A stretch of DNA of 64,000 bases, taken from Syntrophobacterales bacterium. Lineage in GTDB: Bacteria; Desulfobacterota; Desulfobaccia; Desulfobaccales; 0-14-0-80-60-11. The position numbers and the translations under genes are program-made. Positions 1 through 64,000 of this stretch are shown one piece after another. How positions within the stretch are numbered: position 1 is the first letter of the stretch; every line of letters starts with the position of its first letter. The stretch covers positions 18,797 through 82,796 of the forward strand of contig JAGVAH010000071.1 of the NCBI GenBank assembly GCA_020060385.1, written 5' to 3'. Under the pieces are notes generated by a model. The model was not told the origin of the DNA. It did no database searches and saw nothing but the letters and a program-made list of their open reading frames with translations.

Positions 1-521
1 AGCACCAGGATTTTACCAGCCGCCAACTCGTCCGCAGTGAAACCGTAGCCGATATTCCCGTTGTTACCGTTATTCCGCAAGGTGATGATCTGGGTGGCCT
101 GGGACGAGACCCGCATCACCGGCAGGGCCTTGAGGGTGAAGCTGGTGTCGGCCGCGCCCGCCAGGGCATAAATGGCATACCACTGGCTGGCCTTCTCCGT
201 GCCCCAGAGGCTCCCGGAGGTGGCGAAATTCAGCACCAGGGCCGTGGAGTTTTCCCGGTAACGGCCGTCCGCCAGGTTGCCTGAGACCCACTGCCCCGGA
301 TGCATTGGCGAAGGAAAGCCGCACAGCATCAACCGGGCTTTGCAGTCCGCGGTGGCGTTGACCCGGAGATTGGCAGCGTCCACAAATTCCAGGACCGGAG
401 GCAGGGCCAGTTGGAAACCTTCCAGCACCGCGTCTTCAATCTTCTCGAAGTCACTTTTTAAGATGACCTGGCGGCCCGTGCCGCTGCCCCATTTGCTCTG
501 GGGAAGATGGATCAGGGACAT
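1..521 (-). CDS. Partial CDS running off the left edge, phage-cluster-associated protein (MSLIHLPQSKWGSGTGRQVILKSDFEKIEDAVLEGFQLALPPVLEFVDAANLRV...)
   Basis: Hand translation of the reverse complement from ATG at 521; open to base 1. Absent from the ORF track because no stop lies in the window. Co-directional with the tail genes. Confidence 0.7.
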   Translation of the reverse strand, partial: MSLIHLPQSKWGSGTGRQVILKSDFEKIEDAVLEGFQLALPPVLEFVDAANLRVNATADCKARLMLCGFPSPMHPGQWVSGNLADGRYRENSTALVLNFATSGSLWGTEKASQWYAIYALAGAADTSFTLKALPVMRVSSQATQIITLRNNGNNGNIGYGFTADELAAGKILV

Positions 522-631
522 AGGGTATCCTCGCTTAATCTAGAATTTGGGGGGGCCGGGGAAAATAGTGATCAGTGATCAGTGGTTAGTAGACGGAAAA
601 ATCACTGATTACTGAAATTCTCCTCCCCCCA

Positions 632-3600
632 TCAGCCGCAGTAAGCCCGATATTGCCAGTTGGCGTCATAGGAGCTGTTCTGGTCGATGGCGTAGTTATC
701 GTAGTCGGTCCCGGAGGCGTCCACGGCCCAGGAGCCGACCCGGTTCAAGGGCCGGGTTAAAAAGAGGCGGGTGGTGCGGCGTCCCAGGTCCAGGTCTTTG
801 CCGGTAACCGCAAATTCATCCCGGTCCAGGCCGTGGAAGTCCGAAGATACCGCCACCGTATCCCCCAGCTCCATCCTGGCCCCCTCCAGCCAGGTCTCCG
901 CCTCCGCCAGTTCCCAGGGGTTGGCCAGGCGTTGCAGCAGGCGGGTAGCCAGCAACTGCGCGACCTCGGGGTTTTCCAGGACCACCGGCCCGCCATAGCG
1001 GCAATCCAGGTCGATGGCCTGTTCGCCCCAGGCCTCGATGGCCGCGTCGTCCCGGGCTTCGGCGTACTGGCTGTTGTCCTGGTCGTAGTCGGCATAACGC
1101 AGGCGCACCAGGTTCTTGACGCCCTCCAGGTCGTAGCTCAGGGTCAGGGAGCGGATCTGCCCCGGGGCCAGCTCCACCAGGTTATCCAGGAGCAGGAAGC
1201 GGAGCAGGCGCTGGAACCAGTGCCACTCCCCCTGGCGTTTGGCATACTCCAGGGCCGCGCCCAGCATTAACACCACCGCCTCCAGGGAGCCCATCTGGGC
1301 CAGGCACAGGTAGTGGGGGATGTAGTCCCAGACATCCGCGGCCTCGCTGATGGTGAAGGGAATCAGGTCGGCATTGAGGACATTGGGCTTGCCGTCCCCG
1401 GCCTGGCTGAAGGTCCAGGATAGGAGAGCGTCAAAATGGGCCGCATCTTGGGAGGTGGAGGGAAAAGGGTAGGCCTGGCCCGCGGCCCCGTTCACCGCCA
1501 GGCCGAAGGCCTGGAGGACCAGGGCGTTCAGCCAGGCGTAATGGTAATCGCTCTGGTAGCCGCCATAATCCTGGTCTCCCCGGTTTTCCCGGAGATCGTC
1601 CAGGAACCGCCGGGCCCAGATGCCGGCCCGGGCATCGCCGTTACGGAGGTAAACATAGAGGCAGCCCAGAATCAGGGACGCGGCCATGCCCGGGTCATAG
1701 GGGGAATTGGCCAGAAAACCGTATTCAGAGAAGACCTGGGGAAATTGCCAGCCCGGGCCGTCCGCCAGGACAAAAAGATCCAGCCAGTTCAGCCAGTGGT
1801 CCAGGATGGTCCAGGCCTGGGGGTCATTGGTGAGGAAATAATACTGGGCCAGGCGCATGAAGGCCCAATACTGCCCCAGGCCGCAGCCTACCTCCGGGTA
1901 GGCGCTGCCGTTGACCGTGCCCTGGACGATGCCCCAGGCGTTTTCGTGCTCCCCGGCCGGCAACACCCGGCGCTCATACTTTAAGTAATCCAGGGAAAAG
2001 ACCCCGCTGGAGCCGATATTGAGGTAGGCAGTGTTGGTGAGGCCGTTGCCTGCCCCCAGAGCATCGTTCCCCAGGAGGGCGCCGTCTTTGACCTTGTAAA
2101 TTTTGCCCTCTCCCGGCGAGACCATCCAGGTGAGCAGATGCCAGTCGCCGTCCAGGACCCCGGGGATGTCGGAGTAGGAGTCTCCAGCGCTGGTAGTTAC
2201 CTTGAGTTGCAGGGCCGCGCTCCCCGCCTCCTTGGTCTGGACCACCCAGCCGTCCGTTCCCATTTTATCCACCAGCCAGCACCAGCCGCTGCCTTGGGGG
2301 GAACCCTTGATGATCAGGGTCAGGGAAAAGGGGTCCAGACCCGGCTCGAACAGGGAGTTGCTGGCCAGGCTGGCATGGGCCGAGCCGTCGAAACTCACCG
2401 CGGTGTTCCCCGGCTGGCAGACGCCGGGGACGTACGCGGGGCCGCCGTTGCTCCAGCTCAGGGTGTGGCCGTGGCCGGAGGCGTCGGTGAGCCCGCCGTT
2501 GAAAGGCCAGGCCCCGCTTACCAGGCCGTAATGGCGGTACTTGGGCCACCAGGAAAAGCCGGTAAAATCCTCTTCGCCGCACAGGGCGATGTTTTCCACG
2601 TCATTGCGGGTATGCACGGGCATTATGGGGCCTTTGACGCCCCCATAGCGGCTGTGGAATCTATCCTGGGCGTCCCGGTGCAGATTGAGGTAATTCTGGC
2701 TCAGGTTCATGGCCCCCACCAAATAGGGGCCCAGGGGTTGGGCGTAATGCACCAGGGTGGGGCCCCGCCAGGGGTTTTGGCCGTACGGGGTGAGGGAGAT
2801 GGCCAGCCGGGGGGTATAGGGGTAGGGGTCGGCGGCCTCCAGATTCAGGCTGATCTCATCCAGCCACCACTCATGGTCCGGCAGCCCCTGCTGCTCCATC
2901 TTGAATTCCAGGAGCCGCAACCGCTGGGCCCCGGCAAAGGTGAGGTGGTCCCCGAACTTGAGGTCCGTGACATAAAAAGCCCCGTTCGTGGGCGGCGCGG
3001 CCGGGATGCCCAGATCCACCACCTGCAGGGGGTGGGTAAGGGGAGTGGTGCCCCAATCCAGGCCCATTTCCCCCAAGTTCACCGTCACCCGCTGCCAGGA
3101 ATTGACCTGGACGTTCACGTCCTTATAAAAATAACTGTCCTGGGCGTCCTTGACCTTGACCCGCAGATTCAGGGTGTTGGCCCCGGAAACCACCGGCTTG
3201 ATGAGGAAATTGAGGTTGGTCTGCCCGGTGGAATCGCAGCGCTGGGGGTCGATGCCCACCCACGCCCCCCAGGCCGTGGCCTGGGAAGTGAGGTCCCAGG
3301 TGATGAGCCTCTGGGTATAGAAGGTATCTCCCAATAGGACCTGGGTCTCTTCCCAATCACTAATGGTGATGTCGCTGTCATCCGGGGCATAGCCGGAATA
3401 CCAGGCGCCCCACATGCCCCGCACCCGGTCGCCGTCGTCAATGATATTGTCCCGGCGCCAGAACTGGTCAAAGGGGATGTCAAAAGAGGTGGTCTCGGTG
3501 AAGCGGTCCGGCAGGGGGTGCACGAACACATGCTGCGGCCCCCAGGGGTCCTGGTCCAGGGCGCTGGAGTCATTTAAGGACACCAGCAGGCGGCGGGGGT

Positions 3601-4762
3601 GGATGGCCGGGTCTCCTCCCCAAAACTGCCAGTAGTCCCCGGCCACTAAATCAGTGCCGCTGCCGGACTCCCAATAGACCTGGATGCCGCCCCACAGGTC
3701 CACGGGGTGGTCCCGGTCCCCGGTGATTACGCCACTGGCTTCCCAACTCTGTCCTGCGTCCCGGGACCAGCGGCAGGTGGCCTGGCCCACCTCCCCCCCG
3801 TTTTCTATCTGCACCACAAACCTGCGCTTTTCCTGGGGGGTGTAATCTCCGGCAATTACCAGGTTGGCGCTGCCGCTTCCCACTTTCGTGAGATTATGGA
3901 CCCTCCTGGTGCCCCCTGGTCCCCGCAACTTGAGCCGGACCCGGTCGATGGCGTCGAAGGGACTGAGGGTCAGGGACCAATCCAGGCCGTAGCCGCACCA
4001 GGCGGCATCCTGGAGGCTGGGCAATTCCGCCCGGAGATGGAGCTCCCGGGTGGAGGAGCCGGGGGCCTGGGCAATTTCGAAGGCCTGGAAGGCATCCTTG
4101 CCGATGGTGGAGCCCCGGTAAAGCAGATACGCACCCTGGTCCCAGCCCTGGCGCTCAAAAGAGTCAAAGATCAGGGGGGAGGTGCAGCTCTCCTCCCGGG
4201 GGAAAAAGACATCCCAGAGGAATTTAATGTGGGGCTGATAATCCCGGCCTTGCTCCCGCCCCGCCAGGTGCAGGAAGACCATGAGGTCCAGGATGCGGTC
4301 CACCGCGAAATCATAGGTATAGTCATCCTGGGCCCGGTAAGCCCGGCGGATGCAGGGATAGTTGTTCAGGGGCTCATATTTAACTGCGTTTTCGCCGGTT
4401 AGATAGAAATAGTACAGTTGCACCGCAGTGCCCGGGGCCAGGGGGGCGCCCAGGGTAATGACGGTGGTATTCCCCTGGTTGATGAAAGACCCGCCCTGGA
4501 AATAGTTGGTGAGATCCCCGGACAAGGGGTCGGCCCAGAATCCCCCCCAAGGAAACTCGGTCTCCGCCAGCCACACCCCCCGGATCAGGCAGACCTGGCC
4601 GCCCCCGGGATTGGGACTGCCGATGGTGACCTGGCCATTCCCCTGGACCAGGGCGGTGGCGCCGCTCCAGTTCCCCGCCACCGCCTCCTGCAAGGGTGTC
4701 CCCCCCATGTTGTCGAAGACCCAGTTGAACTGGGACGCCCGGGCCCACTGGATACGCGGCAT
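632..4762 (-). CDS. Very large phage tail-tip / baseplate protein (1376 aa) with LamG-like segment
   Basis: Last long ORF of the tail module; contains 'GAWPFNGGLTDASGHGHTLSW...AVSFDGSAHASLAS...FSLTLIIKG...DKMGTDGWVVQTKEAG' typical of concanavalin/LamG folds; C-terminus 'ARMELGDTVAVSSDFHGLDRDEFAVTGKDLDLGRRTTRLFL' resembles tail hub C-termini. Confidence 0.7.
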   Translation of the reverse strand: MPRIQWARASQFNWVFDNMGGTPLQEAVAGNWSGATALVQGNGQVTIGSPNPGGGQVCLIRGVWLAETEFPWGGFWADPLSGDLTNYFQGGSFINQGNTTVITLGAPLAPGTAVQLYYFYLTGENAVKYEPLNNYPCIRRAYRAQDDYTYDFAVDRILDLMVFLHLAGREQGRDYQPHIKFLWDVFFPREESCTSPLIFDSFERQGWDQGAYLLYRGSTIGKDAFQAFEIAQAPGSSTRELHLRAELPSLQDAAWCGYGLDWSLTLSPFDAIDRVRLKLRGPGGTRRVHNLTKVGSGSANLVIAGDYTPQEKRRFVVQIENGGEVGQATCRWSRDAGQSWEASGVITGDRDHPVDLWGGIQVYWESGSGTDLVAGDYWQFWGGDPAIHPRRLLVSLNDSSALDQDPWGPQHVFVHPLPDRFTETTSFDIPFDQFWRRDNIIDDGDRVRGMWGAWYSGYAPDDSDITISDWEETQVLLGDTFYTQRLITWDLTSQATAWGAWVGIDPQRCDSTGQTNLNFLIKPVVSGANTLNLRVKVKDAQDSYFYKDVNVQVNSWQRVTVNLGEMGLDWGTTPLTHPLQVVDLGIPAAPPTNGAFYVTDLKFGDHLTFAGAQRLRLLEFKMEQQGLPDHEWWLDEISLNLEAADPYPYTPRLAISLTPYGQNPWRGPTLVHYAQPLGPYLVGAMNLSQNYLNLHRDAQDRFHSRYGGVKGPIMPVHTRNDVENIALCGEEDFTGFSWWPKYRHYGLVSGAWPFNGGLTDASGHGHTLSWSNGGPAYVPGVCQPGNTAVSFDGSAHASLASNSLFEPGLDPFSLTLIIKGSPQGSGWCWLVDKMGTDGWVVQTKEAGSAALQLKVTTSAGDSYSDIPGVLDGDWHLLTWMVSPGEGKIYKVKDGALLGNDALGAGNGLTNTAYLNIGSSGVFSLDYLKYERRVLPAGEHENAWGIVQGTVNGSAYPEVGCGLGQYWAFMRLAQYYFLTNDPQAWTILDHWLNWLDLFVLADGPGWQFPQVFSEYGFLANSPYDPGMAASLILGCLYVYLRNGDARAGIWARRFLDDLRENRGDQDYGGYQSDYHYAWLNALVLQAFGLAVNGAAGQAYPFPSTSQDAAHFDALLSWTFSQAGDGKPNVLNADLIPFTISEAADVWDYIPHYLCLAQMGSLEAVVLMLGAALEYAKRQGEWHWFQRLLRFLLLDNLVELAPGQIRSLTLSYDLEGVKNLVRLRYADYDQDNSQYAEARDDAAIEAWGEQAIDLDCRYGGPVVLENPEVAQLLATRLLQRLANPWELAEAETWLEGARMELGDTVAVSSDFHGLDRDEFAVTGKDLDLGRRTTRLFLTRPLNRVGSWAVDASGTDYDNYAIDQNSSYDANWQYRAYCG

Positions 4763-4840
4763 TGGTGCTCCTTTAACGCCTTTGCGTCTTGACGCCTTGG
4801 CGTGAGGTGTTTCTCACGCCAAGACGCCAAGAGCGCCAAG

Positions 4841-6523
4841 TTATTCTTCTCCCAAATAGGCCTTGATTCTGATCTCTCCGAAATCCACCCAGAGGTCGTA
4901 GAGGCAGCGTTGCAGGATTTCCCGGAGGGCCTGGGCCGCGGTCACATTCTCAAAGCACACGCCGATGGCGTAGCTGGGGGTGAGGCTCTTGGCCAGGTCA
5001 AAGGTTTCCTGCTGCCTGGCCCCACTCAGACCCACCGCGGCCAGGATGTCGCTAATGATTGCCACCGGGTGGGTGGTGGCGTCCTTTACCACCCGGGCCT
5101 CCACCTGCCCGGAGCGGCCGGTGACGGTGATTAGCCCCGTTTCCGGATCTGCCGCCACCCGGTCCTGGGTCGCGGCGCGGTTCAGGTAGATCGCGGTGAT
5201 GGCGGCAAAGGGGCCGCCGTAGACCTGGTAGTGGTAGACCCGCGGCTGGGCGGTGAAGGTCCATTGATCCCCGTCCACCAGGTCCGTGCCGGTGCCGGAC
5301 TCCCAATACACCGCCAGGCCCTCTTCCAGCTCCACCGGGTTTTCGGGGCCGGCGGTAGTCACGCCCGTCTCCCGCCAGCTCTGCCCCTGGTTCACGGACC
5401 AGCGGCAGGAGGCCGCGCCCACCTCCCCGCTGTTTTCCACCCGCAGCAGGTAATCCCGGACATATTCACCAAGGTAAGTGCCGGTCACCTTGAGGACCGC
5501 ACTGCCGGAGCCGTTTTTCACCGGCTCCCCCACCTGGGCGGCAATGGTCTCCGTCAGTTCCGCGCCGGCCCGGTAAGGGCCCCGCATAAAAGGCTGCCTC
5601 ACCCCCTCCAGGGAGGGAGCCCCCAGAAAGGTTTGCAGCCGGGCCGCCACCCAATCCCGGCTTTCCAGTTGCACCCGGTGTTCCCCACTCCAGGCGTGGG
5701 CCATCCCGGAGAGGCGCTCCAGCTCCCCTTGGTAGGCCAACTGCCACTCCACCCGGCCGCTGGAGAGTTCCCAGCCATGATAGAGGGCCAGCCTCTTTTG
5801 CCTCCAGGGCAGGCCCAGGAGATAAAAATTTTCCGCGCCTGCCAGCCACTGCCCCCGGCGGTTGTCCAGCAGCAGGGTATGGTCGCCGACCCGCAGCTCG
5901 CTGAAATCCCGGGCCAGGTCCACCCGCACCGCGCCGGGGTCCAGAACCTCTCCTTCAGGCAGACTCAGGCGGCCTTCCAAGGAGAGATTGGCCAGATAAC
6001 CGGGAGAAACGCCCTCCGCGCAGTAACCCTCATACCCCCCGTCCGGGGCTTGGTCTGGGGCATGGGCCGTGAATTCATCCGCGTCTTCCCCGGCATCCAC
6101 GGCCCAGTACCTCAGGGTTTCCGTGAACTCCACCTTTACCTGAAAATAGGGGAGCAGAGCGTATTCTTCCCCCTGGCTCATGGACAGATAAGAGGCGCTG
6201 CCGACTTCCCCGGCGCTGGCCGCGGTTCTAAAAGACACCTGGGCTTCCATCTGTGCGGCCTGGTCATCCCAGGAGGCGTTCACCAGATTGAGATAAGGGG
6301 AATAAGTGTGCAAAACCGGGGAAGTCCAGGACGCGGTGGTGAAATAACCTGACGCCAACACCAGTTTCCCCGCCTCGCCCCCATAGGCCGTATGGGTAAA
6401 TTCCCCGGAACCGGCAGCCAACCCGTAGTCCAGGTCAAAGGGATACAGAACCGCCTTCACCCGGGGCCTGGCCCCCCGATCGCGGGTTTCCTCCTGGAGA
6501 TATTCGCCGCTGGTAGTTCTCAT
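4841..6523 (-). CDS. Phage tail hub/baseplate-like protein (560 aa)
   Basis: Position between distal tail-like ORF and the 1376-aa ORF; shares a ~80-aa module with the latter. Confidence 0.6.
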   Translation of the reverse strand: MRTTSGEYLQEETRDRGARPRVKAVLYPFDLDYGLAAGSGEFTHTAYGGEAGKLVLASGYFTTASWTSPVLHTYSPYLNLVNASWDDQAAQMEAQVSFRTAASAGEVGSASYLSMSQGEEYALLPYFQVKVEFTETLRYWAVDAGEDADEFTAHAPDQAPDGGYEGYCAEGVSPGYLANLSLEGRLSLPEGEVLDPGAVRVDLARDFSELRVGDHTLLLDNRRGQWLAGAENFYLLGLPWRQKRLALYHGWELSSGRVEWQLAYQGELERLSGMAHAWSGEHRVQLESRDWVAARLQTFLGAPSLEGVRQPFMRGPYRAGAELTETIAAQVGEPVKNGSGSAVLKVTGTYLGEYVRDYLLRVENSGEVGAASCRWSVNQGQSWRETGVTTAGPENPVELEEGLAVYWESGTGTDLVDGDQWTFTAQPRVYHYQVYGGPFAAITAIYLNRAATQDRVAADPETGLITVTGRSGQVEARVVKDATTHPVAIISDILAAVGLSGARQQETFDLAKSLTPSYAIGVCFENVTAAQALREILQRCLYDLWVDFGEIRIKAYLGEE

Positions 6524-6549
6524 AGACTCATGACCATGAACATGGCTTG

Positions 6550-6620
6550 AGTGATCAGCAATCAGTAATCAGTGTTCATTTCTGAGTTACTGATCACTGA
6601 TCACTGATCACTGATTACTA
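6550..6620. repeat. Degenerate 7-bp-period repeat
   Basis: agtgatcagcaatcagtaatcagtg ... actgatcactgatcactgatcactgattacta. Confidence 0.85.
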
Positions 6621-6642
6621 TCTTTCGGTATTCACCTGTGCC

Positions 6643-7008
6643 TCAAATCTCTTCCAGGACCATGCTCCCGCTCCACGCACCCGGCGCGACTTCCCGGAAG
6701 TCCAGGTCGCTGGTCCAGGCCCCGGTAAAGGTTTTGGCCCCCGTCGCGTCCCGATAAAAATCGATGTCCACTTGGGCCTGTTTGATGGCCGTGAACTGGT
6801 CCTTCTGGGCCGCGGAGATATACTGGAACTTCAGAACCCAGCGTTGCTTCAGGCCCCGGGAATAGCTCCTCAAGGTGCCGTCCAGGGCCCGTTCCCGGTC
6901 GGTTTCATCCTGGACCAGTTCCTGGTAATCCCGGGAGAAGTTGACCGGCAGGGTGTAGCTTTGGCGGCTGCCCCCCACCGGGGTCCATTCCATTTTGGCG
7001 TTGGCCAT
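6643..7008 (-). CDS. Small phage distal-tail-like protein (121 aa)
   Basis: Position directly after the tape measure; sequence MANAKMEWTPVGGSRQSYTLPVNFSRDYQELVQDETDRERALDGTLRSY... Confidence 0.5.
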   Translation of the reverse strand: MANAKMEWTPVGGSRQSYTLPVNFSRDYQELVQDETDRERALDGTLRSYSRGLKQRWVLKFQYISAAQKDQFTAIKQAQVDIDFYRDATGAKTFTGAWTSDLDFREVAPGAWSGSMVLEEI

Positions 7009-7018
7009 GGGGTCCTCG

Positions 7019-7783
7019 TTACCAGCGGCGGTCCGCGTCTTTCTGGAGCAAGGGGAGGATGTGGCGCTGCACCAAACGGCCCCAGTCCAGGCGGCTTACC
7101 CCTTGGGCATCCAGGCTCTGCACCTGGATGGAGATGTCATAGCGGGGAGCGGTTCCCGGAGACGAGAGGTCGAACCTACCTGACCTCAGGGCTTCGAAAT
7201 TTTTCTCCCCTATCCGGGCCATGGTCTCCCGGGGCAGGATGCCCTCCCCGGTTTGGGCCAGGATCAATTGTTCCTCGCTGCCCCTGGCCCCCGGAGGGAC
7301 AGCCAGCCCCTGGTGGGCGGAGACGATGCCCCCCTGGTGGAACAGGCCGCCGAAACTCAGGCCGCCTGCCAGCCAGGAGAGCCAGCCGCCCCCATCCCCT
7401 CCGCCCCAGAAGCCCAACCAGGACTGCCCCGCTTTCTCCAGGGTCTGGATAAAATTCTCACACCAATCCTCCAGATCGCTGGAAATCTCCCCCAGGGCAT
7501 TTCCCATACTCTGGCGCAAAGAGCTGCCCGTGGCCTCCCCCTGGGCCGCCAGGTCCGCGAAACTGGCCTGGGCCAGGCCGGACATCTGATCCAGGGAACC
7601 TTGCCACTCCCGGGAGAACGCGGCCCAACTCTCCTGCATCTGCTGCATCTCGTTATTCCAGACGGCTAGGCGACTGCGGCTGTACTCCTGGCTGAGACTG
7701 AGCATCTCTTCCTGCCCGGTCCGGAAAGCCGCCAATTCCTTGGCGGTATATCCTGTATCAGATCTGTCTCTGGGCATTTTCAC
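7019..7783 (-). CDS. Short tail tape-measure-like protein (254 aa)
   Basis: Helical N-terminus, Gly/Trp-rich middle, C-terminal 'FHQGGIVSAHQG...EEQLILAQTGEGILPRETMARIGEKNFEALRSG' typical of lambda-like tape-measure C-termini. Confidence 0.65.
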   Translation of the reverse strand: MKMPRDRSDTGYTAKELAAFRTGQEEMLSLSQEYSRSRLAVWNNEMQQMQESWAAFSREWQGSLDQMSGLAQASFADLAAQGEATGSSLRQSMGNALGEISSDLEDWCENFIQTLEKAGQSWLGFWGGGDGGGWLSWLAGGLSFGGLFHQGGIVSAHQGLAVPPGARGSEEQLILAQTGEGILPRETMARIGEKNFEALRSGRFDLSSPGTAPRYDISIQVQSLDAQGVSRLDWGRLVQRHILPLLQKDADRRW

Positions 7784-8114
7784 CTCCCTGGCCCCCTGTC
7801 AGGATCCGCCTCACGACCCCCAACAGCAGCCAGGTTTCCAGGCTCAAGTCATTGGCCCGGAAGGGGTAGCCCGCCTGGCGGAGGCGGTGCAGAAATAGGA
7901 GGTGCCAGGTCCAGGGGGAGAGACTTTCCGGACGGAGGTACTCCTCACACACTTCACAGGCCCAGGCCGCGAAAGCGCCATTCTGGGCGCGGCAGCGGCG
8001 GCGTTCCCCGGGTCCGCAGAGCCGGCCCTGGGCCACTGCCTGCAAATCCCGGGGCAACGGCCAGTCTGCCAGCAGGGCTCTCCCTGACCCAGCTATATCC
8101 TCTAACCCGAACAT
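7758..8114 (-). CDS. Probable tail assembly protein (118 aa)
   Basis: Sits between tail tube and tape measure; overlaps the upstream ORF by 13 nt in the -1 frame. Confidence 0.45.
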   Translation of the reverse strand: MFGLEDIAGSGRALLADWPLPRDLQAVAQGRLCGPGERRRCRAQNGAFAAWACEVCEEYLRPESLSPWTWHLLFLHRLRQAGYPFRANDLSLETWLLLGVVRRILTGGQGGENAQRQI

Positions 8115-8488
8115 TCCTGATCCTCCCGGGACACCACCCGCAGGCCTTCAAAGATCTGCTGGGCCAGGTAGGAGACCAGGTCCGGGGCGTGCTGCCGCAG
8201 CCGCTCCTGCCAATCGGGGTGGCGCTCCGGGTCCAGGGGCGTCTCCTCGCCATTGACCGTGACCAGGAAGTCCCCCGGGCCGAACCCGGTGAGAATCTCC
8301 AGCCCGAACCTGAGGCGGGTCTCCCCCAGGCAGAAGCGGCGCTGCCCCCCTTCCAGGCGGAAGGCCGACACTTGATAAGCCACCCGCTCCTCGGAAGTGG
8401 GCCGCCGGTAATATAAGGTCACCTCCGACCCCGACACCGGATCATGCACCATTAGAGAGTGTCTATCTTCCCCTAGGACCCTGGGCAT
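8102..8488 (-). CDS. Probable tail assembly chaperone (128 aa)
   Basis: Position directly downstream of the tail tube-like ORF. Confidence 0.45.
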   Translation of the reverse strand: MPRVLGEDRHSLMVHDPVSGSEVTLYYRRPTSEERVAYQVSAFRLEGGQRRFCLGETRLRFGLEILTGFGPGDFLVTVNGEETPLDPERHPDWQERLRQHAPDLVSYLAQQIFEGLRVVSREDQECSG

Positions 8489-8504
8489 AGTTTCTCCATA
8501 CAGA

Positions 8505-8587
8505 CAGTAATCAGTAATCAGTGGTCAGTGGTTTGTTATTATTTACTGATTACTGATTACTGATTACTGATCACTGATCACTGGCTA
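8505..8587. repeat. Degenerate 7-bp-period repeat (representative of a dispersed family)
   Basis: agtaatc agtaatc agtggtc agtgg ... actgatt actgatt actgatt actgatc actgatc actgg. Confidence 0.85.
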
Positions 8588-8592
8588 CTCTC

Positions 8593-9891
8593 CTAAGCCG
8601 CGTAACCGCTCACCTTATTCTGCACCCGGGCGATGACGGAGCCGTAGGTGTCGTCTTCCAGGACCGCGAATTCCACTTCTTCCCCCAGGCGGCGCTGGGA
8701 GACCTTTACCGGTGCGGACAAGACCGCCACCCGGGGAAAGATCAACTCCACCTGGTAATTGAGTCCCGACTCGAACTCCGGCCCCAGGGCCAGGAGGTGG
8801 ATTGCCAGGGTGTCGTTGTCCCGGAGATGTTGGGCCAGGAGAAAATCCCGGAAGTCCCGGTCGAATTCCAGTTTCTGCTCCCGCCCGGACCTAAAGACCC
8901 GGTTGGCGTAAGTTACGCCTGCTCCCGGAGTGCGTTCCGGAGTCAGGTTGTTGGTGCAGGTCCAACTCAGGCGGCGCAGTTCCGCGGCCCACTGGTATCC
9001 CCCCAAGATGGCGCTGCCGTCCCAGCGTCCCCCTATATTCACGGCCACCTGGCTCACCTTCAGGGGCGGCTCTTCCACCCGGGAAGGAAACAGCATCCAG
9101 CCGCTCTCCGGGGGCAGGTAATAAACCCTAAAAGTGGTAGCCGTGGCGCTGCTCCCCGGCGGGGTAATGGTGATCACCGCCGGCGCAGCCCCGGAGACCG
9201 CGCTGTAGGCCACCTCTTCCCAGGCCTGGCTCTCCGGGTTGAGCACCTGCACGGCCTGGAGGTTGCTCAATCTCTCGGCCGCGGTGTCCCCGGCCACGCC
9301 GTGGGCCGCCAGGGTCAGGGAGCCGGCATTGAAGGCTGCGGAGATGTCCTCCACCTCCGTGTTGTCGCTGATTTTGCCGGTGCCCTTTACCGTGGCGCTG
9401 ATCTTGGCCCAGCCGTCTTTGGGGAACTCAGCCTTGACCTGATCCAGGAAGCAGGAGGCAAAGCGCCGTTTCAGCACCTGGCGGCCAAAGCGCATGGCCG
9501 CGGTGAAACTGGGGTTGGACCGGGCCGGGTCCACTTCCCCGGACCGGGGTTGGAGGAGGTGGCGATAGCCGCTGCTCCCCTGGGCGGTGGTTTGCACCTG
9601 GCCCAGGGCATAGGCCAGCAGGAAGGCGAAATGCTGGGGCTGCGCCCGGGAGAAGGTGAGGGTGCCTTTCACGGTCCCCCCCAAATCATAGACGCGGTCC
9701 GCCTCCTCCTTGCCGGTCATCTCCTCCCGGTTGGCAGCCTTCAGACCCCGGTAATTGAGGAGGCTGCTCAGATCCGCCAGCAGCAGGGTGTCCAGTTCCT
9801 GTTCGGAGTTAATTGCGGTTTCCTGGTGCTGCGCCGAGACTGCCAACAGATTGTGGGTGGCCAGAAAGTTCCGGATGGACCGGGTCATCAT
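8593..9891 (-). CDS. Phage tail tube-like protein (432 aa)
   Basis: Synteny (after gp37-like ORF, before chaperones) and beta-rich sequence. Confidence 0.5.
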   Translation of the reverse strand: MMTRSIRNFLATHNLLAVSAQHQETAINSEQELDTLLLADLSSLLNYRGLKAANREEMTGKEEADRVYDLGGTVKGTLTFSRAQPQHFAFLLAYALGQVQTTAQGSSGYRHLLQPRSGEVDPARSNPSFTAAMRFGRQVLKRRFASCFLDQVKAEFPKDGWAKISATVKGTGKISDNTEVEDISAAFNAGSLTLAAHGVAGDTAAERLSNLQAVQVLNPESQAWEEVAYSAVSGAAPAVITITPPGSSATATTFRVYYLPPESGWMLFPSRVEEPPLKVSQVAVNIGGRWDGSAILGGYQWAAELRRLSWTCTNNLTPERTPGAGVTYANRVFRSGREQKLEFDRDFRDFLLAQHLRDNDTLAIHLLALGPEFESGLNYQVELIFPRVAVLSAPVKVSQRRLGEEVEFAVLEDDTYGSVIARVQNKVSGYAA

Positions 9892-10039
9892 CCCTTCTCC
9901 TTCAATTATCGCCGTCAGCTTAAAGCTTACAGCTTGCAGCTAAAAAAAATGGCGCTTGGGAAAATCTTCGCTGAAAGCTGAGAGCTGACAGATTTCTATC
10001 CTTACTCGTTAGAATCGCTTTCGTAAGCCTAAGGCGAAC

Positions 10040-10486
10040 TTAGAAGTTTTTCACCAAGCTGGTGCGATATTCGGCCCCGTAAACGGCCAACTCCGGGCTA
10101 GTCAGCCAGGGCTCCTCTTTTTCCAGGGAGAAGGGGGTGATGGCCAGCCCCAGGTCCTGGCGCCACAAAGCCCGGCGCACCCCCTCCAGGATCTGGTAGA
10201 TCCCCCCTTCTTGAGTGCGGGCCTCGGCCTCCCCCCTGAAAGGGCGCACGGCCACCAGGACGACAAAATCCAGGACCAGGTCAGAGGAGCGCATAGCCAC
10301 CCACTCGCCCCGGGTACTTTGCAAGCTGACCAGCACCGCGGGCAGCCGCCGGGCCTGATGCTGCAGGTCCTGCAGCCAGTTGCCCTGATACGAGGCCACG
10401 GTCTGGACCAGGGAGCCCAGCTCGGTTTTAAGGGCCGTAAGCAAAGCCTCCTCCACGACACTCCAGGTGAGATCGGCCATGGGCAA
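10040..10486 (-). CDS. Mu gp37-like (DUF1834-type) protein
   Basis: Length and pattern (LPAVLVSLQSTRGEWVA...VLVAVRPFRGEAEARTQEGGIYQILEGVRRAL); adjacent to gp36-like ORF. Confidence 0.6.
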   Translation of the reverse strand: MPMADLTWSVVEEALLTALKTELGSLVQTVASYQGNWLQDLQHQARRLPAVLVSLQSTRGEWVAMRSSDLVLDFVVLVAVRPFRGEAEARTQEGGIYQILEGVRRALWRQDLGLAITPFSLEKEEPWLTSPELAVYGAEYRTSLVKNF

Positions 10487-10495
10487 CTCCAGGGG

Positions 10496-10933
10496 CTACC
10501 ACTCTCCCAGGGTGCGCCGGGAGAAAAGGCGGGGGTTGCTGTCCATCTCCGGGGCTTCCCGGGCCGCAGCGGGGGGCTCGCCGCCGCTGCCCGCCAGGGT
10601 TGCCTGGCCCCCGGCCACTTGTTTCAGGAAGGCCAGGGCGTCCCTGTACTTCTGCTGCCAGACCTCCGGGGCGACACTGCGCCGGCTGTAAAGATGGTAA
10701 AGGGCCAGGTCCGCGGACAGGGTCTTCACCCGCTCCGGCACCGGCGCCAGGGGCACGGTATAACGCAGGCCGCAGGCCGCGTCGATTTCCGCGTCCGCCC
10801 GGCTGATGGCCTCCGCCACCACCTGGGCGTCGGGGACCTCCCCGGACTCCGCGGTCAAGGCCGCCAGTTCGGCCTGGGAAATCATGGCGAGCAGATCGTC
10901 TTGGGTTGCATAGGCCATTACTTCTTCTCCCAA
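10496..10933 (-). CDS. Mu gp36-like (DUF1320-type) head-tail connector
   Basis: MAYATQDDLLAMISQAELAALTAESG...VAEAISRADAEIDAACGLRYTVPLAPVPERVKTLSADLALYHLY is a characteristic gp36 pattern; probable start is the internal MAYATQ. Confidence 0.75.
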   Translation of the reverse strand: MGEEVMAYATQDDLLAMISQAELAALTAESGEVPDAQVVAEAISRADAEIDAACGLRYTVPLAPVPERVKTLSADLALYHLYSRRSVAPEVWQQKYRDALAFLKQVAGGQATLAGSGGEPPAAAREAPEMDSNPRLFSRRTLGEW

Positions 10934-10962
10934 TATTTGATCATGGTTTTGCCGTTTGGACT

Positions 10963-11304
10963 CTAAGCCGTGATGGCCCGCTCAATGCTCACCGCCAGGT
11001 CGCCGCTCTTTTCCACGGTGACCGGGGCCGCGCCCGGAAAGATGACCTTCAACTCCCCCACATAAGGCCCGGGAGTCTGATTGGTATCGGTGTCCCCAAG
11101 AAATACGGAGACGATGCCCTGGCCTGCCTGGCCCAGGTTAAAATCGTCATGTTCTTTCGAGAAGACGTAATTTTCCCCTTTGGGCGCCTTTACCCCCAGG
11201 AAAAAGGTGCATCCGTCCAGATTCACGGCCGCGCCGCTCGTATCGGTCACCGTCAGAGTGAGCAGCTTGGCCTCCCCTTGTTTGAGGGTGATGGTCTCAG
11301 CCAT
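10963..11304 (-). CDS. Phage structural protein, BppU-like/upper baseplate-like (113 aa)
   Basis: MAETITLKQGEAKLLTLTVTDTSGAAVNLDGCTFFLGVK...; co-directional within cluster. Confidence 0.4.
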   Translation of the reverse strand: MAETITLKQGEAKLLTLTVTDTSGAAVNLDGCTFFLGVKAPKGENYVFSKEHDDFNLGQAGQGIVSVFLGDTDTNQTPGPYVGELKVIFPGAAPVTVEKSGDLAVSIERAITA

Positions 11305-11584
11305 TGGCAGTCACCTGCAATCTGCGAATTTGGGGAGCTACAGATAAATGGCGGGTATTGACACTCAGAACCAATTTTTGGGGAATCAAAAGACACCAAA
11401 GGGTCCCTAATACCTCTCCTGACGTAATATTCCCCACTCCCTGAATCGTCACCGGCCCAGGATTGATCGTGGGCATTCCCAGGGCCGTGGCACTGGGAAG
11501 AGCGCCGACCCCCAGAAGATATTGGGGATCCACCCCATAAAGCAGCCCGTTGCCAAAGATCTCCCCAGTTCCGAATTTACCCAT
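11297..11584 (-). CDS. Hypothetical phage-cluster protein (95 aa)
   Basis: Open frame overlapping its neighbour by a few nt, co-directional. Confidence 0.45.
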   Translation of the reverse strand: MGKFGTGEIFGNGLLYGVDPQYLLGVGALPSATALGMPTINPGPVTIQGVGNITSGEVLGTLWCLLIPQKLVLSVNTRHLSVAPQIRRLQVTANG

Positions 11585-11801
11585 GTGTATCCTCTGATAG
11601 CCGGGAGCTTCCCTCGCTGCTGAGTAGCTGGTTCAATTCCTGCTGACAGCTCTGCCGCCACTGTGTTAAAAGCTGCACCTGGAAATCGATCCGGGTGATT
11701 CGCTCTTTTAGCAGCTCACAGGTCAAGTCTTTGATCTGCCCGCTTAATTGCTCAATATGCTGATCCTGGTCTCTATTCCCGGTAGCCTTGGGGGGCATCA
11801 T
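11577..11801 (-). CDS. Hypothetical coiled-coil phage-cluster protein (74 aa)
   Basis: Heptad-like sequence QHIEQLSGQIKDLTCELLKERITRIDFQVQLLTQWRQSCQQELNQLL. Confidence 0.45.
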   Translation of the reverse strand: MMPPKATGNRDQDQHIEQLSGQIKDLTCELLKERITRIDFQVQLLTQWRQSCQQELNQLLSSEGSSRLSEDTHG

Positions 11802-11808
11802 CTGTTTC

Positions 11809-12852
11809 CTAACTTAAGGATATTGACGCGGTCTTCACGGTGCCGTCATTCTGTTTGGCCTTAAACATGACTTTGGCCGCGCCATTGGTCTTGTCAAACC
11901 ACCAGGCGCATTCCCCCGCGGCCAAATCCCCATCTGCCGGGGCCGAATTGAGGGTGTTAAAAATACCGATTCCCCGGAGATAGCCGTTCACCTCCAATTT
12001 TTTGCCCGGGCTCGTTGTGCCGATGCCGACGTTGCCGCTGTTATCAATCGTTACTGCTTGGTTTGAACCCGTGGTGCCAAGCCAAAAAGGCAGACTATTA
12101 GCCCCCCGGAGGTAACCTCCTGTGACGGCAGTTCCATCCGCCCTATATCCGCCAATGACATAGCCGTATCCAGACCTGCCGAGATAAAACAGAGGATGTT
12201 CTCCTGCCGTCACTGAGGCATCTTCCAGGCTTAACCGGTATATTGGACTTGTTGTGCCGATGCCGACATTGCCCGCCGCATCCACGGTCACCGCCTCGGG
12301 GCTGCCGTCTGAGGCCCAGAGTTTGCTATGCTTGTGGCCGGGGTCCTGGGCCCCAATCCACTCATCATAACGCACCGCCTCCCCGGTCCCGGAGGCCGCG
12401 GCCAACCCTGTAAACTTATGACTATTCATGGCGATATTGCCGGCCATGGTGCCCCCGGCCAGGGGCAACATCAGATCCACATAGGCTTTCCGGGCCAACT
12501 GATTGCCGGTGGTGGGATTGTTGGCAGGACCCAAAGGTATGCTGGTGAAGGTCTTGACCCCGGCGATGCTCTGATCCCCGCTCTTGGCCACTAAGCCCGC
12601 GGCCTCCGCGGTTCCCGGGATCCAAGCTCCTGCCGCCTTATAAAACACATCCCCATCATTACCGCCAGTAAAGGACCCGGCGGTGTGTTTATGACCAGGG
12701 TTGATGCTGCCTGTATTTTTCAATAGATAGTCGAGGGAGGTCACCACTGCGGAGTTGTCTATTCCCACTTTGGCTTCCAGGTTGTTGAGATGGGCGGCCA
12801 CAATTTCCGTAACGCCGTCAACGGCATTGCTTAATTCTGCTGGGAAAGACAT
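11809..12852 (-). CDS. Phage tail fibre-like protein with repeated GNVGIGTTSP motif
   Basis: Repeated 'VDAAGNVGIGTTSP' / 'IDNSGNVGIGTTSP'; 'PLAGGTMAGNIAMNSHKFTGLAAA' tail-fibre signature. Confidence 0.8.
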   Translation of the reverse strand: MSFPAELSNAVDGVTEIVAAHLNNLEAKVGIDNSAVVTSLDYLLKNTGSINPGHKHTAGSFTGGNDGDVFYKAAGAWIPGTAEAAGLVAKSGDQSIAGVKTFTSIPLGPANNPTTGNQLARKAYVDLMLPLAGGTMAGNIAMNSHKFTGLAAASGTGEAVRYDEWIGAQDPGHKHSKLWASDGSPEAVTVDAAGNVGIGTTSPIYRLSLEDASVTAGEHPLFYLGRSGYGYVIGGYRADGTAVTGGYLRGANSLPFWLGTTGSNQAVTIDNSGNVGIGTTSPGKKLEVNGYLRGIGIFNTLNSAPADGDLAAGECAWWFDKTNGAAKVMFKAKQNDGTVKTASISLS

Positions 12853-12867
12853 GGTAGAGGAGCCCCC

Positions 12868-13275
12868 TTACAGCTTGAAGATTTTGTTGGCCCCATCATC
12901 CCAGGCCACGTTGATATCCCCGCCGTTGGGGGTTACCGGCAGACCGGTGGCGGTGTCGATATAAGCGATGAGCCGGGAGGTGCTCTCAGAGCCGGTGTCC
13001 TGATAAATCACCAGGGCCTCTACGGGGTCGCCGCTCACTGCGGCAAAGGTGAAATCCGCGGCGTCGGCCACCCCAGCGGCCGCCGTCTTACTGGTGAACC
13101 CGTCGCTGGTGGCCACCCGCGCGGCTGTGGGGATATCGCTCAGAAATTGGTGGGTGGCCAGGTTGACGGTGTAGTCCGCGGCATCAATGAGCACCGCCTT
13201 GACCACGTCCGTATCCCAATGGATCTGGCCCGTCAGGAAACCTTCCCGGCCTTTATCGTATAAGGCATTGGCCAT
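12868..13275 (-). CDS. Phage structural protein (135 aa)
   Basis: MANALYDKGREGFLTGQIHWDTDVVKAVLIDAADYTVNLATHQFLSDI pattern common in phage minor structural proteins. Confidence 0.6.
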   Translation of the reverse strand: MANALYDKGREGFLTGQIHWDTDVVKAVLIDAADYTVNLATHQFLSDIPTAARVATSDGFTSKTAAAGVADAADFTFAAVSGDPVEALVIYQDTGSESTSRLIAYIDTATGLPVTPNGGDINVAWDDGANKIFKL

Positions 13276-13341
13276 CAGGGGCTCTCCTTGCGCCTTTGCG
13301 TAAAATTAATAATCTCACGCAAAGACGCCAAGACCGCTAAG

Positions 13342-14238
13342 TTACGCCAACTCCGGCACCACCAACAGGTCCGCAGTGCCCTGCCAGACATTGGATCTGC
13401 TGCCGCCGCTGGTTGGGTCGCCGATGATAAACTGGGCCTGGAGAATCTCCCGGGCCGACGCCTCCAGGCCCGGGGGCACCACCATCAGGTTGGGTTTAAT
13501 TCCCAAGGGCCTCCCTTCGGCATTGGTCAGGGACATCATCGCCGCCCGGGTGCTGGCGTAGTTGGCCGCGGTGAGGTCCTGCTTGGAGGCGTAGGCCAAC
13601 TGCCAAAGGCCGTAAGCCGACGCTCCCCGGTAGTCCACGCCGTAGCGGAATTTCTTGCGCATGAAGGCGTGCTCGTCGTCGGGCCGGTCCATGCGCACCA
13701 GCTCCACGCCCCGCCGTAGCTGAAAGATAAAGGGTTTGACGGCCCGGGAGGTGTCCAGCAGATACCAGGCGGTGCCGGACCCCCCGGCGGTATTGGCGGC
13801 GGTGCCGGCCCCCACCGGGTGGTCGGTGTCAAAGAAATATTGGCCGTCATAGCAGGTGCTGGCGAACGCGTCTTTAAGCAGATCGGCGATCAGCTTTTCC
13901 GGGTGTTTCCGGGCTTCCTGGGCCAGGGCGGCGACAATGGGGTTATAAAAACCCAGTTGCTCGTCTTCGATGTCGTTCCGCTCCACTTCGATGGTGGCCT
14001 CCCAGTCCTTGCTCTCAATCTGGTAGGCCTTGGGCTCCAAAGAGCTGATCTGCCGGTCTCCCAGCCATTCCCGGACCATGGGAAAATCCAGCAGAAATTT
14101 GTAATCCATGATCCGGGTGTTGGCCGGCACGGTCATGGCCACCCGCTCGTACCAGGTCTCGGTCTCCTGGAACGCGGCGTTGAAGACCGCGGTAAACGCG
14201 GTGTATAGTCTCGCTAAAGCCTCGGCATTGACAATCAT
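13342..14238 (-). CDS. Major capsid protein, Mu gpT-like
   Basis: MIVNAEALARLYTAFTAVFNAAF...MTVPANTRIMDYKFLLDFPMVREWLGDRQISSLEPKAYQIESKDWEATIEVERNDIEDEQLGFYNP is the gpT pattern. Confidence 0.85.
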   Translation of the reverse strand: MIVNAEALARLYTAFTAVFNAAFQETETWYERVAMTVPANTRIMDYKFLLDFPMVREWLGDRQISSLEPKAYQIESKDWEATIEVERNDIEDEQLGFYNPIVAALAQEARKHPEKLIADLLKDAFASTCYDGQYFFDTDHPVGAGTAANTAGGSGTAWYLLDTSRAVKPFIFQLRRGVELVRMDRPDDEHAFMRKKFRYGVDYRGASAYGLWQLAYASKQDLTAANYASTRAAMMSLTNAEGRPLGIKPNLMVVPPGLEASAREILQAQFIIGDPTSGGSRSNVWQGTADLLVVPELA

Positions 14239-14253
14239 CAGTCAGCTCCTCCT

Positions 14254-14661
14254 TTACCTGGCGATGTCGATCCAGCCCTTGGTGGCGGACCCGTACTTGA
14301 CCAAAACCCCAACTTTGATGTCATTGGTGGGGCCGGCCGCGTCATCGAAGGTGTGGTCGTCCACCGCATACATGGGATCGCCCACCATGGCCTGGGTGAT
14401 GCTGGTGGCGTCGAATTCAAATATGCCGTGCCGCCGCACCCGCACGCTCTTGGCCCCATTCGCGCCCCCGGTGTTGTCCACCTGTTCCAGGGCCACGCCC
14501 ACCAGGCGGTAGCCGCTGGTATCGGCCGCAGGCGCGGCAAAGCCGTTGGCGTTGGCGCACACCAGGGAACCCGCGTAGATTTTCACGGCCGCGGCCACGG
14601 AGTAAGCCACTTCGATGCCTTCCCGGTAGGGTGTGGCCCGGTCTTTAGTCAGCGCTGCCAT
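14254..14661 (-). CDS. Capsid decoration-like protein (135 aa)
   Basis: Position between protease and capsid genes; sequence like DUF2190-type decoration proteins. Confidence 0.5.
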   Translation of the reverse strand: MAALTKDRATPYREGIEVAYSVAAAVKIYAGSLVCANANGFAAPAADTSGYRLVGVALEQVDNTGGANGAKSVRVRRHGIFEFDATSITQAMVGDPMYAVDDHTFDDAAGPTNDIKVGVLVKYGSATKGWIDIAR

Positions 14662-14679
14662 AATTTCTCACCTCCCCAT

Positions 14680-15693
14680 TTAATGGGCCCGGTCGGTCCG
14701 GGCCTTGGCTTGAAGATATTGCTCCGGGGCAAGATTCAGGGAGCGGCAGAGGGCCAGTTCTTCCGGCTGCAGATGGCCCGGAGCCTGGAGGTCCTGCCGC
14801 ACCTTCAGTTCCATCCTGGTGGGCACCAGTTGGGGGGCCCGGGCCACAAAGGTCTGGAAGCCCCCGGGGTCCTGGCGGTAATATTCCAGGGCCCAGGATT
14901 TCTGGGCCGGCGCGATCTTGCCCGCCTTCATGGCCTCTTCCACAACCCGGGCCGTGGTCTCGGCCGCGGCCTGGGATTTTTGGGTGCGCAGCTCCTCCTC
15001 CACCCCTTGGAGCCGGTCCACTTCCATCTGTAGGGCCTTGACAGCTTGCAGAATTTGGGAGGCTGTAGCCTCCTCCGGCAGCTTCAAGGTGGCGGCCAGG
15101 CTCTGCCAGACCTCCAGGACCTTGCCCCAGAGGGTCTGCTCATCCATCTCCGGGGGCAAGCCCATGATCAATTTGAGTTTTTCCACTTCCCCACCCTTTC
15201 TGGTCTTTTTTTCTTGAGTGATGCGTTGCGGCACTGCCACCGCTTCCTTTTCCCCCGGCCGCGCCGGCGCCTCCCATTTGGCCACCAGGGGCGGCAGCCG
15301 TTTGATGGCCGGCACGTTGGTCAACCCCACCTGCAACAGGGCCCGGGGTTTACGGCTCTCCGGGTCCAGTTGCAGCACCGGGGAAAAATAGCGGTACTCC
15401 CGGTTGCGTAAATACTCCCGGGCCTGGGGGGTCCACTCCACCCGGGCCCAGAGACCGTCGGTTCGGGCCTCCAGGTCCTTGATCCAGCCCGCGGCCGGGG
15501 CGGGCCTGCCTTGCAGGGATTGATGTTCATAGTCGATGACCAGATCCACGCCCCGGGAGCGGAAGGCCCCCACCAGTGCAGCCAGGGACTCCGGGTCCAG
15601 TTGCAGGGGGTCCGGCCGGTCCACCAGCTCCACCCGGCCCGCGGGGAGTAAAAGAATCCAGTCTGGCAAGGAATCAATTTCCTGATTTTTCAT
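14680..15693 (-). CDS. Mu I-like protease/scaffold protein
   Basis: LLPAGRVELVDRPDPLQLDPESLAALVGAFRSRGVDLVIDYEHQSLQG...EYRYFSPVLQLD...VGLTNVPAIKRL is the Mu I N-terminal pattern; coiled-coil C-terminal scaffold. Confidence 0.85.
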   Translation of the reverse strand: MKNQEIDSLPDWILLLPAGRVELVDRPDPLQLDPESLAALVGAFRSRGVDLVIDYEHQSLQGRPAPAAGWIKDLEARTDGLWARVEWTPQAREYLRNREYRYFSPVLQLDPESRKPRALLQVGLTNVPAIKRLPPLVAKWEAPARPGEKEAVAVPQRITQEKKTRKGGEVEKLKLIMGLPPEMDEQTLWGKVLEVWQSLAATLKLPEEATASQILQAVKALQMEVDRLQGVEEELRTQKSQAAAETTARVVEEAMKAGKIAPAQKSWALEYYRQDPGGFQTFVARAPQLVPTRMELKVRQDLQAPGHLQPEELALCRSLNLAPEQYLQAKARTDRAH

Positions 15694-15828
15694 GTTTAAT
15701 GGGCCTCTGTATTCCAGTGTTTAATTCCCTAAGTCAGCAATTTTCCTTTTCTAATTCCCCCCTTTTTTTAAAGGGGGGGGTAGGGGGGATTATGAAAAGG
15801 CCGGGCAGCAGGGGGGTTTGCCATTGCC

Positions 15829-16158
15829 TTAATCGCCCGGGGCTGCGGCTGCCTTCACCCCCGCCTCCTGGGCCAGGGCCTTGGCCTCCCGGGCCTGCAA
15901 CTGCAACTGCTCGGTCTGCCCCGGGTCCGGACACCATTGGTGTTGCAGCTCCCCGGCCACCATCAGGGCGGTATCCGCGGCCACCACCGCCCGCCGCAAT
16001 TGGTCATTATTTTGCCATTCCTCCTGGAGCAGCGGCGTGTAGTAGCCCTGCACCGTGTCCAGGGATTGCTGCACCTTCTGGAACAGGCCGGGTTGCTGAC
16101 AACAACCGGCCATGAGGGTCAGGATCAGGCCCAGAGCCCCCAAACTTTTACCCATCAC
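15829..16158 (-). CDS. Small lipoprotein (109 aa) inside the head module
   Basis: Lipobox MMGKSLGALGLILTLMAGCC followed by helical region. Confidence 0.6.
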   Translation of the reverse strand: MMGKSLGALGLILTLMAGCCQQPGLFQKVQQSLDTVQGYYTPLLQEEWQNNDQLRRAVVAADTALMVAGELQHQWCPDPGQTEQLQLQAREAKALAQEAGVKAAAAPGD

Positions 16159-17468
16159 TTGCCTCCTTTCCTAGTTTGGTTCTCCCCGTCCCGGGGCAGG
16201 GGGATGCCGAAGCGCTCCGCCACCTGGTCCCCCCGCAGGGGCACGCCGATTTCCTTTAAATTACGGTAGACTTCGGACAGGGCCTTGAGGTCTTCTTCTT
16301 CCGCCAGTTTGAAGCGGAACCAGGGACAGGGCCGGTCCCAGCCGAAATTGAAGCCCACCAGGGGCCGGAGCAACTGTTCCCGCAGGGTCACCGCCAGGGT
16401 CTGGGCGTCGGCCTCCACCAGGTCCCGGCGCACCTGGGCGTGGACCCGGGCCGCGCTGTAGGTGCCGGTGGCCCCCGCGGTGTCGGTGGTCAGGGTCTGC
16501 CCCAAAATCGCCTTGGACATCTCCCGGTTGCAAAACTCCGCCAACACCTGGTAGGGATTGGCATTGCCGGAGAGCCGGGACGCGGCCTCCACGAATTCGA
16601 TCTCCGTGCTTTTGCTGATGATCCCCGCGGCGTCGGAGCCCAGGCTGCGGATGGCCCGGACCAGAGCCTCCCGGTCCGCGGCCGAGGCCGTGGGGTCGTA
16701 TTTCCCCAGGCGCAGGGGCATGCCGAAGACTTCATTGAACGCGGCCCAATCCTTCAGCGCGTAATTCTTCAGGAGATACATCCAGGCCACCACCCGGAGC
16801 ACCCCGGCCCGGGGCGCGTGGCCGCTCCGGGCCTTGAACCGGTGGTAGATCACTTTCCAGGGGGGCGGTTCCTCTCCCTGCCAGGGGGCCCCCGGGGTGA
16901 GGAGCCGGGGTTTCAAGTCCTGGATAAAGGTCACCCGCTTCTGGGGCAGCCACCTGAGTTCCATGACCCGGGCCTGGCCTCCTGCCACCTCCCAGATGAT
17001 TTCTGAGAGGGCAAAGCCCTTGCCGATGGCGTCCAACAGATCCAGGAGGGCCCCCTCGAAGTCCGGCAGGGCGTCCAGCACATCCTGGACAAAGGCGGCG
17101 ATGCGCTCATCCTCCCGGGTCTTGGCATAGGGCAGCAATTCGTAGTCCAGGCTCAACACCGCCATCTTCCGGGTCTGGAGCAGGGAGGCCAGGTGCGCGT
17201 CCTTTTCTTCCATTTCCTCGAACAGCTCCATCTGCCGGTGGACGTCCCCCTGGTCCGCCAGGCGGAAGATTTCCGCCAGCCGCTCCGGGGTAAGCCCGGC
17301 GCTGGGATAGGTGCTCCAGCGTTCCGCCAGGCTGACTGCGGCCAGCTCCCGGGTCTCCGGCTTGGCCTGGGGTTTAAAGACCCTGCCGAATAAATCCTTC
17401 AGCCCCATTTTTTCTCCTGTTAGCAGTAGGGTGGGCATTGCCCACCGATTCCTTGGAGCAGCCAGCAA
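16155..17468 (-). CDS. Portal protein, Mu gp29-like (DUF935)
   Basis: DAHLASLLQTRKMAVLSLDYEL...GKGFALSEIIWEVAGG...VFGMPLRLGKYDPTASAADREALVRAIRSLGSDAAGIISKSTEIEFVEA...ILGQTLTTD. Confidence 0.85.
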   Translation of the reverse strand: MLAAPRNRWAMPTLLLTGEKMGLKDLFGRVFKPQAKPETRELAAVSLAERWSTYPSAGLTPERLAEIFRLADQGDVHRQMELFEEMEEKDAHLASLLQTRKMAVLSLDYELLPYAKTREDERIAAFVQDVLDALPDFEGALLDLLDAIGKGFALSEIIWEVAGGQARVMELRWLPQKRVTFIQDLKPRLLTPGAPWQGEEPPPWKVIYHRFKARSGHAPRAGVLRVVAWMYLLKNYALKDWAAFNEVFGMPLRLGKYDPTASAADREALVRAIRSLGSDAAGIISKSTEIEFVEAASRLSGNANPYQVLAEFCNREMSKAILGQTLTTDTAGATGTYSAARVHAQVRRDLVEADAQTLAVTLREQLLRPLVGFNFGWDRPCPWFRFKLAEEEDLKALSEVYRNLKEIGVPLRGDQVAERFGIPLPRDGENQTRKGGK

Positions 17469-17499
17469 CTGCTCACTGCTTACTGCTCACTGCTCACTT

Positions 17500-19071
17500 T
17501 TAAAACGCCCCCCGGCCCTGGAATCGCCGGGAGTCCAGGGAAAGATACGGCTCTTCCACCGCCACTCCCGGCATTGCCTGGGCCAGGCGGATGGCCCCCT
17601 CCAGGGCGTCCGGCCCGTCGTCGTGCAGGGTCCGGGAAGGGAAGTAGAGCAACTGCTCCACCAGCAGTTCCTGGTCCGAGTGGCCCCGGATGAAGCGGAT
17701 TTTGCCCCGCTCCAGCAAGGGAGAGAGACTGGCCACCCGGGTCTCCTTGGCCAGGCGGCTGGTCACCCCCTTGACGGGGAGCAGTTGGCCCCGTTCCTGG
17801 CCCAGGCGCTCAAACTCTTTGAGGAGCAGGCGCTGGAAGAGGTTGTCCTCCACCCCGAAGACCAGGTAGCCGTATTCCTGGTGCCGGTTGAAGATGGCCC
17901 CCAGGGTCTGTTCCAGGGTGGTCTTCTGGATGAAGGCGTCCATCACGTAGAACATCATCTCCCGGCGGTCCCAGCCCACGGTGACGCAGGCCTTGTAATC
18001 CGCCGCGGCCCCGCTTTCCAAAGAAGGGTCGAAAAACCCCACCACCACCAGGTCCCGGTCCTTCAGGCTGTCCGGGTGGTAGTAGTGAATCCACTCCTCC
18101 TTGAAAAACCCGGATTCCGGCACGGGTTCGTTCATCTTTTCCCGGTTGAAGGCCAGAGAACCCATCATTTGCTTCTGCTGGGCCAGCCTGGCCGCGGGAT
18201 GCCGGGCCTCCCAGAGGGAGGTGCCGTCTTCTTTAACCGCCCGGTAGATGCGCCGCTGAAAATGGCAATAGGGCTCCTCCGGGCTGGTGAGCAGCAGATG
18301 CAGGGCGCTTTTCCACCTGAGGATGGTGCCGATGATCATCAGGGTGCCCCGGGCGTCGATGGCCGGGTAGACCGCGGATTTGACCCAATCCAGGATCTGC
18401 TGCACGATCTCCGGGTTGCGGACGTTGACGTCGTTTTCCAGGTCGTCCAGGATCACCAGGTCCGGCCGCCACTGCCGGTGCTTCAGCCCCCGGAGGCGCT
18501 GGCCCCGGCCCCGGGCCTTCACCCGGATGTCATTGGCGGTGACGAAGTCATCCACCGCCCGGTTGGCCTTGACCAGTTGCCCGAAATCCTGGTGCAGCCT
18601 CTCGTTGTAAAGGAGTTCCAGATAGAGGTAACCCGTCAAATCGCTGGCCAGGTCGTCGCTGTCGCTGCCGATGAGGATGAAATGCCGCCGGCCGAAGCAG
18701 ATTTGGTGCAGCACGTAGCCAAAGGTGCAGACCGTGGTCTTGGCGAATTCCCGGGGCGCGGCCACCGCCACCGGCTTGACCACCTCCGCCCCCCGCTCCT
18801 CCAGGAAGCCCACCAGCTCGTAGTGAAAGGGCGCGGGGGCCTTGTCGAAGTAGTGGGGCAGATACTGGCGGCAGAAATAGAGGGGATCGGCCGCGGCCCG
18901 GTGCAGCCGCCGGTCCCGGTCTTCTTCCCGGTCTTCCCGGAACGGCGTCACCTCCAGGGTCAGACGCATCAGGATCTTATCGGCCCGCTGGCGGAACTCC
19001 GCGTTGGTGAGCTTCTTCTTTAAGGTCATGGCGTCTTTGGTCTTGCTTGGCCGGTTATCCATCATTTTCAA
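17500..19071 (-). CDS. Phage terminase large subunit (Mu gp28-like)
   Basis: APREFAKTTVCTFGYVLHQICFG, LVILDDLENDVNVRN, nuclease-like GFFDPSLESGAAADYKACVTVGWD. Confidence 0.85.
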   Translation of the reverse strand: MKMMDNRPSKTKDAMTLKKKLTNAEFRQRADKILMRLTLEVTPFREDREEDRDRRLHRAAADPLYFCRQYLPHYFDKAPAPFHYELVGFLEERGAEVVKPVAVAAPREFAKTTVCTFGYVLHQICFGRRHFILIGSDSDDLASDLTGYLYLELLYNERLHQDFGQLVKANRAVDDFVTANDIRVKARGRGQRLRGLKHRQWRPDLVILDDLENDVNVRNPEIVQQILDWVKSAVYPAIDARGTLMIIGTILRWKSALHLLLTSPEEPYCHFQRRIYRAVKEDGTSLWEARHPAARLAQQKQMMGSLAFNREKMNEPVPESGFFKEEWIHYYHPDSLKDRDLVVVGFFDPSLESGAAADYKACVTVGWDRREMMFYVMDAFIQKTTLEQTLGAIFNRHQEYGYLVFGVEDNLFQRLLLKEFERLGQERGQLLPVKGVTSRLAKETRVASLSPLLERGKIRFIRGHSDQELLVEQLLYFPSRTLHDDGPDALEGAIRLAQAMPGVAVEEPYLSLDSRRFQGRGAF

Positions 19072-19525
19072 GGTTCCGGAAAAAATCCTGGATGCGGGCG
19101 GTAAAGATCTTCAATTCCTCTGCATCCTTCACCCAGCCCCGCAAAAATTCGCTGAACCGGTCCATCACCTCCAGGGCCGCGCCCCTAAGGTCAAACCCCC
19201 GGGAGCAGAGGCGGTCGATGAGGGTGAGAATCTTGGTGAGTTCGTCCAACTCCGGGGTCTTCAGTTCCCCTTTCACCAGGAGCCTGCCGGTCTTTTCCCG
19301 GAGCAGGCCCTTCAGGGCCTCCCCCAGCCACCTGGGGGAGACCAGCACTTGCCGCCGCTTTTCCTCCCAATGGCCTTCCCGCTCCCAGCGTTGGAGAGTA
19401 GAGAGGGCCACGGGGAACAATCTCTGAATCTCCTCCAGGCCTTTGCCTGCCAGATAAAGGGATTGGGCTTCATCAAAGTAGAGGTCCCTCTTGCCGCTCT
19501 TGGCTTTCTTGCGGTTGGCCGTCAT
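19055..19525 (-). CDS. Small terminase-like protein (156 aa)
   Basis: N-terminal HTH (YLAGKGLEEIQRLFPVALSTLQRWEREGHWEEKRRQVL), overlaps start of large terminase. Confidence 0.6.
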   Translation of the reverse strand: MTANRKKAKSGKRDLYFDEAQSLYLAGKGLEEIQRLFPVALSTLQRWEREGHWEEKRRQVLVSPRWLGEALKGLLREKTGRLLVKGELKTPELDELTKILTLIDRLCSRGFDLRGAALEVMDRFSEFLRGWVKDAEELKIFTARIQDFFRNLENDG

Positions 19526-19730
19526 GGTTCCCCAGGGTATAGGGGAAAATCGCTAAAACCTCCAGCACACCTGGGACGCCTGACCCAGGTTTGGCGCTTT
19601 GCTGGCTGCGCAGGAACAAATGGCACCCTCCCATCCTCATCCGCATATTAGTGACCAGTGATCAGTGGCCATTGCATTGCGATCAATTCCATTTACTGAT
19701 TACTGACCCCTGGCCCCTAACCCCTGCTTT

Positions 19731-19904
19731 TCAATCTCCTTCCGCCAGTTTCCGGAGCACCGCGCTCTCCAGGATGCGCACAGTGCCGCTGCTGAGTTTG
19801 ACTCCCTTCAGTTTCCCTTCCCAAAACCAGCGATAGACCGTGGACCGGGAGACCGCCAACTGCCGGGCCACCTCCCGGGGGCGCAATAGTCGTTCTTGGG
19901 TCAT
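19731..19904 (-). CDS. MerR/excisionase-type HTH protein
   Basis: MTQERLLRPREVARQLAVSRSTVYRWFWEGKLKGVKLSSGTVRILESAVLRKLAEGD; start trimmed from the ORF track. Confidence 0.65.
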   Translation of the reverse strand: MTQERLLRPREVARQLAVSRSTVYRWFWEGKLKGVKLSSGTVRILESAVLRKLAEGD

Positions 19905-20170
19905 TCCTTTAACCTCCCTGGGTCTTTGTTCCCAGCCTTTCAAGAACCGTGGCACCCGCCGGCACAGATGTCTGCCCCTGTCCCGGAATCAGTCTTTTCT
20001 CCTGTAGGGGTGGATCTGCATGTGCCCCCGTATTAGGGCGGACACTTGGGTCCGCGCCTACTAAAGACACAACTGTAGTCCTTTGACGGCCAGTCGTATG
20101 GGGAGTTGCCGGAGCCGTCCGGTATGGCACCGCCATCTTGGACCTAGTGCGCTCCCTGTTCCGGAAAGGA

Positions 20171-20230
20171 GGTGGCACAGGCTTTCCAGCCTGTGCGGAT
20201 TGTCAAGGCGGGCGAGACGCCCGCCCCTAC
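20171..20230 (+). repeat. Composite palindromic repeat, copy 1
   Basis: ggtggcacaggctttccagcctgtgcggattgtcaaggcgggcgagacgcccgcccctac. Confidence 0.8.
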
Positions 20231-20618
20231 AAGTTTTCATGCTTTACGGGAGGGCCATCTGGCCCATGAGGAACTGCCTTGAAACCTTGAACCTTGAACT
20301 TTGAACTCCTCAAGGCAGAAGATGGTGGGAAAGGGGAGGGGGAAGGCAGGAAGACCGCTCAGGGCATCCTCTCCCTGGCCTGGCCCCAACCCTTTCCCCC
20401 TAGGGTTGTTACCTCGCCCCTAGGGCCAAAGGTCAAACACCTCGCCTTGCATCTAGGGGGATGGAATAGGTGGGAACTTTCTCTCCACCGGGAGATTTTC
20501 GGAAGAAGCATCTTGAGCCGGGCCGGGGGCCCCAGGGAGGTAATACCCTAATGGGGATATTGGCCCTCACTTTGCATCCGAAATTCAGAAAATTCTTTTC
20601 TAAAAAGAGGAGGGGAAT

Positions 20619-20810
20619 ATGATATTATTAAAAGATAAGCGATTTTTCCGGCCCGACGAGGTGGCCCGGCTACTGGTGTTGTCCCGGCGCACCATCTATC
20701 GCATGATCCGGGATGGCCGCCTCCACGCCGTCAAATGGGGCTCGGGACCCTGGCGTGTTCCCCGGGAAGCCCTTATGTCCTTGCTGCCGCCGGACGGTCC
20801 GGAAGTATGA
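20619..20810 (+). CDS. Excisionase-family HTH protein (63 aa)
   Basis: FFRPDEVARLLVLSRRTIYRMIRDGRLHAVKWGSGPWRVPREALMSLL. Confidence 0.7.
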   Translation: MILLKDKRFFRPDEVARLLVLSRRTIYRMIRDGRLHAVKWGSGPWRVPREALMSLLPPDGPEV

Positions 20811-20965
20811 GAGATGGGCAGTGAGGGTGGGCTTTGACCCCTCAGGCCGGGCTGCGAAAGGGTGCCGGTCTCGCGGCCAATTTTCTAAATCTTCTATTTA
20901 ACTGTGCCGATGATTAATCAGGATGACTGCGCGCCATCTAGGCGTGATACCTTTAGTCCAAGCCC

Positions 20966-22186
20966 ATGTCCCAACCGCCCGGAACCCGCAAGACCTCCAA
21001 AAACGGGGGCAATAGCATCTTTGCTCCTTTGAGCGTTTTGGTGGTGGATGATATGCCCGGCATTCGCCGTATGCTCCGGCAGATGCTGGTGCTTTTGGGG
21101 TTTGGGGGCCTCGTCGGCGAAGCCAATGACGGGGTGGAGGCCTGGGAAATACTTCAGAGTATCCCCTATGACGTGATAATTTGCGACATCAATATGCCCC
21201 GGATGAACGGCCTGGAGCTGTTGAGGCTCTTGCGCTCTTCCCCCCGTTATGAGACCACCCCTTTCCTGATGATCACCGGTGAAGTCTCCGAGGAAATCGT
21301 GGCCGTGGCTGCGGAAAGCGAAGTGGATAGTTACCTTCTCAAACCCTTCCAAACATCTTCCCTGGAGAACCGCCTCAGCGAGATCATTAAAAAGAAGCTG
21401 CACCCCAGCGGCGGAGAGGCAATTTTCCTTCAAGCCCAAAAACTTAAATTGACCGGTCAAGTTGAAGAGGCCCTGCACCTGCTGGAAAAGCTCACCAAGC
21501 CCCCCTATAAAAAGCAGGCCAAGACCTTTAACCTAATGGGTGAGTGCCTCCAGATCCTGGGGGACTATCTGCAAGCTGCGGAGTATTATGCCCAGGCCCT
21601 GGAAATCAACCCCAAGTACTTGAAAACTTACCAAAACCTGTCTGCGGTTTTGGAAAGCCAAGGCCGCTTGGAAGAAGCCCGCCACTACCTGGAACAGGCC
21701 CAGACTTTTAGTCCTTTGAACACGGAACGCCTCTATCATCTGGGTCAGCTTTGCCTGCAGAGCGGCAATAAGGAGCAGGCCCAAACCTATTTGCATCAAT
21801 GCCTGAAAAGCGGCCATAACTTTTCCAACTCCCAGCGCCAGGAAGCCGCGGAAACCTACCTTCAGGCCGGGTTGTCAGCGGAAGCCGAGAAATTATTTAC
21901 CCAATCCTTGCAGGAGGACCCCAAGAATATTCATCTTTATAACCGGCTGGGTATCGCCCTGCGGCAGCAGCAGAAACACCGGGAGGCCCTGGAATGTTAT
22001 GATAAGGCATTGAGGGTGGACCCCAGGAACGAAAAAATTTATTACAATATCGGTATTCTCTATTTTGATCTGGGCGAAAAGCAAAAGTCCCTGGACGCCT
22101 TCCGCAAGGCTCTGCAATTACGGCCTAATTTCCCCGAAGCCCGGAATTTTGTCAAGGAGAATTTCCCCAATCAGACCCTTAGTTAA
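20966..22186 (+). CDS. Response regulator receiver + TPR repeat protein
   Basis: Receiver domain VLVVDDMPGIRRMLRQML...DVIICDINMPRMNG...LLKPF, then repeated TPR units. Confidence 0.9.
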   Translation: MSQPPGTRKTSKNGGNSIFAPLSVLVVDDMPGIRRMLRQMLVLLGFGGLVGEANDGVEAWEILQSIPYDVIICDINMPRMNGLELLRLLRSSPRYETTPFLMITGEVSEEIVAVAAESEVDSYLLKPFQTSSLENRLSEIIKKKLHPSGGEAIFLQAQKLKLTGQVEEALHLLEKLTKPPYKKQAKTFNLMGECLQILGDYLQAAEYYAQALEINPKYLKTYQNLSAVLESQGRLEEARHYLEQAQTFSPLNTERLYHLGQLCLQSGNKEQAQTYLHQCLKSGHNFSNSQRQEAAETYLQAGLSAEAEKLFTQSLQEDPKNIHLYNRLGIALRQQQKHREALECYDKALRVDPRNEKIYYNIGILYFDLGEKQKSLDAFRKALQLRPNFPEARNFVKENFPNQTLS

Positions 22187-22426
22187 CCATTAGCGCCGGT
22201 TATCATCATCCTTGCTGGATCGAGGAGGCCCCCTGGCAAACCCCACTGCCTGCCAGGCGTTCCCCGGGGCGGGCCGGAGCCGCCGTACCGGGCCGGACAC
22301 CGTGATTAACCCTTATATCCCTGCTTCAACTCTAAGATTCGACTTGATTTTCCCCGCTATTCAGCATAAATTATAAGAGGAAATCTAGCATATGTGCCCT
22401 TTGGCTCTCCAAAGGCAAGGTTAAGA

Positions 22427-24301
22427 ATGAATAATCGTTTAAGCCCCTTTTATAAGAACATTGCCCTGTGGTTGCTCATTACCCTGGTCATGATCTTCCT
22501 GTTCAATTATTTCAACACCAGCGAGCATGCCCGGGCCCGAGCCACCATTACCTATAGCCAGTTCCTGGAGCTGGTCAAGGCGGGGAAGGTCAGCCGGGTC
22601 ACCCTCCAGGGCGAAGAGATCAACGGCGAGCAGACGGACGGCAAGGCCTTTAAGAGTTATTCCCCTGTGGACCCTGACCTGGTGAAGCTCCTGCAGGCCA
22701 AGAAGGTGGAGATCACCGCCAAGCCCAAGGATGACTCCCCCTGGTACACCACCCTGTTGATCTCCTGGCTGCCCATGCTGGTGCTGGTGGGCATCTGGAT
22801 CTTCTTCATGCGGCAGATGCAGTCCGGGGGCGGCAAGGCCATGTCTTTCGGCAAAAGCCGGGCCCGCCTGATGACCGAGAGCACCATCAAGATCACCTTT
22901 AACGATGTGGCCGGGATTGAGGAAGCCAAGGAAGAGACCGCGGAGATCATCGAGTTCCTCAAGGATCCCAAGAAGTTCACCCGCCTGGGGGGCCGCATCC
23001 CCAAGGGCGTCCTCCTGGTGGGCGCGCCAGGGACCGGCAAGACCCTGTTGGCCCGGGCCATCGCCGGGGAGGCCGGGGTGCCGTTTTTCAGCATCAGCGG
23101 TTCGGATTTTGTGGAAATGTTCGTGGGCGTCGGGGCCGCCCGAGTCCGGGACCTGTTCATCCAAGGCAAGAAGAGCGCACCCTGCATCATCTTCATCGAC
23201 GAGATCGACGCGGTGGGCCGGCACCGGGGTGCGGGCCTGGGGGGCGGCCATGACGAACGGGAGCAGACCCTGAACCAGCTCCTGGTGGAGATGGACGGTT
23301 TCGAGGCCAACGAAGGGGTCATACTCATTGCCGCCACCAACCGTCCCGATGTCTTGGACCCCGCTCTGCTGCGGCCGGGGCGCTTTGACCGGCAGGTGGT
23401 GGTCCCCATCCCTGACTTGAAGGGCCGGGAAGCCATCCTCAGGGTGCACACCCGCCGCACGCCGGTGGCCGAAACCGTGGACCTCTCCATCCTGGCCCGG
23501 AGCACTCCCGGATTTTCCGGGGCCGATCTGGAAAACCTGGTCAATGAAGCCGCCTTGTTCGCCGCCCGGGCTAACAAGGAACTGATCACCATGGAGGACT
23601 TCGAACAGGCCAAGGACAAGGTCCTCATGGGCTCGGAACGCAAAAGCCTGATCCTCAGTGAAAAAGAACGCTGCCACACCGCTTACCATGAAGCTGGACA
23701 TACCCTGGTGGCCAAACTCACCCCTGGCACCGACCCCATCCATAAGGTGACCATTATTCCTAGGGGGAGGGCCTTGGGACTCACCCAGCAGCTGCCCCTG
23801 GACGAGCGCCACACCTATCCCAAGGAATACCTGGTCTCCACCCTGACCGTCCTCCTGGGAGGCCGGGCCGCGGAAGAGATGGTGTTCCAGCATTACACCA
23901 CGGGTGCGGGCAACGACCTGGAGCGGGCCACCGAACTGGCCCGGAAAATGGTGTGCAACTGGGGGATGAGCGAAGAACTGGGGCCGGTCACCTTCGGCAA
24001 ACGGGAAGAGCATATCTTCCTGGGCCGGGAATTCGCCCAACCCAAGGATTTCAGCGAGGAGACGGCCCGCACCATCGATTCGGCCATCAAGAACATGGTC
24101 ATGGGCGCCTACCAGCGGGCCAAGGACCTGCTGGCCTTGCATCGGGCCGAGCTGCAGGCCCTGGCCCAGACCCTGCTGGCCAAAGAAACCCTGGACGGCC
24201 CGGAGATTGACAAGATTCTGGCCTCCTTCCAGGAACCCACCGCCGAGACGGAGCCCCAGGACCCCACCGTTGATCTGTCCCTAAGTCTCCAACAGGCGTA
24301 A
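22427..24301 (+). CDS. ftsH: ATP-dependent zinc metalloprotease FtsH
   Basis: [51 protein letters not shown] zinc motif; N-terminal TM. Start chosen at MNNRLS. Confidence 0.97.
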
Positions 24302-24303
24302 GG

Positions 24304-25212
24304 ATGACGGGTGCTCCCCAAGCCTTTCGGAGTCTGGAGAAGGGGCAGCGCCGCGCCTTCTGGACCCACCTCCTCCAGGCTCCCCGCCCCCTGATCATGG
24401 GGGTGGTGAACATTACCCCGGACTCCTTCTCCGACGGCGGCCGCTTTTTCGATCATCAGGCGGCCCTGGACCAGGCCCGGGCCCTGGCCGCGGCCGGGGC
24501 CGATATCCTGGATATCGGCGGGGAATCCACCCGTCCGGCCGCAGACCCCGTGCCCCTGGAGGAAGAGTTGCGCCGGGTGGTGCCGGTTATTGAGACCCTG
24601 GGCCGGGAGCTTGACCTGCCCATCTCCATCGACACCTACAAGGCCCCGGTGGCCCGGGCGGCCCTGGCAGCCGGAGCCTCCCTGATCAACGATATCAGCG
24701 CCCTGCGCTTCGATCCTCAGATGGCCCCCTTGGCCGCGGCCCAGCAGGTCCCCGTGGTCCTGATGCACATGCAGGGCACTCCCAAGGATATGCAGGTCAA
24801 CCCCCATTACGGGGACCTGCTGGGGGAAATCAAGGCCTTTTTCCGGGAACGTCTGGAGTACGCCGTCTCCCGGGGCATCCCCCGGGAACTGGTGATCCTG
24901 GACCCGGGCATCGGCTTTGGCAAAACCTGGCGGCACAATCTGGAGATCCTCAATCATTTGGACGCCTTCCTGGATCTGGGATGTCCCTTGCTGGTGGGTC
25001 CCTCCCGCAAGGCCTTCATCGGCCAGATCTTGGGTCTGCCCAACGGCGAGGTGCGGGACATCGGCACCCTGGCCGCCTTGGGAATGGCGGTGCTGCGGGG
25101 CGCCCGCCTGCTCCGCACCCATAACGCTGCTTATGCCCGGCAGTTTCTGGCAGTGCTCAGGGCCATCATGAGCGGCGAACTGCCCTCCGGCAACCCCTTG
25201 CCTGGAACTTGA
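24304..25212 (+). CDS. folP: Dihydropteroate synthase
   Basis: MGVVNITPDSFSDGG; DILDIGGESTRP; LDPGIGFGKT. Confidence 0.95.
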   Translation: MTGAPQAFRSLEKGQRRAFWTHLLQAPRPLIMGVVNITPDSFSDGGRFFDHQAALDQARALAAAGADILDIGGESTRPAADPVPLEEELRRVVPVIETLGRELDLPISIDTYKAPVARAALAAGASLINDISALRFDPQMAPLAAAQQVPVVLMHMQGTPKDMQVNPHYGDLLGEIKAFFRERLEYAVSRGIPRELVILDPGIGFGKTWRHNLEILNHLDAFLDLGCPLLVGPSRKAFIGQILGLPNGEVRDIGTLAALGMAVLRGARLLRTHNAAYARQFLAVLRAIMSGELPSGNPLPGT

Positions 25213-26015
25213 CCATGTGGCCCTTCTTTTCCCAATTGCGCTGGCAGGACGCGGCGGACATCATCCTGGTGGCCGTCATCATCTACCAGATCCTCCTCTT
25301 TTTGAAGGGCACCCAGGCCATCCAGGTGTTGGCGGGCATGTTCTTCCTTTTCCTGGTCTACCTGGGAGCCAAGCGGCTGGAACTTTTCACCCTGGAATGG
25401 CTCCTGGACGGGGTGGTTAAAAGTTTCTTGCTCATCGTCATCATTCTCTTCCAGGCCGATATCCGCCGGGTGTTGAGCCGCGTGGGCCGCAAGGCCCTGG
25501 CCTCTGCCGATGCCTCGGAGCCCATGACCGTGGAGGAGATTTGCGAAGCGGTGGAGAACCTGGCCACCCAGCGCATCGGCGCTCTCATCGTCCTGGAACG
25601 TCAGATCGGACTGTCCGATTACCTGGAAGGGGCCGTGAAACTGGACGCCCTGGTGACCAAGGAACTCCTGGTCTCCCTATTTTGGCCCCATAGCCCCACC
25701 CATGACGGCGCGGTCATCATCCAGGGGGACCGGGTGGTGGCCGCCGGTTGTTTGCTGCCCCTCTCCGCCAGCGCAGCGATAGATCCCACCCTCGGCACCC
25801 GCCACCGGGCCGCGGTGGGTATCACGGAACATAGCGACGCCCTGGCCCTGGTGGTCTCCGAGACCTTTGGGCAGATCTCCCTGGCCCGGGGCGGGAAGCT
25901 CCTGCGCCACCTGTCGCGCCTGCAACTGCGGCAGACCTTGAAAGATATCGTGGAACCCGCGACGGGTAGAAAAGGCACCTGGTTTGAAAGGTTTACTCGC
26001 TTCTTTGGGACGTAA
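25209..26015 (+). CDS. cdaA: Diadenylate cyclase (CdaA/DacA type)
   Basis: TM N-terminus; DAC motifs HDGAVIIQGDRV and GTRHRAAVGITE; next to ybbR-like gene. Confidence 0.93.
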   Translation: MTMWPFFSQLRWQDAADIILVAVIIYQILLFLKGTQAIQVLAGMFFLFLVYLGAKRLELFTLEWLLDGVVKSFLLIVIILFQADIRRVLSRVGRKALASADASEPMTVEEICEAVENLATQRIGALIVLERQIGLSDYLEGAVKLDALVTKELLVSLFWPHSPTHDGAVIIQGDRVVAAGCLLPLSASAAIDPTLGTRHRAAVGITEHSDALALVVSETFGQISLARGGKLLRHLSRLQLRQTLKDIVEPATGRKGTWFERFTRFFGT

Positions 26016-26901
26016 TAAGGGCCTCAAGCTCCTGTCCCTGCTGCTGGCGGTGGCCCTGTGGGCCGCGGTGGGAGTGGAAGAGCCCACCGAAACCACCCTG
26101 AGTATGGCCCTGGAGCTGGCCAACCCGCCCCAACACATGATGATCACCAGTGAGATTCCCCCCTCTCTCCAGGTGCGGGTCCATGGCCCCGGGAGCGTCA
26201 TCCGCCGGCTCACCCAGGCCCGCCTGGTCCAGACCATCGATCTGGCCGGATTTAAGAGGGGCGTCCATGCCATACCTTTGGGTCCCAAGAATTTCAACTT
26301 CCCCCGGGGGGTGCAGGTTACCCGGGTGCAGCCCAATCCCTTGACCGTTACCCTGGCCCCGGCCATGATCAGGACCTTGCAGGTGCATCCGGTCCTGGAA
26401 GGCAAACCCCCGGAAGGTTATGAAATCACCGGGGTGCGCGCCCGGCCCTCCCAGATCAGCGTCAAAGGCCCCGCCACGCAGATTGCCGACCTGAAGTTTC
26501 TGCCCACCATTCCTTTGGACGTCAGCCAGCTCACGGTCAGGGCCACTCTGGCCGCGGAACTGGATTTAAAGAACCTGCACCTGGCCCTCCAGGATCAGTC
26601 TCCCATTCTGGTGGACGTGAACGTGGAGCCCAGGATAATTACCCGCACCATCCCCGGGGTGCCCCTGGCGGCCGCGCCCCAGAAGGCCCGATTGAGCGCC
26701 TCCCATGTGACCCTCACCCTCCAGGGTCCCATGCTGCAATTGAAGGACCTCAAGCCCGGCGAGCTCCAGGCCGCGGTGAACACCGCAGACCTGCCCCCCG
26801 GTCGCCACCGCTTGGATGTCTCCGTCACCCTGCCCTCTGGATTCACTCTGGTGCGCATCAAGCCCGGCACTGTTACGGCCCGGGTAGAAAAATCTCCCTG
26901 A
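25984..26901 (+). CDS. YbbR-domain (CdaR-like) protein
   Basis: Single N-terminal TM and repeated YbbR-like beta units; overlaps cdaA end. Confidence 0.85.
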   Translation: MKGLLASLGRNKGLKLLSLLLAVALWAAVGVEEPTETTLSMALELANPPQHMMITSEIPPSLQVRVHGPGSVIRRLTQARLVQTIDLAGFKRGVHAIPLGPKNFNFPRGVQVTRVQPNPLTVTLAPAMIRTLQVHPVLEGKPPEGYEITGVRARPSQISVKGPATQIADLKFLPTIPLDVSQLTVRATLAAELDLKNLHLALQDQSPILVDVNVEPRIITRTIPGVPLAAAPQKARLSASHVTLTLQGPMLQLKDLKPGELQAAVNTADLPPGRHRLDVSVTLPSGFTLVRIKPGTVTARVEKSP

Positions 26902-26951
26902 ATGGGGGAGCCCATCTTGCCCTTTCCCCACCCCCATGCTAAATACAAGCG

Positions 26952-27761
26952 ATGCATCCTCTAACCGCGGTTTTCCTGGGTGTGGTTCAGGGCCTCACCG
27001 AGTTTTTACCCATCTCCAGTTCCGGCCATCTGGCCCTCCTGGAACACTACTTGAAGGTGGAAGCCGGCGGTCTGAGCTTCGATATCCTGCTGCACGTGGG
27101 CACCCTCACCGCCCTGGTGGCCTATTTCGGCCGTGACTGGCTGGACATGGGCCGCTCCCTGGTGCGGCCCTCCCCCCAAAATCAGGGGGCACGGTACCTC
27201 TTTTTCTACCTGGTGGTGGCCACCATCCCCGGGGGCCTGGCCGGGTTGCTTTTGGAAAAAAAGGCGGAAACCATCTTCCGGGGGCCCCTGCGCATTGCCT
27301 TGCTCCTGGGTTCCGTGGGGCTTCTCCTGCTGGTGGCGGAGAAGGTGGCCCGGCATCACCGGGACTTTTCCCGCTTCACTATCTTCGACGCCATTCTCAT
27401 CGGCCTCTCCCAGGGACTGGCCGTCATGCCCGGGGTGTCCCGGAGCGGCATCACCATGACCTGCGCCCTGTTTCTGGGTTTCACCCGGGAGGCGTCGGCC
27501 CGCTTTTCCTTTCTCCTGGCCACCCCCATCATTGCCGGCGCGGGTCTGCACCACCTCCCCAAATGGTTCAAGAACTCCCCCCAGGATCTGTCCCTCACCG
27601 CCGCGGCCCTGGGCTTCCTGGCCGCTGTGATTTCCAGCTATCTCACCATCAAATACCTGCTCCGCTTCTTGCAGCGGCACACTTTCAAGCCCTTTGCCTA
27701 TTACCGTCTGGCACTGGCCGCGCTCATCATCGCCGTTAGTCTTCTTTACCCCGCCTCTTAA
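26952..27761 (+). CDS. uppP: Undecaprenyl-diphosphatase
   Basis: FLGVVQGLTEFLPISSSGHLALLEH; GLSQGLAVMPGVSRSGITM. Confidence 0.95.
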   Translation: MHPLTAVFLGVVQGLTEFLPISSSGHLALLEHYLKVEAGGLSFDILLHVGTLTALVAYFGRDWLDMGRSLVRPSPQNQGARYLFFYLVVATIPGGLAGLLLEKKAETIFRGPLRIALLLGSVGLLLLVAEKVARHHRDFSRFTIFDAILIGLSQGLAVMPGVSRSGITMTCALFLGFTREASARFSFLLATPIIAGAGLHHLPKWFKNSPQDLSLTAAALGFLAAVISSYLTIKYLLRFLQRHTFKPFAYYRLALAALIIAVSLLYPAS

Positions 27762-28116
27762 CCGGGGATCTGCCCGGGGCAGGCGAGGTCTCCGCCCCGC
27801 TTTTCTCAGTTGATGATAATCCCAGGGGATTGCGGGAAGCCCACGGACTCTTGCTCCCATGCTTCTCTGGGAAAATGGCCTGCCATTGCCCTTGGCAATT
27901 TCCTTGACATCTTTCTCCGCTCATGTTAACGAAATCGATTAAATCTAATAACTTAACCTCAACTTGAGGCGGCAGATCGAGATTTCTTCCGGAAAAGCCC
28001 CAAACGCCGACCCCTTCCAGTGCATTATCGGCTGCTGCTGGCCTTGCGGTCCAGGCTCAAGAAAGAGATAATTATTGGTAGGACCATCGCCACTAACTCA
28101 TTAAAGGACGAGGCCT

Positions 28117-28692
28117 ATGGAGCCCCCAAAGGATCAGGATCAGGCATCTGAGACACTGGCTGCCGAAGAAGATGTTATTGATTTAACAGATATTCTGGAA
28201 GAGGGCGCCAGTGAGACGGTGATTGAAATCTCCTCCAAGATGGAGGACTTGGATTCCCTTGATCTCAAGACCCTGCTCACCCAGGAGGCCGAGGCGGACG
28301 TGGAGCCCGAGGCCGAGCCCCCGGAGACTGCCGATGCTGCCCAGGAAAAAAAGGAAGAATCCCTGGAGGATCTCCTTTATTCCTTGAAAGAGGAGCCTAG
28401 AGAGCCGGCCCCGCCCGTCCAAGAGATGGAATTTGAGCCCCACCCCCCGCCGGAGGAGCCGGTGCCCCTCCCCGAGGTTGCCCCTCTGGAGGCCATGGCC
28501 TTCTCCGGGGCGGAAGATGTGCGGCAGCAGGCCCAGGCCACCTTGGGCGAAGACCGCGTCCTGGAAATCGTCCGGGAGGTGGTCCGGGAAACAGTGGAGA
28601 AGATTTGCCGGGAGCTGTTCCCATCAGTGGCTTCCCAGGTGGTGGACCAGGAGATTGCGGCCCTGAAGAAAAGACTGGAAGAAGAAAATTAA
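28117..28692 (+). CDS. Acidic, proline-rich protein with PopZ/DUF2497-like C-terminus
   Basis: Long Glu/Pro-rich region followed by helical LGEDRVLEIVREVVRETVEKICRELFPSVASQVVDQEIAALKKRLEEEN; directly upstream of valS. Confidence 0.55.
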   Translation: MEPPKDQDQASETLAAEEDVIDLTDILEEGASETVIEISSKMEDLDSLDLKTLLTQEAEADVEPEAEPPETADAAQEKKEESLEDLLYSLKEEPREPAPPVQEMEFEPHPPPEEPVPLPEVAPLEAMAFSGAEDVRQQAQATLGEDRVLEIVREVVRETVEKICRELFPSVASQVVDQEIAALKKRLEEEN

Positions 28693-28853
28693 GCCGCGGG
28701 GGACAGGCTTCCTGTTCCCGGGTATTAACGCTGGCCGGAAACGGCAAGGTTGTGGGCCTTGCCTTTTCCGGCCAAAAATATAGGGGAAATCAAGAAGAGC
28801 TCAGGACTTCTGATTTTCTAAAACCAAAAAGAAAAAACCGGAAACTGATTCTC

Positions 28854-31505
28854 ATGGCGGAAATTTTGGATAAAGTCTACGATCCCCAAAAGATCGAAGC
28901 CAAGTGGTATGATTATTGGGAAAAATCCGGGTTGTTTCACGCCCGGGCCGACGGCGCCTCGCCTTCCTATTGCATCGTCATCCCGCCCCCCAACATCACC
29001 GGCTCCCTGCACATGGGCCACGCCCTGAACAACACCCTCCAGGACATTCTCATCCGCTGGAAACGCATGCTGGGCTACGATGCCCTGTGGATGCCGGGCA
29101 CGGACCACGCGGGCATCGCCACCCAGAACGTGGTGGAGCGGATGCTGGCCGCGGAAGGCGTGAACCGGCACAGCCTGGGCCGGGAGGCCTTCATCGACAG
29201 GGTCTGGCAATGGAAGGGGGAGTCAGGCGGCACCATCATCAACCAGCTCAAGCGCCTGGGCTGCTCCTGCGACTGGAGCCGGGAGCGCTTCACCATGGAC
29301 GCGGGCCTCTCCCGGGCGGTGCGGGAGGTCTTCGTCCGCCTCTATGAAGAGGGCCTGATTTACAAGGACGACTACATCATCAACTGGTGCCCCCGCTGCC
29401 GCACGGCCCTGGCCGACCTGGAGGTGGAGCACGACCCCCACGAGGGCTACCTCTATTACATCAAATATCCCCTGGTGGGCAAAGAAGGCGCGCTCACCGT
29501 GGCCACCACCCGCCCGGAGACCTTGCTGGGGGACACCGCAGTGGCCGTGCACCCGGAGGATAAGCGCTATAAGGCCTACCACGGGGCCAAGGTGCGCCTG
29601 CCGGTTTTGGGCCGGGAGATCCCGGTGATCACCGACCCCTACGTCTCCCTGGAGTTCGGCACCGGGGCCCTGAAGATCACCCCGGCCCACGATCTCAACG
29701 ACTTTGAAGTGGCCCGCCGCCATAATCTGCCCGCCATCAAGGTCATTGACGAAGAAGGGCTGATGACCCGGAAGGCCGGCAAGTACCGGGGCATGGACCG
29801 CTTCGGCTGCCGGGAGAAGATCGTCAAGGACTTAAAAAGCGACGGCCTCCTGGAAAAGAGGGAGCGCTACCACGTGCCCGTGGGCCACTGCTACCGCTGC
29901 CGCACGGTGGTGGAGCCGTTGATCTCCAAGCAGTGGTTCGTGGCCGTCAAGACCCTGGCGGCCGCGGCCATCGCCGCGGTGCAGGACGGCCGCACCAAGC
30001 TCATCCCCGCCAGTTGGGATAACAGCTACTTTGATTGGATGACCAACATCCGGGATTGGTGCATCTCCCGGCAGATCTGGTGGGGCCACCGCATCCCCGC
30101 CTGGACCTGCAAAGATTGCGGCCAGGTCATCGTCGCCCGGGAAGACCCGGACAAATGCCCCCACTGCGGCGGCTCCGGCCTGGTCCAGGAGACCGACGTC
30201 CTGGACACCTGGTTTTCCTCGGCCCTCTGGCCCTTCTCCACCCTGGGTTGGCCGGAGCAAACCCCGGAACTAAAACTCTTTTATCCCACCACCGTCTTGG
30301 TCACCGCCTTTGACATCCTCTTTTTCTGGGTGGCCCGGATGATGATGATGGGCCTGCATTTCATGGGGGAAGTCCCCTTCCACGAGGTCTACATCCACGC
30401 CCTGGTCCGGGACCCGGAAGGCCAGAAGATGAGCAAGTCCAAGGGCAACGTCATCGATCCCCTGGACCTCATGGCCGCCTACGGCACCGACGCCTTCCGC
30501 TTCTCCCTGGCTGCGTTCGCGGCCATGGGCCGGGACATCCGCCTCTCCGAAGAGCGCATCTCCGGCTACCGCAATTTCGCCAACAAGGTCTGGAACGCCT
30601 GCCGCTTCACCTTCATGAACCTGGAGGACTTTGACCCGGCCGCGGCCGCACCCGACCTGCCCCTGACCGTGGTGGAGGCCTGGATCTTGAGCCGCCTGCA
30701 GCAGGTGACCCGGGAGACCGGGGAGCACCTGGAGGTCTACGACTTCGACCAGGCTGCCAACGCCCTCTACCAGTTCATCTGGCACGAGTTCTGCGACTGG
30801 TACCTGGAACTCATCAAGCCCCAACTCAACGATAAAACCGATCCCGCCGCCCGGCGGCACTGCCAGGAGGTCCTGCTCCGGGTGCTGAACGCCATCCTCC
30901 GGCTGCTCCACCCCTTTATGCCCTTCATCACCGAGGAAATCTGGCAGAAGCTCCCCGGCGCTTCCGGGTCCATCATGGCCGCGTCTTACCCCCGGGAGGA
31001 GGCCGATCTCGTCAATCCCCAGGCCGAGGCGGAGATGGGCCTGGTGATGGCCACCATCACCGCCATCCGCAACCTCCGGGGGGAGATGAACGTGCCCCCC
31101 GCCTCCCAGGTGGAAGTCTTCCTGAAGAGCGCCGACCCCTCATCCCTGGTCGCCCTGGAGCGCCACCGCCAGTCCCTGATGCAGCTGTCCCGCCTCAAGG
31201 AACTCCACACCAACGCCGCGGACACCCCCGCGGCCGCGGCCAAGGCCGTGGTGGAGCAGGTGGAAATCTTCATGCCCCTGGCCGGGGTCATCGACTTCGC
31301 CGAAGAAGAGCGCCGCCTGGCCAAGGAAATGGAGAAGATCAGCAAAGAACTGGCCCAGGCCCAGCGCAAACTGGCCAACGAGGACTTCCTGGCCAAGGCA
31401 CCGGAGGAAGTGGTCAACAAGGAAAAGGAACGCCTCCAATCCTGGAGCGAAAAACTCGCCAAACTGAAAACCCACCGGGAACGCATCAAAGGGCTGATGG
31501 GGTAG
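28854..31505 (+). CDS. valS: Valyl-tRNA synthetase
   Basis: PPPNITGSLHMGHALNNTLQD; KMSKSKGN; C-terminal coiled coil. Start set at MAEILDKVYDP. Confidence 0.97.
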   Translation: MAEILDKVYDPQKIEAKWYDYWEKSGLFHARADGASPSYCIVIPPPNITGSLHMGHALNNTLQDILIRWKRMLGYDALWMPGTDHAGIATQNVVERMLAAEGVNRHSLGREAFIDRVWQWKGESGGTIINQLKRLGCSCDWSRERFTMDAGLSRAVREVFVRLYEEGLIYKDDYIINWCPRCRTALADLEVEHDPHEGYLYYIKYPLVGKEGALTVATTRPETLLGDTAVAVHPEDKRYKAYHGAKVRLPVLGREIPVITDPYVSLEFGTGALKITPAHDLNDFEVARRHNLPAIKVIDEEGLMTRKAGKYRGMDRFGCREKIVKDLKSDGLLEKRERYHVPVGHCYRCRTVVEPLISKQWFVAVKTLAAAAIAAVQDGRTKLIPASWDNSYFDWMTNIRDWCISRQIWWGHRIPAWTCKDCGQVIVAREDPDKCPHCGGSGLVQETDVLDTWFSSALWPFSTLGWPEQTPELKLFYPTTVLVTAFDILFFWVARMMMMGLHFMGEVPFHEVYIHALVRDPEGQKMSKSKGNVIDPLDLMAAYGTDAFRFSLAAFAAMGRDIRLSEERISGYRNFANKVWNACRFTFMNLEDFDPAAAAPDLPLTVVEAWILSRLQQVTRETGEHLEVYDFDQAANALYQFIWHEFCDWYLELIKPQLNDKTDPAARRHCQEVLLRVLNAILRLLHPFMPFITEEIWQKLPGASGSIMAASYPREEADLVNPQAEAEMGLVMATITAIRNLRGEMNVPPASQVEVFLKSADPSSLVALERHRQSLMQLSRLKELHTNAADTPAAAAKAVVEQVEIFMPLAGVIDFAEEERRLAKEMEKISKELAQAQRKLANEDFLAKAPEEVVNKEKERLQSWSEKLAKLKTHRERIKGLMG

Positions 31506-31730
31506 GGTAGGGGCAGGAGAATGATTTTGGGGGAGGGGCGGGGGCCGCAGGCCCGGGCTTTCCCCGCCCCCTCCCAAACCCACTTCCACCCCCGCATAAT
31601 ATCAAATCGCAGACTAATACCATTTCGCCATCAAAAGCCATTGCACTGTAGGGGCGAATCTTGTATTCGCCCTGTAGAGGCGGGCGAACCCAGGTGTCCG
31701 GCCGCTTACACCCTGCGGCAGCCTCTCTTC

Positions 31731-31812
31731 TGTCATTCTGAACGGAGCGTAGCGCAGTGAAGAATCTAGTATTTTCAAGGCGTTGGCTTCTTTCACGGCA
31801 TTCAGGATGACA
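31731..31812. repeat. GTCATTCTGA-type palindromic repeat
   Basis: gtcattctgaacggagcgtagcgcagtgaagaatct...ttcaggatgacag. Confidence 0.75.
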
Positions 31813-32264
31813 GAAAAAGAGGTTTCGAAATAGGTTATAGTCTTTTCAATGACTAGGCCCTGTGCCCGCGGCTCAGGGTGACCAGGGAAATAGGTTTTGC
31901 CCTATCTTCTATGGTAATGGTGGGCGAAAAAAATATCAGCCCATGGGTCTCGTGTAACTTTGAGGCCAGTGGAGCCCGCGGACCCTTTGGGGGCAAGGCC
32001 GGGGACTTCCCTGTAAACATCCCTGTAAACATGCCTGTAAACTTGCCATAACTACCCGTAAAAACTCCTTTTTTTTGATAATTAATTTCTCACGCTTTCT
32101 ACCTCCCCGCTCGATAAGGAGATAAGTTCGCACTGGCAGGCGCCAGGCGGAGCAGCCGCACCTGAACCCCGTCAAGCGGGAAAAGGCTTGGCAATTTATG
32201 CAAAATATGCCTGGGACGGAATAACAGGTTATCAACGGCCCACAGAATGGCAGGAGGATTCTTT

Positions 32265-32350
32265 AAGTCCCCCTTTTCTAAAGGGGGATTTAGGGGGATT
32301 ATCAGGCGCTTATCTAATCCCCCCTAACCCCCTTTAGAAAAGGGGGGTGG
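32265..32350. repeat. CCCCCTTTT/AAAGGGGGATTTAGGGGGATTA inverted repeat
   Basis: aagtcccccttttctaaagggggatttagggggatta ... taatcccccctaaccccctttagaaaaggggggt. Confidence 0.8.
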
Positions 32351-32373
32351 AAAAGCCCGATTTTTATTGTCTC

Positions 32374-32496
32374 ATACCAAGTGGCAATCAAAAGGCTGTA
32401 AGCTGTAAGGGGCGAACCTTGTGTTCGCTTGCCACTCGGGGCGAATACAAGATTCGCCCCTACGGAAAAATTACTCGTTTGATTGCGACTTGGTAT
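32374..32496. repeat. MITE-like element with 19-bp terminal inverted repeats
   Basis: ATACCAAGTGGCAATCAAA (32374-32392) vs reverse complement of TTTGATTGCGACTTGGTAT (32478-32496): one mismatch; internal GGGGCGAA...TTCGCCCC palindromes. Confidence 0.75.
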
Positions 32497-32671
32497 CAGT
32501 AATGAAGGGACGCCACCCTGGAAGCAAATTATCCTCACCCCCCATTCCGGCTCTCAAGGATGAGCGGGGGGCAGGGAGAACAGCCGGAAGCGCTGCGAGC
32601 AGGACGAAGGGCAGCTTGACGCACGAGGGCCGCTGTCCGCCCACTATCCTCCTACGGAAAGGGACTCACGG

Positions 32672-33826
32672 ATGAGCCTGACTATCAATCACAACCTTAT
32701 GGCCATGAACGCCGCCCGCAGCTTGAACGTCACCTATGGGCGGCTCTCCACCTCGGTGCAGCGCCTCTCCTCCGGCCTGCGCATCAATTCCTCCAGCGAC
32801 GACGCCGCGGGCCTGGCGGTCCGGGAAATGATGCGCACCGACATCCGCGTCCTCAACCAGGGGGTGCGCAACGCCAACGACGCGGTCTCCATGATCCAGA
32901 CCGCGGACGGGGCCCTGTCCGTCATCGACGAGAAGCTCACCCGCATGAAGGAGCTGGCGGAGCAGGCCTCCACCGGCACCTACACCACCGCCCAGCGCCT
33001 CATCATGGACAGCGAGTTCCAGGCCATGGCCTCGGAAATCAACCGCATCGCCAACGCCACCGACTTCAACGGCGTCAAGCTCCTGGACGGCAGCCTCTCC
33101 GGCGCCGGCCTGGACGGCTCCTCCGGCAACCAGATGAAGATCCACTTCGGCACCGGCAACGCCTCCGCCGAGGACTATTACTACGTCCGCATCACCGGCG
33201 CCACCGCCAGCGCCCTGGGCCTGGGCAGCGCCGGCACCAGCGCCGCCGCGGCCGAGGCGAATTATGTGAGTTCTCATAACTTGAATTTTGTGGCTCAATA
33301 TCCGATTAGTGCCTACGTGACAGCAATCCCCGGAGGGGTATATGCTCAATTTGATCCCAGTGCAACTATGAATGTTTATGCTGAAAACGCCGATCCTAAC
33401 AACCTTCATTTACTCGGTACTGACCTGAACGGCAATCTGCATGCCATTAGGATACATTTTGATAATCCTGGTTGGACCTATTTAGGAGATGAACTGGTAT
33501 GGTCCCCTGGAACCGGCTCCGCCGTGGCTATTAAAACCCAACCCAACGCCCAGCAGGCCCTGGAGAAGCTGGACAGCGCCATCGCCGCCAAGGACAACAT
33601 CAGGGCCAACCTGGGAGCCCTGGCCAACCGCCTGGCCAACACCGTCTCCAACCTGTCCATCCAGGCGGAAAACCTCCAGGCCGCGGAATCCCGCGTCTCC
33701 GACATGGACGTGGCCACGGAAATGACCGAGTTCACCCGCAACCAGATCCTGGCCCAGGCCGCGGTCTCCATGCTGGCCCAGGCCAACTCCCTGCCGCAGT
33801 TGGCCCTGCAGCTCATCTCCGGCTAG
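32672..33826 (+). CDS. fliC: Flagellin
   Basis: N-term MSLTINHNLMAMNAARSLNVTYGRLSTSVQRLSSGLRINSSSDDAAGLAV; C-term SRVSDMDVATEMTEFTRNQILAQAAVSMLAQANSLPQLALQLI. Confidence 0.97.
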   Translation: MSLTINHNLMAMNAARSLNVTYGRLSTSVQRLSSGLRINSSSDDAAGLAVREMMRTDIRVLNQGVRNANDAVSMIQTADGALSVIDEKLTRMKELAEQASTGTYTTAQRLIMDSEFQAMASEINRIANATDFNGVKLLDGSLSGAGLDGSSGNQMKIHFGTGNASAEDYYYVRITGATASALGLGSAGTSAAAAEANYVSSHNLNFVAQYPISAYVTAIPGGVYAQFDPSATMNVYAENADPNNLHLLGTDLNGNLHAIRIHFDNPGWTYLGDELVWSPGTGSAVAIKTQPNAQQALEKLDSAIAAKDNIRANLGALANRLANTVSNLSIQAENLQAAESRVSDMDVATEMTEFTRNQILAQAAVSMLAQANSLPQLALQLISG

Positions 33827-33888
33827 GGCCGCGCCCCGGGGTTATTATGACTAGAGGCTGTGAGACTTCGGCGCGAGTCCTCTAACTT

Positions 33889-33978
33889 GTCATTCTGAGG
33901 GAGCGGAGCGACCGAAGAATCTCGTATTTACAAGCGCAAATGAGATTCTTCACTCCGCTTCGCTCCGTTCAGAATGAC
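33889..33978. repeat. Large imperfect palindrome GTCATTCTGA...TCAGAATGAC
   Basis: GTCATTCTGAgggagcggagcg...GAAGAATCTC ... GAGATTCTTC...cgcttcgctccgtTCAGAATGAC. Related copies at 31731-31812 and 62006-62073. Confidence 0.85.
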
Positions 33979-34207
33979 AAAAAAAAGACTTTCCCAGAGC
34001 TCTCGACTTGGTATCACCGCAATTTTTTCTAGGGGCGGACCCAGTTGTCCGCCCGGGATACGGGCGCACCCCCGGGTGCGCCCCTTTCATTCCGGGGCGT
34101 TTGTCTGGTACTGGGTATTGATTGGCGCGCAGAGTATTTAATCTATGATATATTGATGGTCGCGAGGGCGTTTTCCCACATCCCCCGGCTGCCCTTGCCA
34201 GACGCCT

Positions 34208-34387
34208 ATGATGGACCCGGATTACACCCCCATCTGCCCCTTGCCCGACATCGGCCCCTGCGTGGGGGAGCGCTGCAATTTCTGGGACGAAGAAAAGGGC
34301 TGCACCGGCGCCGGCGTCGCCTTCGCCGCCGACCCCTCCATTGACCCGATTATCTTCTCCGCTGCTGATAGTTCGGAGTATGATTAA
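34208..34387 (+). CDS. Cys-rich microprotein (59 aa), not in ORF track
   Basis: Hand translation: MMDPDYTPICPLPDIGPCVGERCNFWDEEKGCTGAGVAFAADPSIDPIIFSAADSSEYD*. Shares CP[LI]PxxGxCxxxRCx[FY]WD with the ORF at 36419-36604. Confidence 0.65.
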   Translation: MMDPDYTPICPLPDIGPCVGERCNFWDEEKGCTGAGVAFAADPSIDPIIFSAADSSEYD

Positions 34388-35381
34388 GCCCGGTCTTCGC
34401 AGTCTCCCTCTCAAGTCCCCCTTTTCCAAAGGGGGATTTAGGGGGATTTTCCAATGCTGGCGCCAAATTCCCCCTTACCCCCCTCGGAAAAAAGGGGGAA
34501 AAATCACCAGGGCCTGCCAGGCGGTGGTCCTGGCCCTATCTTTCTGTCTGCCGTTCTTTCTGGCCGGGGCCGGCCTCGCCCATTCTTGCACCCTCTTCGC
34601 CGCCGCGGGCAGCCGGGTGGAGGGCGGCGGCACCCTCATCGTCAAAAACCGGGACCGCACCCCCCGGCAGAGCGCCCTGGAGTTCTTTACTCCCGCTGAT
34701 GGCTTCAAATACCTGGCCCTGGTGGCTTTAGATACTCCCGAAGATCCGGCCGTGGCCGGGATCAATGAAAAAGGCCTGGCCGTGGTGGACGCCCTCCCCG
34801 GCCACCCTAACGAGGCGGCGGCATATCCCGGGGCCGTCGCCCTCACCCAGGCCCTCCTCAGCCGCTGCGCCTCGGTGGAGGATGTCCTGGCTTGTAAGGA
34901 CCTCTTCCGGGCCAGTTATCCGGTCTTTGAGATGGTGGCCGACGGCCGCCGCATCGCCGCCATCGAGATCGCCCCCCAGGGCCGGGTGGCGGTAACCGTC
35001 AGAGACCAGGGGGTCCTCTGTCACACCAACCACTACCTGGCCCCCCGGCTGCAGGATGCCAACGGTAAGCCCGGCGGCAGCAGCATTCGCTACCACCGCA
35101 TCTTGCAGTTGTTATCCCGGCAGGCCTGCCCCTTTAGCCTGGAGGATTTCCTGGCCTTCAGCCAGGACCGCCACGACGGCCCGGATAACAGCATCTGCCG
35201 GAGCGGCAGCAACCCCGGGGAGCCCTGCACCCTGGCAACCTGGATCGTCGCCCACCCCGCGGCGGGCGTCCCCCGGGTTTGGGTCAAGATCGCCAACCCC
35301 GGGGAACCCCAGGAGCTGGTCAATCTCCAATTAACCCCGGACATGTGGGCCAAAGTCCTGAAAGAAAAGATGTTTCGCTAG
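34341..35381 (+). CDS. Secreted C45/choloylglycine-like NTN-hydrolase family protein
   Basis: Signal-like ACQAVVLALSFCLPFFLAGAGLAHS then CTLFAAAGSRVEGGGTLIVKNRDRTP. The annotated 5' end is repeat-derived, so the start is uncertain. Confidence 0.75.
   Translation: MTRLSSPLLIVRSMIKPGLRSLPLKSPFSKGGFRGIFQCWRQIPPYPPRKKGGKITRACQAVVLALSFCLPFFLAGAGLAHSCTLFAAAGSRVEGGGTLIVKNRDRTPRQSALEFFTPADGFKYLALVALDTPEDPAVAGINEKGLAVVDALPGHPNEAAAYPGAVALTQALLSRCASVEDVLACKDLFRASYPVFEMVADGRRIAAIEIAPQGRVAVTVRDQGVLCHTNHYLAPRLQDANGKPGGSSIRYHRILQLLSRQACPFSLEDFLAFSQDRHDGPDNSICRSGSNPGEPCTLATWIVAHPAAGVPRVWVKIANPGEPQELVNLQLTPDMWAKVLKEKMFR
34413..34505. repeat. CCCCCTTTT/AAAGGGGGATTTAGGGGGAT inverted repeat within the 5' end of ORF 34341
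   Basis: caagtcccccttttccaaagggggatttagggggatttt ... aaattcccccttacccccctcggaaaaaaggggg. Confidence 0.8.
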
Positions 35382-35598
35382 TGGCCACTGTCCCCCAATT
35401 TTTTTAAAAAATACTCGGTCCGGCTGGTCGCTTGCAAAATTCCTGGCAAATTATGGTACCATGCTAGCGTTTTCAGGATTTGGCCTGAAAAATAAAACCT
35501 GCGGCGATTTTCCCCGGGCGCAGAGATTCACCAACCCCTTTCCGCCTGTGTTGGCCGAGTCTGCCTCCTAATTGAGCATGCTAGAATAGTATTGACCC

Positions 35599-36402
35599 AT
35601 GGACGAATCCATGCAAATCCTGCTATATTTGGGGGCCGGAATTTGCTCCGGCTTTTTGAACACCATCGCCAGCGCCGGGTCCGCACTTACCCTGCCTCTT
35701 ATGATTTTCCTCGGCCTCCCCGCAAATATCGCTAACGGCACGAACCGGGTGCAGATAGCCATCGGCCGGATTACTTCCATAGTCTCCTTTCAGCGGTCCA
35801 AAGCCATCGACTGGCATAATGCCATCATGCTCTCCTTACCTTGCCTCGTGGGAGCAATTATCGGCGCCTCCTTCGCTGCTGTCCTCCAATCCAAGTATAT
35901 CGGCTGGGCTATCACCTTTGGGATCATTGCCGTGGTTGTCGTCTTGTTGACCAATCCCAAAAGGTTACTTAAAGATCAACAGGTCGCCACCCCGGTCATC
36001 AAGTGGTGGCATCTGGGCCTCTATTTCCTGATAGGCTTGTGGGGCGGGTTTATAGTGCTGGATGCCAGTACCTATGCCCTCATGGTGCTGGTGCTGGCCA
36101 TCGGTTACGACCTTAAAAAGGCCAATGCCATCAAGGCCGTAGCTATTTTCCCCATGACCATCGCCGCCCTGGCGATTTTTGCTGAGGCCCGGGAAATTAA
36201 TTGGCGCGTCGGGCTATTGTTATCGGTGGGCAGTATTATCGGTGCCTGGATCGGGGCGGCCTTAGCCGTTAAAGAAGGGATTAAAATCTGGATCTATCGT
36301 ATTTTAATTGCGGTTTTGCTCCTGGAACTTTATCAACTAGCTAGCAAATACTTTTTTCAGCATCGTTCCTTGCTGGAAAAAGCTATTATGCATATGTACT
36401 AA
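35599..36402 (+). CDS. TauE/SafE-family sulfite exporter-like permease
   Basis: Polytopic membrane protein; GFLNTIASAGSALTLPLMIFLGLPANIANGTNRVQI. Confidence 0.85.
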   Translation: MDESMQILLYLGAGICSGFLNTIASAGSALTLPLMIFLGLPANIANGTNRVQIAIGRITSIVSFQRSKAIDWHNAIMLSLPCLVGAIIGASFAAVLQSKYIGWAITFGIIAVVVVLLTNPKRLLKDQQVATPVIKWWHLGLYFLIGLWGGFIVLDASTYALMVLVLAIGYDLKKANAIKAVAIFPMTIAALAIFAEAREINWRVGLLLSVGSIIGAWIGAALAVKEGIKIWIYRILIAVLLLELYQLASKYFFQHRSLLEKAIMHMY

Positions 36403-36418
36403 ATAGGCATTGTCTTCT

Positions 36419-36604
36419 ATGAGCACCAGCGATCAGATTCTCTGCCCCATCCCCGGGATGGGCTATTGTATCTACGACCGGTGCCCCTATTGGGACGCGG
36501 CCCGCCAGGAATGCGACGCGGACTGCCTCCAGTCCGGGGAGTCAAATCAGGATGAACCTTCGGAAGGTCCCTGCACCATCCACTGGACCGAGGACTACGA
36601 CTGA
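36419..36604 (+). CDS. Cys-rich microprotein
   Basis: MSTSDQILCPIPGMGYCIYDRCPYWDAARQECDADC...CTIHWTEDYD; ATG start just downstream of the permease gene. Confidence 0.7.
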   Translation: MSTSDQILCPIPGMGYCIYDRCPYWDAARQECDADCLQSGESNQDEPSEGPCTIHWTEDYD

Positions 36605-36605
36605 A

Positions 36606-37481
36606 ATGGACGCCTTCCCTGCCACCCCCCAGATAGAGCGCCTCATCGACCTGGCCCTGGAAGAAGATATCGGTTCCGGGGACGTCACCACCCAGGCCCT
36701 CATCCCCCCAAACCTCCAGGGGGAGGCCCAGATCCGGGCCAAGGAAACCCTGGTGGTCGCGGGCCTCCCCCTGGCGGCCCGGGTTTTTTATAGGCTGACC
36801 CGGGAGGTGCAATTTTCCCCGGCGGTCCAGGACGGCCAGGAGGTGGAAGCCGGCGCCGTGCTGGCCATCCTCACCGGCCCCGTGCCCCCCATCCTCACCG
36901 GGGAGCGGGTGGCCCTCAATTTCCTCCAGCACCTCTCCGGCATCGCCACCTTTACCAAAAAGATGGTGGAGGCCGTGGCCTTTATGCCGGTGGCCCTGGT
37001 GGACACCCGCAAGACCACCCCGGGGTGGCGGGTCCTGGAAAAGTACGCGGTGCGCTTAGGGGGCGGCCGCAACCACCGGGGCGGCCTCTTTGACGGGGTG
37101 CTCATCAAAAACAATCACCTCATCGCTATTGGCTCCATCACCGAGGCCGTGCGCCGGGCCCGGAAGGCCGCGCCCCATACCCTGAAGATCGAGGTGGAGG
37201 TCACCAGTCTGGCCGAACTGGAGGAGGCCCTGAACATCGGCGCGGACATCATCCTCCTGGACAACATGAGCGACGCCGACCTGGCCAAGGCCGCGGACCT
37301 CACCCTGGGCCGGGCCTTGCTGGAAGCCTCCGGCTCCATGACCCTGGAACGCCTGCCCCAGGCCGCGGCCACCCGGGTCAACTTCATCTCCATGGGGGCC
37401 CTCACCCACAGCGCGCCCGCGGTGGATATCCACCTGCGCTTGCTCAAGACCTGGAGTCAGGAGGTTGAGGAAGGGGGCTAA
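36606..37481 (+). CDS. nadC: Nicotinate-nucleotide diphosphorylase (carboxylating)
   Basis: ALNFLQHLSGIATFT; DTRKTTPGWRVLEKYAVRLGGGRNHRGGLFDGVLIKNNH. Confidence 0.96.
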   Translation: MDAFPATPQIERLIDLALEEDIGSGDVTTQALIPPNLQGEAQIRAKETLVVAGLPLAARVFYRLTREVQFSPAVQDGQEVEAGAVLAILTGPVPPILTGERVALNFLQHLSGIATFTKKMVEAVAFMPVALVDTRKTTPGWRVLEKYAVRLGGGRNHRGGLFDGVLIKNNHLIAIGSITEAVRRARKAAPHTLKIEVEVTSLAELEEALNIGADIILLDNMSDADLAKAADLTLGRALLEASGSMTLERLPQAAATRVNFISMGALTHSAPAVDIHLRLLKTWSQEVEEGG

Positions 37482-37519
37482 GGTCAGTTAGATTTTTCCA
37501 CATCCCGCGGCCCCTTTCC

Positions 37520-37548
37520 TTGACATTAAGGTCCATCTTTGATTTAAT
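37520..37548 (+). promoter_or_regulatory. Sigma-70-type promoter upstream of the YchF-like gene
   Basis: TTGACA - 17 nt - TTTAAT. Confidence 0.5.
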
Positions 37549-37668
37549 AAAAACAATAAGAACGCAGTCTTGGGACACCTTCGGCCGGGCTGGTCAAAGC
37601 CGCCGATTTTTTTTTGCACCAACCTGGCAGTCGCGGGTTTTTATTCTCTAGAGGCGAGGTTAAAGTCA

Positions 37669-38358
37669 ATGAAGATATGTTTTGCGGGTTTTGATCTTCC
37701 GGAAGGGAAGGTCAAATTTCAGGACGAAAAGGTCATTAACCTGGAAAATAAATTCGCCCCCCAGAAAACCACCCCTTTTTACGCCGAATTCATCAAGAAC
37801 GACTTCCTGAACTGCGACGCCATCTTCATCGCCCAAGACCGGATCCTCGATCTCCTCATCCTGGATATGGAGAAGCTGGAGACCCGCCGGGACCGGACCA
37901 GCGACGCGGGCGAGACCAAGCTCCTGAACAAGTGCCTGGAATTCCTGGAACAAGAAATCCCCTTGTGCCAGGTGCAGTTCAGTGAAGAGGAGATGGCCAT
38001 CCTGCGGGGCCTGGCCCCCTTGAGCCTGAAGGCCACGGTGGTGGCTGCGGAGCCGCCGGCAATCAATGACGTCATTAAGGACGTCCTGGAGGCCGCGGGT
38101 ATCGTCTTCTTCTATACCGCCGGGAAAAAAGAGGTGCATGCCTGGCCGGTGTCGGAGGGCGCGGACATCGTCACCTGCGCCGGCAAAATCCATTCCGACC
38201 TGGCCCGGGGTTTCATCAAGGCCGATATCGTCAGCTACGACGACCTGATCAGTGTTTATAACCTGCAGGAAGCCCGGACCAAGGGCCTGGTGAAGCTGGT
38301 GGACCGGGATTATGCCATTCATCCAGGGGATGTGGTGGAGATCAGGTTTAACATCTAG
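37669..38358 (+). CDS. YchF C-terminal/TGS-domain (DUF933-like) protein lacking a P-loop GTPase domain
   Basis: Ends EGADIVTCAGKIHSDLARGFIKADIVSYDDL...GLVKLVDRDYAIHPGDVVEIRFNI (YchF-like TGS end); no GXXXXGKS in the N-terminal part. Confidence 0.75.
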   Translation: MKICFAGFDLPEGKVKFQDEKVINLENKFAPQKTTPFYAEFIKNDFLNCDAIFIAQDRILDLLILDMEKLETRRDRTSDAGETKLLNKCLEFLEQEIPLCQVQFSEEEMAILRGLAPLSLKATVVAAEPPAINDVIKDVLEAAGIVFFYTAGKKEVHAWPVSEGADIVTCAGKIHSDLARGFIKADIVSYDDLISVYNLQEARTKGLVKLVDRDYAIHPGDVVEIRFNI

Positions 38359-38379
38359 GAAATGTCAGCTTAAAAAAAC

Positions 38380-38510
38380 TTAACCACAGAGACACAAAGA
38401 ACACAGAGATATACAGGGTTTATTAATTTGGCCCTTGGCGCAAGGCGCCAAGGGCCAAAATTTAATTCTCCGTGAACCTCTGTGACCTCTGTGTCTCTGT
38501 GGTTGTCTTT
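38380..38510. repeat. AACCACAGAGACACA-type inverted repeat
   Basis: taaccacagagacacaaagaacacagag ... ctctgtgacctctgtgtctctgtggttg. Confidence 0.8.
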
Positions 38511-38525
38511 GCCTAGGTTTACAGC

Positions 38526-39353
38526 TTACTTCCCTCCCAATTCCTTTGACCGGGCCGCGGCCGCAGTCACCGCACTCATGACCAGGCCCCGGAACCCGCC
38601 CTTTTCCAGGGCGTGCAGGCCCTCGATGGTGGTGCCCCCGGGGGAGGCCACCAGGTCCTTCAGCTTGCCGGGGTGCAGATCTTCTTCATGGCAGAGTTTG
38701 GCCGCGCCCAGCACGGTTTGCACCGCCATATTGTGGGCCAGGACCCGGGGCAGTCCCGCCTTGACCCCGCCGTCGGCCAGGGCTTCGATGAACAGGGCCA
38801 CAAAGGCCGGGCCACTGCCGCTCAGGCCTGTGACCGCGTCCATGAGCCTTTCCTCCACCACCGCGGCCTGGCCCACCACCTCAAAGAGCTCCAGGGCCAG
38901 GTCCGTGTCCTCCGGGGTGGCCCGGTTGCCCGTAGCCAGGGCGGTCATCCCCGCGCCCACGAGGGCCGGGGTATTGGGCATGGTCCGGATGACCCGGGAC
39001 CCGGGCAAGGCCGCTTCCAGGGTCGCCAAAGTGACGCCCGCGGCCATGGAGATAAGGAGGTGCTGGGGGCGGACAAAGTCCTTGATTCCGGCCAGGACCG
39101 GTCCCAGCAGTTGGGGTTTGACCGCCAGGACCACCACCTGGGCCTGCATCACTTCCGGGTTATCCCGGGCGGCTTTCACCTTCATCTTCTCCATCTTCTT
39201 CTGCCGGGCCGGGTCAGGGTCGTAATAGATCAGGTGATCCCGGGCCACCAGGCCTTTGCCCAGCAGACCCCGGATAATGGCCCCGCCCATGGCCCCCGCG
39301 CCGATGAACCCCAGCTTCACTCCCCGCAACCGTCCTTTGCCCGCTTCTGTCAT
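38526..39353 (-). CDS. proC: Pyrroline-5-carboxylate reductase
   Basis: LGFIGAGAMGGAIIRGLL; RTMPNTPALVGAGMTAL; TGLSGSGPAFV. Confidence 0.96.
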   Translation of the reverse strand: MTEAGKGRLRGVKLGFIGAGAMGGAIIRGLLGKGLVARDHLIYYDPDPARQKKMEKMKVKAARDNPEVMQAQVVVLAVKPQLLGPVLAGIKDFVRPQHLLISMAAGVTLATLEAALPGSRVIRTMPNTPALVGAGMTALATGNRATPEDTDLALELFEVVGQAAVVEERLMDAVTGLSGSGPAFVALFIEALADGGVKAGLPRVLAHNMAVQTVLGAAKLCHEEDLHPGKLKDLVASPGGTTIEGLHALEKGGFRGLVMSAVTAAAARSKELGGK

Positions 39354-39562
39354 TGACCGGCTCCGCCTCTAATCGTATATTTTAGGTGACCCATATTCTG
39401 CCACACTTGCCGGCAGGATTGCATGGAAAAAAACTCAATCCCCAAAGCTGGTTCCGGGTTCTGATGAACGATCCTCTTAAGGGAGAACGGGCCTAGATTC
39501 AGGTCCGGCTATGGGAATAAGCTATTCTTGAGCTGCAGATCACCCATAAGCCATAACAAAAC

Positions 39563-39621
39563 GTAGGGCGGGCGTCTCGCCCGCCCTGATAACCCGCACA
39601 GGCTGGAAAGCCTGTGCCACC
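39563..39621 (-). repeat. Composite palindromic repeat, copy 2 (inverted)
   Basis: Reverse complement reads ggtggcacaggctttccagcctgtgcgggttatcagggcgggcgagacgcccgccctac. Confidence 0.8.
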
Positions 39622-39708
39622 GCGAAGAAATTTCACGGGGGCTTTTTTCCCAACATTGAACCTTCGATCCTTGAACTTTGAACTTTTCAAGACAGGAAAA
39701 GGCAAATC

Positions 39709-40731
39709 ATGACAGCACTCAAAATCAAGCCTATTTTGGCCCTGACCATGGGGGACCCGGTGGGGGTGGGGCCGGAGATTATGGCCCTGGCCCTGACCGA
39801 CCCCGAAATCTACCAGGTCTGCCGGCCCCTGATTATTGGCGACCTGCCGGCCCTGGAGCGGGCCTGCCGCAGCTGGGCTCCCCAGCAGCAGATCCAGGTG
39901 GCGGACCGCCCCGGGGCAGGCCGGTATGAACCTGGGACCCTGGATTTATTGGCCCTCTCCCGGTTAGCCCCGGCAGACTTGGAGTATGGCCGTCCCACCG
40001 CGGCCGGGGGCGCGGCCATGGTCTCCTATATCCTCACGGCCATTGACCTGTGTCTTCAGGAAGAGGTGGCGGGCATGGTCACCGGCCCCATCAGCAAGGT
40101 GGCCATGAACCTCGCGGGCTATGCCTATCCCGGCCACACGGAACTGCTGGCGGACCGGACAAAAACCCCGGAAGTGGTGATGATGCTGGCGGGGGGGGAA
40201 TTCCGGGTGGTTCTGGCCACCATCCACTGCGCCCTGGCCACGGTGCCGGAACGCTTAACCAGTGAGGGCATCCTGCGCCTCTGCCGCCTTACCTCCAAGG
40301 CCCTGGAGAAGGACTTCGGTCTGGTTGCTCCCCGCCTGGGGGTAGCCGCGCTCAACCCCCACGCCGGGGAAGGGGGCATGTTCGGCCGGGAGGAAGAGGA
40401 GATCATCGCCCCGGCCCTCTCCCGGGGCCGGGCGGAAGGGCTTAACCTGGAAGGTCCCTTTCCCGCGGACACCCTTTTCTGGCGCCACGCCCAGGGGGAA
40501 TTCGCGGCCATTGTCTGTATGTACCACGATCAGGGGCTTATACCCCTGAAGCTCCTGCACTTCATGGACGCGGTGAACGTTACCCTGGGGCTGCCCATCA
40601 TCCGCACCAGCGTGGACCACGGCACCGCCTACGATCTGGCGGGCTCTGGCAAAGCCCACCCCGGTAGCCTGAAGGCCGCGATCAAGATGGCTGCGGAAAT
40701 GGCGGCGAGAAGATCTGGGGGGAGGGACTGA
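39709..40731 (+). CDS. pdxA: 4-hydroxythreonine-4-phosphate dehydrogenase
   Basis: ALTMGDPVGVGPEI; GYPGHTELLA-like (AYPGHTELLAD); ALNPHAGEGGMFGREE; YHDQGLIPLK. Confidence 0.96.
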   Translation: MTALKIKPILALTMGDPVGVGPEIMALALTDPEIYQVCRPLIIGDLPALERACRSWAPQQQIQVADRPGAGRYEPGTLDLLALSRLAPADLEYGRPTAAGGAAMVSYILTAIDLCLQEEVAGMVTGPISKVAMNLAGYAYPGHTELLADRTKTPEVVMMLAGGEFRVVLATIHCALATVPERLTSEGILRLCRLTSKALEKDFGLVAPRLGVAALNPHAGEGGMFGREEEEIIAPALSRGRAEGLNLEGPFPADTLFWRHAQGEFAAIVCMYHDQGLIPLKLLHFMDAVNVTLGLPIIRTSVDHGTAYDLAGSGKAHPGSLKAAIKMAAEMAARRSGGRD

Positions 40732-40776
40732 AGTACTGGACCTTTGCTTCCCCTCAGAGAAAGAGGACCAGCCTTC

Positions 40777-41121
40777 TTATAATTGGTGTCTACCGGGTTT
40801 TCGCAGGACCATTACCATCCAGATGGAGGCCACCAGGAAGAGAAACGCGGAAAAACGAAAGCCCGGCTTCAGGAGGAGGTCTTCCTGCTCCTGAAAAGTT
40901 AGGCCGTTGGCCAGATCAAAGGAATTCATGGACAATCTGATTTTCTTGCCCCGGGATTCATACTCCATCATTCCCCGCAGGCCAGGATTATTTTCTTTTT
41001 CCAGGCGATTCTCAGCCTGCAATCGCCGTTCCCAGGCCGAAAACACCTTGATCCCATAAGTGATACTGAAGAGGAACAGGCAAGCCAGTCCCAGAATAAA
41101 CGCGGCAATAGCCTTCTTCAT
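40777..41121 (-). CDS. Hypothetical two-TM membrane protein (114 aa)
   Basis: N- and C-terminal hydrophobic segments. Confidence 0.5.
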   Translation of the reverse strand: MKKAIAAFILGLACLFLFSITYGIKVFSAWERRLQAENRLEKENNPGLRGMMEYESRGKKIRLSMNSFDLANGLTFQEQEDLLLKPGFRFSAFLFLVASIWMVMVLRKPGRHQL

Positions 41122-41310
41122 TTCCGACTCCTTATGGTTTTACGGCAGGTACTTAAGGGGTGGAGGCGAACAGGCTGGAGAGAATGGCGGGGACGGGAAC
41201 GGGAGGCAAAGAGAATAAGCCCTTGCTGTAAAATTATCTGTAAATGTTTCTAGGTCTATCGGCAATCGGTGCCATTAACCTAAGAGGCCAATTTTATCTT
41301 TATGTCTCCC

Positions 41311-41341
41311 AAGAAAGAGGGGCGCGGTCAGCCGCGCCCCT
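41311..41341 (-). terminator. Rho-independent terminator of the Por/Nuo-like operon
   Basis: Minus strand: AGGGGCGCGGctgaCCGCGCCCCT followed by CTTTCTT. Confidence 0.65.
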
Positions 41342-41403
41342 GAATTTATGCGGGGATTGGGGAGAGATGGGGGACTCAGATCCCCCGGCCCTCCCCCAAA
41401 ATA

Positions 41404-42162
41404 TTATCGACAATCTTTGCAGACGAAAAAGTTCTCCACCGGGTCGCCGGTAATCTTGGCCCAATGTTCCAACTGGTACTTGGGGGCAATATAGTTGCCG
41501 CAGACGTTGCAGGGCTGCAGTTCGAAGTCCCGGCCCCAGATGGTGCGGATGCCCTCTTTCTCGGTGTAGGGGATGACATTGTTGGGGCAGACGAAAGCGC
41601 AGGAACCGCAACCGATACAGGCCGAGGACTTTTCCATGAAGGGCGTGGCCACCTGTTTGTCGGGAGTGCGGCCCTTCATGCTGATGGCGCTTACCCCCAC
41701 CACCTCCCGGCAGGTGCGGACGCACAGCCCGCAGAGAATGCAGAGTTCCTCCGGGTCGTCGGTCTTGAACCGGGACTCGTAGACGCCGTGGGCCGCGGCC
41801 ATCTCCTGGATCAACTTGGCCTTGGGAGTGCGGGCCAGGAGCAGTTCCAACACCATGCGCCGGGCCTGGAGCACGGTCTCCGAGTGGGTCTGCACCACCA
41901 AGCCCGCCTGGGTGGGATAGGTGCAGGAGTTGACGATCTGGGTGCGGGGATGCTCGCCGATCTCCACCACGCACAAGCGGCAGTGCCCCTCTGAGGGCAG
42001 GTCCCGGTGGTAGCAGAGGGTGGGAATTTCGAAGCCGTTCTGCCGGGCGGTGACCAACAGGCTTTGATCCTGGGGGGCGCGGATGGTGACGCCATTGATG
42101 GTCAGGTGCACTTCCTCGCCCAGGGTGTCATAAGCAGTTTCGTCACTGATCTTCCAAACCAT
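41404..42162 (-). CDS. NuoG/HndD N-terminal-like Fe-S protein (252 aa)
   Basis: 2Fe-2S motif (FEIPTLCYHRDLPSEGHCRLCVVEI) and CILCGLCVRTCREV / CIGCGSCAFVCPNN clusters; no molybdopterin or hydrogenase domain. Confidence 0.85.
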   Translation of the reverse strand: MVWKISDETAYDTLGEEVHLTINGVTIRAPQDQSLLVTARQNGFEIPTLCYHRDLPSEGHCRLCVVEIGEHPRTQIVNSCTYPTQAGLVVQTHSETVLQARRMVLELLLARTPKAKLIQEMAAAHGVYESRFKTDDPEELCILCGLCVRTCREVVGVSAISMKGRTPDKQVATPFMEKSSACIGCGSCAFVCPNNVIPYTEKEGIRTIWGRDFELQPCNVCGNYIAPKYQLEHWAKITGDPVENFFVCKDCR

Positions 42163-42328
42163 GTTATTCTCCTGAACACCTCACGCAAAGACGCAAAGGC
42201 GCAAAGTAAGACGCAAAAACATTTTCAAAATTCAGCATATCTGCTCGTTCCTAAGCTACGGCTGGGGAACGGGATTGGCAGCGAAGCTCTTGCTTCGTCT
42301 TAACTGCTTACTGCTCACAGCTTACTGC

Positions 42329-44182
42329 TTACTCTATCTTCACCGCATCAAACTGGCAGGCTTCATAACACAGGCCGCATTTGACGCAGAGTTCCTGGTC
42401 GATCTCCTGGGCCATCTTCTTCTTGCCGCTGATGGCTCCCACCGGGCATTCCCGCACGCAGGCCAGACAGCCGGTGCAGGTCTCGGGATCAACGGTGTAT
42501 TTGAGGAGCGGCCGGCACACCAAGGCGGGGCACTTTTTCTCCCGGATATGGGCCAGGTATTCCTCCCGGAAGTACTTCATGGTGGAGAGCACGGGGTTGA
42601 CCGCGCTCTTCCCCAAACCGCAGATGGAGGCGGCGGCCATGGTGCCGCAGAGTTCCTCCATCAGCGCCAATTGCTCTTCCGTGCCCCGGCCGTGAATGAT
42701 TTCATCCAGGAGGAACAGCAGGTTTTTCAACCCCTCCCGACAGGGGGTGCACTTGCCGCAGGATTCCTGGTAGAGGAAATTGATGAAATAACGGGCCACG
42801 TCCACCATGCAACTGCTGGTGTCCATGACGATCATGCCGCCGGAACCCATGATGGAGCCCACGGACTGGAGGCTGTCGTAGTCCACCGGCAAATCCAGGA
42901 ACTGGCCGGGGATGCAGCCCCCGGAGGGGCCGCCGGTCTGCACCGCCTTGAATTCCCGGTCCTGGCGGAGGCCGCCACCCAGGTCATAGACGATCTGGCG
43001 CAAGGTGGTGCCCATGGGCACTTCCACCAGACCCGTTTGATTGACCGCGCCCACCAGGGAGAAGACCTTGGTGCCCTTGCTATTTTCCGTGCCGATGCCC
43101 GCGTACCAGTCAGCCCCCAGGTTGATGATCTCCGGCACGTTGGCCCAGGTCTCCACGTTGTTGATCACCGTGGGTTTGCCGAAGAGACCGGCTTGCACCG
43201 GATAGGGCGGCCGGGGCCTGGGTTCGCCGATGAAGCCTTCCATGGAGTGGATGAGGGCGGTCTCTTCCCCGCAGACAAAGGCCCCCGCGCCCCGGGAGAT
43301 CTTGATATCGAAGTCGAAACCGGACCTGAGGATATTCTTCCCCAGGAAGCCGGACTCCTGGGCCTGCTGGATGGCCAGCTGCAACCGGCCCACCGCCAGG
43401 GGATACTCATGGCGCACGTAGATGTAGCCTTTGGAGGCGCCGATGGCCCGGGCGCCGATGATCATGCCCTCCAGGACCGCGTGGGGGTCCCCCTCCATCA
43501 CCGCCCGGTCCATGAACGCGCCGGGGTCGCCTTCGTCCCCGTTGCAGATGATGAACTTGGGCTCATCCAAGGCGTCCTGGCAGATGCGCCACTTGCGGCC
43601 CGTGGGGAAGCCGCCGCCGCCCCGGCCCCGGAGGCCGGATTTTTCAATGGCGTCGATGATCTCATCCGGCTTCATCTCCAGGAGGGCCTTGCGCAAGGCC
43701 CGGTAGCCCCCCAACGCCAGGTAGTCGTCCAGGCTGGTGGGGTCGATGACGTCCAGCTTCCTGAGGACGATGGGCATCTGTCCCTTAAAAAAGGGAATCT
43801 CCCCTTTATACGCGGCCTTCTCCTGGGTGTGGAGGTCTTCATAGATCAGGCGGTCCACCACCTGCCCTTCTTTCAGGGTCTGCTCCACGATCTCCGCCGC
43901 ATCCTCGGGGGTGACGTGCTGGTAGGTGATTTCCTGGGGGCGGATGAGCACCCGGACCGCGCCGGCGCAGAGGCCGTGGCAGCCGCACTCTTTCAGGAGG
44001 ACCTGGGCGGCCAGGCCGTTTTTCTCCAACTCCTCCCGAAAGGCCGCGGCCACCTCCTCACTGCCCATGGGCAGGCAGCCCGGCCCGGCGCAGACCAGTA
44101 CCTGGGGCTGGTTGGGATCCCGTTTGGCAATGAGCTGGCGCCGGTATTCCCGCAGGTGGTCGATGGATTCGAATTTTGGCAT
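42329..44182 (-). CDS. NuoF/HndC-like NADH-binding flavoprotein with extra Fe-S clusters (617 aa)
   Basis: SGLRGRGGGGFPTGRKW; CNGDEGDPGAFMDR; ESCGKCTPCREG; C-terminal 2x[4Fe-4S] CTGCLACVRECPVGAI / CVKCGLCYEACQFDAV. Confidence 0.92.
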   Translation of the reverse strand: MPKFESIDHLREYRRQLIAKRDPNQPQVLVCAGPGCLPMGSEEVAAAFREELEKNGLAAQVLLKECGCHGLCAGAVRVLIRPQEITYQHVTPEDAAEIVEQTLKEGQVVDRLIYEDLHTQEKAAYKGEIPFFKGQMPIVLRKLDVIDPTSLDDYLALGGYRALRKALLEMKPDEIIDAIEKSGLRGRGGGGFPTGRKWRICQDALDEPKFIICNGDEGDPGAFMDRAVMEGDPHAVLEGMIIGARAIGASKGYIYVRHEYPLAVGRLQLAIQQAQESGFLGKNILRSGFDFDIKISRGAGAFVCGEETALIHSMEGFIGEPRPRPPYPVQAGLFGKPTVINNVETWANVPEIINLGADWYAGIGTENSKGTKVFSLVGAVNQTGLVEVPMGTTLRQIVYDLGGGLRQDREFKAVQTGGPSGGCIPGQFLDLPVDYDSLQSVGSIMGSGGMIVMDTSSCMVDVARYFINFLYQESCGKCTPCREGLKNLLFLLDEIIHGRGTEEQLALMEELCGTMAAASICGLGKSAVNPVLSTMKYFREEYLAHIREKKCPALVCRPLLKYTVDPETCTGCLACVRECPVGAISGKKKMAQEIDQELCVKCGLCYEACQFDAVKIE

Positions 44183-44300
44183 AATGAGTTCTCTTTAAAT
44201 TCGGGGGAAGAGGGGAATAAGGGTAAAGGGGGAAAAGGTATTGTGTCTAACGACTCACTTTCCTTTTTCCCTCTTCCCCCGCTTCCCCTTTTCCCCTGGA

Positions 44301-44753
44301 TTATTTATAGAGTTTCAAGATTTTCGGCACCTTGTCCACGGTGCTGCGGCCGAAATATTTGTCGTCCACCATCATCACCGGGGCTTGGGCGCAGGACCCC
44401 AGGCAACCCACGGTCTCCAGGGAGAATTGCATGTCCTTGGTGGTGTAGCCCACCTCCACCCCCAGGCGGTGGCTCAGGGATTCCACCACCCGGCCGCCGC
44501 CCCGCAAGTGGCAGGTGGTGCCCAGGCAGACCTTGATCTGATGCTTGCCCTTGGGAAGCAGGGAAAACATCTTGAAAAAGGTGGCCACACTGTAAATCTG
44601 GGTCATGGGCACGTTTAAACGCTCTGAGACCACCTGCAATTCGTCCTTGGGCAGATAGCTGTAGGCATCCTGAATATCCTGGAGCACCGGGATGAGGTCC
44701 CAGGACTCCCCTTCATAGCGTGACAAGATGGCTTCGAGGCGTGGCAGGTCCAT
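44301..44753 (-). CDS. NuoE/HndA-like [2Fe-2S] subunit
   Basis: LPKDELQVVSERLNVPMTQIYSVATFFKMF; CLGTTCHLRGG; GCLGSCAQAPVMMVDDKYFG. Confidence 0.93.
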   Translation of the reverse strand: MDLPRLEAILSRYEGESWDLIPVLQDIQDAYSYLPKDELQVVSERLNVPMTQIYSVATFFKMFSLLPKGKHQIKVCLGTTCHLRGGGRVVESLSHRLGVEVGYTTKDMQFSLETVGCLGSCAQAPVMMVDDKYFGRSTVDKVPKILKLYK

Positions 44754-45748
44754 TATTCCTTCTCTTCTTCAGGTTCAGTAATCACCGGAAATTCCGGATA
44801 GGAAGCTCCACATTTATCCAGGAGCAGTTGGTATTGCGCCATGGTGTGTTTCTGGATAAAATCCCGCTCCTTCTCCCGGAGGTGCCGGAACCGGCCCTGG
44901 GGCTTGAGATAATCGTTCACCGGCCTGAGCTTGGGCACTTCCACGGTGAGGCGGTACTTGCCGTTTACCACTTCAAAGAGGGGGAAGACCCCGGTTTCCA
45001 CCGCCAGGCGGCCCAGGCGGACGCTCAAATCCGTGGCCGAACGCCAGCCCGTGGGGCAGACGGACAGCACGTGCACGTACGCGGGCCCCGGCGTTTCGAT
45101 GGCCTTGCGCACCTTGAAGAACAGGTCGAAGAGGTAGCTGGGGGAGGCGGTGGCCACGTAAGGAATGCCGTGGGCCACGGCAATGGCCGTCATGTTCTTC
45201 TTCTGGGTGTGCTGGCCGATGCTCATCTTCCCCGGGGGCGAGGTGGTGGTCATGGCCCCGTAGGGGGTGGAGCTGGAACGCTGGATGCCGGTGTTCATAT
45301 AGGCTTCGTTGTCCCAGCAGAAGTAGGTGAAGTTGTGCCCCCGCTCCAAGGCGCCCGAGAGGGACTGGAGGCCGATGTCGGTGGTGCCCCCGTCTCCCCC
45401 CATGGCCACCACCTTGGGCATGGGGCCCTTCAACTTGCCCTTGCGTTGCAGAACTTTGAGGGCAGACTCGATGCCCGAAGCCACCGCCGAGGCGTTTTCG
45501 AAGGCCACGTGCAGCCAGGGGTGCATCCAGGCCGTCTGGGGCCAGCCCGAGGAAACGATCTCCATGCAGCCGGTGGCGTGGGCGATGATCGCGTCCTTGC
45601 CGATGGCCTTGCAGACCCAGCGCACCGCCAAGGCCTCGCCGCAGCCCTGGCAGGAGCGGTGTCCGGAAGTAAAATACTCCTCCCGGGGCATAAGCCGGGA
45701 GGCATAGGTATCGAATTTCTGGCTTTGGGCGTAACCGAATTTATCCAT
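44753..45748 (-). CDS. porB: 2-oxoacid:ferredoxin oxidoreductase beta subunit (TPP-binding)
   Basis: GHRSCQGCGEALAVRW; GDGGTTDIGLQSLSGALERGHNFTYFCWDNEAYMNTGIQRSSSTPYGA. Confidence 0.92.
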   Translation of the reverse strand: MDKFGYAQSQKFDTYASRLMPREEYFTSGHRSCQGCGEALAVRWVCKAIGKDAIIAHATGCMEIVSSGWPQTAWMHPWLHVAFENASAVASGIESALKVLQRKGKLKGPMPKVVAMGGDGGTTDIGLQSLSGALERGHNFTYFCWDNEAYMNTGIQRSSSTPYGAMTTTSPPGKMSIGQHTQKKNMTAIAVAHGIPYVATASPSYLFDLFFKVRKAIETPGPAYVHVLSVCPTGWRSATDLSVRLGRLAVETGVFPLFEVVNGKYRLTVEVPKLRPVNDYLKPQGRFRHLREKERDFIQKHTMAQYQLLLDKCGASYPEFPVITEPEEEKE

Positions 45749-46923
45749 CAGCCTCTTACCCCAAATATATGGTATTCCTGGGTAGGTTTGTGTTGGGCCT
45801 CTTCCTGGGCCTGGGCCACGATGTTCTTAAAATCTCCGGGTGTTACATCCCGGCCTCCCAGGCCGATGACGAAGCTGGCGGTCTGGGGGCGGCCCCGCAT
45901 GGCGTAGAAGGCGCTGCGCACCTCCGCCAGCACCGGCGGCGCGGCGCCTCCCAGGGACAGGGCCCGGTCGCAGACAATGAGGAGTTTGGCGCTACCCACC
46001 GCATTCCTGAGGTCAGCAAAAGGGAAGGGTCGCCACATCCGCAGCTTTAAGAGGCCCACCTCTAGGCCGGCTTCCCGCATCTCGTCCACCGCCACTTCCG
46101 CCACTTCGCTCAGACAGCCCATGGTCAACAGCAGAATCTTGGCCCCCTCGGTCCGGTACTTCTCCACCGGCTGGTAACGCCGGCCGGTGAGATCGCCCCA
46201 CTCCTTCCAGACCTTGAGGATATGCTCGTAGGCGCCGGTGAGGGCCATCTGGTGCCCCATCTTCACCTCGGTATAGACCTCGGGCATGGCAAAAGCCCCC
46301 ATGGTCACCGGGTTGTCAGGGTCCAGCTGGAACCGGGGATGATAGGAGGGCAAAAACTTATCCACCAGTTCCTGGTCCGGAAACTCCATGGCCTCCACCA
46401 CGTGGGAGAGGATGAAGCCGTCCAGGTTGATGATGGTGGGCATCAGGACCTGGTGGTTTTCCGCGATCTTGAAGGCCATGACCGAGTGGTCGAAGGCCTC
46501 CTGGCCGTTTTCCACAAAGATCTGGATCCAGCCGATATCCCTGGCCCCCATGATGTCGCTGTGGTCGTTCCAGATGGACAGGGGCCCGGATAGGGCCCGG
46601 TTGGCCACGGTCATGACAATGGGCAGCCTGAGGGCACTGACGATATACAGAATCTCATTCATCAAGGCCAGGCCCTGGGAACTGGTGGCGGTGTAAGTCC
46701 GGGCGCCGGTGGCGGACATGCCGATGCAGGTGCTGATGGCCGAGTGTTCCGACTCCACGTTGACAAACTCAGCGTCCAACTCGCCGTTGGCCACCATGGA
46801 GGAGAGATGCTCCACGATGTGGGTCTGGGGGGTGATGGGATACGCGGCAATGGCTTCGGCCCGGCACATCTGCACCGCGTGGGATATCGCAATGGATACT
46901 TCCATGCCTACTCGGTGGGCCAT
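45748..46923 (-). CDS. porA: 2-oxoacid:ferredoxin oxidoreductase alpha subunit
   Basis: IAAYPITPQTHIVEHLSSMVANGELDAEFVNVESEHSAIS; start set at MAHRVGMEV (46923). Confidence 0.92.
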   Translation of the reverse strand: MAHRVGMEVSIAISHAVQMCRAEAIAAYPITPQTHIVEHLSSMVANGELDAEFVNVESEHSAISTCIGMSATGARTYTATSSQGLALMNEILYIVSALRLPIVMTVANRALSGPLSIWNDHSDIMGARDIGWIQIFVENGQEAFDHSVMAFKIAENHQVLMPTIINLDGFILSHVVEAMEFPDQELVDKFLPSYHPRFQLDPDNPVTMGAFAMPEVYTEVKMGHQMALTGAYEHILKVWKEWGDLTGRRYQPVEKYRTEGAKILLLTMGCLSEVAEVAVDEMREAGLEVGLLKLRMWRPFPFADLRNAVGSAKLLIVCDRALSLGGAAPPVLAEVRSAFYAMRGRPQTASFVIGLGGRDVTPGDFKNIVAQAQEEAQHKPTQEYHIFGVRG

Positions 46924-47216
46924 TATTCTTCCTCCGGCACCATGCTGATGCAGCCGGTGACGCATTCCTTGGCGCAGATACCGCACCCTTTACAGTACGT
47001 GTTCATATCGAAGTAGCCCCCCGGCTCCTCGGAGATGCCCCCCTCGGGGCACACGGTCCAACAGACGCCGCAGCGGATGCAACGGCTCTTGGTCCATACG
47101 GGATGTTGGGAGCGCCAGTCTCCGGTATTGTATCCCCGGGCGCTCCCCGGTTCCGTGAGGATCGCGCCCGCTTCGATTTCCTGCCAGGTGACTTGATCCA
47201 TGGGTTTACTGCTCAT
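46923..47216 (-). CDS. porD: 2-oxoacid:ferredoxin oxidoreductase delta (ferredoxin) subunit
   Basis: CIRCGVCWTVCP...YCKGCGICAKECVTGCI. Confidence 0.92.
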   Translation of the reverse strand: MSSKPMDQVTWQEIEAGAILTEPGSARGYNTGDWRSQHPVWTKSRCIRCGVCWTVCPEGGISEEPGGYFDMNTYCKGCGICAKECVTGCISMVPEEE

Positions 47217-47770
47217 GACCGCCGCTCCTCAATGACAGTTTGCTCATAGGCTGTCTTCAAGGCGTTAAAATTCTTCACCGCCAGGGGCCCGAAGCGTTCC
47301 TTCAAGGGCAGCTCCAGGGACTCCAGCTTTACGACCCCGGTGGCCCTGATCAAGGCCCCCATCATGGTGGTGTTGACTATGGGCACCCCCAGGACTTCCC
47401 GGGCCACCCGGTTGGCGTCCACCAGGGCCAGGGTGTGCTTGAAGCCGTATTCCCGGCGCACTTCCTCCGGCGTCTTGGGGGTGTTCAGGACGATGATGCC
47501 GTCGGCCTTGAGATCCGCGGGTGGGTTCTGGATGCGGATGAGACTGGGGTCCAGGACCACCACCACGTCGGGGCTGGCGATCTTGCACCGCAGGCGGATA
47601 TGCCGCTCATCCACCCGGCAGAAGGCCAGAACCGGCGCGCCCCGGCGCTCCGGGCCGAAGGAGGGGAAGCCCTGGGCGAATTTCCCTTCGTTAATGGCCG
47701 CCAGGGCCAGGAGCTCCACCGACGTTACCGCCCCTTGTCCCCCGCGCCCGTGAAAGCGGATTTCAATCAT
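47213..47770 (-). CDS. porC: 2-oxoacid:ferredoxin oxidoreductase gamma subunit
   Basis: [47 protein letters not shown]. Confidence 0.92.
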
Positions 47771-48278
47771 ATGTCAAGTCCTTACCTTTGTTAAGGTTAA
47801 TCCCGCCAGGCTCTCTTTGCCGATCCCTGCCGTGTCGGCCAGGCCGTCTGCTACCTCCGGCAGCTACCAGGACCCAGGGATGCGGGCAGTATTTGTGAAC
47901 TTGCTCTGATTTGTCAGCAATTTTCTGATGGGAAAAATAAAAAAGCCGCCTTCGGCTTCACTCCTGGGGGCCGGGGCGGCTGATCGCTGGCAAGTCCCTA
48001 CTCGTTCCATGCCCATCTTGCTGCGTATTTTATCATGTTTTCCGGGATTGCAAGAACTTTTTTTCACAAGAACAGCCTTTCCCTGCAGCCGGGGAATAGA
48101 AGCAGCACGCTGCGGGTTCAGCTATAACCAGAAAAGCAGCAAAATTTTGGCTTAGCAAGATCCATCCAGTTCCCAAATAATGGACTCCTCCACGGCTTCT
48201 CCTGAAAGGTCCGGTCATTTAGGCCCAGGATAGCATTAGTATAAATTTAAGACACCAATCCCCGGCTGTCCAGGGGGT

Positions 48279-49661
<1,383 letters not shown>

Positions 49662-49700
49662 TTAAGGTGCAGGCCGGGAGCGGCCCATGCCGCCCCCGGA

Positions 49701-49800
49701 TGTAGGTATGGCTTCCTTTACCTTGGGCACGAACTTATTGGTGTGTTCCGGATAGGGCTGCCGCAGGCCCTTCTTGCTGCTCTTGCCGGTGGGCGGCGCG
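49701..49800 (-). pseudogene. Remnant duplicate of the 3' end of the acyl-CoA ligase gene
   Basis: Translated PPTGKSSKKGLRQPYPEHTNKFVPKVKEAIPTSGGG vs ligase C-terminus TPTGKIIKKDLRKHYPEYTTKFVPKVK; nucleotides 49701-49800 align with about 51003-51100. Confidence 0.75.
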
Positions 49801-49843
49801 TCCTTAACGGATTTCAGATCTATTAGTCCAATTTTAAACCTCT

Positions 49844-50914
49844 TCAATTTTTATCCAAAAGAAACAAAGGCTGTAGTCTATACAGCCTCGGGTCCAACAT
49901 TCCTTCACATAAGCCAAACTTGGTTTTTTTAACAAAGGTAGTATTATTAACATCCCCCCATGACCTATTTATTGATGTAATATCATACTCCGTAATTCTA
50001 GTGTTCTGTCCGTTCTTATATAGGAAAAGTGCTTCGAGTTCTCCAGGTGTTACCACTCCAGCCCAGACAATCCGGCCGCGATTATTGATTACCGGGCTCC
50101 GGTTATTATTATTGGTAGTAATCGGCGTAGTGGTGCCATTGCTATATAGTTGAATATTCCCGGGGTGCACCGGACCGGACTCATAAACTATTTGACAATT
50201 GTTATTAATGCGCGGTCTTATGTTGTCTTTACCGTCATTGGTAATGAGCTTCTTTTGGGAGCTGGTATGGAGACAAAGAACAACCTCCCAGAGACTCGGG
50301 GTGGTACCCTGGGACCGGTTCCACACCACATCCCCATAATCATTCATATGGGGGTTCTTATTGAGATGGGTGCCGTCATCATGGCTGTAATTGACGATCC
50401 AACCTCCATCTTTGAGATATACATAAATTTCCCCGGCTTCCGGGGGATCGGTAGTCGATCTGGTCCAGCCTATGTCCCCTTTATTATTGAGGGTCACGGG
50501 ACCAATTTCATTATGATTGCCGTCGGTAATCCTGGTGGTGGTGCCATTCTGATGCGAATAAATCTGCCAGTGGCTGCCGTCATATCCTGACCAGACTATC
50601 TGGCTGTTGTTGTTAATCACCGGGCCGTCGAGCAGCAAATCCGGGTTGGTGTCGTTATAGGTATTCTCCCTTACCTTCTTAAGAGGCTGCCCGTCAATAT
50701 ACCAATAGAGACTGCAAGTCCCGCCGTCAACGCGGGTAAAGGCCACCTCCCCCTTGTTGTTGATAGACGGATTTCGATCAGTGGTGTTATCAGTAATTTG
50801 CTTTTCGGTGATCTTTATCTGGGCCCCCACAACATGAGGAAAGGTCAGGATAAATACCAAAAAGATCATCAAGGCAACAAAAGAGGTTCTGCTCCATTGC
50901 CAATTGATCAGCAT
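49844..50914 (-). CDS. Secreted beta-propeller-like repeat protein
   Basis: N-terminal signal/TM; repeated ~45-50-aa units such as RPRINNNCQIVYESG...IQLYSNGTTTPITTN / RSPVINNRGRIVWAG...LFLYKNGQNTRIT. Confidence 0.65.
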   Translation of the reverse strand: MLINWQWSRTSFVALMIFLVFILTFPHVVGAQIKITEKQITDNTTDRNPSINNKGEVAFTRVDGGTCSLYWYIDGQPLKKVRENTYNDTNPDLLLDGPVINNNSQIVWSGYDGSHWQIYSHQNGTTTRITDGNHNEIGPVTLNNKGDIGWTRSTTDPPEAGEIYVYLKDGGWIVNYSHDDGTHLNKNPHMNDYGDVVWNRSQGTTPSLWEVVLCLHTSSQKKLITNDGKDNIRPRINNNCQIVYESGPVHPGNIQLYSNGTTTPITTNNNNRSPVINNRGRIVWAGVVTPGELEALFLYKNGQNTRITEYDITSINRSWGDVNNTTFVKKTKFGLCEGMLDPRLYRLQPLFLLDKN

Positions 50915-50963
50915 GAGCCGCAGGTCTCCTTGATATTTATTTGAATTGCCTGGTAATAATTTA

Positions 50964-50998
50964 GGAAAAAGATTCGGGGGCGGCCAGGCCGCCCCCGC
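50964..50998 (-). terminator. Rho-independent terminator of the ligase gene
   Basis: Minus strand: CGGGGGCGGCCtGGCCGCCCCCG followed by AATCTTTTTCC. Confidence 0.8.
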
Positions 50999-51011
50999 AT
51001 TGAGGTATGGC

Positions 51012-52700
51012 TTACTTCACTTTGGGTACGAACTTGGTGGTATATTCCGGATAGTGCTTCCGGAGGTCCTTCTTGATGATCTTGCCGGTGGGGGTCCTGG
51101 GGATGGAGGGCAGGAAGACCACTTCCCGGGGCAGTTTGTAGGTGGCCAACAGGTCCATGGTGGACTTGATGATCTCGCTGGCCAGTTCCTGGGAGGCGGT
51201 ATGGCCACCTTCCAACTCCACCATGGCCACCACTTTCTGGCCCATGATCTCGTCGGGGATGCCCACCACCGCGGTGTCCCGCACTGAGGCATGGCGCATA
51301 ATGGTGTCTTCGATCTCCGTGGGGGCCAGGCGGAAGCCGGAAGACTTGATCATGTCGTCTTCCCGGGCCTGGAAGAAGATGAAGCCGTCTTTGTCCATCA
51401 TGACCGCGTCACCCATCATGTTGTAGCCGTCCTTGATACCCTTCTTCATGGACTTCAGGAGCTTCTGATCCTGAATCATGGGCTTCCAGTACAGGGTGGC
51501 GGTGGGGCCCTTGATCATCATGGAGCCCACTTCGCCGGGGCCCGCGGTGGCGCCGTCTTCCCGGACCACTTTGATTTCAAAGCCGGGCAGCGCCTTGCCG
51601 ATGGAGTCGGGCATGGGCACGTCGCTCATGGTGTTGGAGGTCACCAAGTGCATCATTTCGGTGCCGCCCAAACCTTCCCAGATGGGTTTCCCCGTTTTGG
51701 CCTGCCACATGGCCAGGGTCTTGCCGGTGAGGGCATCGCCGCCGGTGGTGTACATGCGCACGCTGGAGACGTCATAGTCGTTGAAGTTGGGCATTTCCAG
51801 GAGCTTCCGGTAGGCGGTGGGCAGACCGGTGATCACCGTGATCTTGTGCTTCTGGATGGTGGACATCATGTCGTCCGGGGTGAACTTGGGCAGCAGGGAA
51901 ATGGCCGAGCCGCCTGCAAAGGGGATGTTGCAGAAGGTGCCATAGCCCGCGGCGAAGGTCACGGGGGCGGAACCGCCCAGGACGTCGCCAGGGCCCAGTT
52001 TGTAAACGTAATTGTTCACCAGGTTAGACTCGATCAACACTTCCCGGACGAAATGCACGCAGCCCTTGGGCTGGCCGGTGGTGCCGGAGGTGAAGAGGAT
52101 GACGCCGATGTCGTTGGCGGCGTCCAGTTTCACATTGGTGAACTGATCGGAGGCGGTGGCCATCTCTTTGGCAAAGGAGACGAAGCCCTTGGCTTCCACT
52201 TCTTCGGGTTTGCCGCCGACGACGACGATCTTGGTGCCGTGCTCGAATTCGTGCAGGGCTGCTTCCACCGGTCCCATGAGGGGGAAGCTGACCACAAAGG
52301 CCTTAAATTCGGCGTTGTTCACCACGAAGGCCACTTCTTCCTTGGCCCACAGGGGGGAGACGGGCACCGGGATGGCGCCGATCTTTTGGACGCCAAAGTT
52401 GGCGGCAACGGCTTCCGGCATATTGGTCATGCGCAGCCCCACCCGGTCCTGGGCCTCGACCCCAATCTTTTTGAGGACGTTGGCGAACTTGTTGGCCTGG
52501 GCCAGCAGTTCTTTGTAGGTGACTTTCAGGTCGCCGAAAAGAATGGCGGTGTTGTCCCCACGGCCTGCTTGCACATGCTTGTCCAAAAATTCTTCCGCAA
52601 TATTCCACTGTCCTGAAGCATACTGCTTGAACTCCTCAGGCGCCGTATATTCGGCCCAGAGTTCTTTGGGGGGCAAATAATCAGCAGGAATCTTACCCAT
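51012..52700 (-). CDS. AMP-forming acyl/aryl-CoA ligase (benzoate/2-aminobenzoate-CoA ligase-like)
   Basis: DIGVILFTSGTTGQPKGCVHF; GLGGTEMMHL; TPTGKIIKKDLR. Confidence 0.85.
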   Translation of the reverse strand: MGKIPADYLPPKELWAEYTAPEEFKQYASGQWNIAEEFLDKHVQAGRGDNTAILFGDLKVTYKELLAQANKFANVLKKIGVEAQDRVGLRMTNMPEAVAANFGVQKIGAIPVPVSPLWAKEEVAFVVNNAEFKAFVVSFPLMGPVEAALHEFEHGTKIVVVGGKPEEVEAKGFVSFAKEMATASDQFTNVKLDAANDIGVILFTSGTTGQPKGCVHFVREVLIESNLVNNYVYKLGPGDVLGGSAPVTFAAGYGTFCNIPFAGGSAISLLPKFTPDDMMSTIQKHKITVITGLPTAYRKLLEMPNFNDYDVSSVRMYTTGGDALTGKTLAMWQAKTGKPIWEGLGGTEMMHLVTSNTMSDVPMPDSIGKALPGFEIKVVREDGATAGPGEVGSMMIKGPTATLYWKPMIQDQKLLKSMKKGIKDGYNMMGDAVMMDKDGFIFFQAREDDMIKSSGFRLAPTEIEDTIMRHASVRDTAVVGIPDEIMGQKVVAMVELEGGHTASQELASEIIKSTMDLLATYKLPREVVFLPSIPRTPTGKIIKKDLRKHYPEYTTKFVPKVK

Positions 52701-52944
52701 GTACTGCGTCCTCCTTATGGCATTTAGTTATCTAAAGGGTTCTCGGCCTTTACCGGAGACTAAACCATGTGAAGCATATTACAAGGTCTTTGGCAAGTGT
52801 CAAGAAATTTGTGGCTTTTCAGTTTTCCCTTTTCGGCATTTCCCCGCCTTTATTTCCCGGGCTGCTGCCGTTTTCCAGGTAAGATCGGCTCTAGATTTGA
52901 TATACTGTTTGTTAGACCTTTTTACCGAAGACCAGAGACCTGTT

Positions 52945-54141
52945 TTGCCCACTGTCGCCCTCATCGGCCCCGAACTGTGCCCCATCCCCCCCATCCGGGG
53001 GGGCGCCGTGGAGCTGTTCATCGACCGGTTGGCCTCCCGGCTTAAACGCTGGCGGCCGGTGGTCATCGGGCCTGCCGACCCGGAACTGCCGGACTATGAA
53101 GTGCGGGGCGGGGTGGAATTTTTTCGCATCAACCTGGCCGGCTGGCGGGGCCGGCTTTATAAGCGCTATCGTCAATATTTCCCTATCTATGACCGGCAGG
53201 CCCTGGAAATCTTGCGCCAGGTACAGCCGGACCTGCTGCACGTCCACAACCGCCCCCTCCTGGCCCTATCCCTGCACCGCAGGCGGGAGTTAAAAAAGGT
53301 GCCCCTGGTCCTGCATATGCATAATCTTTATAACTCCCTGGGGCGCCGGGAGAGGCCGGCCCCCGGCGCTTCGATCCCCGCGGCCGGTTTCATCGGCTGC
53401 AGCCGGTTCGTGGTGGAGCGGGAGAAATCGGGATTGGCACGGGACGCGGCTGCCCATTTTGTGGTTTATAACGGCGTGGACGCTGGGGACTTTTTCCCGC
53501 CCTGGGAATACCCGGACCAGAGGCAAAGACTCCGGCAACAATACCGCCTAGCCGATGCGCCCACGGTCCTCTTTGTGGGCAAACTCCGGGAAAGCAAAGG
53601 GGTGCACGTCTTGTTGGCGGCCATGGAGCGGGTTTGGGAGCAGGTGCCCCAGGCGGTCCTGGTCCTGGTGGGGGGTACGGAATTCGGCCAGGGGCGCACT
53701 GATCGGGAGACCCTCTTTCTCCAGCAGGTGCGCCGCCAGGTGGACACGGCCCGGGGCCGGGTGGTGCTCACCGGTTTTATCCCCCCGGCCCGCATCCCGG
53801 AAGCCTACCTCCTGGGAGACCTTTTTGTGGGGCCCTCCCAGATCGAGGAGGGCCTGGGCATGGTCTTTCTGGAAGCCGCGGCCGCGGGCCTCCCCAGCAT
53901 TGCCACCCGGCGTGGGGGCATCCCCGAAATCGTCCACGGAGACCTGAACGGCCTCCTCCTGCAGCAACATGACGACTCCCGGGAACTGGCCGCCAAGATT
54001 ACCCTGCTTCTGGAAGACCATGACCTGCGTCTGCGCCTGGGCCGGCAGGCCCGGGCCTGGGTCCAGGAGCATTTTTCCTGGGAAAAGATCGCCCAACGGC
54101 AGGAAGAGGTTTATGATGAGATAGTCAGCAGTGAGCAGTGA
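52945..54141 (+). CDS. Glycosyltransferase family 4-like
   Basis: PTVLFVGKLRESKGVHVLLAAMERV; PSQIEEGLGMVFLEAAAAGLPSIATRRGGIPEIV. In-frame TTG start proposed; the upstream ATG overlaps the divergent ligase. Confidence 0.85.
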   Translation: MPTVALIGPELCPIPPIRGGAVELFIDRLASRLKRWRPVVIGPADPELPDYEVRGGVEFFRINLAGWRGRLYKRYRQYFPIYDRQALEILRQVQPDLLHVHNRPLLALSLHRRRELKKVPLVLHMHNLYNSLGRRERPAPGASIPAAGFIGCSRFVVEREKSGLARDAAAHFVVYNGVDAGDFFPPWEYPDQRQRLRQQYRLADAPTVLFVGKLRESKGVHVLLAAMERVWEQVPQAVLVLVGGTEFGQGRTDRETLFLQQVRRQVDTARGRVVLTGFIPPARIPEAYLLGDLFVGPSQIEEGLGMVFLEAAAAGLPSIATRRGGIPEIVHGDLNGLLLQQHDDSRELAAKITLLLEDHDLRLRLGRQARAWVQEHFSWEKIAQRQEEVYDEIVSSEQ

Positions 54142-54187
54142 GCAGTGAGCAACGCGAACTTCCCATGCCAAACTCAAGGACGAAACT

Positions 54188-55306
54188 TTGGGCCATAAGC
54201 TGTTAAAATGGTGGACGCATCATTATTTGCGCCTCCAGGTGCGCAGGCGGCCGCCTCTGCCTCTGACTGGGTTCAATCCCCAGGCGGTGCAGAAGGTGCT
54301 CCTGATTAACAGCACCGCTCTGGGGGATCTGCTGTTCTCCACCCCCGCCATCCGGGCCTTGAAGGAGACCTTTCCGGATTGGCGTCTGGATATCCTGGTG
54401 AACCCCGGTTACGCCGCCCTGGTGCGGCATAATCCCCATTTGGAGAATATCATCCCTTTCCCGGGCCGCAGTTGGCGCCTTTTGCCCCTAATGGGGGAAC
54501 TGAGACGCAACCGTTACGATCTGGTCGTCATCCTCCACGGCAATGACCCGGAAGCCACTCTCCTGGCCCGGGCCACCGGCAGCCCTTATATCATCGGCTC
54601 CGCCGGCAGCTCCCTGAATTTCGTCTATTCCGAAAAAATAGTGCGACAAGACCCTTTTGAACATGCCATTGAGCGGCGCTTAAATTTCGTGCGCCCCCTG
54701 GGGGCGGACATCGATGATAAAAGAATGCAACTCATCCTGCCCTCAGCGGAGCTAATCCGGGCCGAGGTCCTGACCTTAAGGCATTTCGGCAAGCTCCCCC
54801 TGCTGGTGGCCTTCCATCCCACCGGCTCCGGCCGCTACAAATGGTGGCCCCAGGAATCCTTCGCCGCCTTGGGCAACTATCTCCAGGAGACTTATGGGGC
54901 CTCGATCTTGATCGTCAGCGGCCCCCGGGACCGCCAGGAGGGGGAGGCTCTGGCCGCCCGTCTGACCGGGCCCACCCTGGTAACCGGGGACCGGTCCCTC
55001 CCTGAGGTGGCGGCCTTTCTGAAGCAATGCCGCTTGTTCGTGGGCAACGACAGCGGCCCCCTCCACCTGGCCCTGGCTTTGGAGGTCCCCAGCATCGCCC
55101 TCTTGGGTGCGGACCATCCCCGCCGCATTGGCCCCTACCAGGTTGACTGGGGCACCTATTTATACCGCAAAGAAGAAGTCTGCAGCCAGGAACACTGCCT
55201 GAACCGGGATTGTCCAGACAATCGCTGCCTGCAGGCCATCCAGGTGGCAGACGTGGTGGATCTGCTCCGGAATTGGTGGGAGCCCCGAAAACTTCCGGGC
55301 CGGTGA
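54188..55306 (+). CDS. Glycosyltransferase family 9 (heptosyltransferase-like)
   Basis: KVLLINSTALGDLLFSTPAIRALKETFPDWRLDILVN; LFVGNDSGPLHLALALEVPSIALLGADHP. Confidence 0.9.
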   Translation: MGHKLLKWWTHHYLRLQVRRRPPLPLTGFNPQAVQKVLLINSTALGDLLFSTPAIRALKETFPDWRLDILVNPGYAALVRHNPHLENIIPFPGRSWRLLPLMGELRRNRYDLVVILHGNDPEATLLARATGSPYIIGSAGSSLNFVYSEKIVRQDPFEHAIERRLNFVRPLGADIDDKRMQLILPSAELIRAEVLTLRHFGKLPLLVAFHPTGSGRYKWWPQESFAALGNYLQETYGASILIVSGPRDRQEGEALAARLTGPTLVTGDRSLPEVAAFLKQCRLFVGNDSGPLHLALALEVPSIALLGADHPRRIGPYQVDWGTYLYRKEEVCSQEHCLNRDCPDNRCLQAIQVADVVDLLRNWWEPRKLPGR

Positions 55307-55615
55307 GGGTCAGGTTTACTCCTTTAGTGGTTGAAGACGCAGGACAAGTACCTCTTTTCACAAAATTCCATCCATTTCCTGGGCCCTGATAACCCTCTGT
55401 TCATCTGCCCATCCCCCATCCCTCCATCAAGACCGGTGACCTTTTCCTTTTCTGGGGTGAATCACCCCTAGAGGTGATACCGATTCCCCCAATACACCGG
55501 GGGAAAGGGAAAATGGAGCCTTTGCAGCTCCGGCTGGCCGTCAAAATCTGAGCAAATCATATAATGAATCCAGGCATTTGTCTTTATTGTTTTTTTGCCC
55601 CGGGATTTGGGATAT

Positions 55616-55632
55616 TTGGCACAAAATTAGCT
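55616..55632 (+). promoter_or_regulatory. Candidate sigma-54 promoter upstream of the CoA-transferase operon
   Basis: TTGGCACAAAATTAGCT: GG-N10-GC, one mismatch to TGGCAC-N5-TTGC. Confidence 0.45.
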
Positions 55633-55832
55633 TAATGAGCCTGGGGACCTAGACCAACAAAGGAAAACCATGCCCGGACCATGCCAAAGGCCGGGACTCC
55701 ATTTTGCCTGGCTCCTGATGCGGACCAGAGACTTACCGAAAGGGGGTGAAGAAGCCAAGTTTCCTTAAGGCAACATTTGCGGACAGAGTTTCCAGTAAGT
55801 ATTCTGAACCAATCGTTTAAGGAGGAACCTGA

Positions 55833-57266
55833 ATGTCCGATGATCTGAAAAAAGAGGTTCAGGAAGCACCACTGCTGTGGCCTCTAAACCCAATTCCCAC
55901 TTTTGAAGAAGTATATGATCCCAAAATCTGTACCGAGGCCTCCCGGGAAATCTCCACGGTCTTTGAGGGCTGGCTCCATCCCAAGCACGAGATGGCCAAA
56001 CCCGAGGCCCTGGGCAAAATCCGGGTCCTGGAATGCGGCCACGGCGGCTTGCAGTGTAACACCATGCAGGGCGGCGGCTACCTGGCGGAGCTGGGGGCCA
56101 ACGTCATCATGGTAGAACCCCCCGGCGGCTCCCCCATCCGGAAGCTGACCGCCTTCGGCCGCAAACGCTACATGTTCAAAGACAATATCAACGGTGATCT
56201 CTGCGGCGGCACCTTCCTGCATGAGTGCCGCAACAAGCAGTCTATCACCCTGGACCTCACCAGCGCCGAAGGCCGGGAAATCCTGAAGAAGCTGGTAGTG
56301 CACGCGGACGTTCTCATCGAGAACTATGCCCCCGGGCAGTTCGACGCCTGGGGCATCGGCTACCGCCAGCTCTCCAAGATCAACCCCCGCCTCATCTACG
56401 TCTGGAACGGCCAGAAAGGCCAGTGGGGCCCCTTAACGGACCAACCGGGCGAGCTCTATCCCTCCTCTCCCTGTTCGTCCGGCTGGTGTCATGCCACCGG
56501 GCTGCCCAAGTCCTTTGGCGGCACCCCCTTGCGGGCCGGGGAACGGGCCGACGACATCCTCTGCGGCAACCTCACGGCCCACGCCACCTGCGCCGCTTTA
56601 ATCTACCGGGACAATGTCTCCGGCAAAGGCCAGTTCGTCGAGGTCACTTCCGCGGAAGCCCACCTGCGCATCCATGACTATGCCTGGGGCTGGTACGGCG
56701 TGGACGGTTCCAGTAAGCCTCGTTACGGCAACTGGGACCTGGCCATCAACATCTACTCGGTGAACCCCTGCAAAGACGGCTATATGATGGTGGGCGGCGG
56801 CCATGACCGGCTGTGGTACCGCATCTGGAAGACTGTGGGCAAGGACCGTCCCGAGCTGGAAGACATGATCCTGGATGAGCCCACCCTGCGGGTGGTCATC
56901 GACCGGGTCGGCCACGACCAGCAGGTCAAAACCCTGGTCTGCCTCACCGACTGGATGAAGGACTGGACCCGGGAAGAATGCCGGGCCAAGCTGCTGGAAG
57001 AAGAAGTGGCTGCGGGCGGCGTCTCCTTCCTGGACGAAGTCGCGGAAGAGCCCCATTACAAATACCGGGGCATGGTGCGTGGTTTGGACACGGCCCACTA
57101 CGGCAAAGTCCTGTTCTGCGGCTCCGTGTTCTACGGCCACCGCACCCCGGGCCGGGTCAAAGACCTGGGCCGCCCTGTGGGCTTTGACAACAGCGACGTC
57201 TACCGCAAGCTTCTGGGCTTCGACACCGATAAGCTGAATGAGCTGTATACCAAAGGGCTCATCTAA
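55833..57266 (+). CDS. Class III (CaiB/BaiF) CoA-transferase family protein, probable non-catalytic partner
   Basis: RVLECGHGGLQCNTMQGGGYLAELGANVIMVEPPGGSPIR; ENYAPGQFDAWGIGYRQLSKINPRLIYV; catalytic-Asp context (YDxxxQA) not seen. Confidence 0.85.
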   Translation: MSDDLKKEVQEAPLLWPLNPIPTFEEVYDPKICTEASREISTVFEGWLHPKHEMAKPEALGKIRVLECGHGGLQCNTMQGGGYLAELGANVIMVEPPGGSPIRKLTAFGRKRYMFKDNINGDLCGGTFLHECRNKQSITLDLTSAEGREILKKLVVHADVLIENYAPGQFDAWGIGYRQLSKINPRLIYVWNGQKGQWGPLTDQPGELYPSSPCSSGWCHATGLPKSFGGTPLRAGERADDILCGNLTAHATCAALIYRDNVSGKGQFVEVTSAEAHLRIHDYAWGWYGVDGSSKPRYGNWDLAINIYSVNPCKDGYMMVGGGHDRLWYRIWKTVGKDRPELEDMILDEPTLRVVIDRVGHDQQVKTLVCLTDWMKDWTREECRAKLLEEEVAAGGVSFLDEVAEEPHYKYRGMVRGLDTAHYGKVLFCGSVFYGHRTPGRVKDLGRPVGFDNSDVYRKLLGFDTDKLNELYTKGLI

Positions 57267-57284
57267 TAGAGGGGGTTAGGAAAT

Positions 57285-58646
57285 ATGACCGAACACCTTG
57301 ATAAACTACCCTTTGAAGAATATTGCAAGACCGTATTCAACAAAGACACGCTGGCAGAGAAACCCGAATGCCTGAAGGGCTATCGGGTGCTGTCCTGCAC
57401 CCAGTACATCCTGGGGCCCTGCGCCGCCGCCTACCTGGGCGAGCTGGGCGCGGAGGTCATCAAGATCGAGGTGCCCCGTCTGGGTGAGCCCATGCGTCAC
57501 TGCTCCCCCTACAACGAACCCTGGTTCTACCCGGTTTCCCGGTGGAACCCGGGCCGCGGCACCTCCCCGGCCTTCCAGGGCGCCAACCATAATGAATACT
57601 TCGTCACCCTGGACTATCGTAAACCGGAGGCCAAGGAGATCTTCTACGGCCTGGTCCAGAAGACCGACGCCATGGTCTGGAACTACCGGCCCGGTACTTT
57701 CGACCGTTGGAAGATCGGCTACGGCGCCTGCAAAGAGGTGAATCCCAGAATCGTCCTGGCCTGGTGCGGCGGCTTCGGCGGCTTCGGGCCCGGCCGGAAC
57801 TGGGCCTCCTACGACATCCTGGGCCAGGCCAAAGGCGGCGTCTTCTCCTTCACCGGCCACCGCGCCGGCCGCGCCTCTGCGGGCTTCCCCAGCAAACACA
57901 CCACCTGGATCATGGACTACTCCATCGGCATGCTGGTCTCCACCGCCATGCTGGCCGGCCTCTACTGGCGGGATACGGTCTCCAACCTGGGCAACTACTT
58001 TGAGTGCTCCCAGGTGCAGGGTTCCACCCGCTACACCGAGTACGGTCTGCCCCTCTGGGGCCGCATGGGCATCGTCCGCATGCGCTGGGGCAACTGGGAC
58101 ACGGAAATCTGCGTCAACGGCATCTGCAAGTGCGGCCTTTCCTCCTACCCCCATTCGGATCATCCCGCGGAGCAGGAAGAAGGCTACATCTGCGTCCAGG
58201 CTTACACTGACGAAGATTTTGCCAAACTGATGAACCTCATCGGCCGCCCCGACCTGGGCAAGAAGTTCGCCACCCACGACGACCGGGTGGAAGCTAAGGC
58301 CCAGGAAGAGATCTATCCGGCCATCGAGGAGTTCCTCAAAGATAAGACCAAGGAAGAAGCCAACCGCGTCTTCAGCGGTGCGGGCATCATCTCCCAACCC
58401 CTGCTCACCTGCCGGGAAGCGGCCAACACCGAGCATTGGCTGGAACGGGGCGCCTTGGGCTGGTACGACGATCCCTATTACGGTGACGTCTTCACCCAGA
58501 AAGTCATCTACAAGATGAGTGAGACGCCCCCGCGGTTGAAGCACGTACACCGCCCGGTGGGCTGTGACAACGAGGAGATCTACCAGCGGGTCTGCGGTCT
58601 CAGCTCGGAGCAGATCCGGGAACTGGAAGCCAAGGAAATCATCTAG
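57285..58646 (+). CDS. Class III (CaiB/BaiF) CoA-transferase family protein, probable catalytic partner
   Basis: YLGELGAEVIKIEVPRLGEPMR; NYRPGTFDRWKIGYGACKEVNPRIVLAWCGGFGGFGPGRNWASYDILGQAKGG. Confidence 0.88.
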   Translation: MTEHLDKLPFEEYCKTVFNKDTLAEKPECLKGYRVLSCTQYILGPCAAAYLGELGAEVIKIEVPRLGEPMRHCSPYNEPWFYPVSRWNPGRGTSPAFQGANHNEYFVTLDYRKPEAKEIFYGLVQKTDAMVWNYRPGTFDRWKIGYGACKEVNPRIVLAWCGGFGGFGPGRNWASYDILGQAKGGVFSFTGHRAGRASAGFPSKHTTWIMDYSIGMLVSTAMLAGLYWRDTVSNLGNYFECSQVQGSTRYTEYGLPLWGRMGIVRMRWGNWDTEICVNGICKCGLSSYPHSDHPAEQEEGYICVQAYTDEDFAKLMNLIGRPDLGKKFATHDDRVEAKAQEEIYPAIEEFLKDKTKEEANRVFSGAGIISQPLLTCREAANTEHWLERGALGWYDDPYYGDVFTQKVIYKMSETPPRLKHVHRPVGCDNEEIYQRVCGLSSEQIRELEAKEII

Positions 58647-58722
58647 CTCAGGGACGGTGGGGGCGGGTACTAGCCCCGGCCCCCAAAGTCGCACCTCTAT
58701 CTATTGGGAGGAATGACTCGAT

Positions 58723-59136
58723 ATGACTGAATTCAAAGTGTCGTTGTTTCACGACTGCCCCAAATGCGAAACCCGCAATATGTTCGACCCTTACAGCTTC
58801 TGGGAATATAAGGGCAACTTCAAATGCGCCGGCTGCGACACCCTCTATTACGCGGAGTGGGAAAACGGCCAGCGGGTGGTGGAGCCGGAAGCGGGCCGGG
58901 GCACGGACTTCATCCTGCCGGGTTATGCCGAGACCAAGGACCTCAAGCCCCTGTCAGGGCCTGGGAAAACCTCGCCGCCGGCATATGCCAGCCCCAGCTT
59001 CTTGGGCAAACCCAAGAACGTCACCGTGTCGGCCCGGGGCAAACTGTGCTCCTGCTCCCAGCTTACCCCGGAAGACCTGGATGGCAGCTGCTGGAAGCGC
59101 ATTACCGCCCAGCGGAAGTATGGGAAGTCCTGGTAG
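58723..59136 (+). CDS. Zn-ribbon-like Cys-rich protein (137 aa)
   Basis: HDCPKCETRNMFDPYSFWEYKGNFKCAGCDTLYYAEW ... GKLCSCSQL; same operon. Confidence 0.75.
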   Translation: MTEFKVSLFHDCPKCETRNMFDPYSFWEYKGNFKCAGCDTLYYAEWENGQRVVEPEAGRGTDFILPGYAETKDLKPLSGPGKTSPPAYASPSFLGKPKNVTVSARGKLCSCSQLTPEDLDGSCWKRITAQRKYGKSW

Positions 59137-59174
59137 CGACTGGGTAACTTTGGACGATAGGAGGGACTGTTAAT

Positions 59175-59363
59175 ATGGCAGACATTTTGTGTGATGGGTG
59201 CAGGAACTTCCAGCTCACCTACGACCCGCAGATTTCCAAAGTATTATTCGGTCACTGCCGGGCCATTGAATATCCCTTCCTGCTAGGCATTTTCAAGGAA
59301 GAGCGCCCCGGGGCCTTTACCGCCCCCAAGGACTGCAAATTCTTCCAAGAAAAGAAAAAGTAG
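59175..59363 (+). CDS. Small Cys-rich protein (62 aa), layout like glycyl-radical-enzyme small subunits
   Basis: MADILCDGCRNF...FGHCRAIEYPF...KDCKFFQEKKK: CxxCxxF...GxC...CxxF. Confidence 0.65.
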   Translation: MADILCDGCRNFQLTYDPQISKVLFGHCRAIEYPFLLGIFKEERPGAFTAPKDCKFFQEKKK

Positions 59364-59383
59364 GATAAACTAAACGCCAAACC

Positions 59384-59418
59384 GGGGCGTCGGCGTCGCC
59401 GGCGCCCCTATCTTTTTC
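59384..59418 (+). terminator. Rho-independent terminator of the CoA-transferase operon
   Basis: GGGGCG-tcggcgtcgccg-GCGCCCC followed by TATCTTTTTC. Confidence 0.75.
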
Positions 59419-59434
59419 TCCTCCGGTAACCAAC

Positions 59435-59752
59435 ATGAAAGACTATTCACTTTATTATTATGACCAACGGCTGGCAGAGGCCGAGGTGATCGAACTCCTG
59501 AACCTCGCTTGGGAAGAACTTTACGAACTGGAATTCGACCAGGTCTTCGGGGCCTGGCGGGGGGTGCACTTCGAACCGGAGACGGATACCGTGCACATCA
59601 CCTGGGAAAACATGTATCACGTGCCCCTGATGGTCTCCATCCACCGGGTCACTCGGGCCATCCGCCATGACTACCCCCTGGATGAGTTCCTGGAACGGGA
59701 ACAGGCTGAAATCGAGCGTCTCCGCGCCCTGCCGCCGGGGCAGAGAAGATAA
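59435..59752 (+). CDS. Hypothetical protein (105 aa)
   Basis: Complete ORF with ATG: MKDYSLYYYDQRLAEAEVIELLNLAWEELYELEFDQVFG... Confidence 0.6.
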   Translation: MKDYSLYYYDQRLAEAEVIELLNLAWEELYELEFDQVFGAWRGVHFEPETDTVHITWENMYHVPLMVSIHRVTRAIRHDYPLDEFLEREQAEIERLRALPPGQRR

Positions 59753-59861
59753 TCCGGGCCGGGGGGCCGGGATCAAAGAAGAAGGAACGTCAGACGTGGG
59801 TGGGCGAACCTGTTGTTCGCCCACCCCCATCAGAAGTTTAGAGGTGAATTGGAGGCGATAG

Positions 59862-60071
59862 ATGTCCATCGAGGGTTATATTGATTATCAACGCCGGGAA
59901 TTTTGTAAGGACGTGCAGTGCCCGGTGCAGTTGGATCTGAATGCTCAACCGGAAGGTAGCGATAGTTACGAAAAGATCAGGCAGACCTGCAAATCCCATT
60001 GTCGATACACCACTTACCAATTTCACCATTGGCTGATCAATAAAGGTTATTTGATTGTCCGACCGCACTAA
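59862..60071 (+). CDS. Cys microprotein (69 aa)
   Basis: MSIEGYIDYQRREFCKDVQCPVQLDLNAQPEGSDSYEKIRQTCKSHCRYTTYQFHHWLINKGYLIVRPH; Cx4C...Cx3C; just upstream of the LsrF-like gene. Confidence 0.65.
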   Translation: MSIEGYIDYQRREFCKDVQCPVQLDLNAQPEGSDSYEKIRQTCKSHCRYTTYQFHHWLINKGYLIVRPH

Positions 60072-60119
60072 AATTATTTACCTGTCATGAATGATTCTTA
60101 AGGGATAGGAGAGCTGCGC

Positions 60120-60911
60120 ATGGATTGGGGAATGAAAAACCGCTTAAGCCGGCTGATGCCCAATGGCAAATGTTTTTTTATGCCCATTGATCACGGTTAT
60201 TTCCAAGGTCCCACCAGGAACCTGGAAAAGCCTGGAGAGACGCTGCAACCGCTGCTTCCTTATGTGGACGCCATCTTTTGCACCCGGGGGGTATTGCGGG
60301 CGGCTATTGAGCCGGTCAACAGCAAACCCATTGTGCTGAGAGTTTCCGGCGGCACCAGCATGGTGGGCAAGGACTTGGCCAATGAGGAACTCACCACCTC
60401 CCTGGAAGAAATTATTCGGTTAAATGCCTCGGCCGTGGGGGTTTCGGTGTTTATCGGCAGCGAATATGAAAAGGAGACCCTCAGAAATCTCGCCACTCTG
60501 GTCAATCAATGCGAGGGTTATGGCATCCCGGTGATGGCGGTGACCGCGGTGGGCCGGGAAATGGAGAAGCGGGAGTCCCGCTATCTGGCCCTATGCTGCC
60601 GCATCGCCGCGGAACTGGGCGCCAAGGTGGTGAAGACTTATTGGTGTGAGGAACATTTCGATAAGGTGGTGAACGGTTGTCCGGTGCCCATCATTATGGC
60701 CGGTGGGCCCAAATGCGAGACGGAGCTGGAGGTCCTGGAATTTGTGCACGACGGCATCCAGAAGGGGGCGGTGGGCATCAATCTGGGGCGCAACGTCTGG
60801 CAGAGTCCCCAGCCGGTGGCCATGGCCAAGGCCCTGCGGGCCATTATCCATGAAAATGCTTCCGTTAAGCTCGCTCAAGAGATCTATACCGAGACCAAAG
60901 GAAAAAAATAA
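60120..60911 (+). CDS. LsrF/DhnA-type class I aldolase or thiolase
   Basis: MPIDHGYFQGPTRNLEKP, CTRGVLRAAIEPVNSKPIVLRVSGGTSM, IGSEYEKETLRNLATLV, AVTAVGREM, VVKTYWCEEHFDKVVNGCPVPIIMAGGPK closely track the LsrF pattern. Confidence 0.85.
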   Translation: MDWGMKNRLSRLMPNGKCFFMPIDHGYFQGPTRNLEKPGETLQPLLPYVDAIFCTRGVLRAAIEPVNSKPIVLRVSGGTSMVGKDLANEELTTSLEEIIRLNASAVGVSVFIGSEYEKETLRNLATLVNQCEGYGIPVMAVTAVGREMEKRESRYLALCCRIAAELGAKVVKTYWCEEHFDKVVNGCPVPIIMAGGPKCETELEVLEFVHDGIQKGAVGINLGRNVWQSPQPVAMAKALRAIIHENASVKLAQEIYTETKGKK

Positions 60912-60984
60912 TTCCAGGTTTAAGGTTCAGAGTTCAAAGTTCAACCCCTTTCTCTTTTGACCCTGGAGCCCTCTTATAACCCAG

Positions 60985-61962
60985 ATGATAGTCGCCAAGT
61001 ACTACAACAATAACGATATCCGCCTGGAAGATATGCCCATACCGCAGATCGGCCCGGGGGAGATCCTGGTCAAGGTCCGGGCCAGCGGCATTTGCGGCAC
61101 GGATGTCATGGAATGGTACCGGATTCAGAAGGCCCCTCGCATCCTCGGCCATGAGATTGCCGGCGACATTATCGAATCCCAAGCGGCGCGATTCCAGCCG
61201 GGCCAGCGGGTCTTTGTCAGTCACCACGTGCCCTGCAATGACTGCAAATTCTGCCGGGAAGACCATCAAACGGCCTGCGATACCCTGCATGGGGGCAATT
61301 ATGATCCCGGCGGTTACAGTGAATATGTGCGGGTGCCCAAGATCAATGTGGATTATGGGGTTTATGTCCTGCCGGAGCAGGTGTCCTATATTGAAGGCAC
61401 CATGATCGAACCCCTGGCCTGCGGAGTCAGGGGGCTGCGGCTGATTAATATCCGCCCGGAGCACACCGTCTTGATCCTGGGCTGCGGCATCTCCGGCATC
61501 CTCAATATCCAGTTGGCCAAGTTAATCGGCGCCCGGGTGGTGGCAACGGATATTAATAGGTATCGCTTAAATAAAGCGAAGGAGTTCGGCGCCGATGAAG
61601 TGGTGCCCGGGGACCAAGACCTGCATCTCAAGGCGGAAAGGGTCATCGTCTGCACCGGCGCCTACGCCGCGGTGGAGCAGGCCTTCCGCTGTGTCGATAA
61701 GGCGGGGATCATTCTCCTCTTCGCCATCCCCAACCGGGATATTGCCATTCCCATCCCGGATTTTTGGCGCAATGAACTCACGGTGACCTCCTCCTACGGC
61801 GCCGCGCCCGTGGATTTGGAAGCCGCCCTGGGTCTCATTGCCGGAAAAAAGATCAATGTCCAAGACACCATCACCCACGTCCTGCCCCTGGCCCGGATTC
61901 AAGAAGGCTTCGGCATCGTGGCCGCAGCCCAGGAATCCTTAAAGGTGGTGTTGGAGCCTTAG
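60985..61962 (+). CDS. Zinc-dependent alcohol dehydrogenase (threonine/sorbitol dehydrogenase-like)
   Basis: ASGICGTDVMEW; RILGHEIAGDI; CNDCKFCREDHQTACDTL structural Zn; LILGCGISGILNIQLAKLIGA. Confidence 0.9.
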   Translation: MIVAKYYNNNDIRLEDMPIPQIGPGEILVKVRASGICGTDVMEWYRIQKAPRILGHEIAGDIIESQAARFQPGQRVFVSHHVPCNDCKFCREDHQTACDTLHGGNYDPGGYSEYVRVPKINVDYGVYVLPEQVSYIEGTMIEPLACGVRGLRLINIRPEHTVLILGCGISGILNIQLAKLIGARVVATDINRYRLNKAKEFGADEVVPGDQDLHLKAERVIVCTGAYAAVEQAFRCVDKAGIILLFAIPNRDIAIPIPDFWRNELTVTSSYGAAPVDLEAALGLIAGKKINVQDTITHVLPLARIQEGFGIVAAAQESLKVVLEP

Positions 61963-62005
61963 TGGCTCGCGTGGAAGCCATTTCAAAACCCCTATTTTCC
62001 CCAAC

Positions 62006-62073
62006 TGTCATTCTGAAGCGAAGAATCTCGCATTTTCTATGTCTTGAGATCATTAACGGCGTTCAGGATGTCA
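62006..62073. repeat. GTCATTCTGA-type palindromic repeat
   Basis: tgtcattctgaagcgaagaatctcgc...ttcaggatgtc. Confidence 0.7.
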
Positions 62074-62192
62074 ATAAGCAGGTTTTTTCTTCGGGTTCCG
62101 AAGCCGCGCTTGGGGACCCGATTTAATTGGGAAGCTTTGCTTGGGTAAGGCAATCCATATTGTTATTGGTTTAAATGCTCAAAGGAACTTCT

Positions 62193-62714
62193 ATGCCTGT
62201 CACCTGTTCTCAATCCGTGCCCGCCGCCATACAGCCCGCCTTTTCTGCCATTATGGCCTTGATCGATCCCTTTTGTCAGCAATCTCTGACCCCTGAATAC
62301 GCGGCACTATGTCGCCAACTTGCTGCGGCCCTGGCCCGGAAACGCCCCTCCCCGCTGGCCCGCGGCAAACCGGAAATTTGGGCCTGTGCCATTGTCTACA
62401 CCTTGGGGCAGGTCAATTTCCTGTTCGACAAATCCCAAACTCCCCATTTACGGGCCGACGAACTGTGCGCGGCTTTCGGCGTGAGTCAAAGCAGTGCGGC
62501 AACAAAAGCCAAAGTGATTCGGGAGATGTTCAGGATGGGACCCTTTGATCCGCGCTGGTGCTTGCCTAGTCTCATGGACGAGAACCCTTTGGTGTGGATG
62601 CTGCAAGTCAATGGCCTGATTGTCGATATTCGCGCCATGCCCCGGGAGGTGCAGGAGATGGCCTATCAGCAGGGGTTGATTCCCTATATTCCGGCAGACC
62701 GGAAATCCGCATGA
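62193..62714 (+). CDS. DUF6398-like protein
   Basis: KPEIWACAIVYTLGQVNFLFDKSQTPHLRADELCAAFGVSQSSAATKAKVIREMFRM...; RBS AAAGGAA upstream of ATG 62193. Confidence 0.65.
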   Translation: MPVTCSQSVPAAIQPAFSAIMALIDPFCQQSLTPEYAALCRQLAAALARKRPSPLARGKPEIWACAIVYTLGQVNFLFDKSQTPHLRADELCAAFGVSQSSAATKAKVIREMFRMGPFDPRWCLPSLMDENPLVWMLQVNGLIVDIRAMPREVQEMAYQQGLIPYIPADRKSA

Positions 62715-62790
62715 ATCCATCGGGGATATATCATATCCCTAACAAGAAGGGTCATGCACATTGCCGCGAAGGAAGGAGGAAAAGTGAGAA

Positions 62791-63078
62791 ATGGCTAAGC
62801 TTGGGAGCTCAAAGCGGCCGGCTGTGGTCAGGGTGCGCACTGAGGCCAGGGCCCTTGAGATTTTGGCTTTATGTAATGAGCGCGGCTGGCAGGTTATCGT
62901 GGGGTTGGAAGCTGATAAGCCAGAGGATATCTCGGATGTGGAAAGACTTCTCAACCCATCTGGGAATGTTCCCCCGAGAACCATCGCCAATGCCGCCCCC
63001 CCAATAGGGCGTAACGCTCCCTGTCCCTGCGGCAGCGGTTTAAAATATAAAAAATGCTGTGGCCGAGGGGGAAAATAG
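62791..63078 (+). CDS. SEC-C motif protein (95 aa)
   Basis: C-terminal [23 protein letters not shown]. Confidence 0.85.
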
Positions 63079-63240
63079 GTATAATCGCCTCCTAAGAATC
63101 ACCCCGGCTCTTACATGCCGCTCCCAGGGCCCCCGGTTCGGATTTTCCCTTGATTAAGCTTGATGTGGGGAAATTAGTGGTTAAATTGGAGACAGACCCT
63201 GGGGTTAAGGGAGTAAAAGGTGCAGAGGATGGGAGGATTA

Positions 63241-63825
63241 ATGAAACTTAGGGCATTTATTCTCGCCATGATGTTGATTCCGCTGCCTTTGGTGCTGGCC
63301 GCCTCCCCGGCCCAGCCTTTTTCCGGCCATTACTACGTGATCCCCACCTCCGCGCCTTTGCGTATCTGCGCTTCTCATGGGTGCGATACTTTGCTGACGG
63401 CTTACCGGGGGGAGAAGGTGGAAATCCTGGAGCGGACGGCCACGGGCTGGTCTAATGTGCGCTTTGTGGAGCGGTCGGGAAGCGGCTGGATCCCCAGTAA
63501 TCTGCTCAGTTACAGTCCCGATCTGCAAAGCCGGGCCGGGGGCACCTACTATGTCAATAAAAGCAGTGTTGCCCTCCATGACGAGCCCAACCCCAACACC
63601 CGGGCGCTGCTCACCTTGCATTTCAACGATGCGGTGGAAATGCTGGGCGTGGGCGCCAGCGGCTGGGCCCAGGTGCGGGACCTCAAGACCAGCGTGGTGG
63701 GCTGGCTCTCGCCCCGCTATCTTTCCTCTTCGCCCTTGAAGTCTCCCAAATCCCCTCGCCGCCACCGGGCTCCCCGCCAGGCGCCCCCCAAGGAGGAACC
63801 CCCCGAGCCGCCCAAAGCCATGTGA
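63241..63825 (+). CDS. Secreted tandem SH3b-domain protein
   Basis: Signal peptide MKLRAFILAMMLIPLPLVLA; two SH3b-like units (YYVIPTSAPLRICASHGCDTLLTAYRGEKVEIL..., YYVNKSSVALHDEPNPNTRALLTLHFNDAVEML...). Confidence 0.8.
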   Translation: MKLRAFILAMMLIPLPLVLAASPAQPFSGHYYVIPTSAPLRICASHGCDTLLTAYRGEKVEILERTATGWSNVRFVERSGSGWIPSNLLSYSPDLQSRAGGTYYVNKSSVALHDEPNPNTRALLTLHFNDAVEMLGVGASGWAQVRDLKTSVVGWLSPRYLSSSPLKSPKSPRRHRAPRQAPPKEEPPEPPKAM

Positions 63826-64000
63826 GTTTTCCCTGGTGGGGCGGGCCTCCGTGCCCGCCCTCCTTTTTTCTTTAGGTTCCCAAGCTGCGCTTGGGAGTCA
63901 GATTTATAGCATTTGCCAAAAGTTCTTTCCTCTTATCCCCTCTCCCCCCAGCGGGGGGAGAGGGTTAGGGTGAGGGGGGGCGGAAAAAACTTTTGGCAAC

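Follow-up and report, generated by a model that had tools for sequence, protein, structure and literature searches.

What a compact set of phage particle genes is doing in a bacterial chromosome is the question raised by the stretch of DNA analysed here (the window: 64,000 nucleotides, G000:C142:18,797-82,796 of a 4.15-Mb assembly; host order Desulfobaccales). Its positions 1-19,525 are an unbroken minus-strand gene run with terS at the 19,525 end. The initial annotation had proposed a domesticated, gene transfer agent (GTA)-like or tailocin-like particle, and had allowed that missing functions may sit upstream. According to the results presented below the locus probably represents a domesticated Mu-like siphophage, which most likely works as a GTA.

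The contig extends 18.8 kb to the left of the window, and the end of the cluster was reached there, followed by livF. The complete one-strand cluster covers about 20.6 kb (C142:17,757-38,321) between livF and ftsH-folP. The missing functions were not found upstream: only tip, holin-like and membrane genes lie left of the window before livF. On the right flank the response regulator and ftsH genes follow the cluster as described before, and folP is next. Genes for an integrase, transposase, replication, repressor or recognisable endolysin, which had not been visible in the window, are missing from the complete locus as well, and neither flank contains an integrase or transposase. The Mu transposase C-domain (PF09299) had zero matches in the whole 4.15-Mb genome and was present in 2 of the 29 genomes of the order. 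A transposase or integrase on the left, att sites and a sporadic presence had been named as the findings that would speak against domestication; what was found is a housekeeping operon on the left and an order-wide presence.

Features of the cluster and its regulatory region. Positions are those of the window unless the contig (C142) is named.
Feature	Position	Strand	Evidence and conservation
87-aa membrane/coiled-coil gene	C142:~17,757-18,022, beyond the window		livF next
53-aa holin-like gene	C142:~18,102-18,260, beyond the window		Pfam 0.018, below cut-off
351-aa tip/tail-end protein	C142:18,262-19,317; N-terminal half = window 3..521	-	351 aa in 6/6 genomes with complete gene, 58-79% identity
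1,376-aa tip protein	632..4762	-	By position; weak laminin-G/lectin-like match; 46-77% identity, 1,375-1,392 aa where complete
560-aa probable hub/baseplate protein	4841..6523	-	By position; 529-562 aa in 13 genomes
121-aa probable distal tail protein	6643..7008	-	By position; 119-121 aa in 14 genomes
Shortened tape measure, 254 aa	7019..7783	-	PHROG 339/24, C-terminal match
Two small overlapping genes (118 + 128 aa), tail-chaperone position	7758..8488	-	Conserved; homologues equally placed in related prophages
432-aa probable tail tube protein	8593..9891	-	By position; PHROG 290; 430-433 aa in 17 genomes
Mu gp37-like and gp36-like head-tail connectors	10040..10933	-	Pfam/PHROG; gp36 4e-33, gp37 2e-21
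Variable block: 113-, 95-, 74-aa genes, 347-aa fibre, 135-aa gene	10963..13275	-	Omega 0.20-0.42, cluster maximum
gpT-type major capsid protein, 298 aa	13342..14238	-	PF10124 3e-110; JBD30-type capsid in PDB 3e-62
135-aa virion (probable decoration) protein	14254..14661	-	PHROG 1731
Mu-like I protease/scaffold	14680..15693	-	PF10123 9e-70
109-aa lipoprotein-like gene	15829..16158	-	Fills the place of gpF + gpG in related phages
Mu-type portal	16155..17468	-	PF06074 1e-107
Large terminase (TerL)	17500..19071	-	PHROG 38 6e-95
Small terminase (TerS), HTH N-terminus	19055..19525	-	155-161 aa in 22 genomes
Promoter dyad CCAGGTGTGCTGG(AG), then TATACC	19560..19574	-	Pattern CCAG-N5-CTGG
HTH-A, 57-aa AlpA/HTH_17 regulator upstream of terS	19731..19904	-	HTH_17 2e-10, AlpA 1e-5
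HTH-B, 63-aa divergent AlpA-type regulator	20619..20810	+	42% identical to HTH-A

The phage head and tail genes named in the initial annotation are present, as seen from Pfam and PHROG matches, the tip, hub and distal tail being assigned by position. The Pfam families of the portal, protease, capsid and connectors are of Mu type. The motifs of TerL are near-invariant in 22 sequences (Walker A-like APREFAK, Walker B LDD, nuclease DPS/EDN/DDGPDAL), and a PDB search with the TerL sequence gave no match. The tape measure was matched to PHROG 339 at 6e-7, with only the C-terminal part of the 1,123-position profile aligned. For the 1,376-aa, 560-aa and 121-aa proteins no family was found above the cut-off, and the 1,376-aa tip protein had no match among 50,697 phage records. 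PDB profile searches with the 560-aa and 432-aa proteins returned nothing meaningful; their AlphaFold models reached mean pLDDT values of 54.7 and 45.8, respectively, and fold searches gave no usable match. No second gene of the cluster could be a sheath gene. The block between the capsid and gp36 differs by genus, with fibres in G000 and larger inserts in some other genera, and a holin-like pair lies inside it in G007, G009, G010, G012 and G015.

The cluster, scored by the presence of a capsid and/or TerL of this type (for G021, from part of a capsid and pieces of TerL), was detected in 26 of the 29 Desulfobaccales genomes, the exceptions being G017, G020 and G026. Thirty genomes of the phylum's other families were searched for a gpT capsid of this type, with no match. 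The 432-aa tail tube protein was matched in 9 of 297 phylum genomes, 8 of which belong to Desulfobaccales; the single match among the about 288 sampled genomes outside the order (G187) lies on a contig of an ordinary Mu-like prophage with Gam, M15 peptidase and gp27. The position of the cluster could be read only where the contigs reach past the site, and in the remaining cluster genomes they break earlier. The ftsH-folP site is common to 16 genomes of both families (G000, G002, G004, G007, G008, G010, G013, G015, G018, G019, G022, G023, G024, G025, G028 and, counted with them, G005, the contig of which ends at the response-regulator gene), and in three genomes (G011, G012, G027) the cluster is at another location. 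In two of the genomes that lack it, G017 and G020, part of the tip gene (54-55% identity) and HTH genes remain at the ancestral place.

The descent of the cluster was followed with a tree of nine concatenated proteins (TerS, TerL, portal, 135-aa virion protein, capsid, gp36 and the 432-, 128- and 121-aa tail proteins), which was compared with a tree of the host genes pheT and ftsH from 26 genomes, ftsH being linked to the cluster and pheT lying on another contig in most of them. The two trees had 20 of 23 bipartitions in common, while 2,000 label shuffles gave a mean of 0.19 and a maximum of 3; the three conflicting host branches had supports of about 55-62. The patristic distances of cluster and host were correlated at 0.91. 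Within genus, and with few genomes behind some genes, the median dS values obtained by the Nei-Gojobori method overlapped between the cluster genes (0.42-1.18) and the neighbouring host genes (0.54-0.92). The cross-genome comparison suggested in the initial annotation showed, besides the conserved position, omega values of 0.07-0.42 for the cluster genes, the lowest among the well-sampled ones belonging to the capsid (0.089), TerS (0.128) and TerL (0.14). Gene lengths were constant across the complete copies, and the portal frame of G002 is open for 417 codons. Domestication, already proposed before, is well supported by the order-wide presence and by the common site in both families, and domestication with vertical descent can be regarded as very likely.

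The capsid shows a partly different history. In a capsid-only tree the clusters were intermixed with the own prophages of Desulfobaccales, and the capsids of genus g11 branched apart; judged from this sequence placement, the g11 capsid was probably exchanged. In G023, G025 and G028 the capsid identity was 52-53%, below the 65-72% of the portal, TerL or tube. Since it falls under the value predicted by these three proteins, the capsid module (capsid and 135-aa genes) of G023, G025 and G028 was probably exchanged too.

Comparison with related prophages revealed a reduced gene set. The tape measure of the cluster is 246-271 aa wherever it is readable (13 genomes), versus 708-2,071 aa in the related prophages. 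These carry gpF- and gpG-like genes (named by position and by eye) between portal and protease, in the place where the cluster has the 109-aa gene, and the gpF family is sporadic in the order (11 of 29 genomes). A same-genus prophage-like locus (G002:C3:60,594-78,258) has a tape measure of 1,007 aa and tip genes homologous to those of the cluster (52-67%); a neighbouring gene resembles, by eye, a DNA adenine methyltransferase. In JBD30 the tape measure has 1,158 residues and the tail a length of 180 nm (PMC11445458), and scaled from these values the 254-aa protein predicts a tail of about 39 nm; the tail of RcGTA measures 49 nm (PMC7296036).

Between terS and ftsH two small regulator genes, HTH-A and HTH-B, were found, both of which were absent from the first reading of the window. 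They adjoin the cluster across the order, the relocated copies included, and HTH-B is kept at both loss sites (G017, G020), HTH-A at one. In 16 genomes, drawn from both families, the dyad and a TATA-like box precede terS by 46-51 nt; combined with its -10-like box, the dyad occurs as a single copy in the 4.15-Mb genome of G000. It may be the site on which HTH-A or HTH-B acts. In many of the genomes the cluster is adjoined by a gene for a response regulator with fused TPRs (window 20,966-22,186), the TPR part of which shows little conservation beyond the genus.

These data would be explained as follows. A transposable siphophage of the Mu-like kind would have entered the common ancestor of Desulfobaccales and lost the capacity for movement and replication, after which it would have been inherited with the chromosome, its function held by selection. 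The divergent HTH-A/HTH-B pair would govern the single promoter with the dyad ahead of terS. TerS and TerL would cut DNA and pack it through the portal into the gpT head, the packed DNA being host DNA and not the locus itself, and the particles would be released by lysis. The short non-contractile tail, ending in the 560-aa, 1,376-aa and 351-aa proteins, would dock on a related cell, to which the DNA would be delivered.

The best guess for the ancestor is a transposable siphophage of the kind of Pseudomonas JBD30/D3112 and Rhodobacter RC1/RS1. The cluster shares with them the Mu-type portal, protease and gp36/gp37, and its gpT capsid resembles theirs (JBD30-type 3e-62, RC1 45% identity), but their genes for transposition, replication and lysis, their gpF/gpG and their long tape measure are lacking. 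The parallel with RcGTA drawn in the initial annotation holds for the compact order, the very short tape measure and the large tip protein; as to kinship it is an analogy only, the parent being of Mu type. Like RcGTA and the RcGTA-like GTAs (Alphaproteobacteria, Rhodogtaviriformidae), the locus is a vertically inherited head-tail cluster with a terminase pair, which co-diverges with its host under purifying selection and has no replication or integration genes. In contrast, a Mu-type portal, protease, gpT head and connectors replace the RcGTA set, the candidate regulators are others, no peptidoglycan peptidase could be recognised in the cluster, and the low-carbon signature is absent. The Dd1 GTA has been reported in Desulfovibrio desulfuricans, likewise a sulfate reducer of the former Deltaproteobacteria; the likeness is one of description, not of sequence. 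Brachyspira VSH-1/BhGTA and Bartonella BaGTA, likened in the same manner to the particle predicted here, are domesticated phage particles with host DNA that form separate, independently exapted groups, and within Brachyspira the homologues of BhGTA are not syntenic (PMC9662315).

For the class assignment the GTA features listed in PMC9662315 were used, three of the six being found from the genes alone and the other three concerning head size, the DNA packed and delivery. The particle proteins derive from tailed phages (terminase, portal, protease, capsid, connectors, tape measure), the locus is fully endogenised (livF and ftsH-folP flanks without integrase or transposase, at a site common to both families), and inheritance is mostly vertical, with co-diversification with the host and some exchange of the capsid module. 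Low-carbon protein composition has been reported for alphaproteobacterial GTAs. This signature was not seen here in comparison with phage relatives (capsid 5.01 versus 4.98, portal 5.02 versus 4.96 and protease 4.93 versus 4.67 carbons per residue; raw values, uncorrected for host GC). From the feature list and the absent low-carbon signature, the locus would therefore be GTA-like of independent origin, outside the RcGTA family. GTA-like appears to be the best functional reading of the gene set, and a function as GTA is reasonably probable. The capsid exchange, the three relocated clusters, the losses in Desulfobacca and the lack of an endolysin in the locus count against it. Genomes of 36-40 kb fit into the gpT heads of Mu-like phages, so that an ordinarily sized head could have room for the complete 20.6-kb locus.

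As to the wider claim, we lean towards an order-wide, independently evolved GTA lineage outside Alphaproteobacteria, with a Mu-like siphophage origin, a two-gene AlpA-type switch on one dyad promoter and a derived tail-tube-less form in Desulfobacca. The sequence-based case for an independent origin consists of the order-wide presence, the common position, the tree congruence and the shortened tape measure. Outside Alphaproteobacteria, GTAs are not easily recognised from sequence, and how common they are has yet to be settled (PMC11841831); no report of a GTA or prophage in Desulfobacca or Desulfobaccales was found in the open-licence literature. With this locus, the phages that may have been domesticated by their hosts come to include a Mu-type parent, and the targets it offers are a host genus that is in culture, a single promoter, a pair of candidate regulators and a particle predicted to have a short tail. 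If DNA transfer is true, Desulfobaccales own a built-in route of gene exchange.

A domesticated particle may also have another job, as a tailocin-like killer or as a carrier of protein or nucleic acid that does not serve gene transfer, and the Desulfobacca branch bears on this. The 432-aa tube gene was missing in all four genomes of Desulfobacca (genus g10), the genome-wide search of G022 and G026 covering this gene alone. Neither the G024 locus nor the G027 contig yielded chaperone or tape-measure genes, and in G024 (presumed D. acetoxidans) the 560-aa gene comes directly after gp37 (263 aa). The head, portal, TerL and tip are kept in the Desulfobacca-type cluster, and the retention of head and tip without a tail tube, together with the large tip and fibre genes and a GTA function that is predicted from gene content, leaves some room for such a job. 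However, tailocins lose their heads and terminase, whereas the capsid, portal and terminase are all intact here; TerL, portal, protease and capsid are retained under purifying selection, and a sheath gene is absent. Intact head and packaging genes, together with a Desulfobacca cluster that keeps its head after losing the tail tube, disfavour the tailocin-like alternative of the initial annotation, and another job of the particle is on the whole unlikely. The G024 cluster (G024:C1:~1,686,400-1,706,000) also has a 975-aa protein ahead of the connectors and two HTH-A copies, and no TerS homologue was found in it.

The three relocated copies bring both HTH genes along and related prophages co-occur in some genomes, as would fit a satellite-like element mobilised by the related Mu-like prophages of the order and still moving occasionally. 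Such an element is quite improbable: the cluster brings a full set of packaging and head genes of its own and lacks a recombinase, and its movement is rare, as judged by the tree and by the conservation of the site. An ordinary or decaying Mu-like prophage sitting here by chance, suggested by the Mu-type head genes and by the true relatives of such phages in the order, is largely refuted and very improbable, the transposase, integrase, Gam and the early/replication module being absent from the locus and its flanks the genes being intact with low omega, and the cluster being present in 26 of 29 genomes, at a common site in both families and with congruent trees.

Besides the domesticated, GTA-like locus itself, some minor observations were made. 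The 7-bp-period arrays (units ACTGATC, TTACTGA, ACTGCTC, AGTGAGC and AAAACAG), considered in the initial annotation as a sign of long residence, occur in intergenic regions both within the cluster (6,589; 8,543; 17,468) and elsewhere (54,123; L002:18,061); they were regarded as weak evidence of age and were not used for it. In genus g3 (G008:C46) a second TerL/TerS set, 56-57% identical, follows the cluster's own capsid, and is either a related phage that inserted there or a head module in tandem. Chromosomal cluster DNA has also been filed as virus in IMG/VR, since contig 3300020074_000159 has the capsid of G008.
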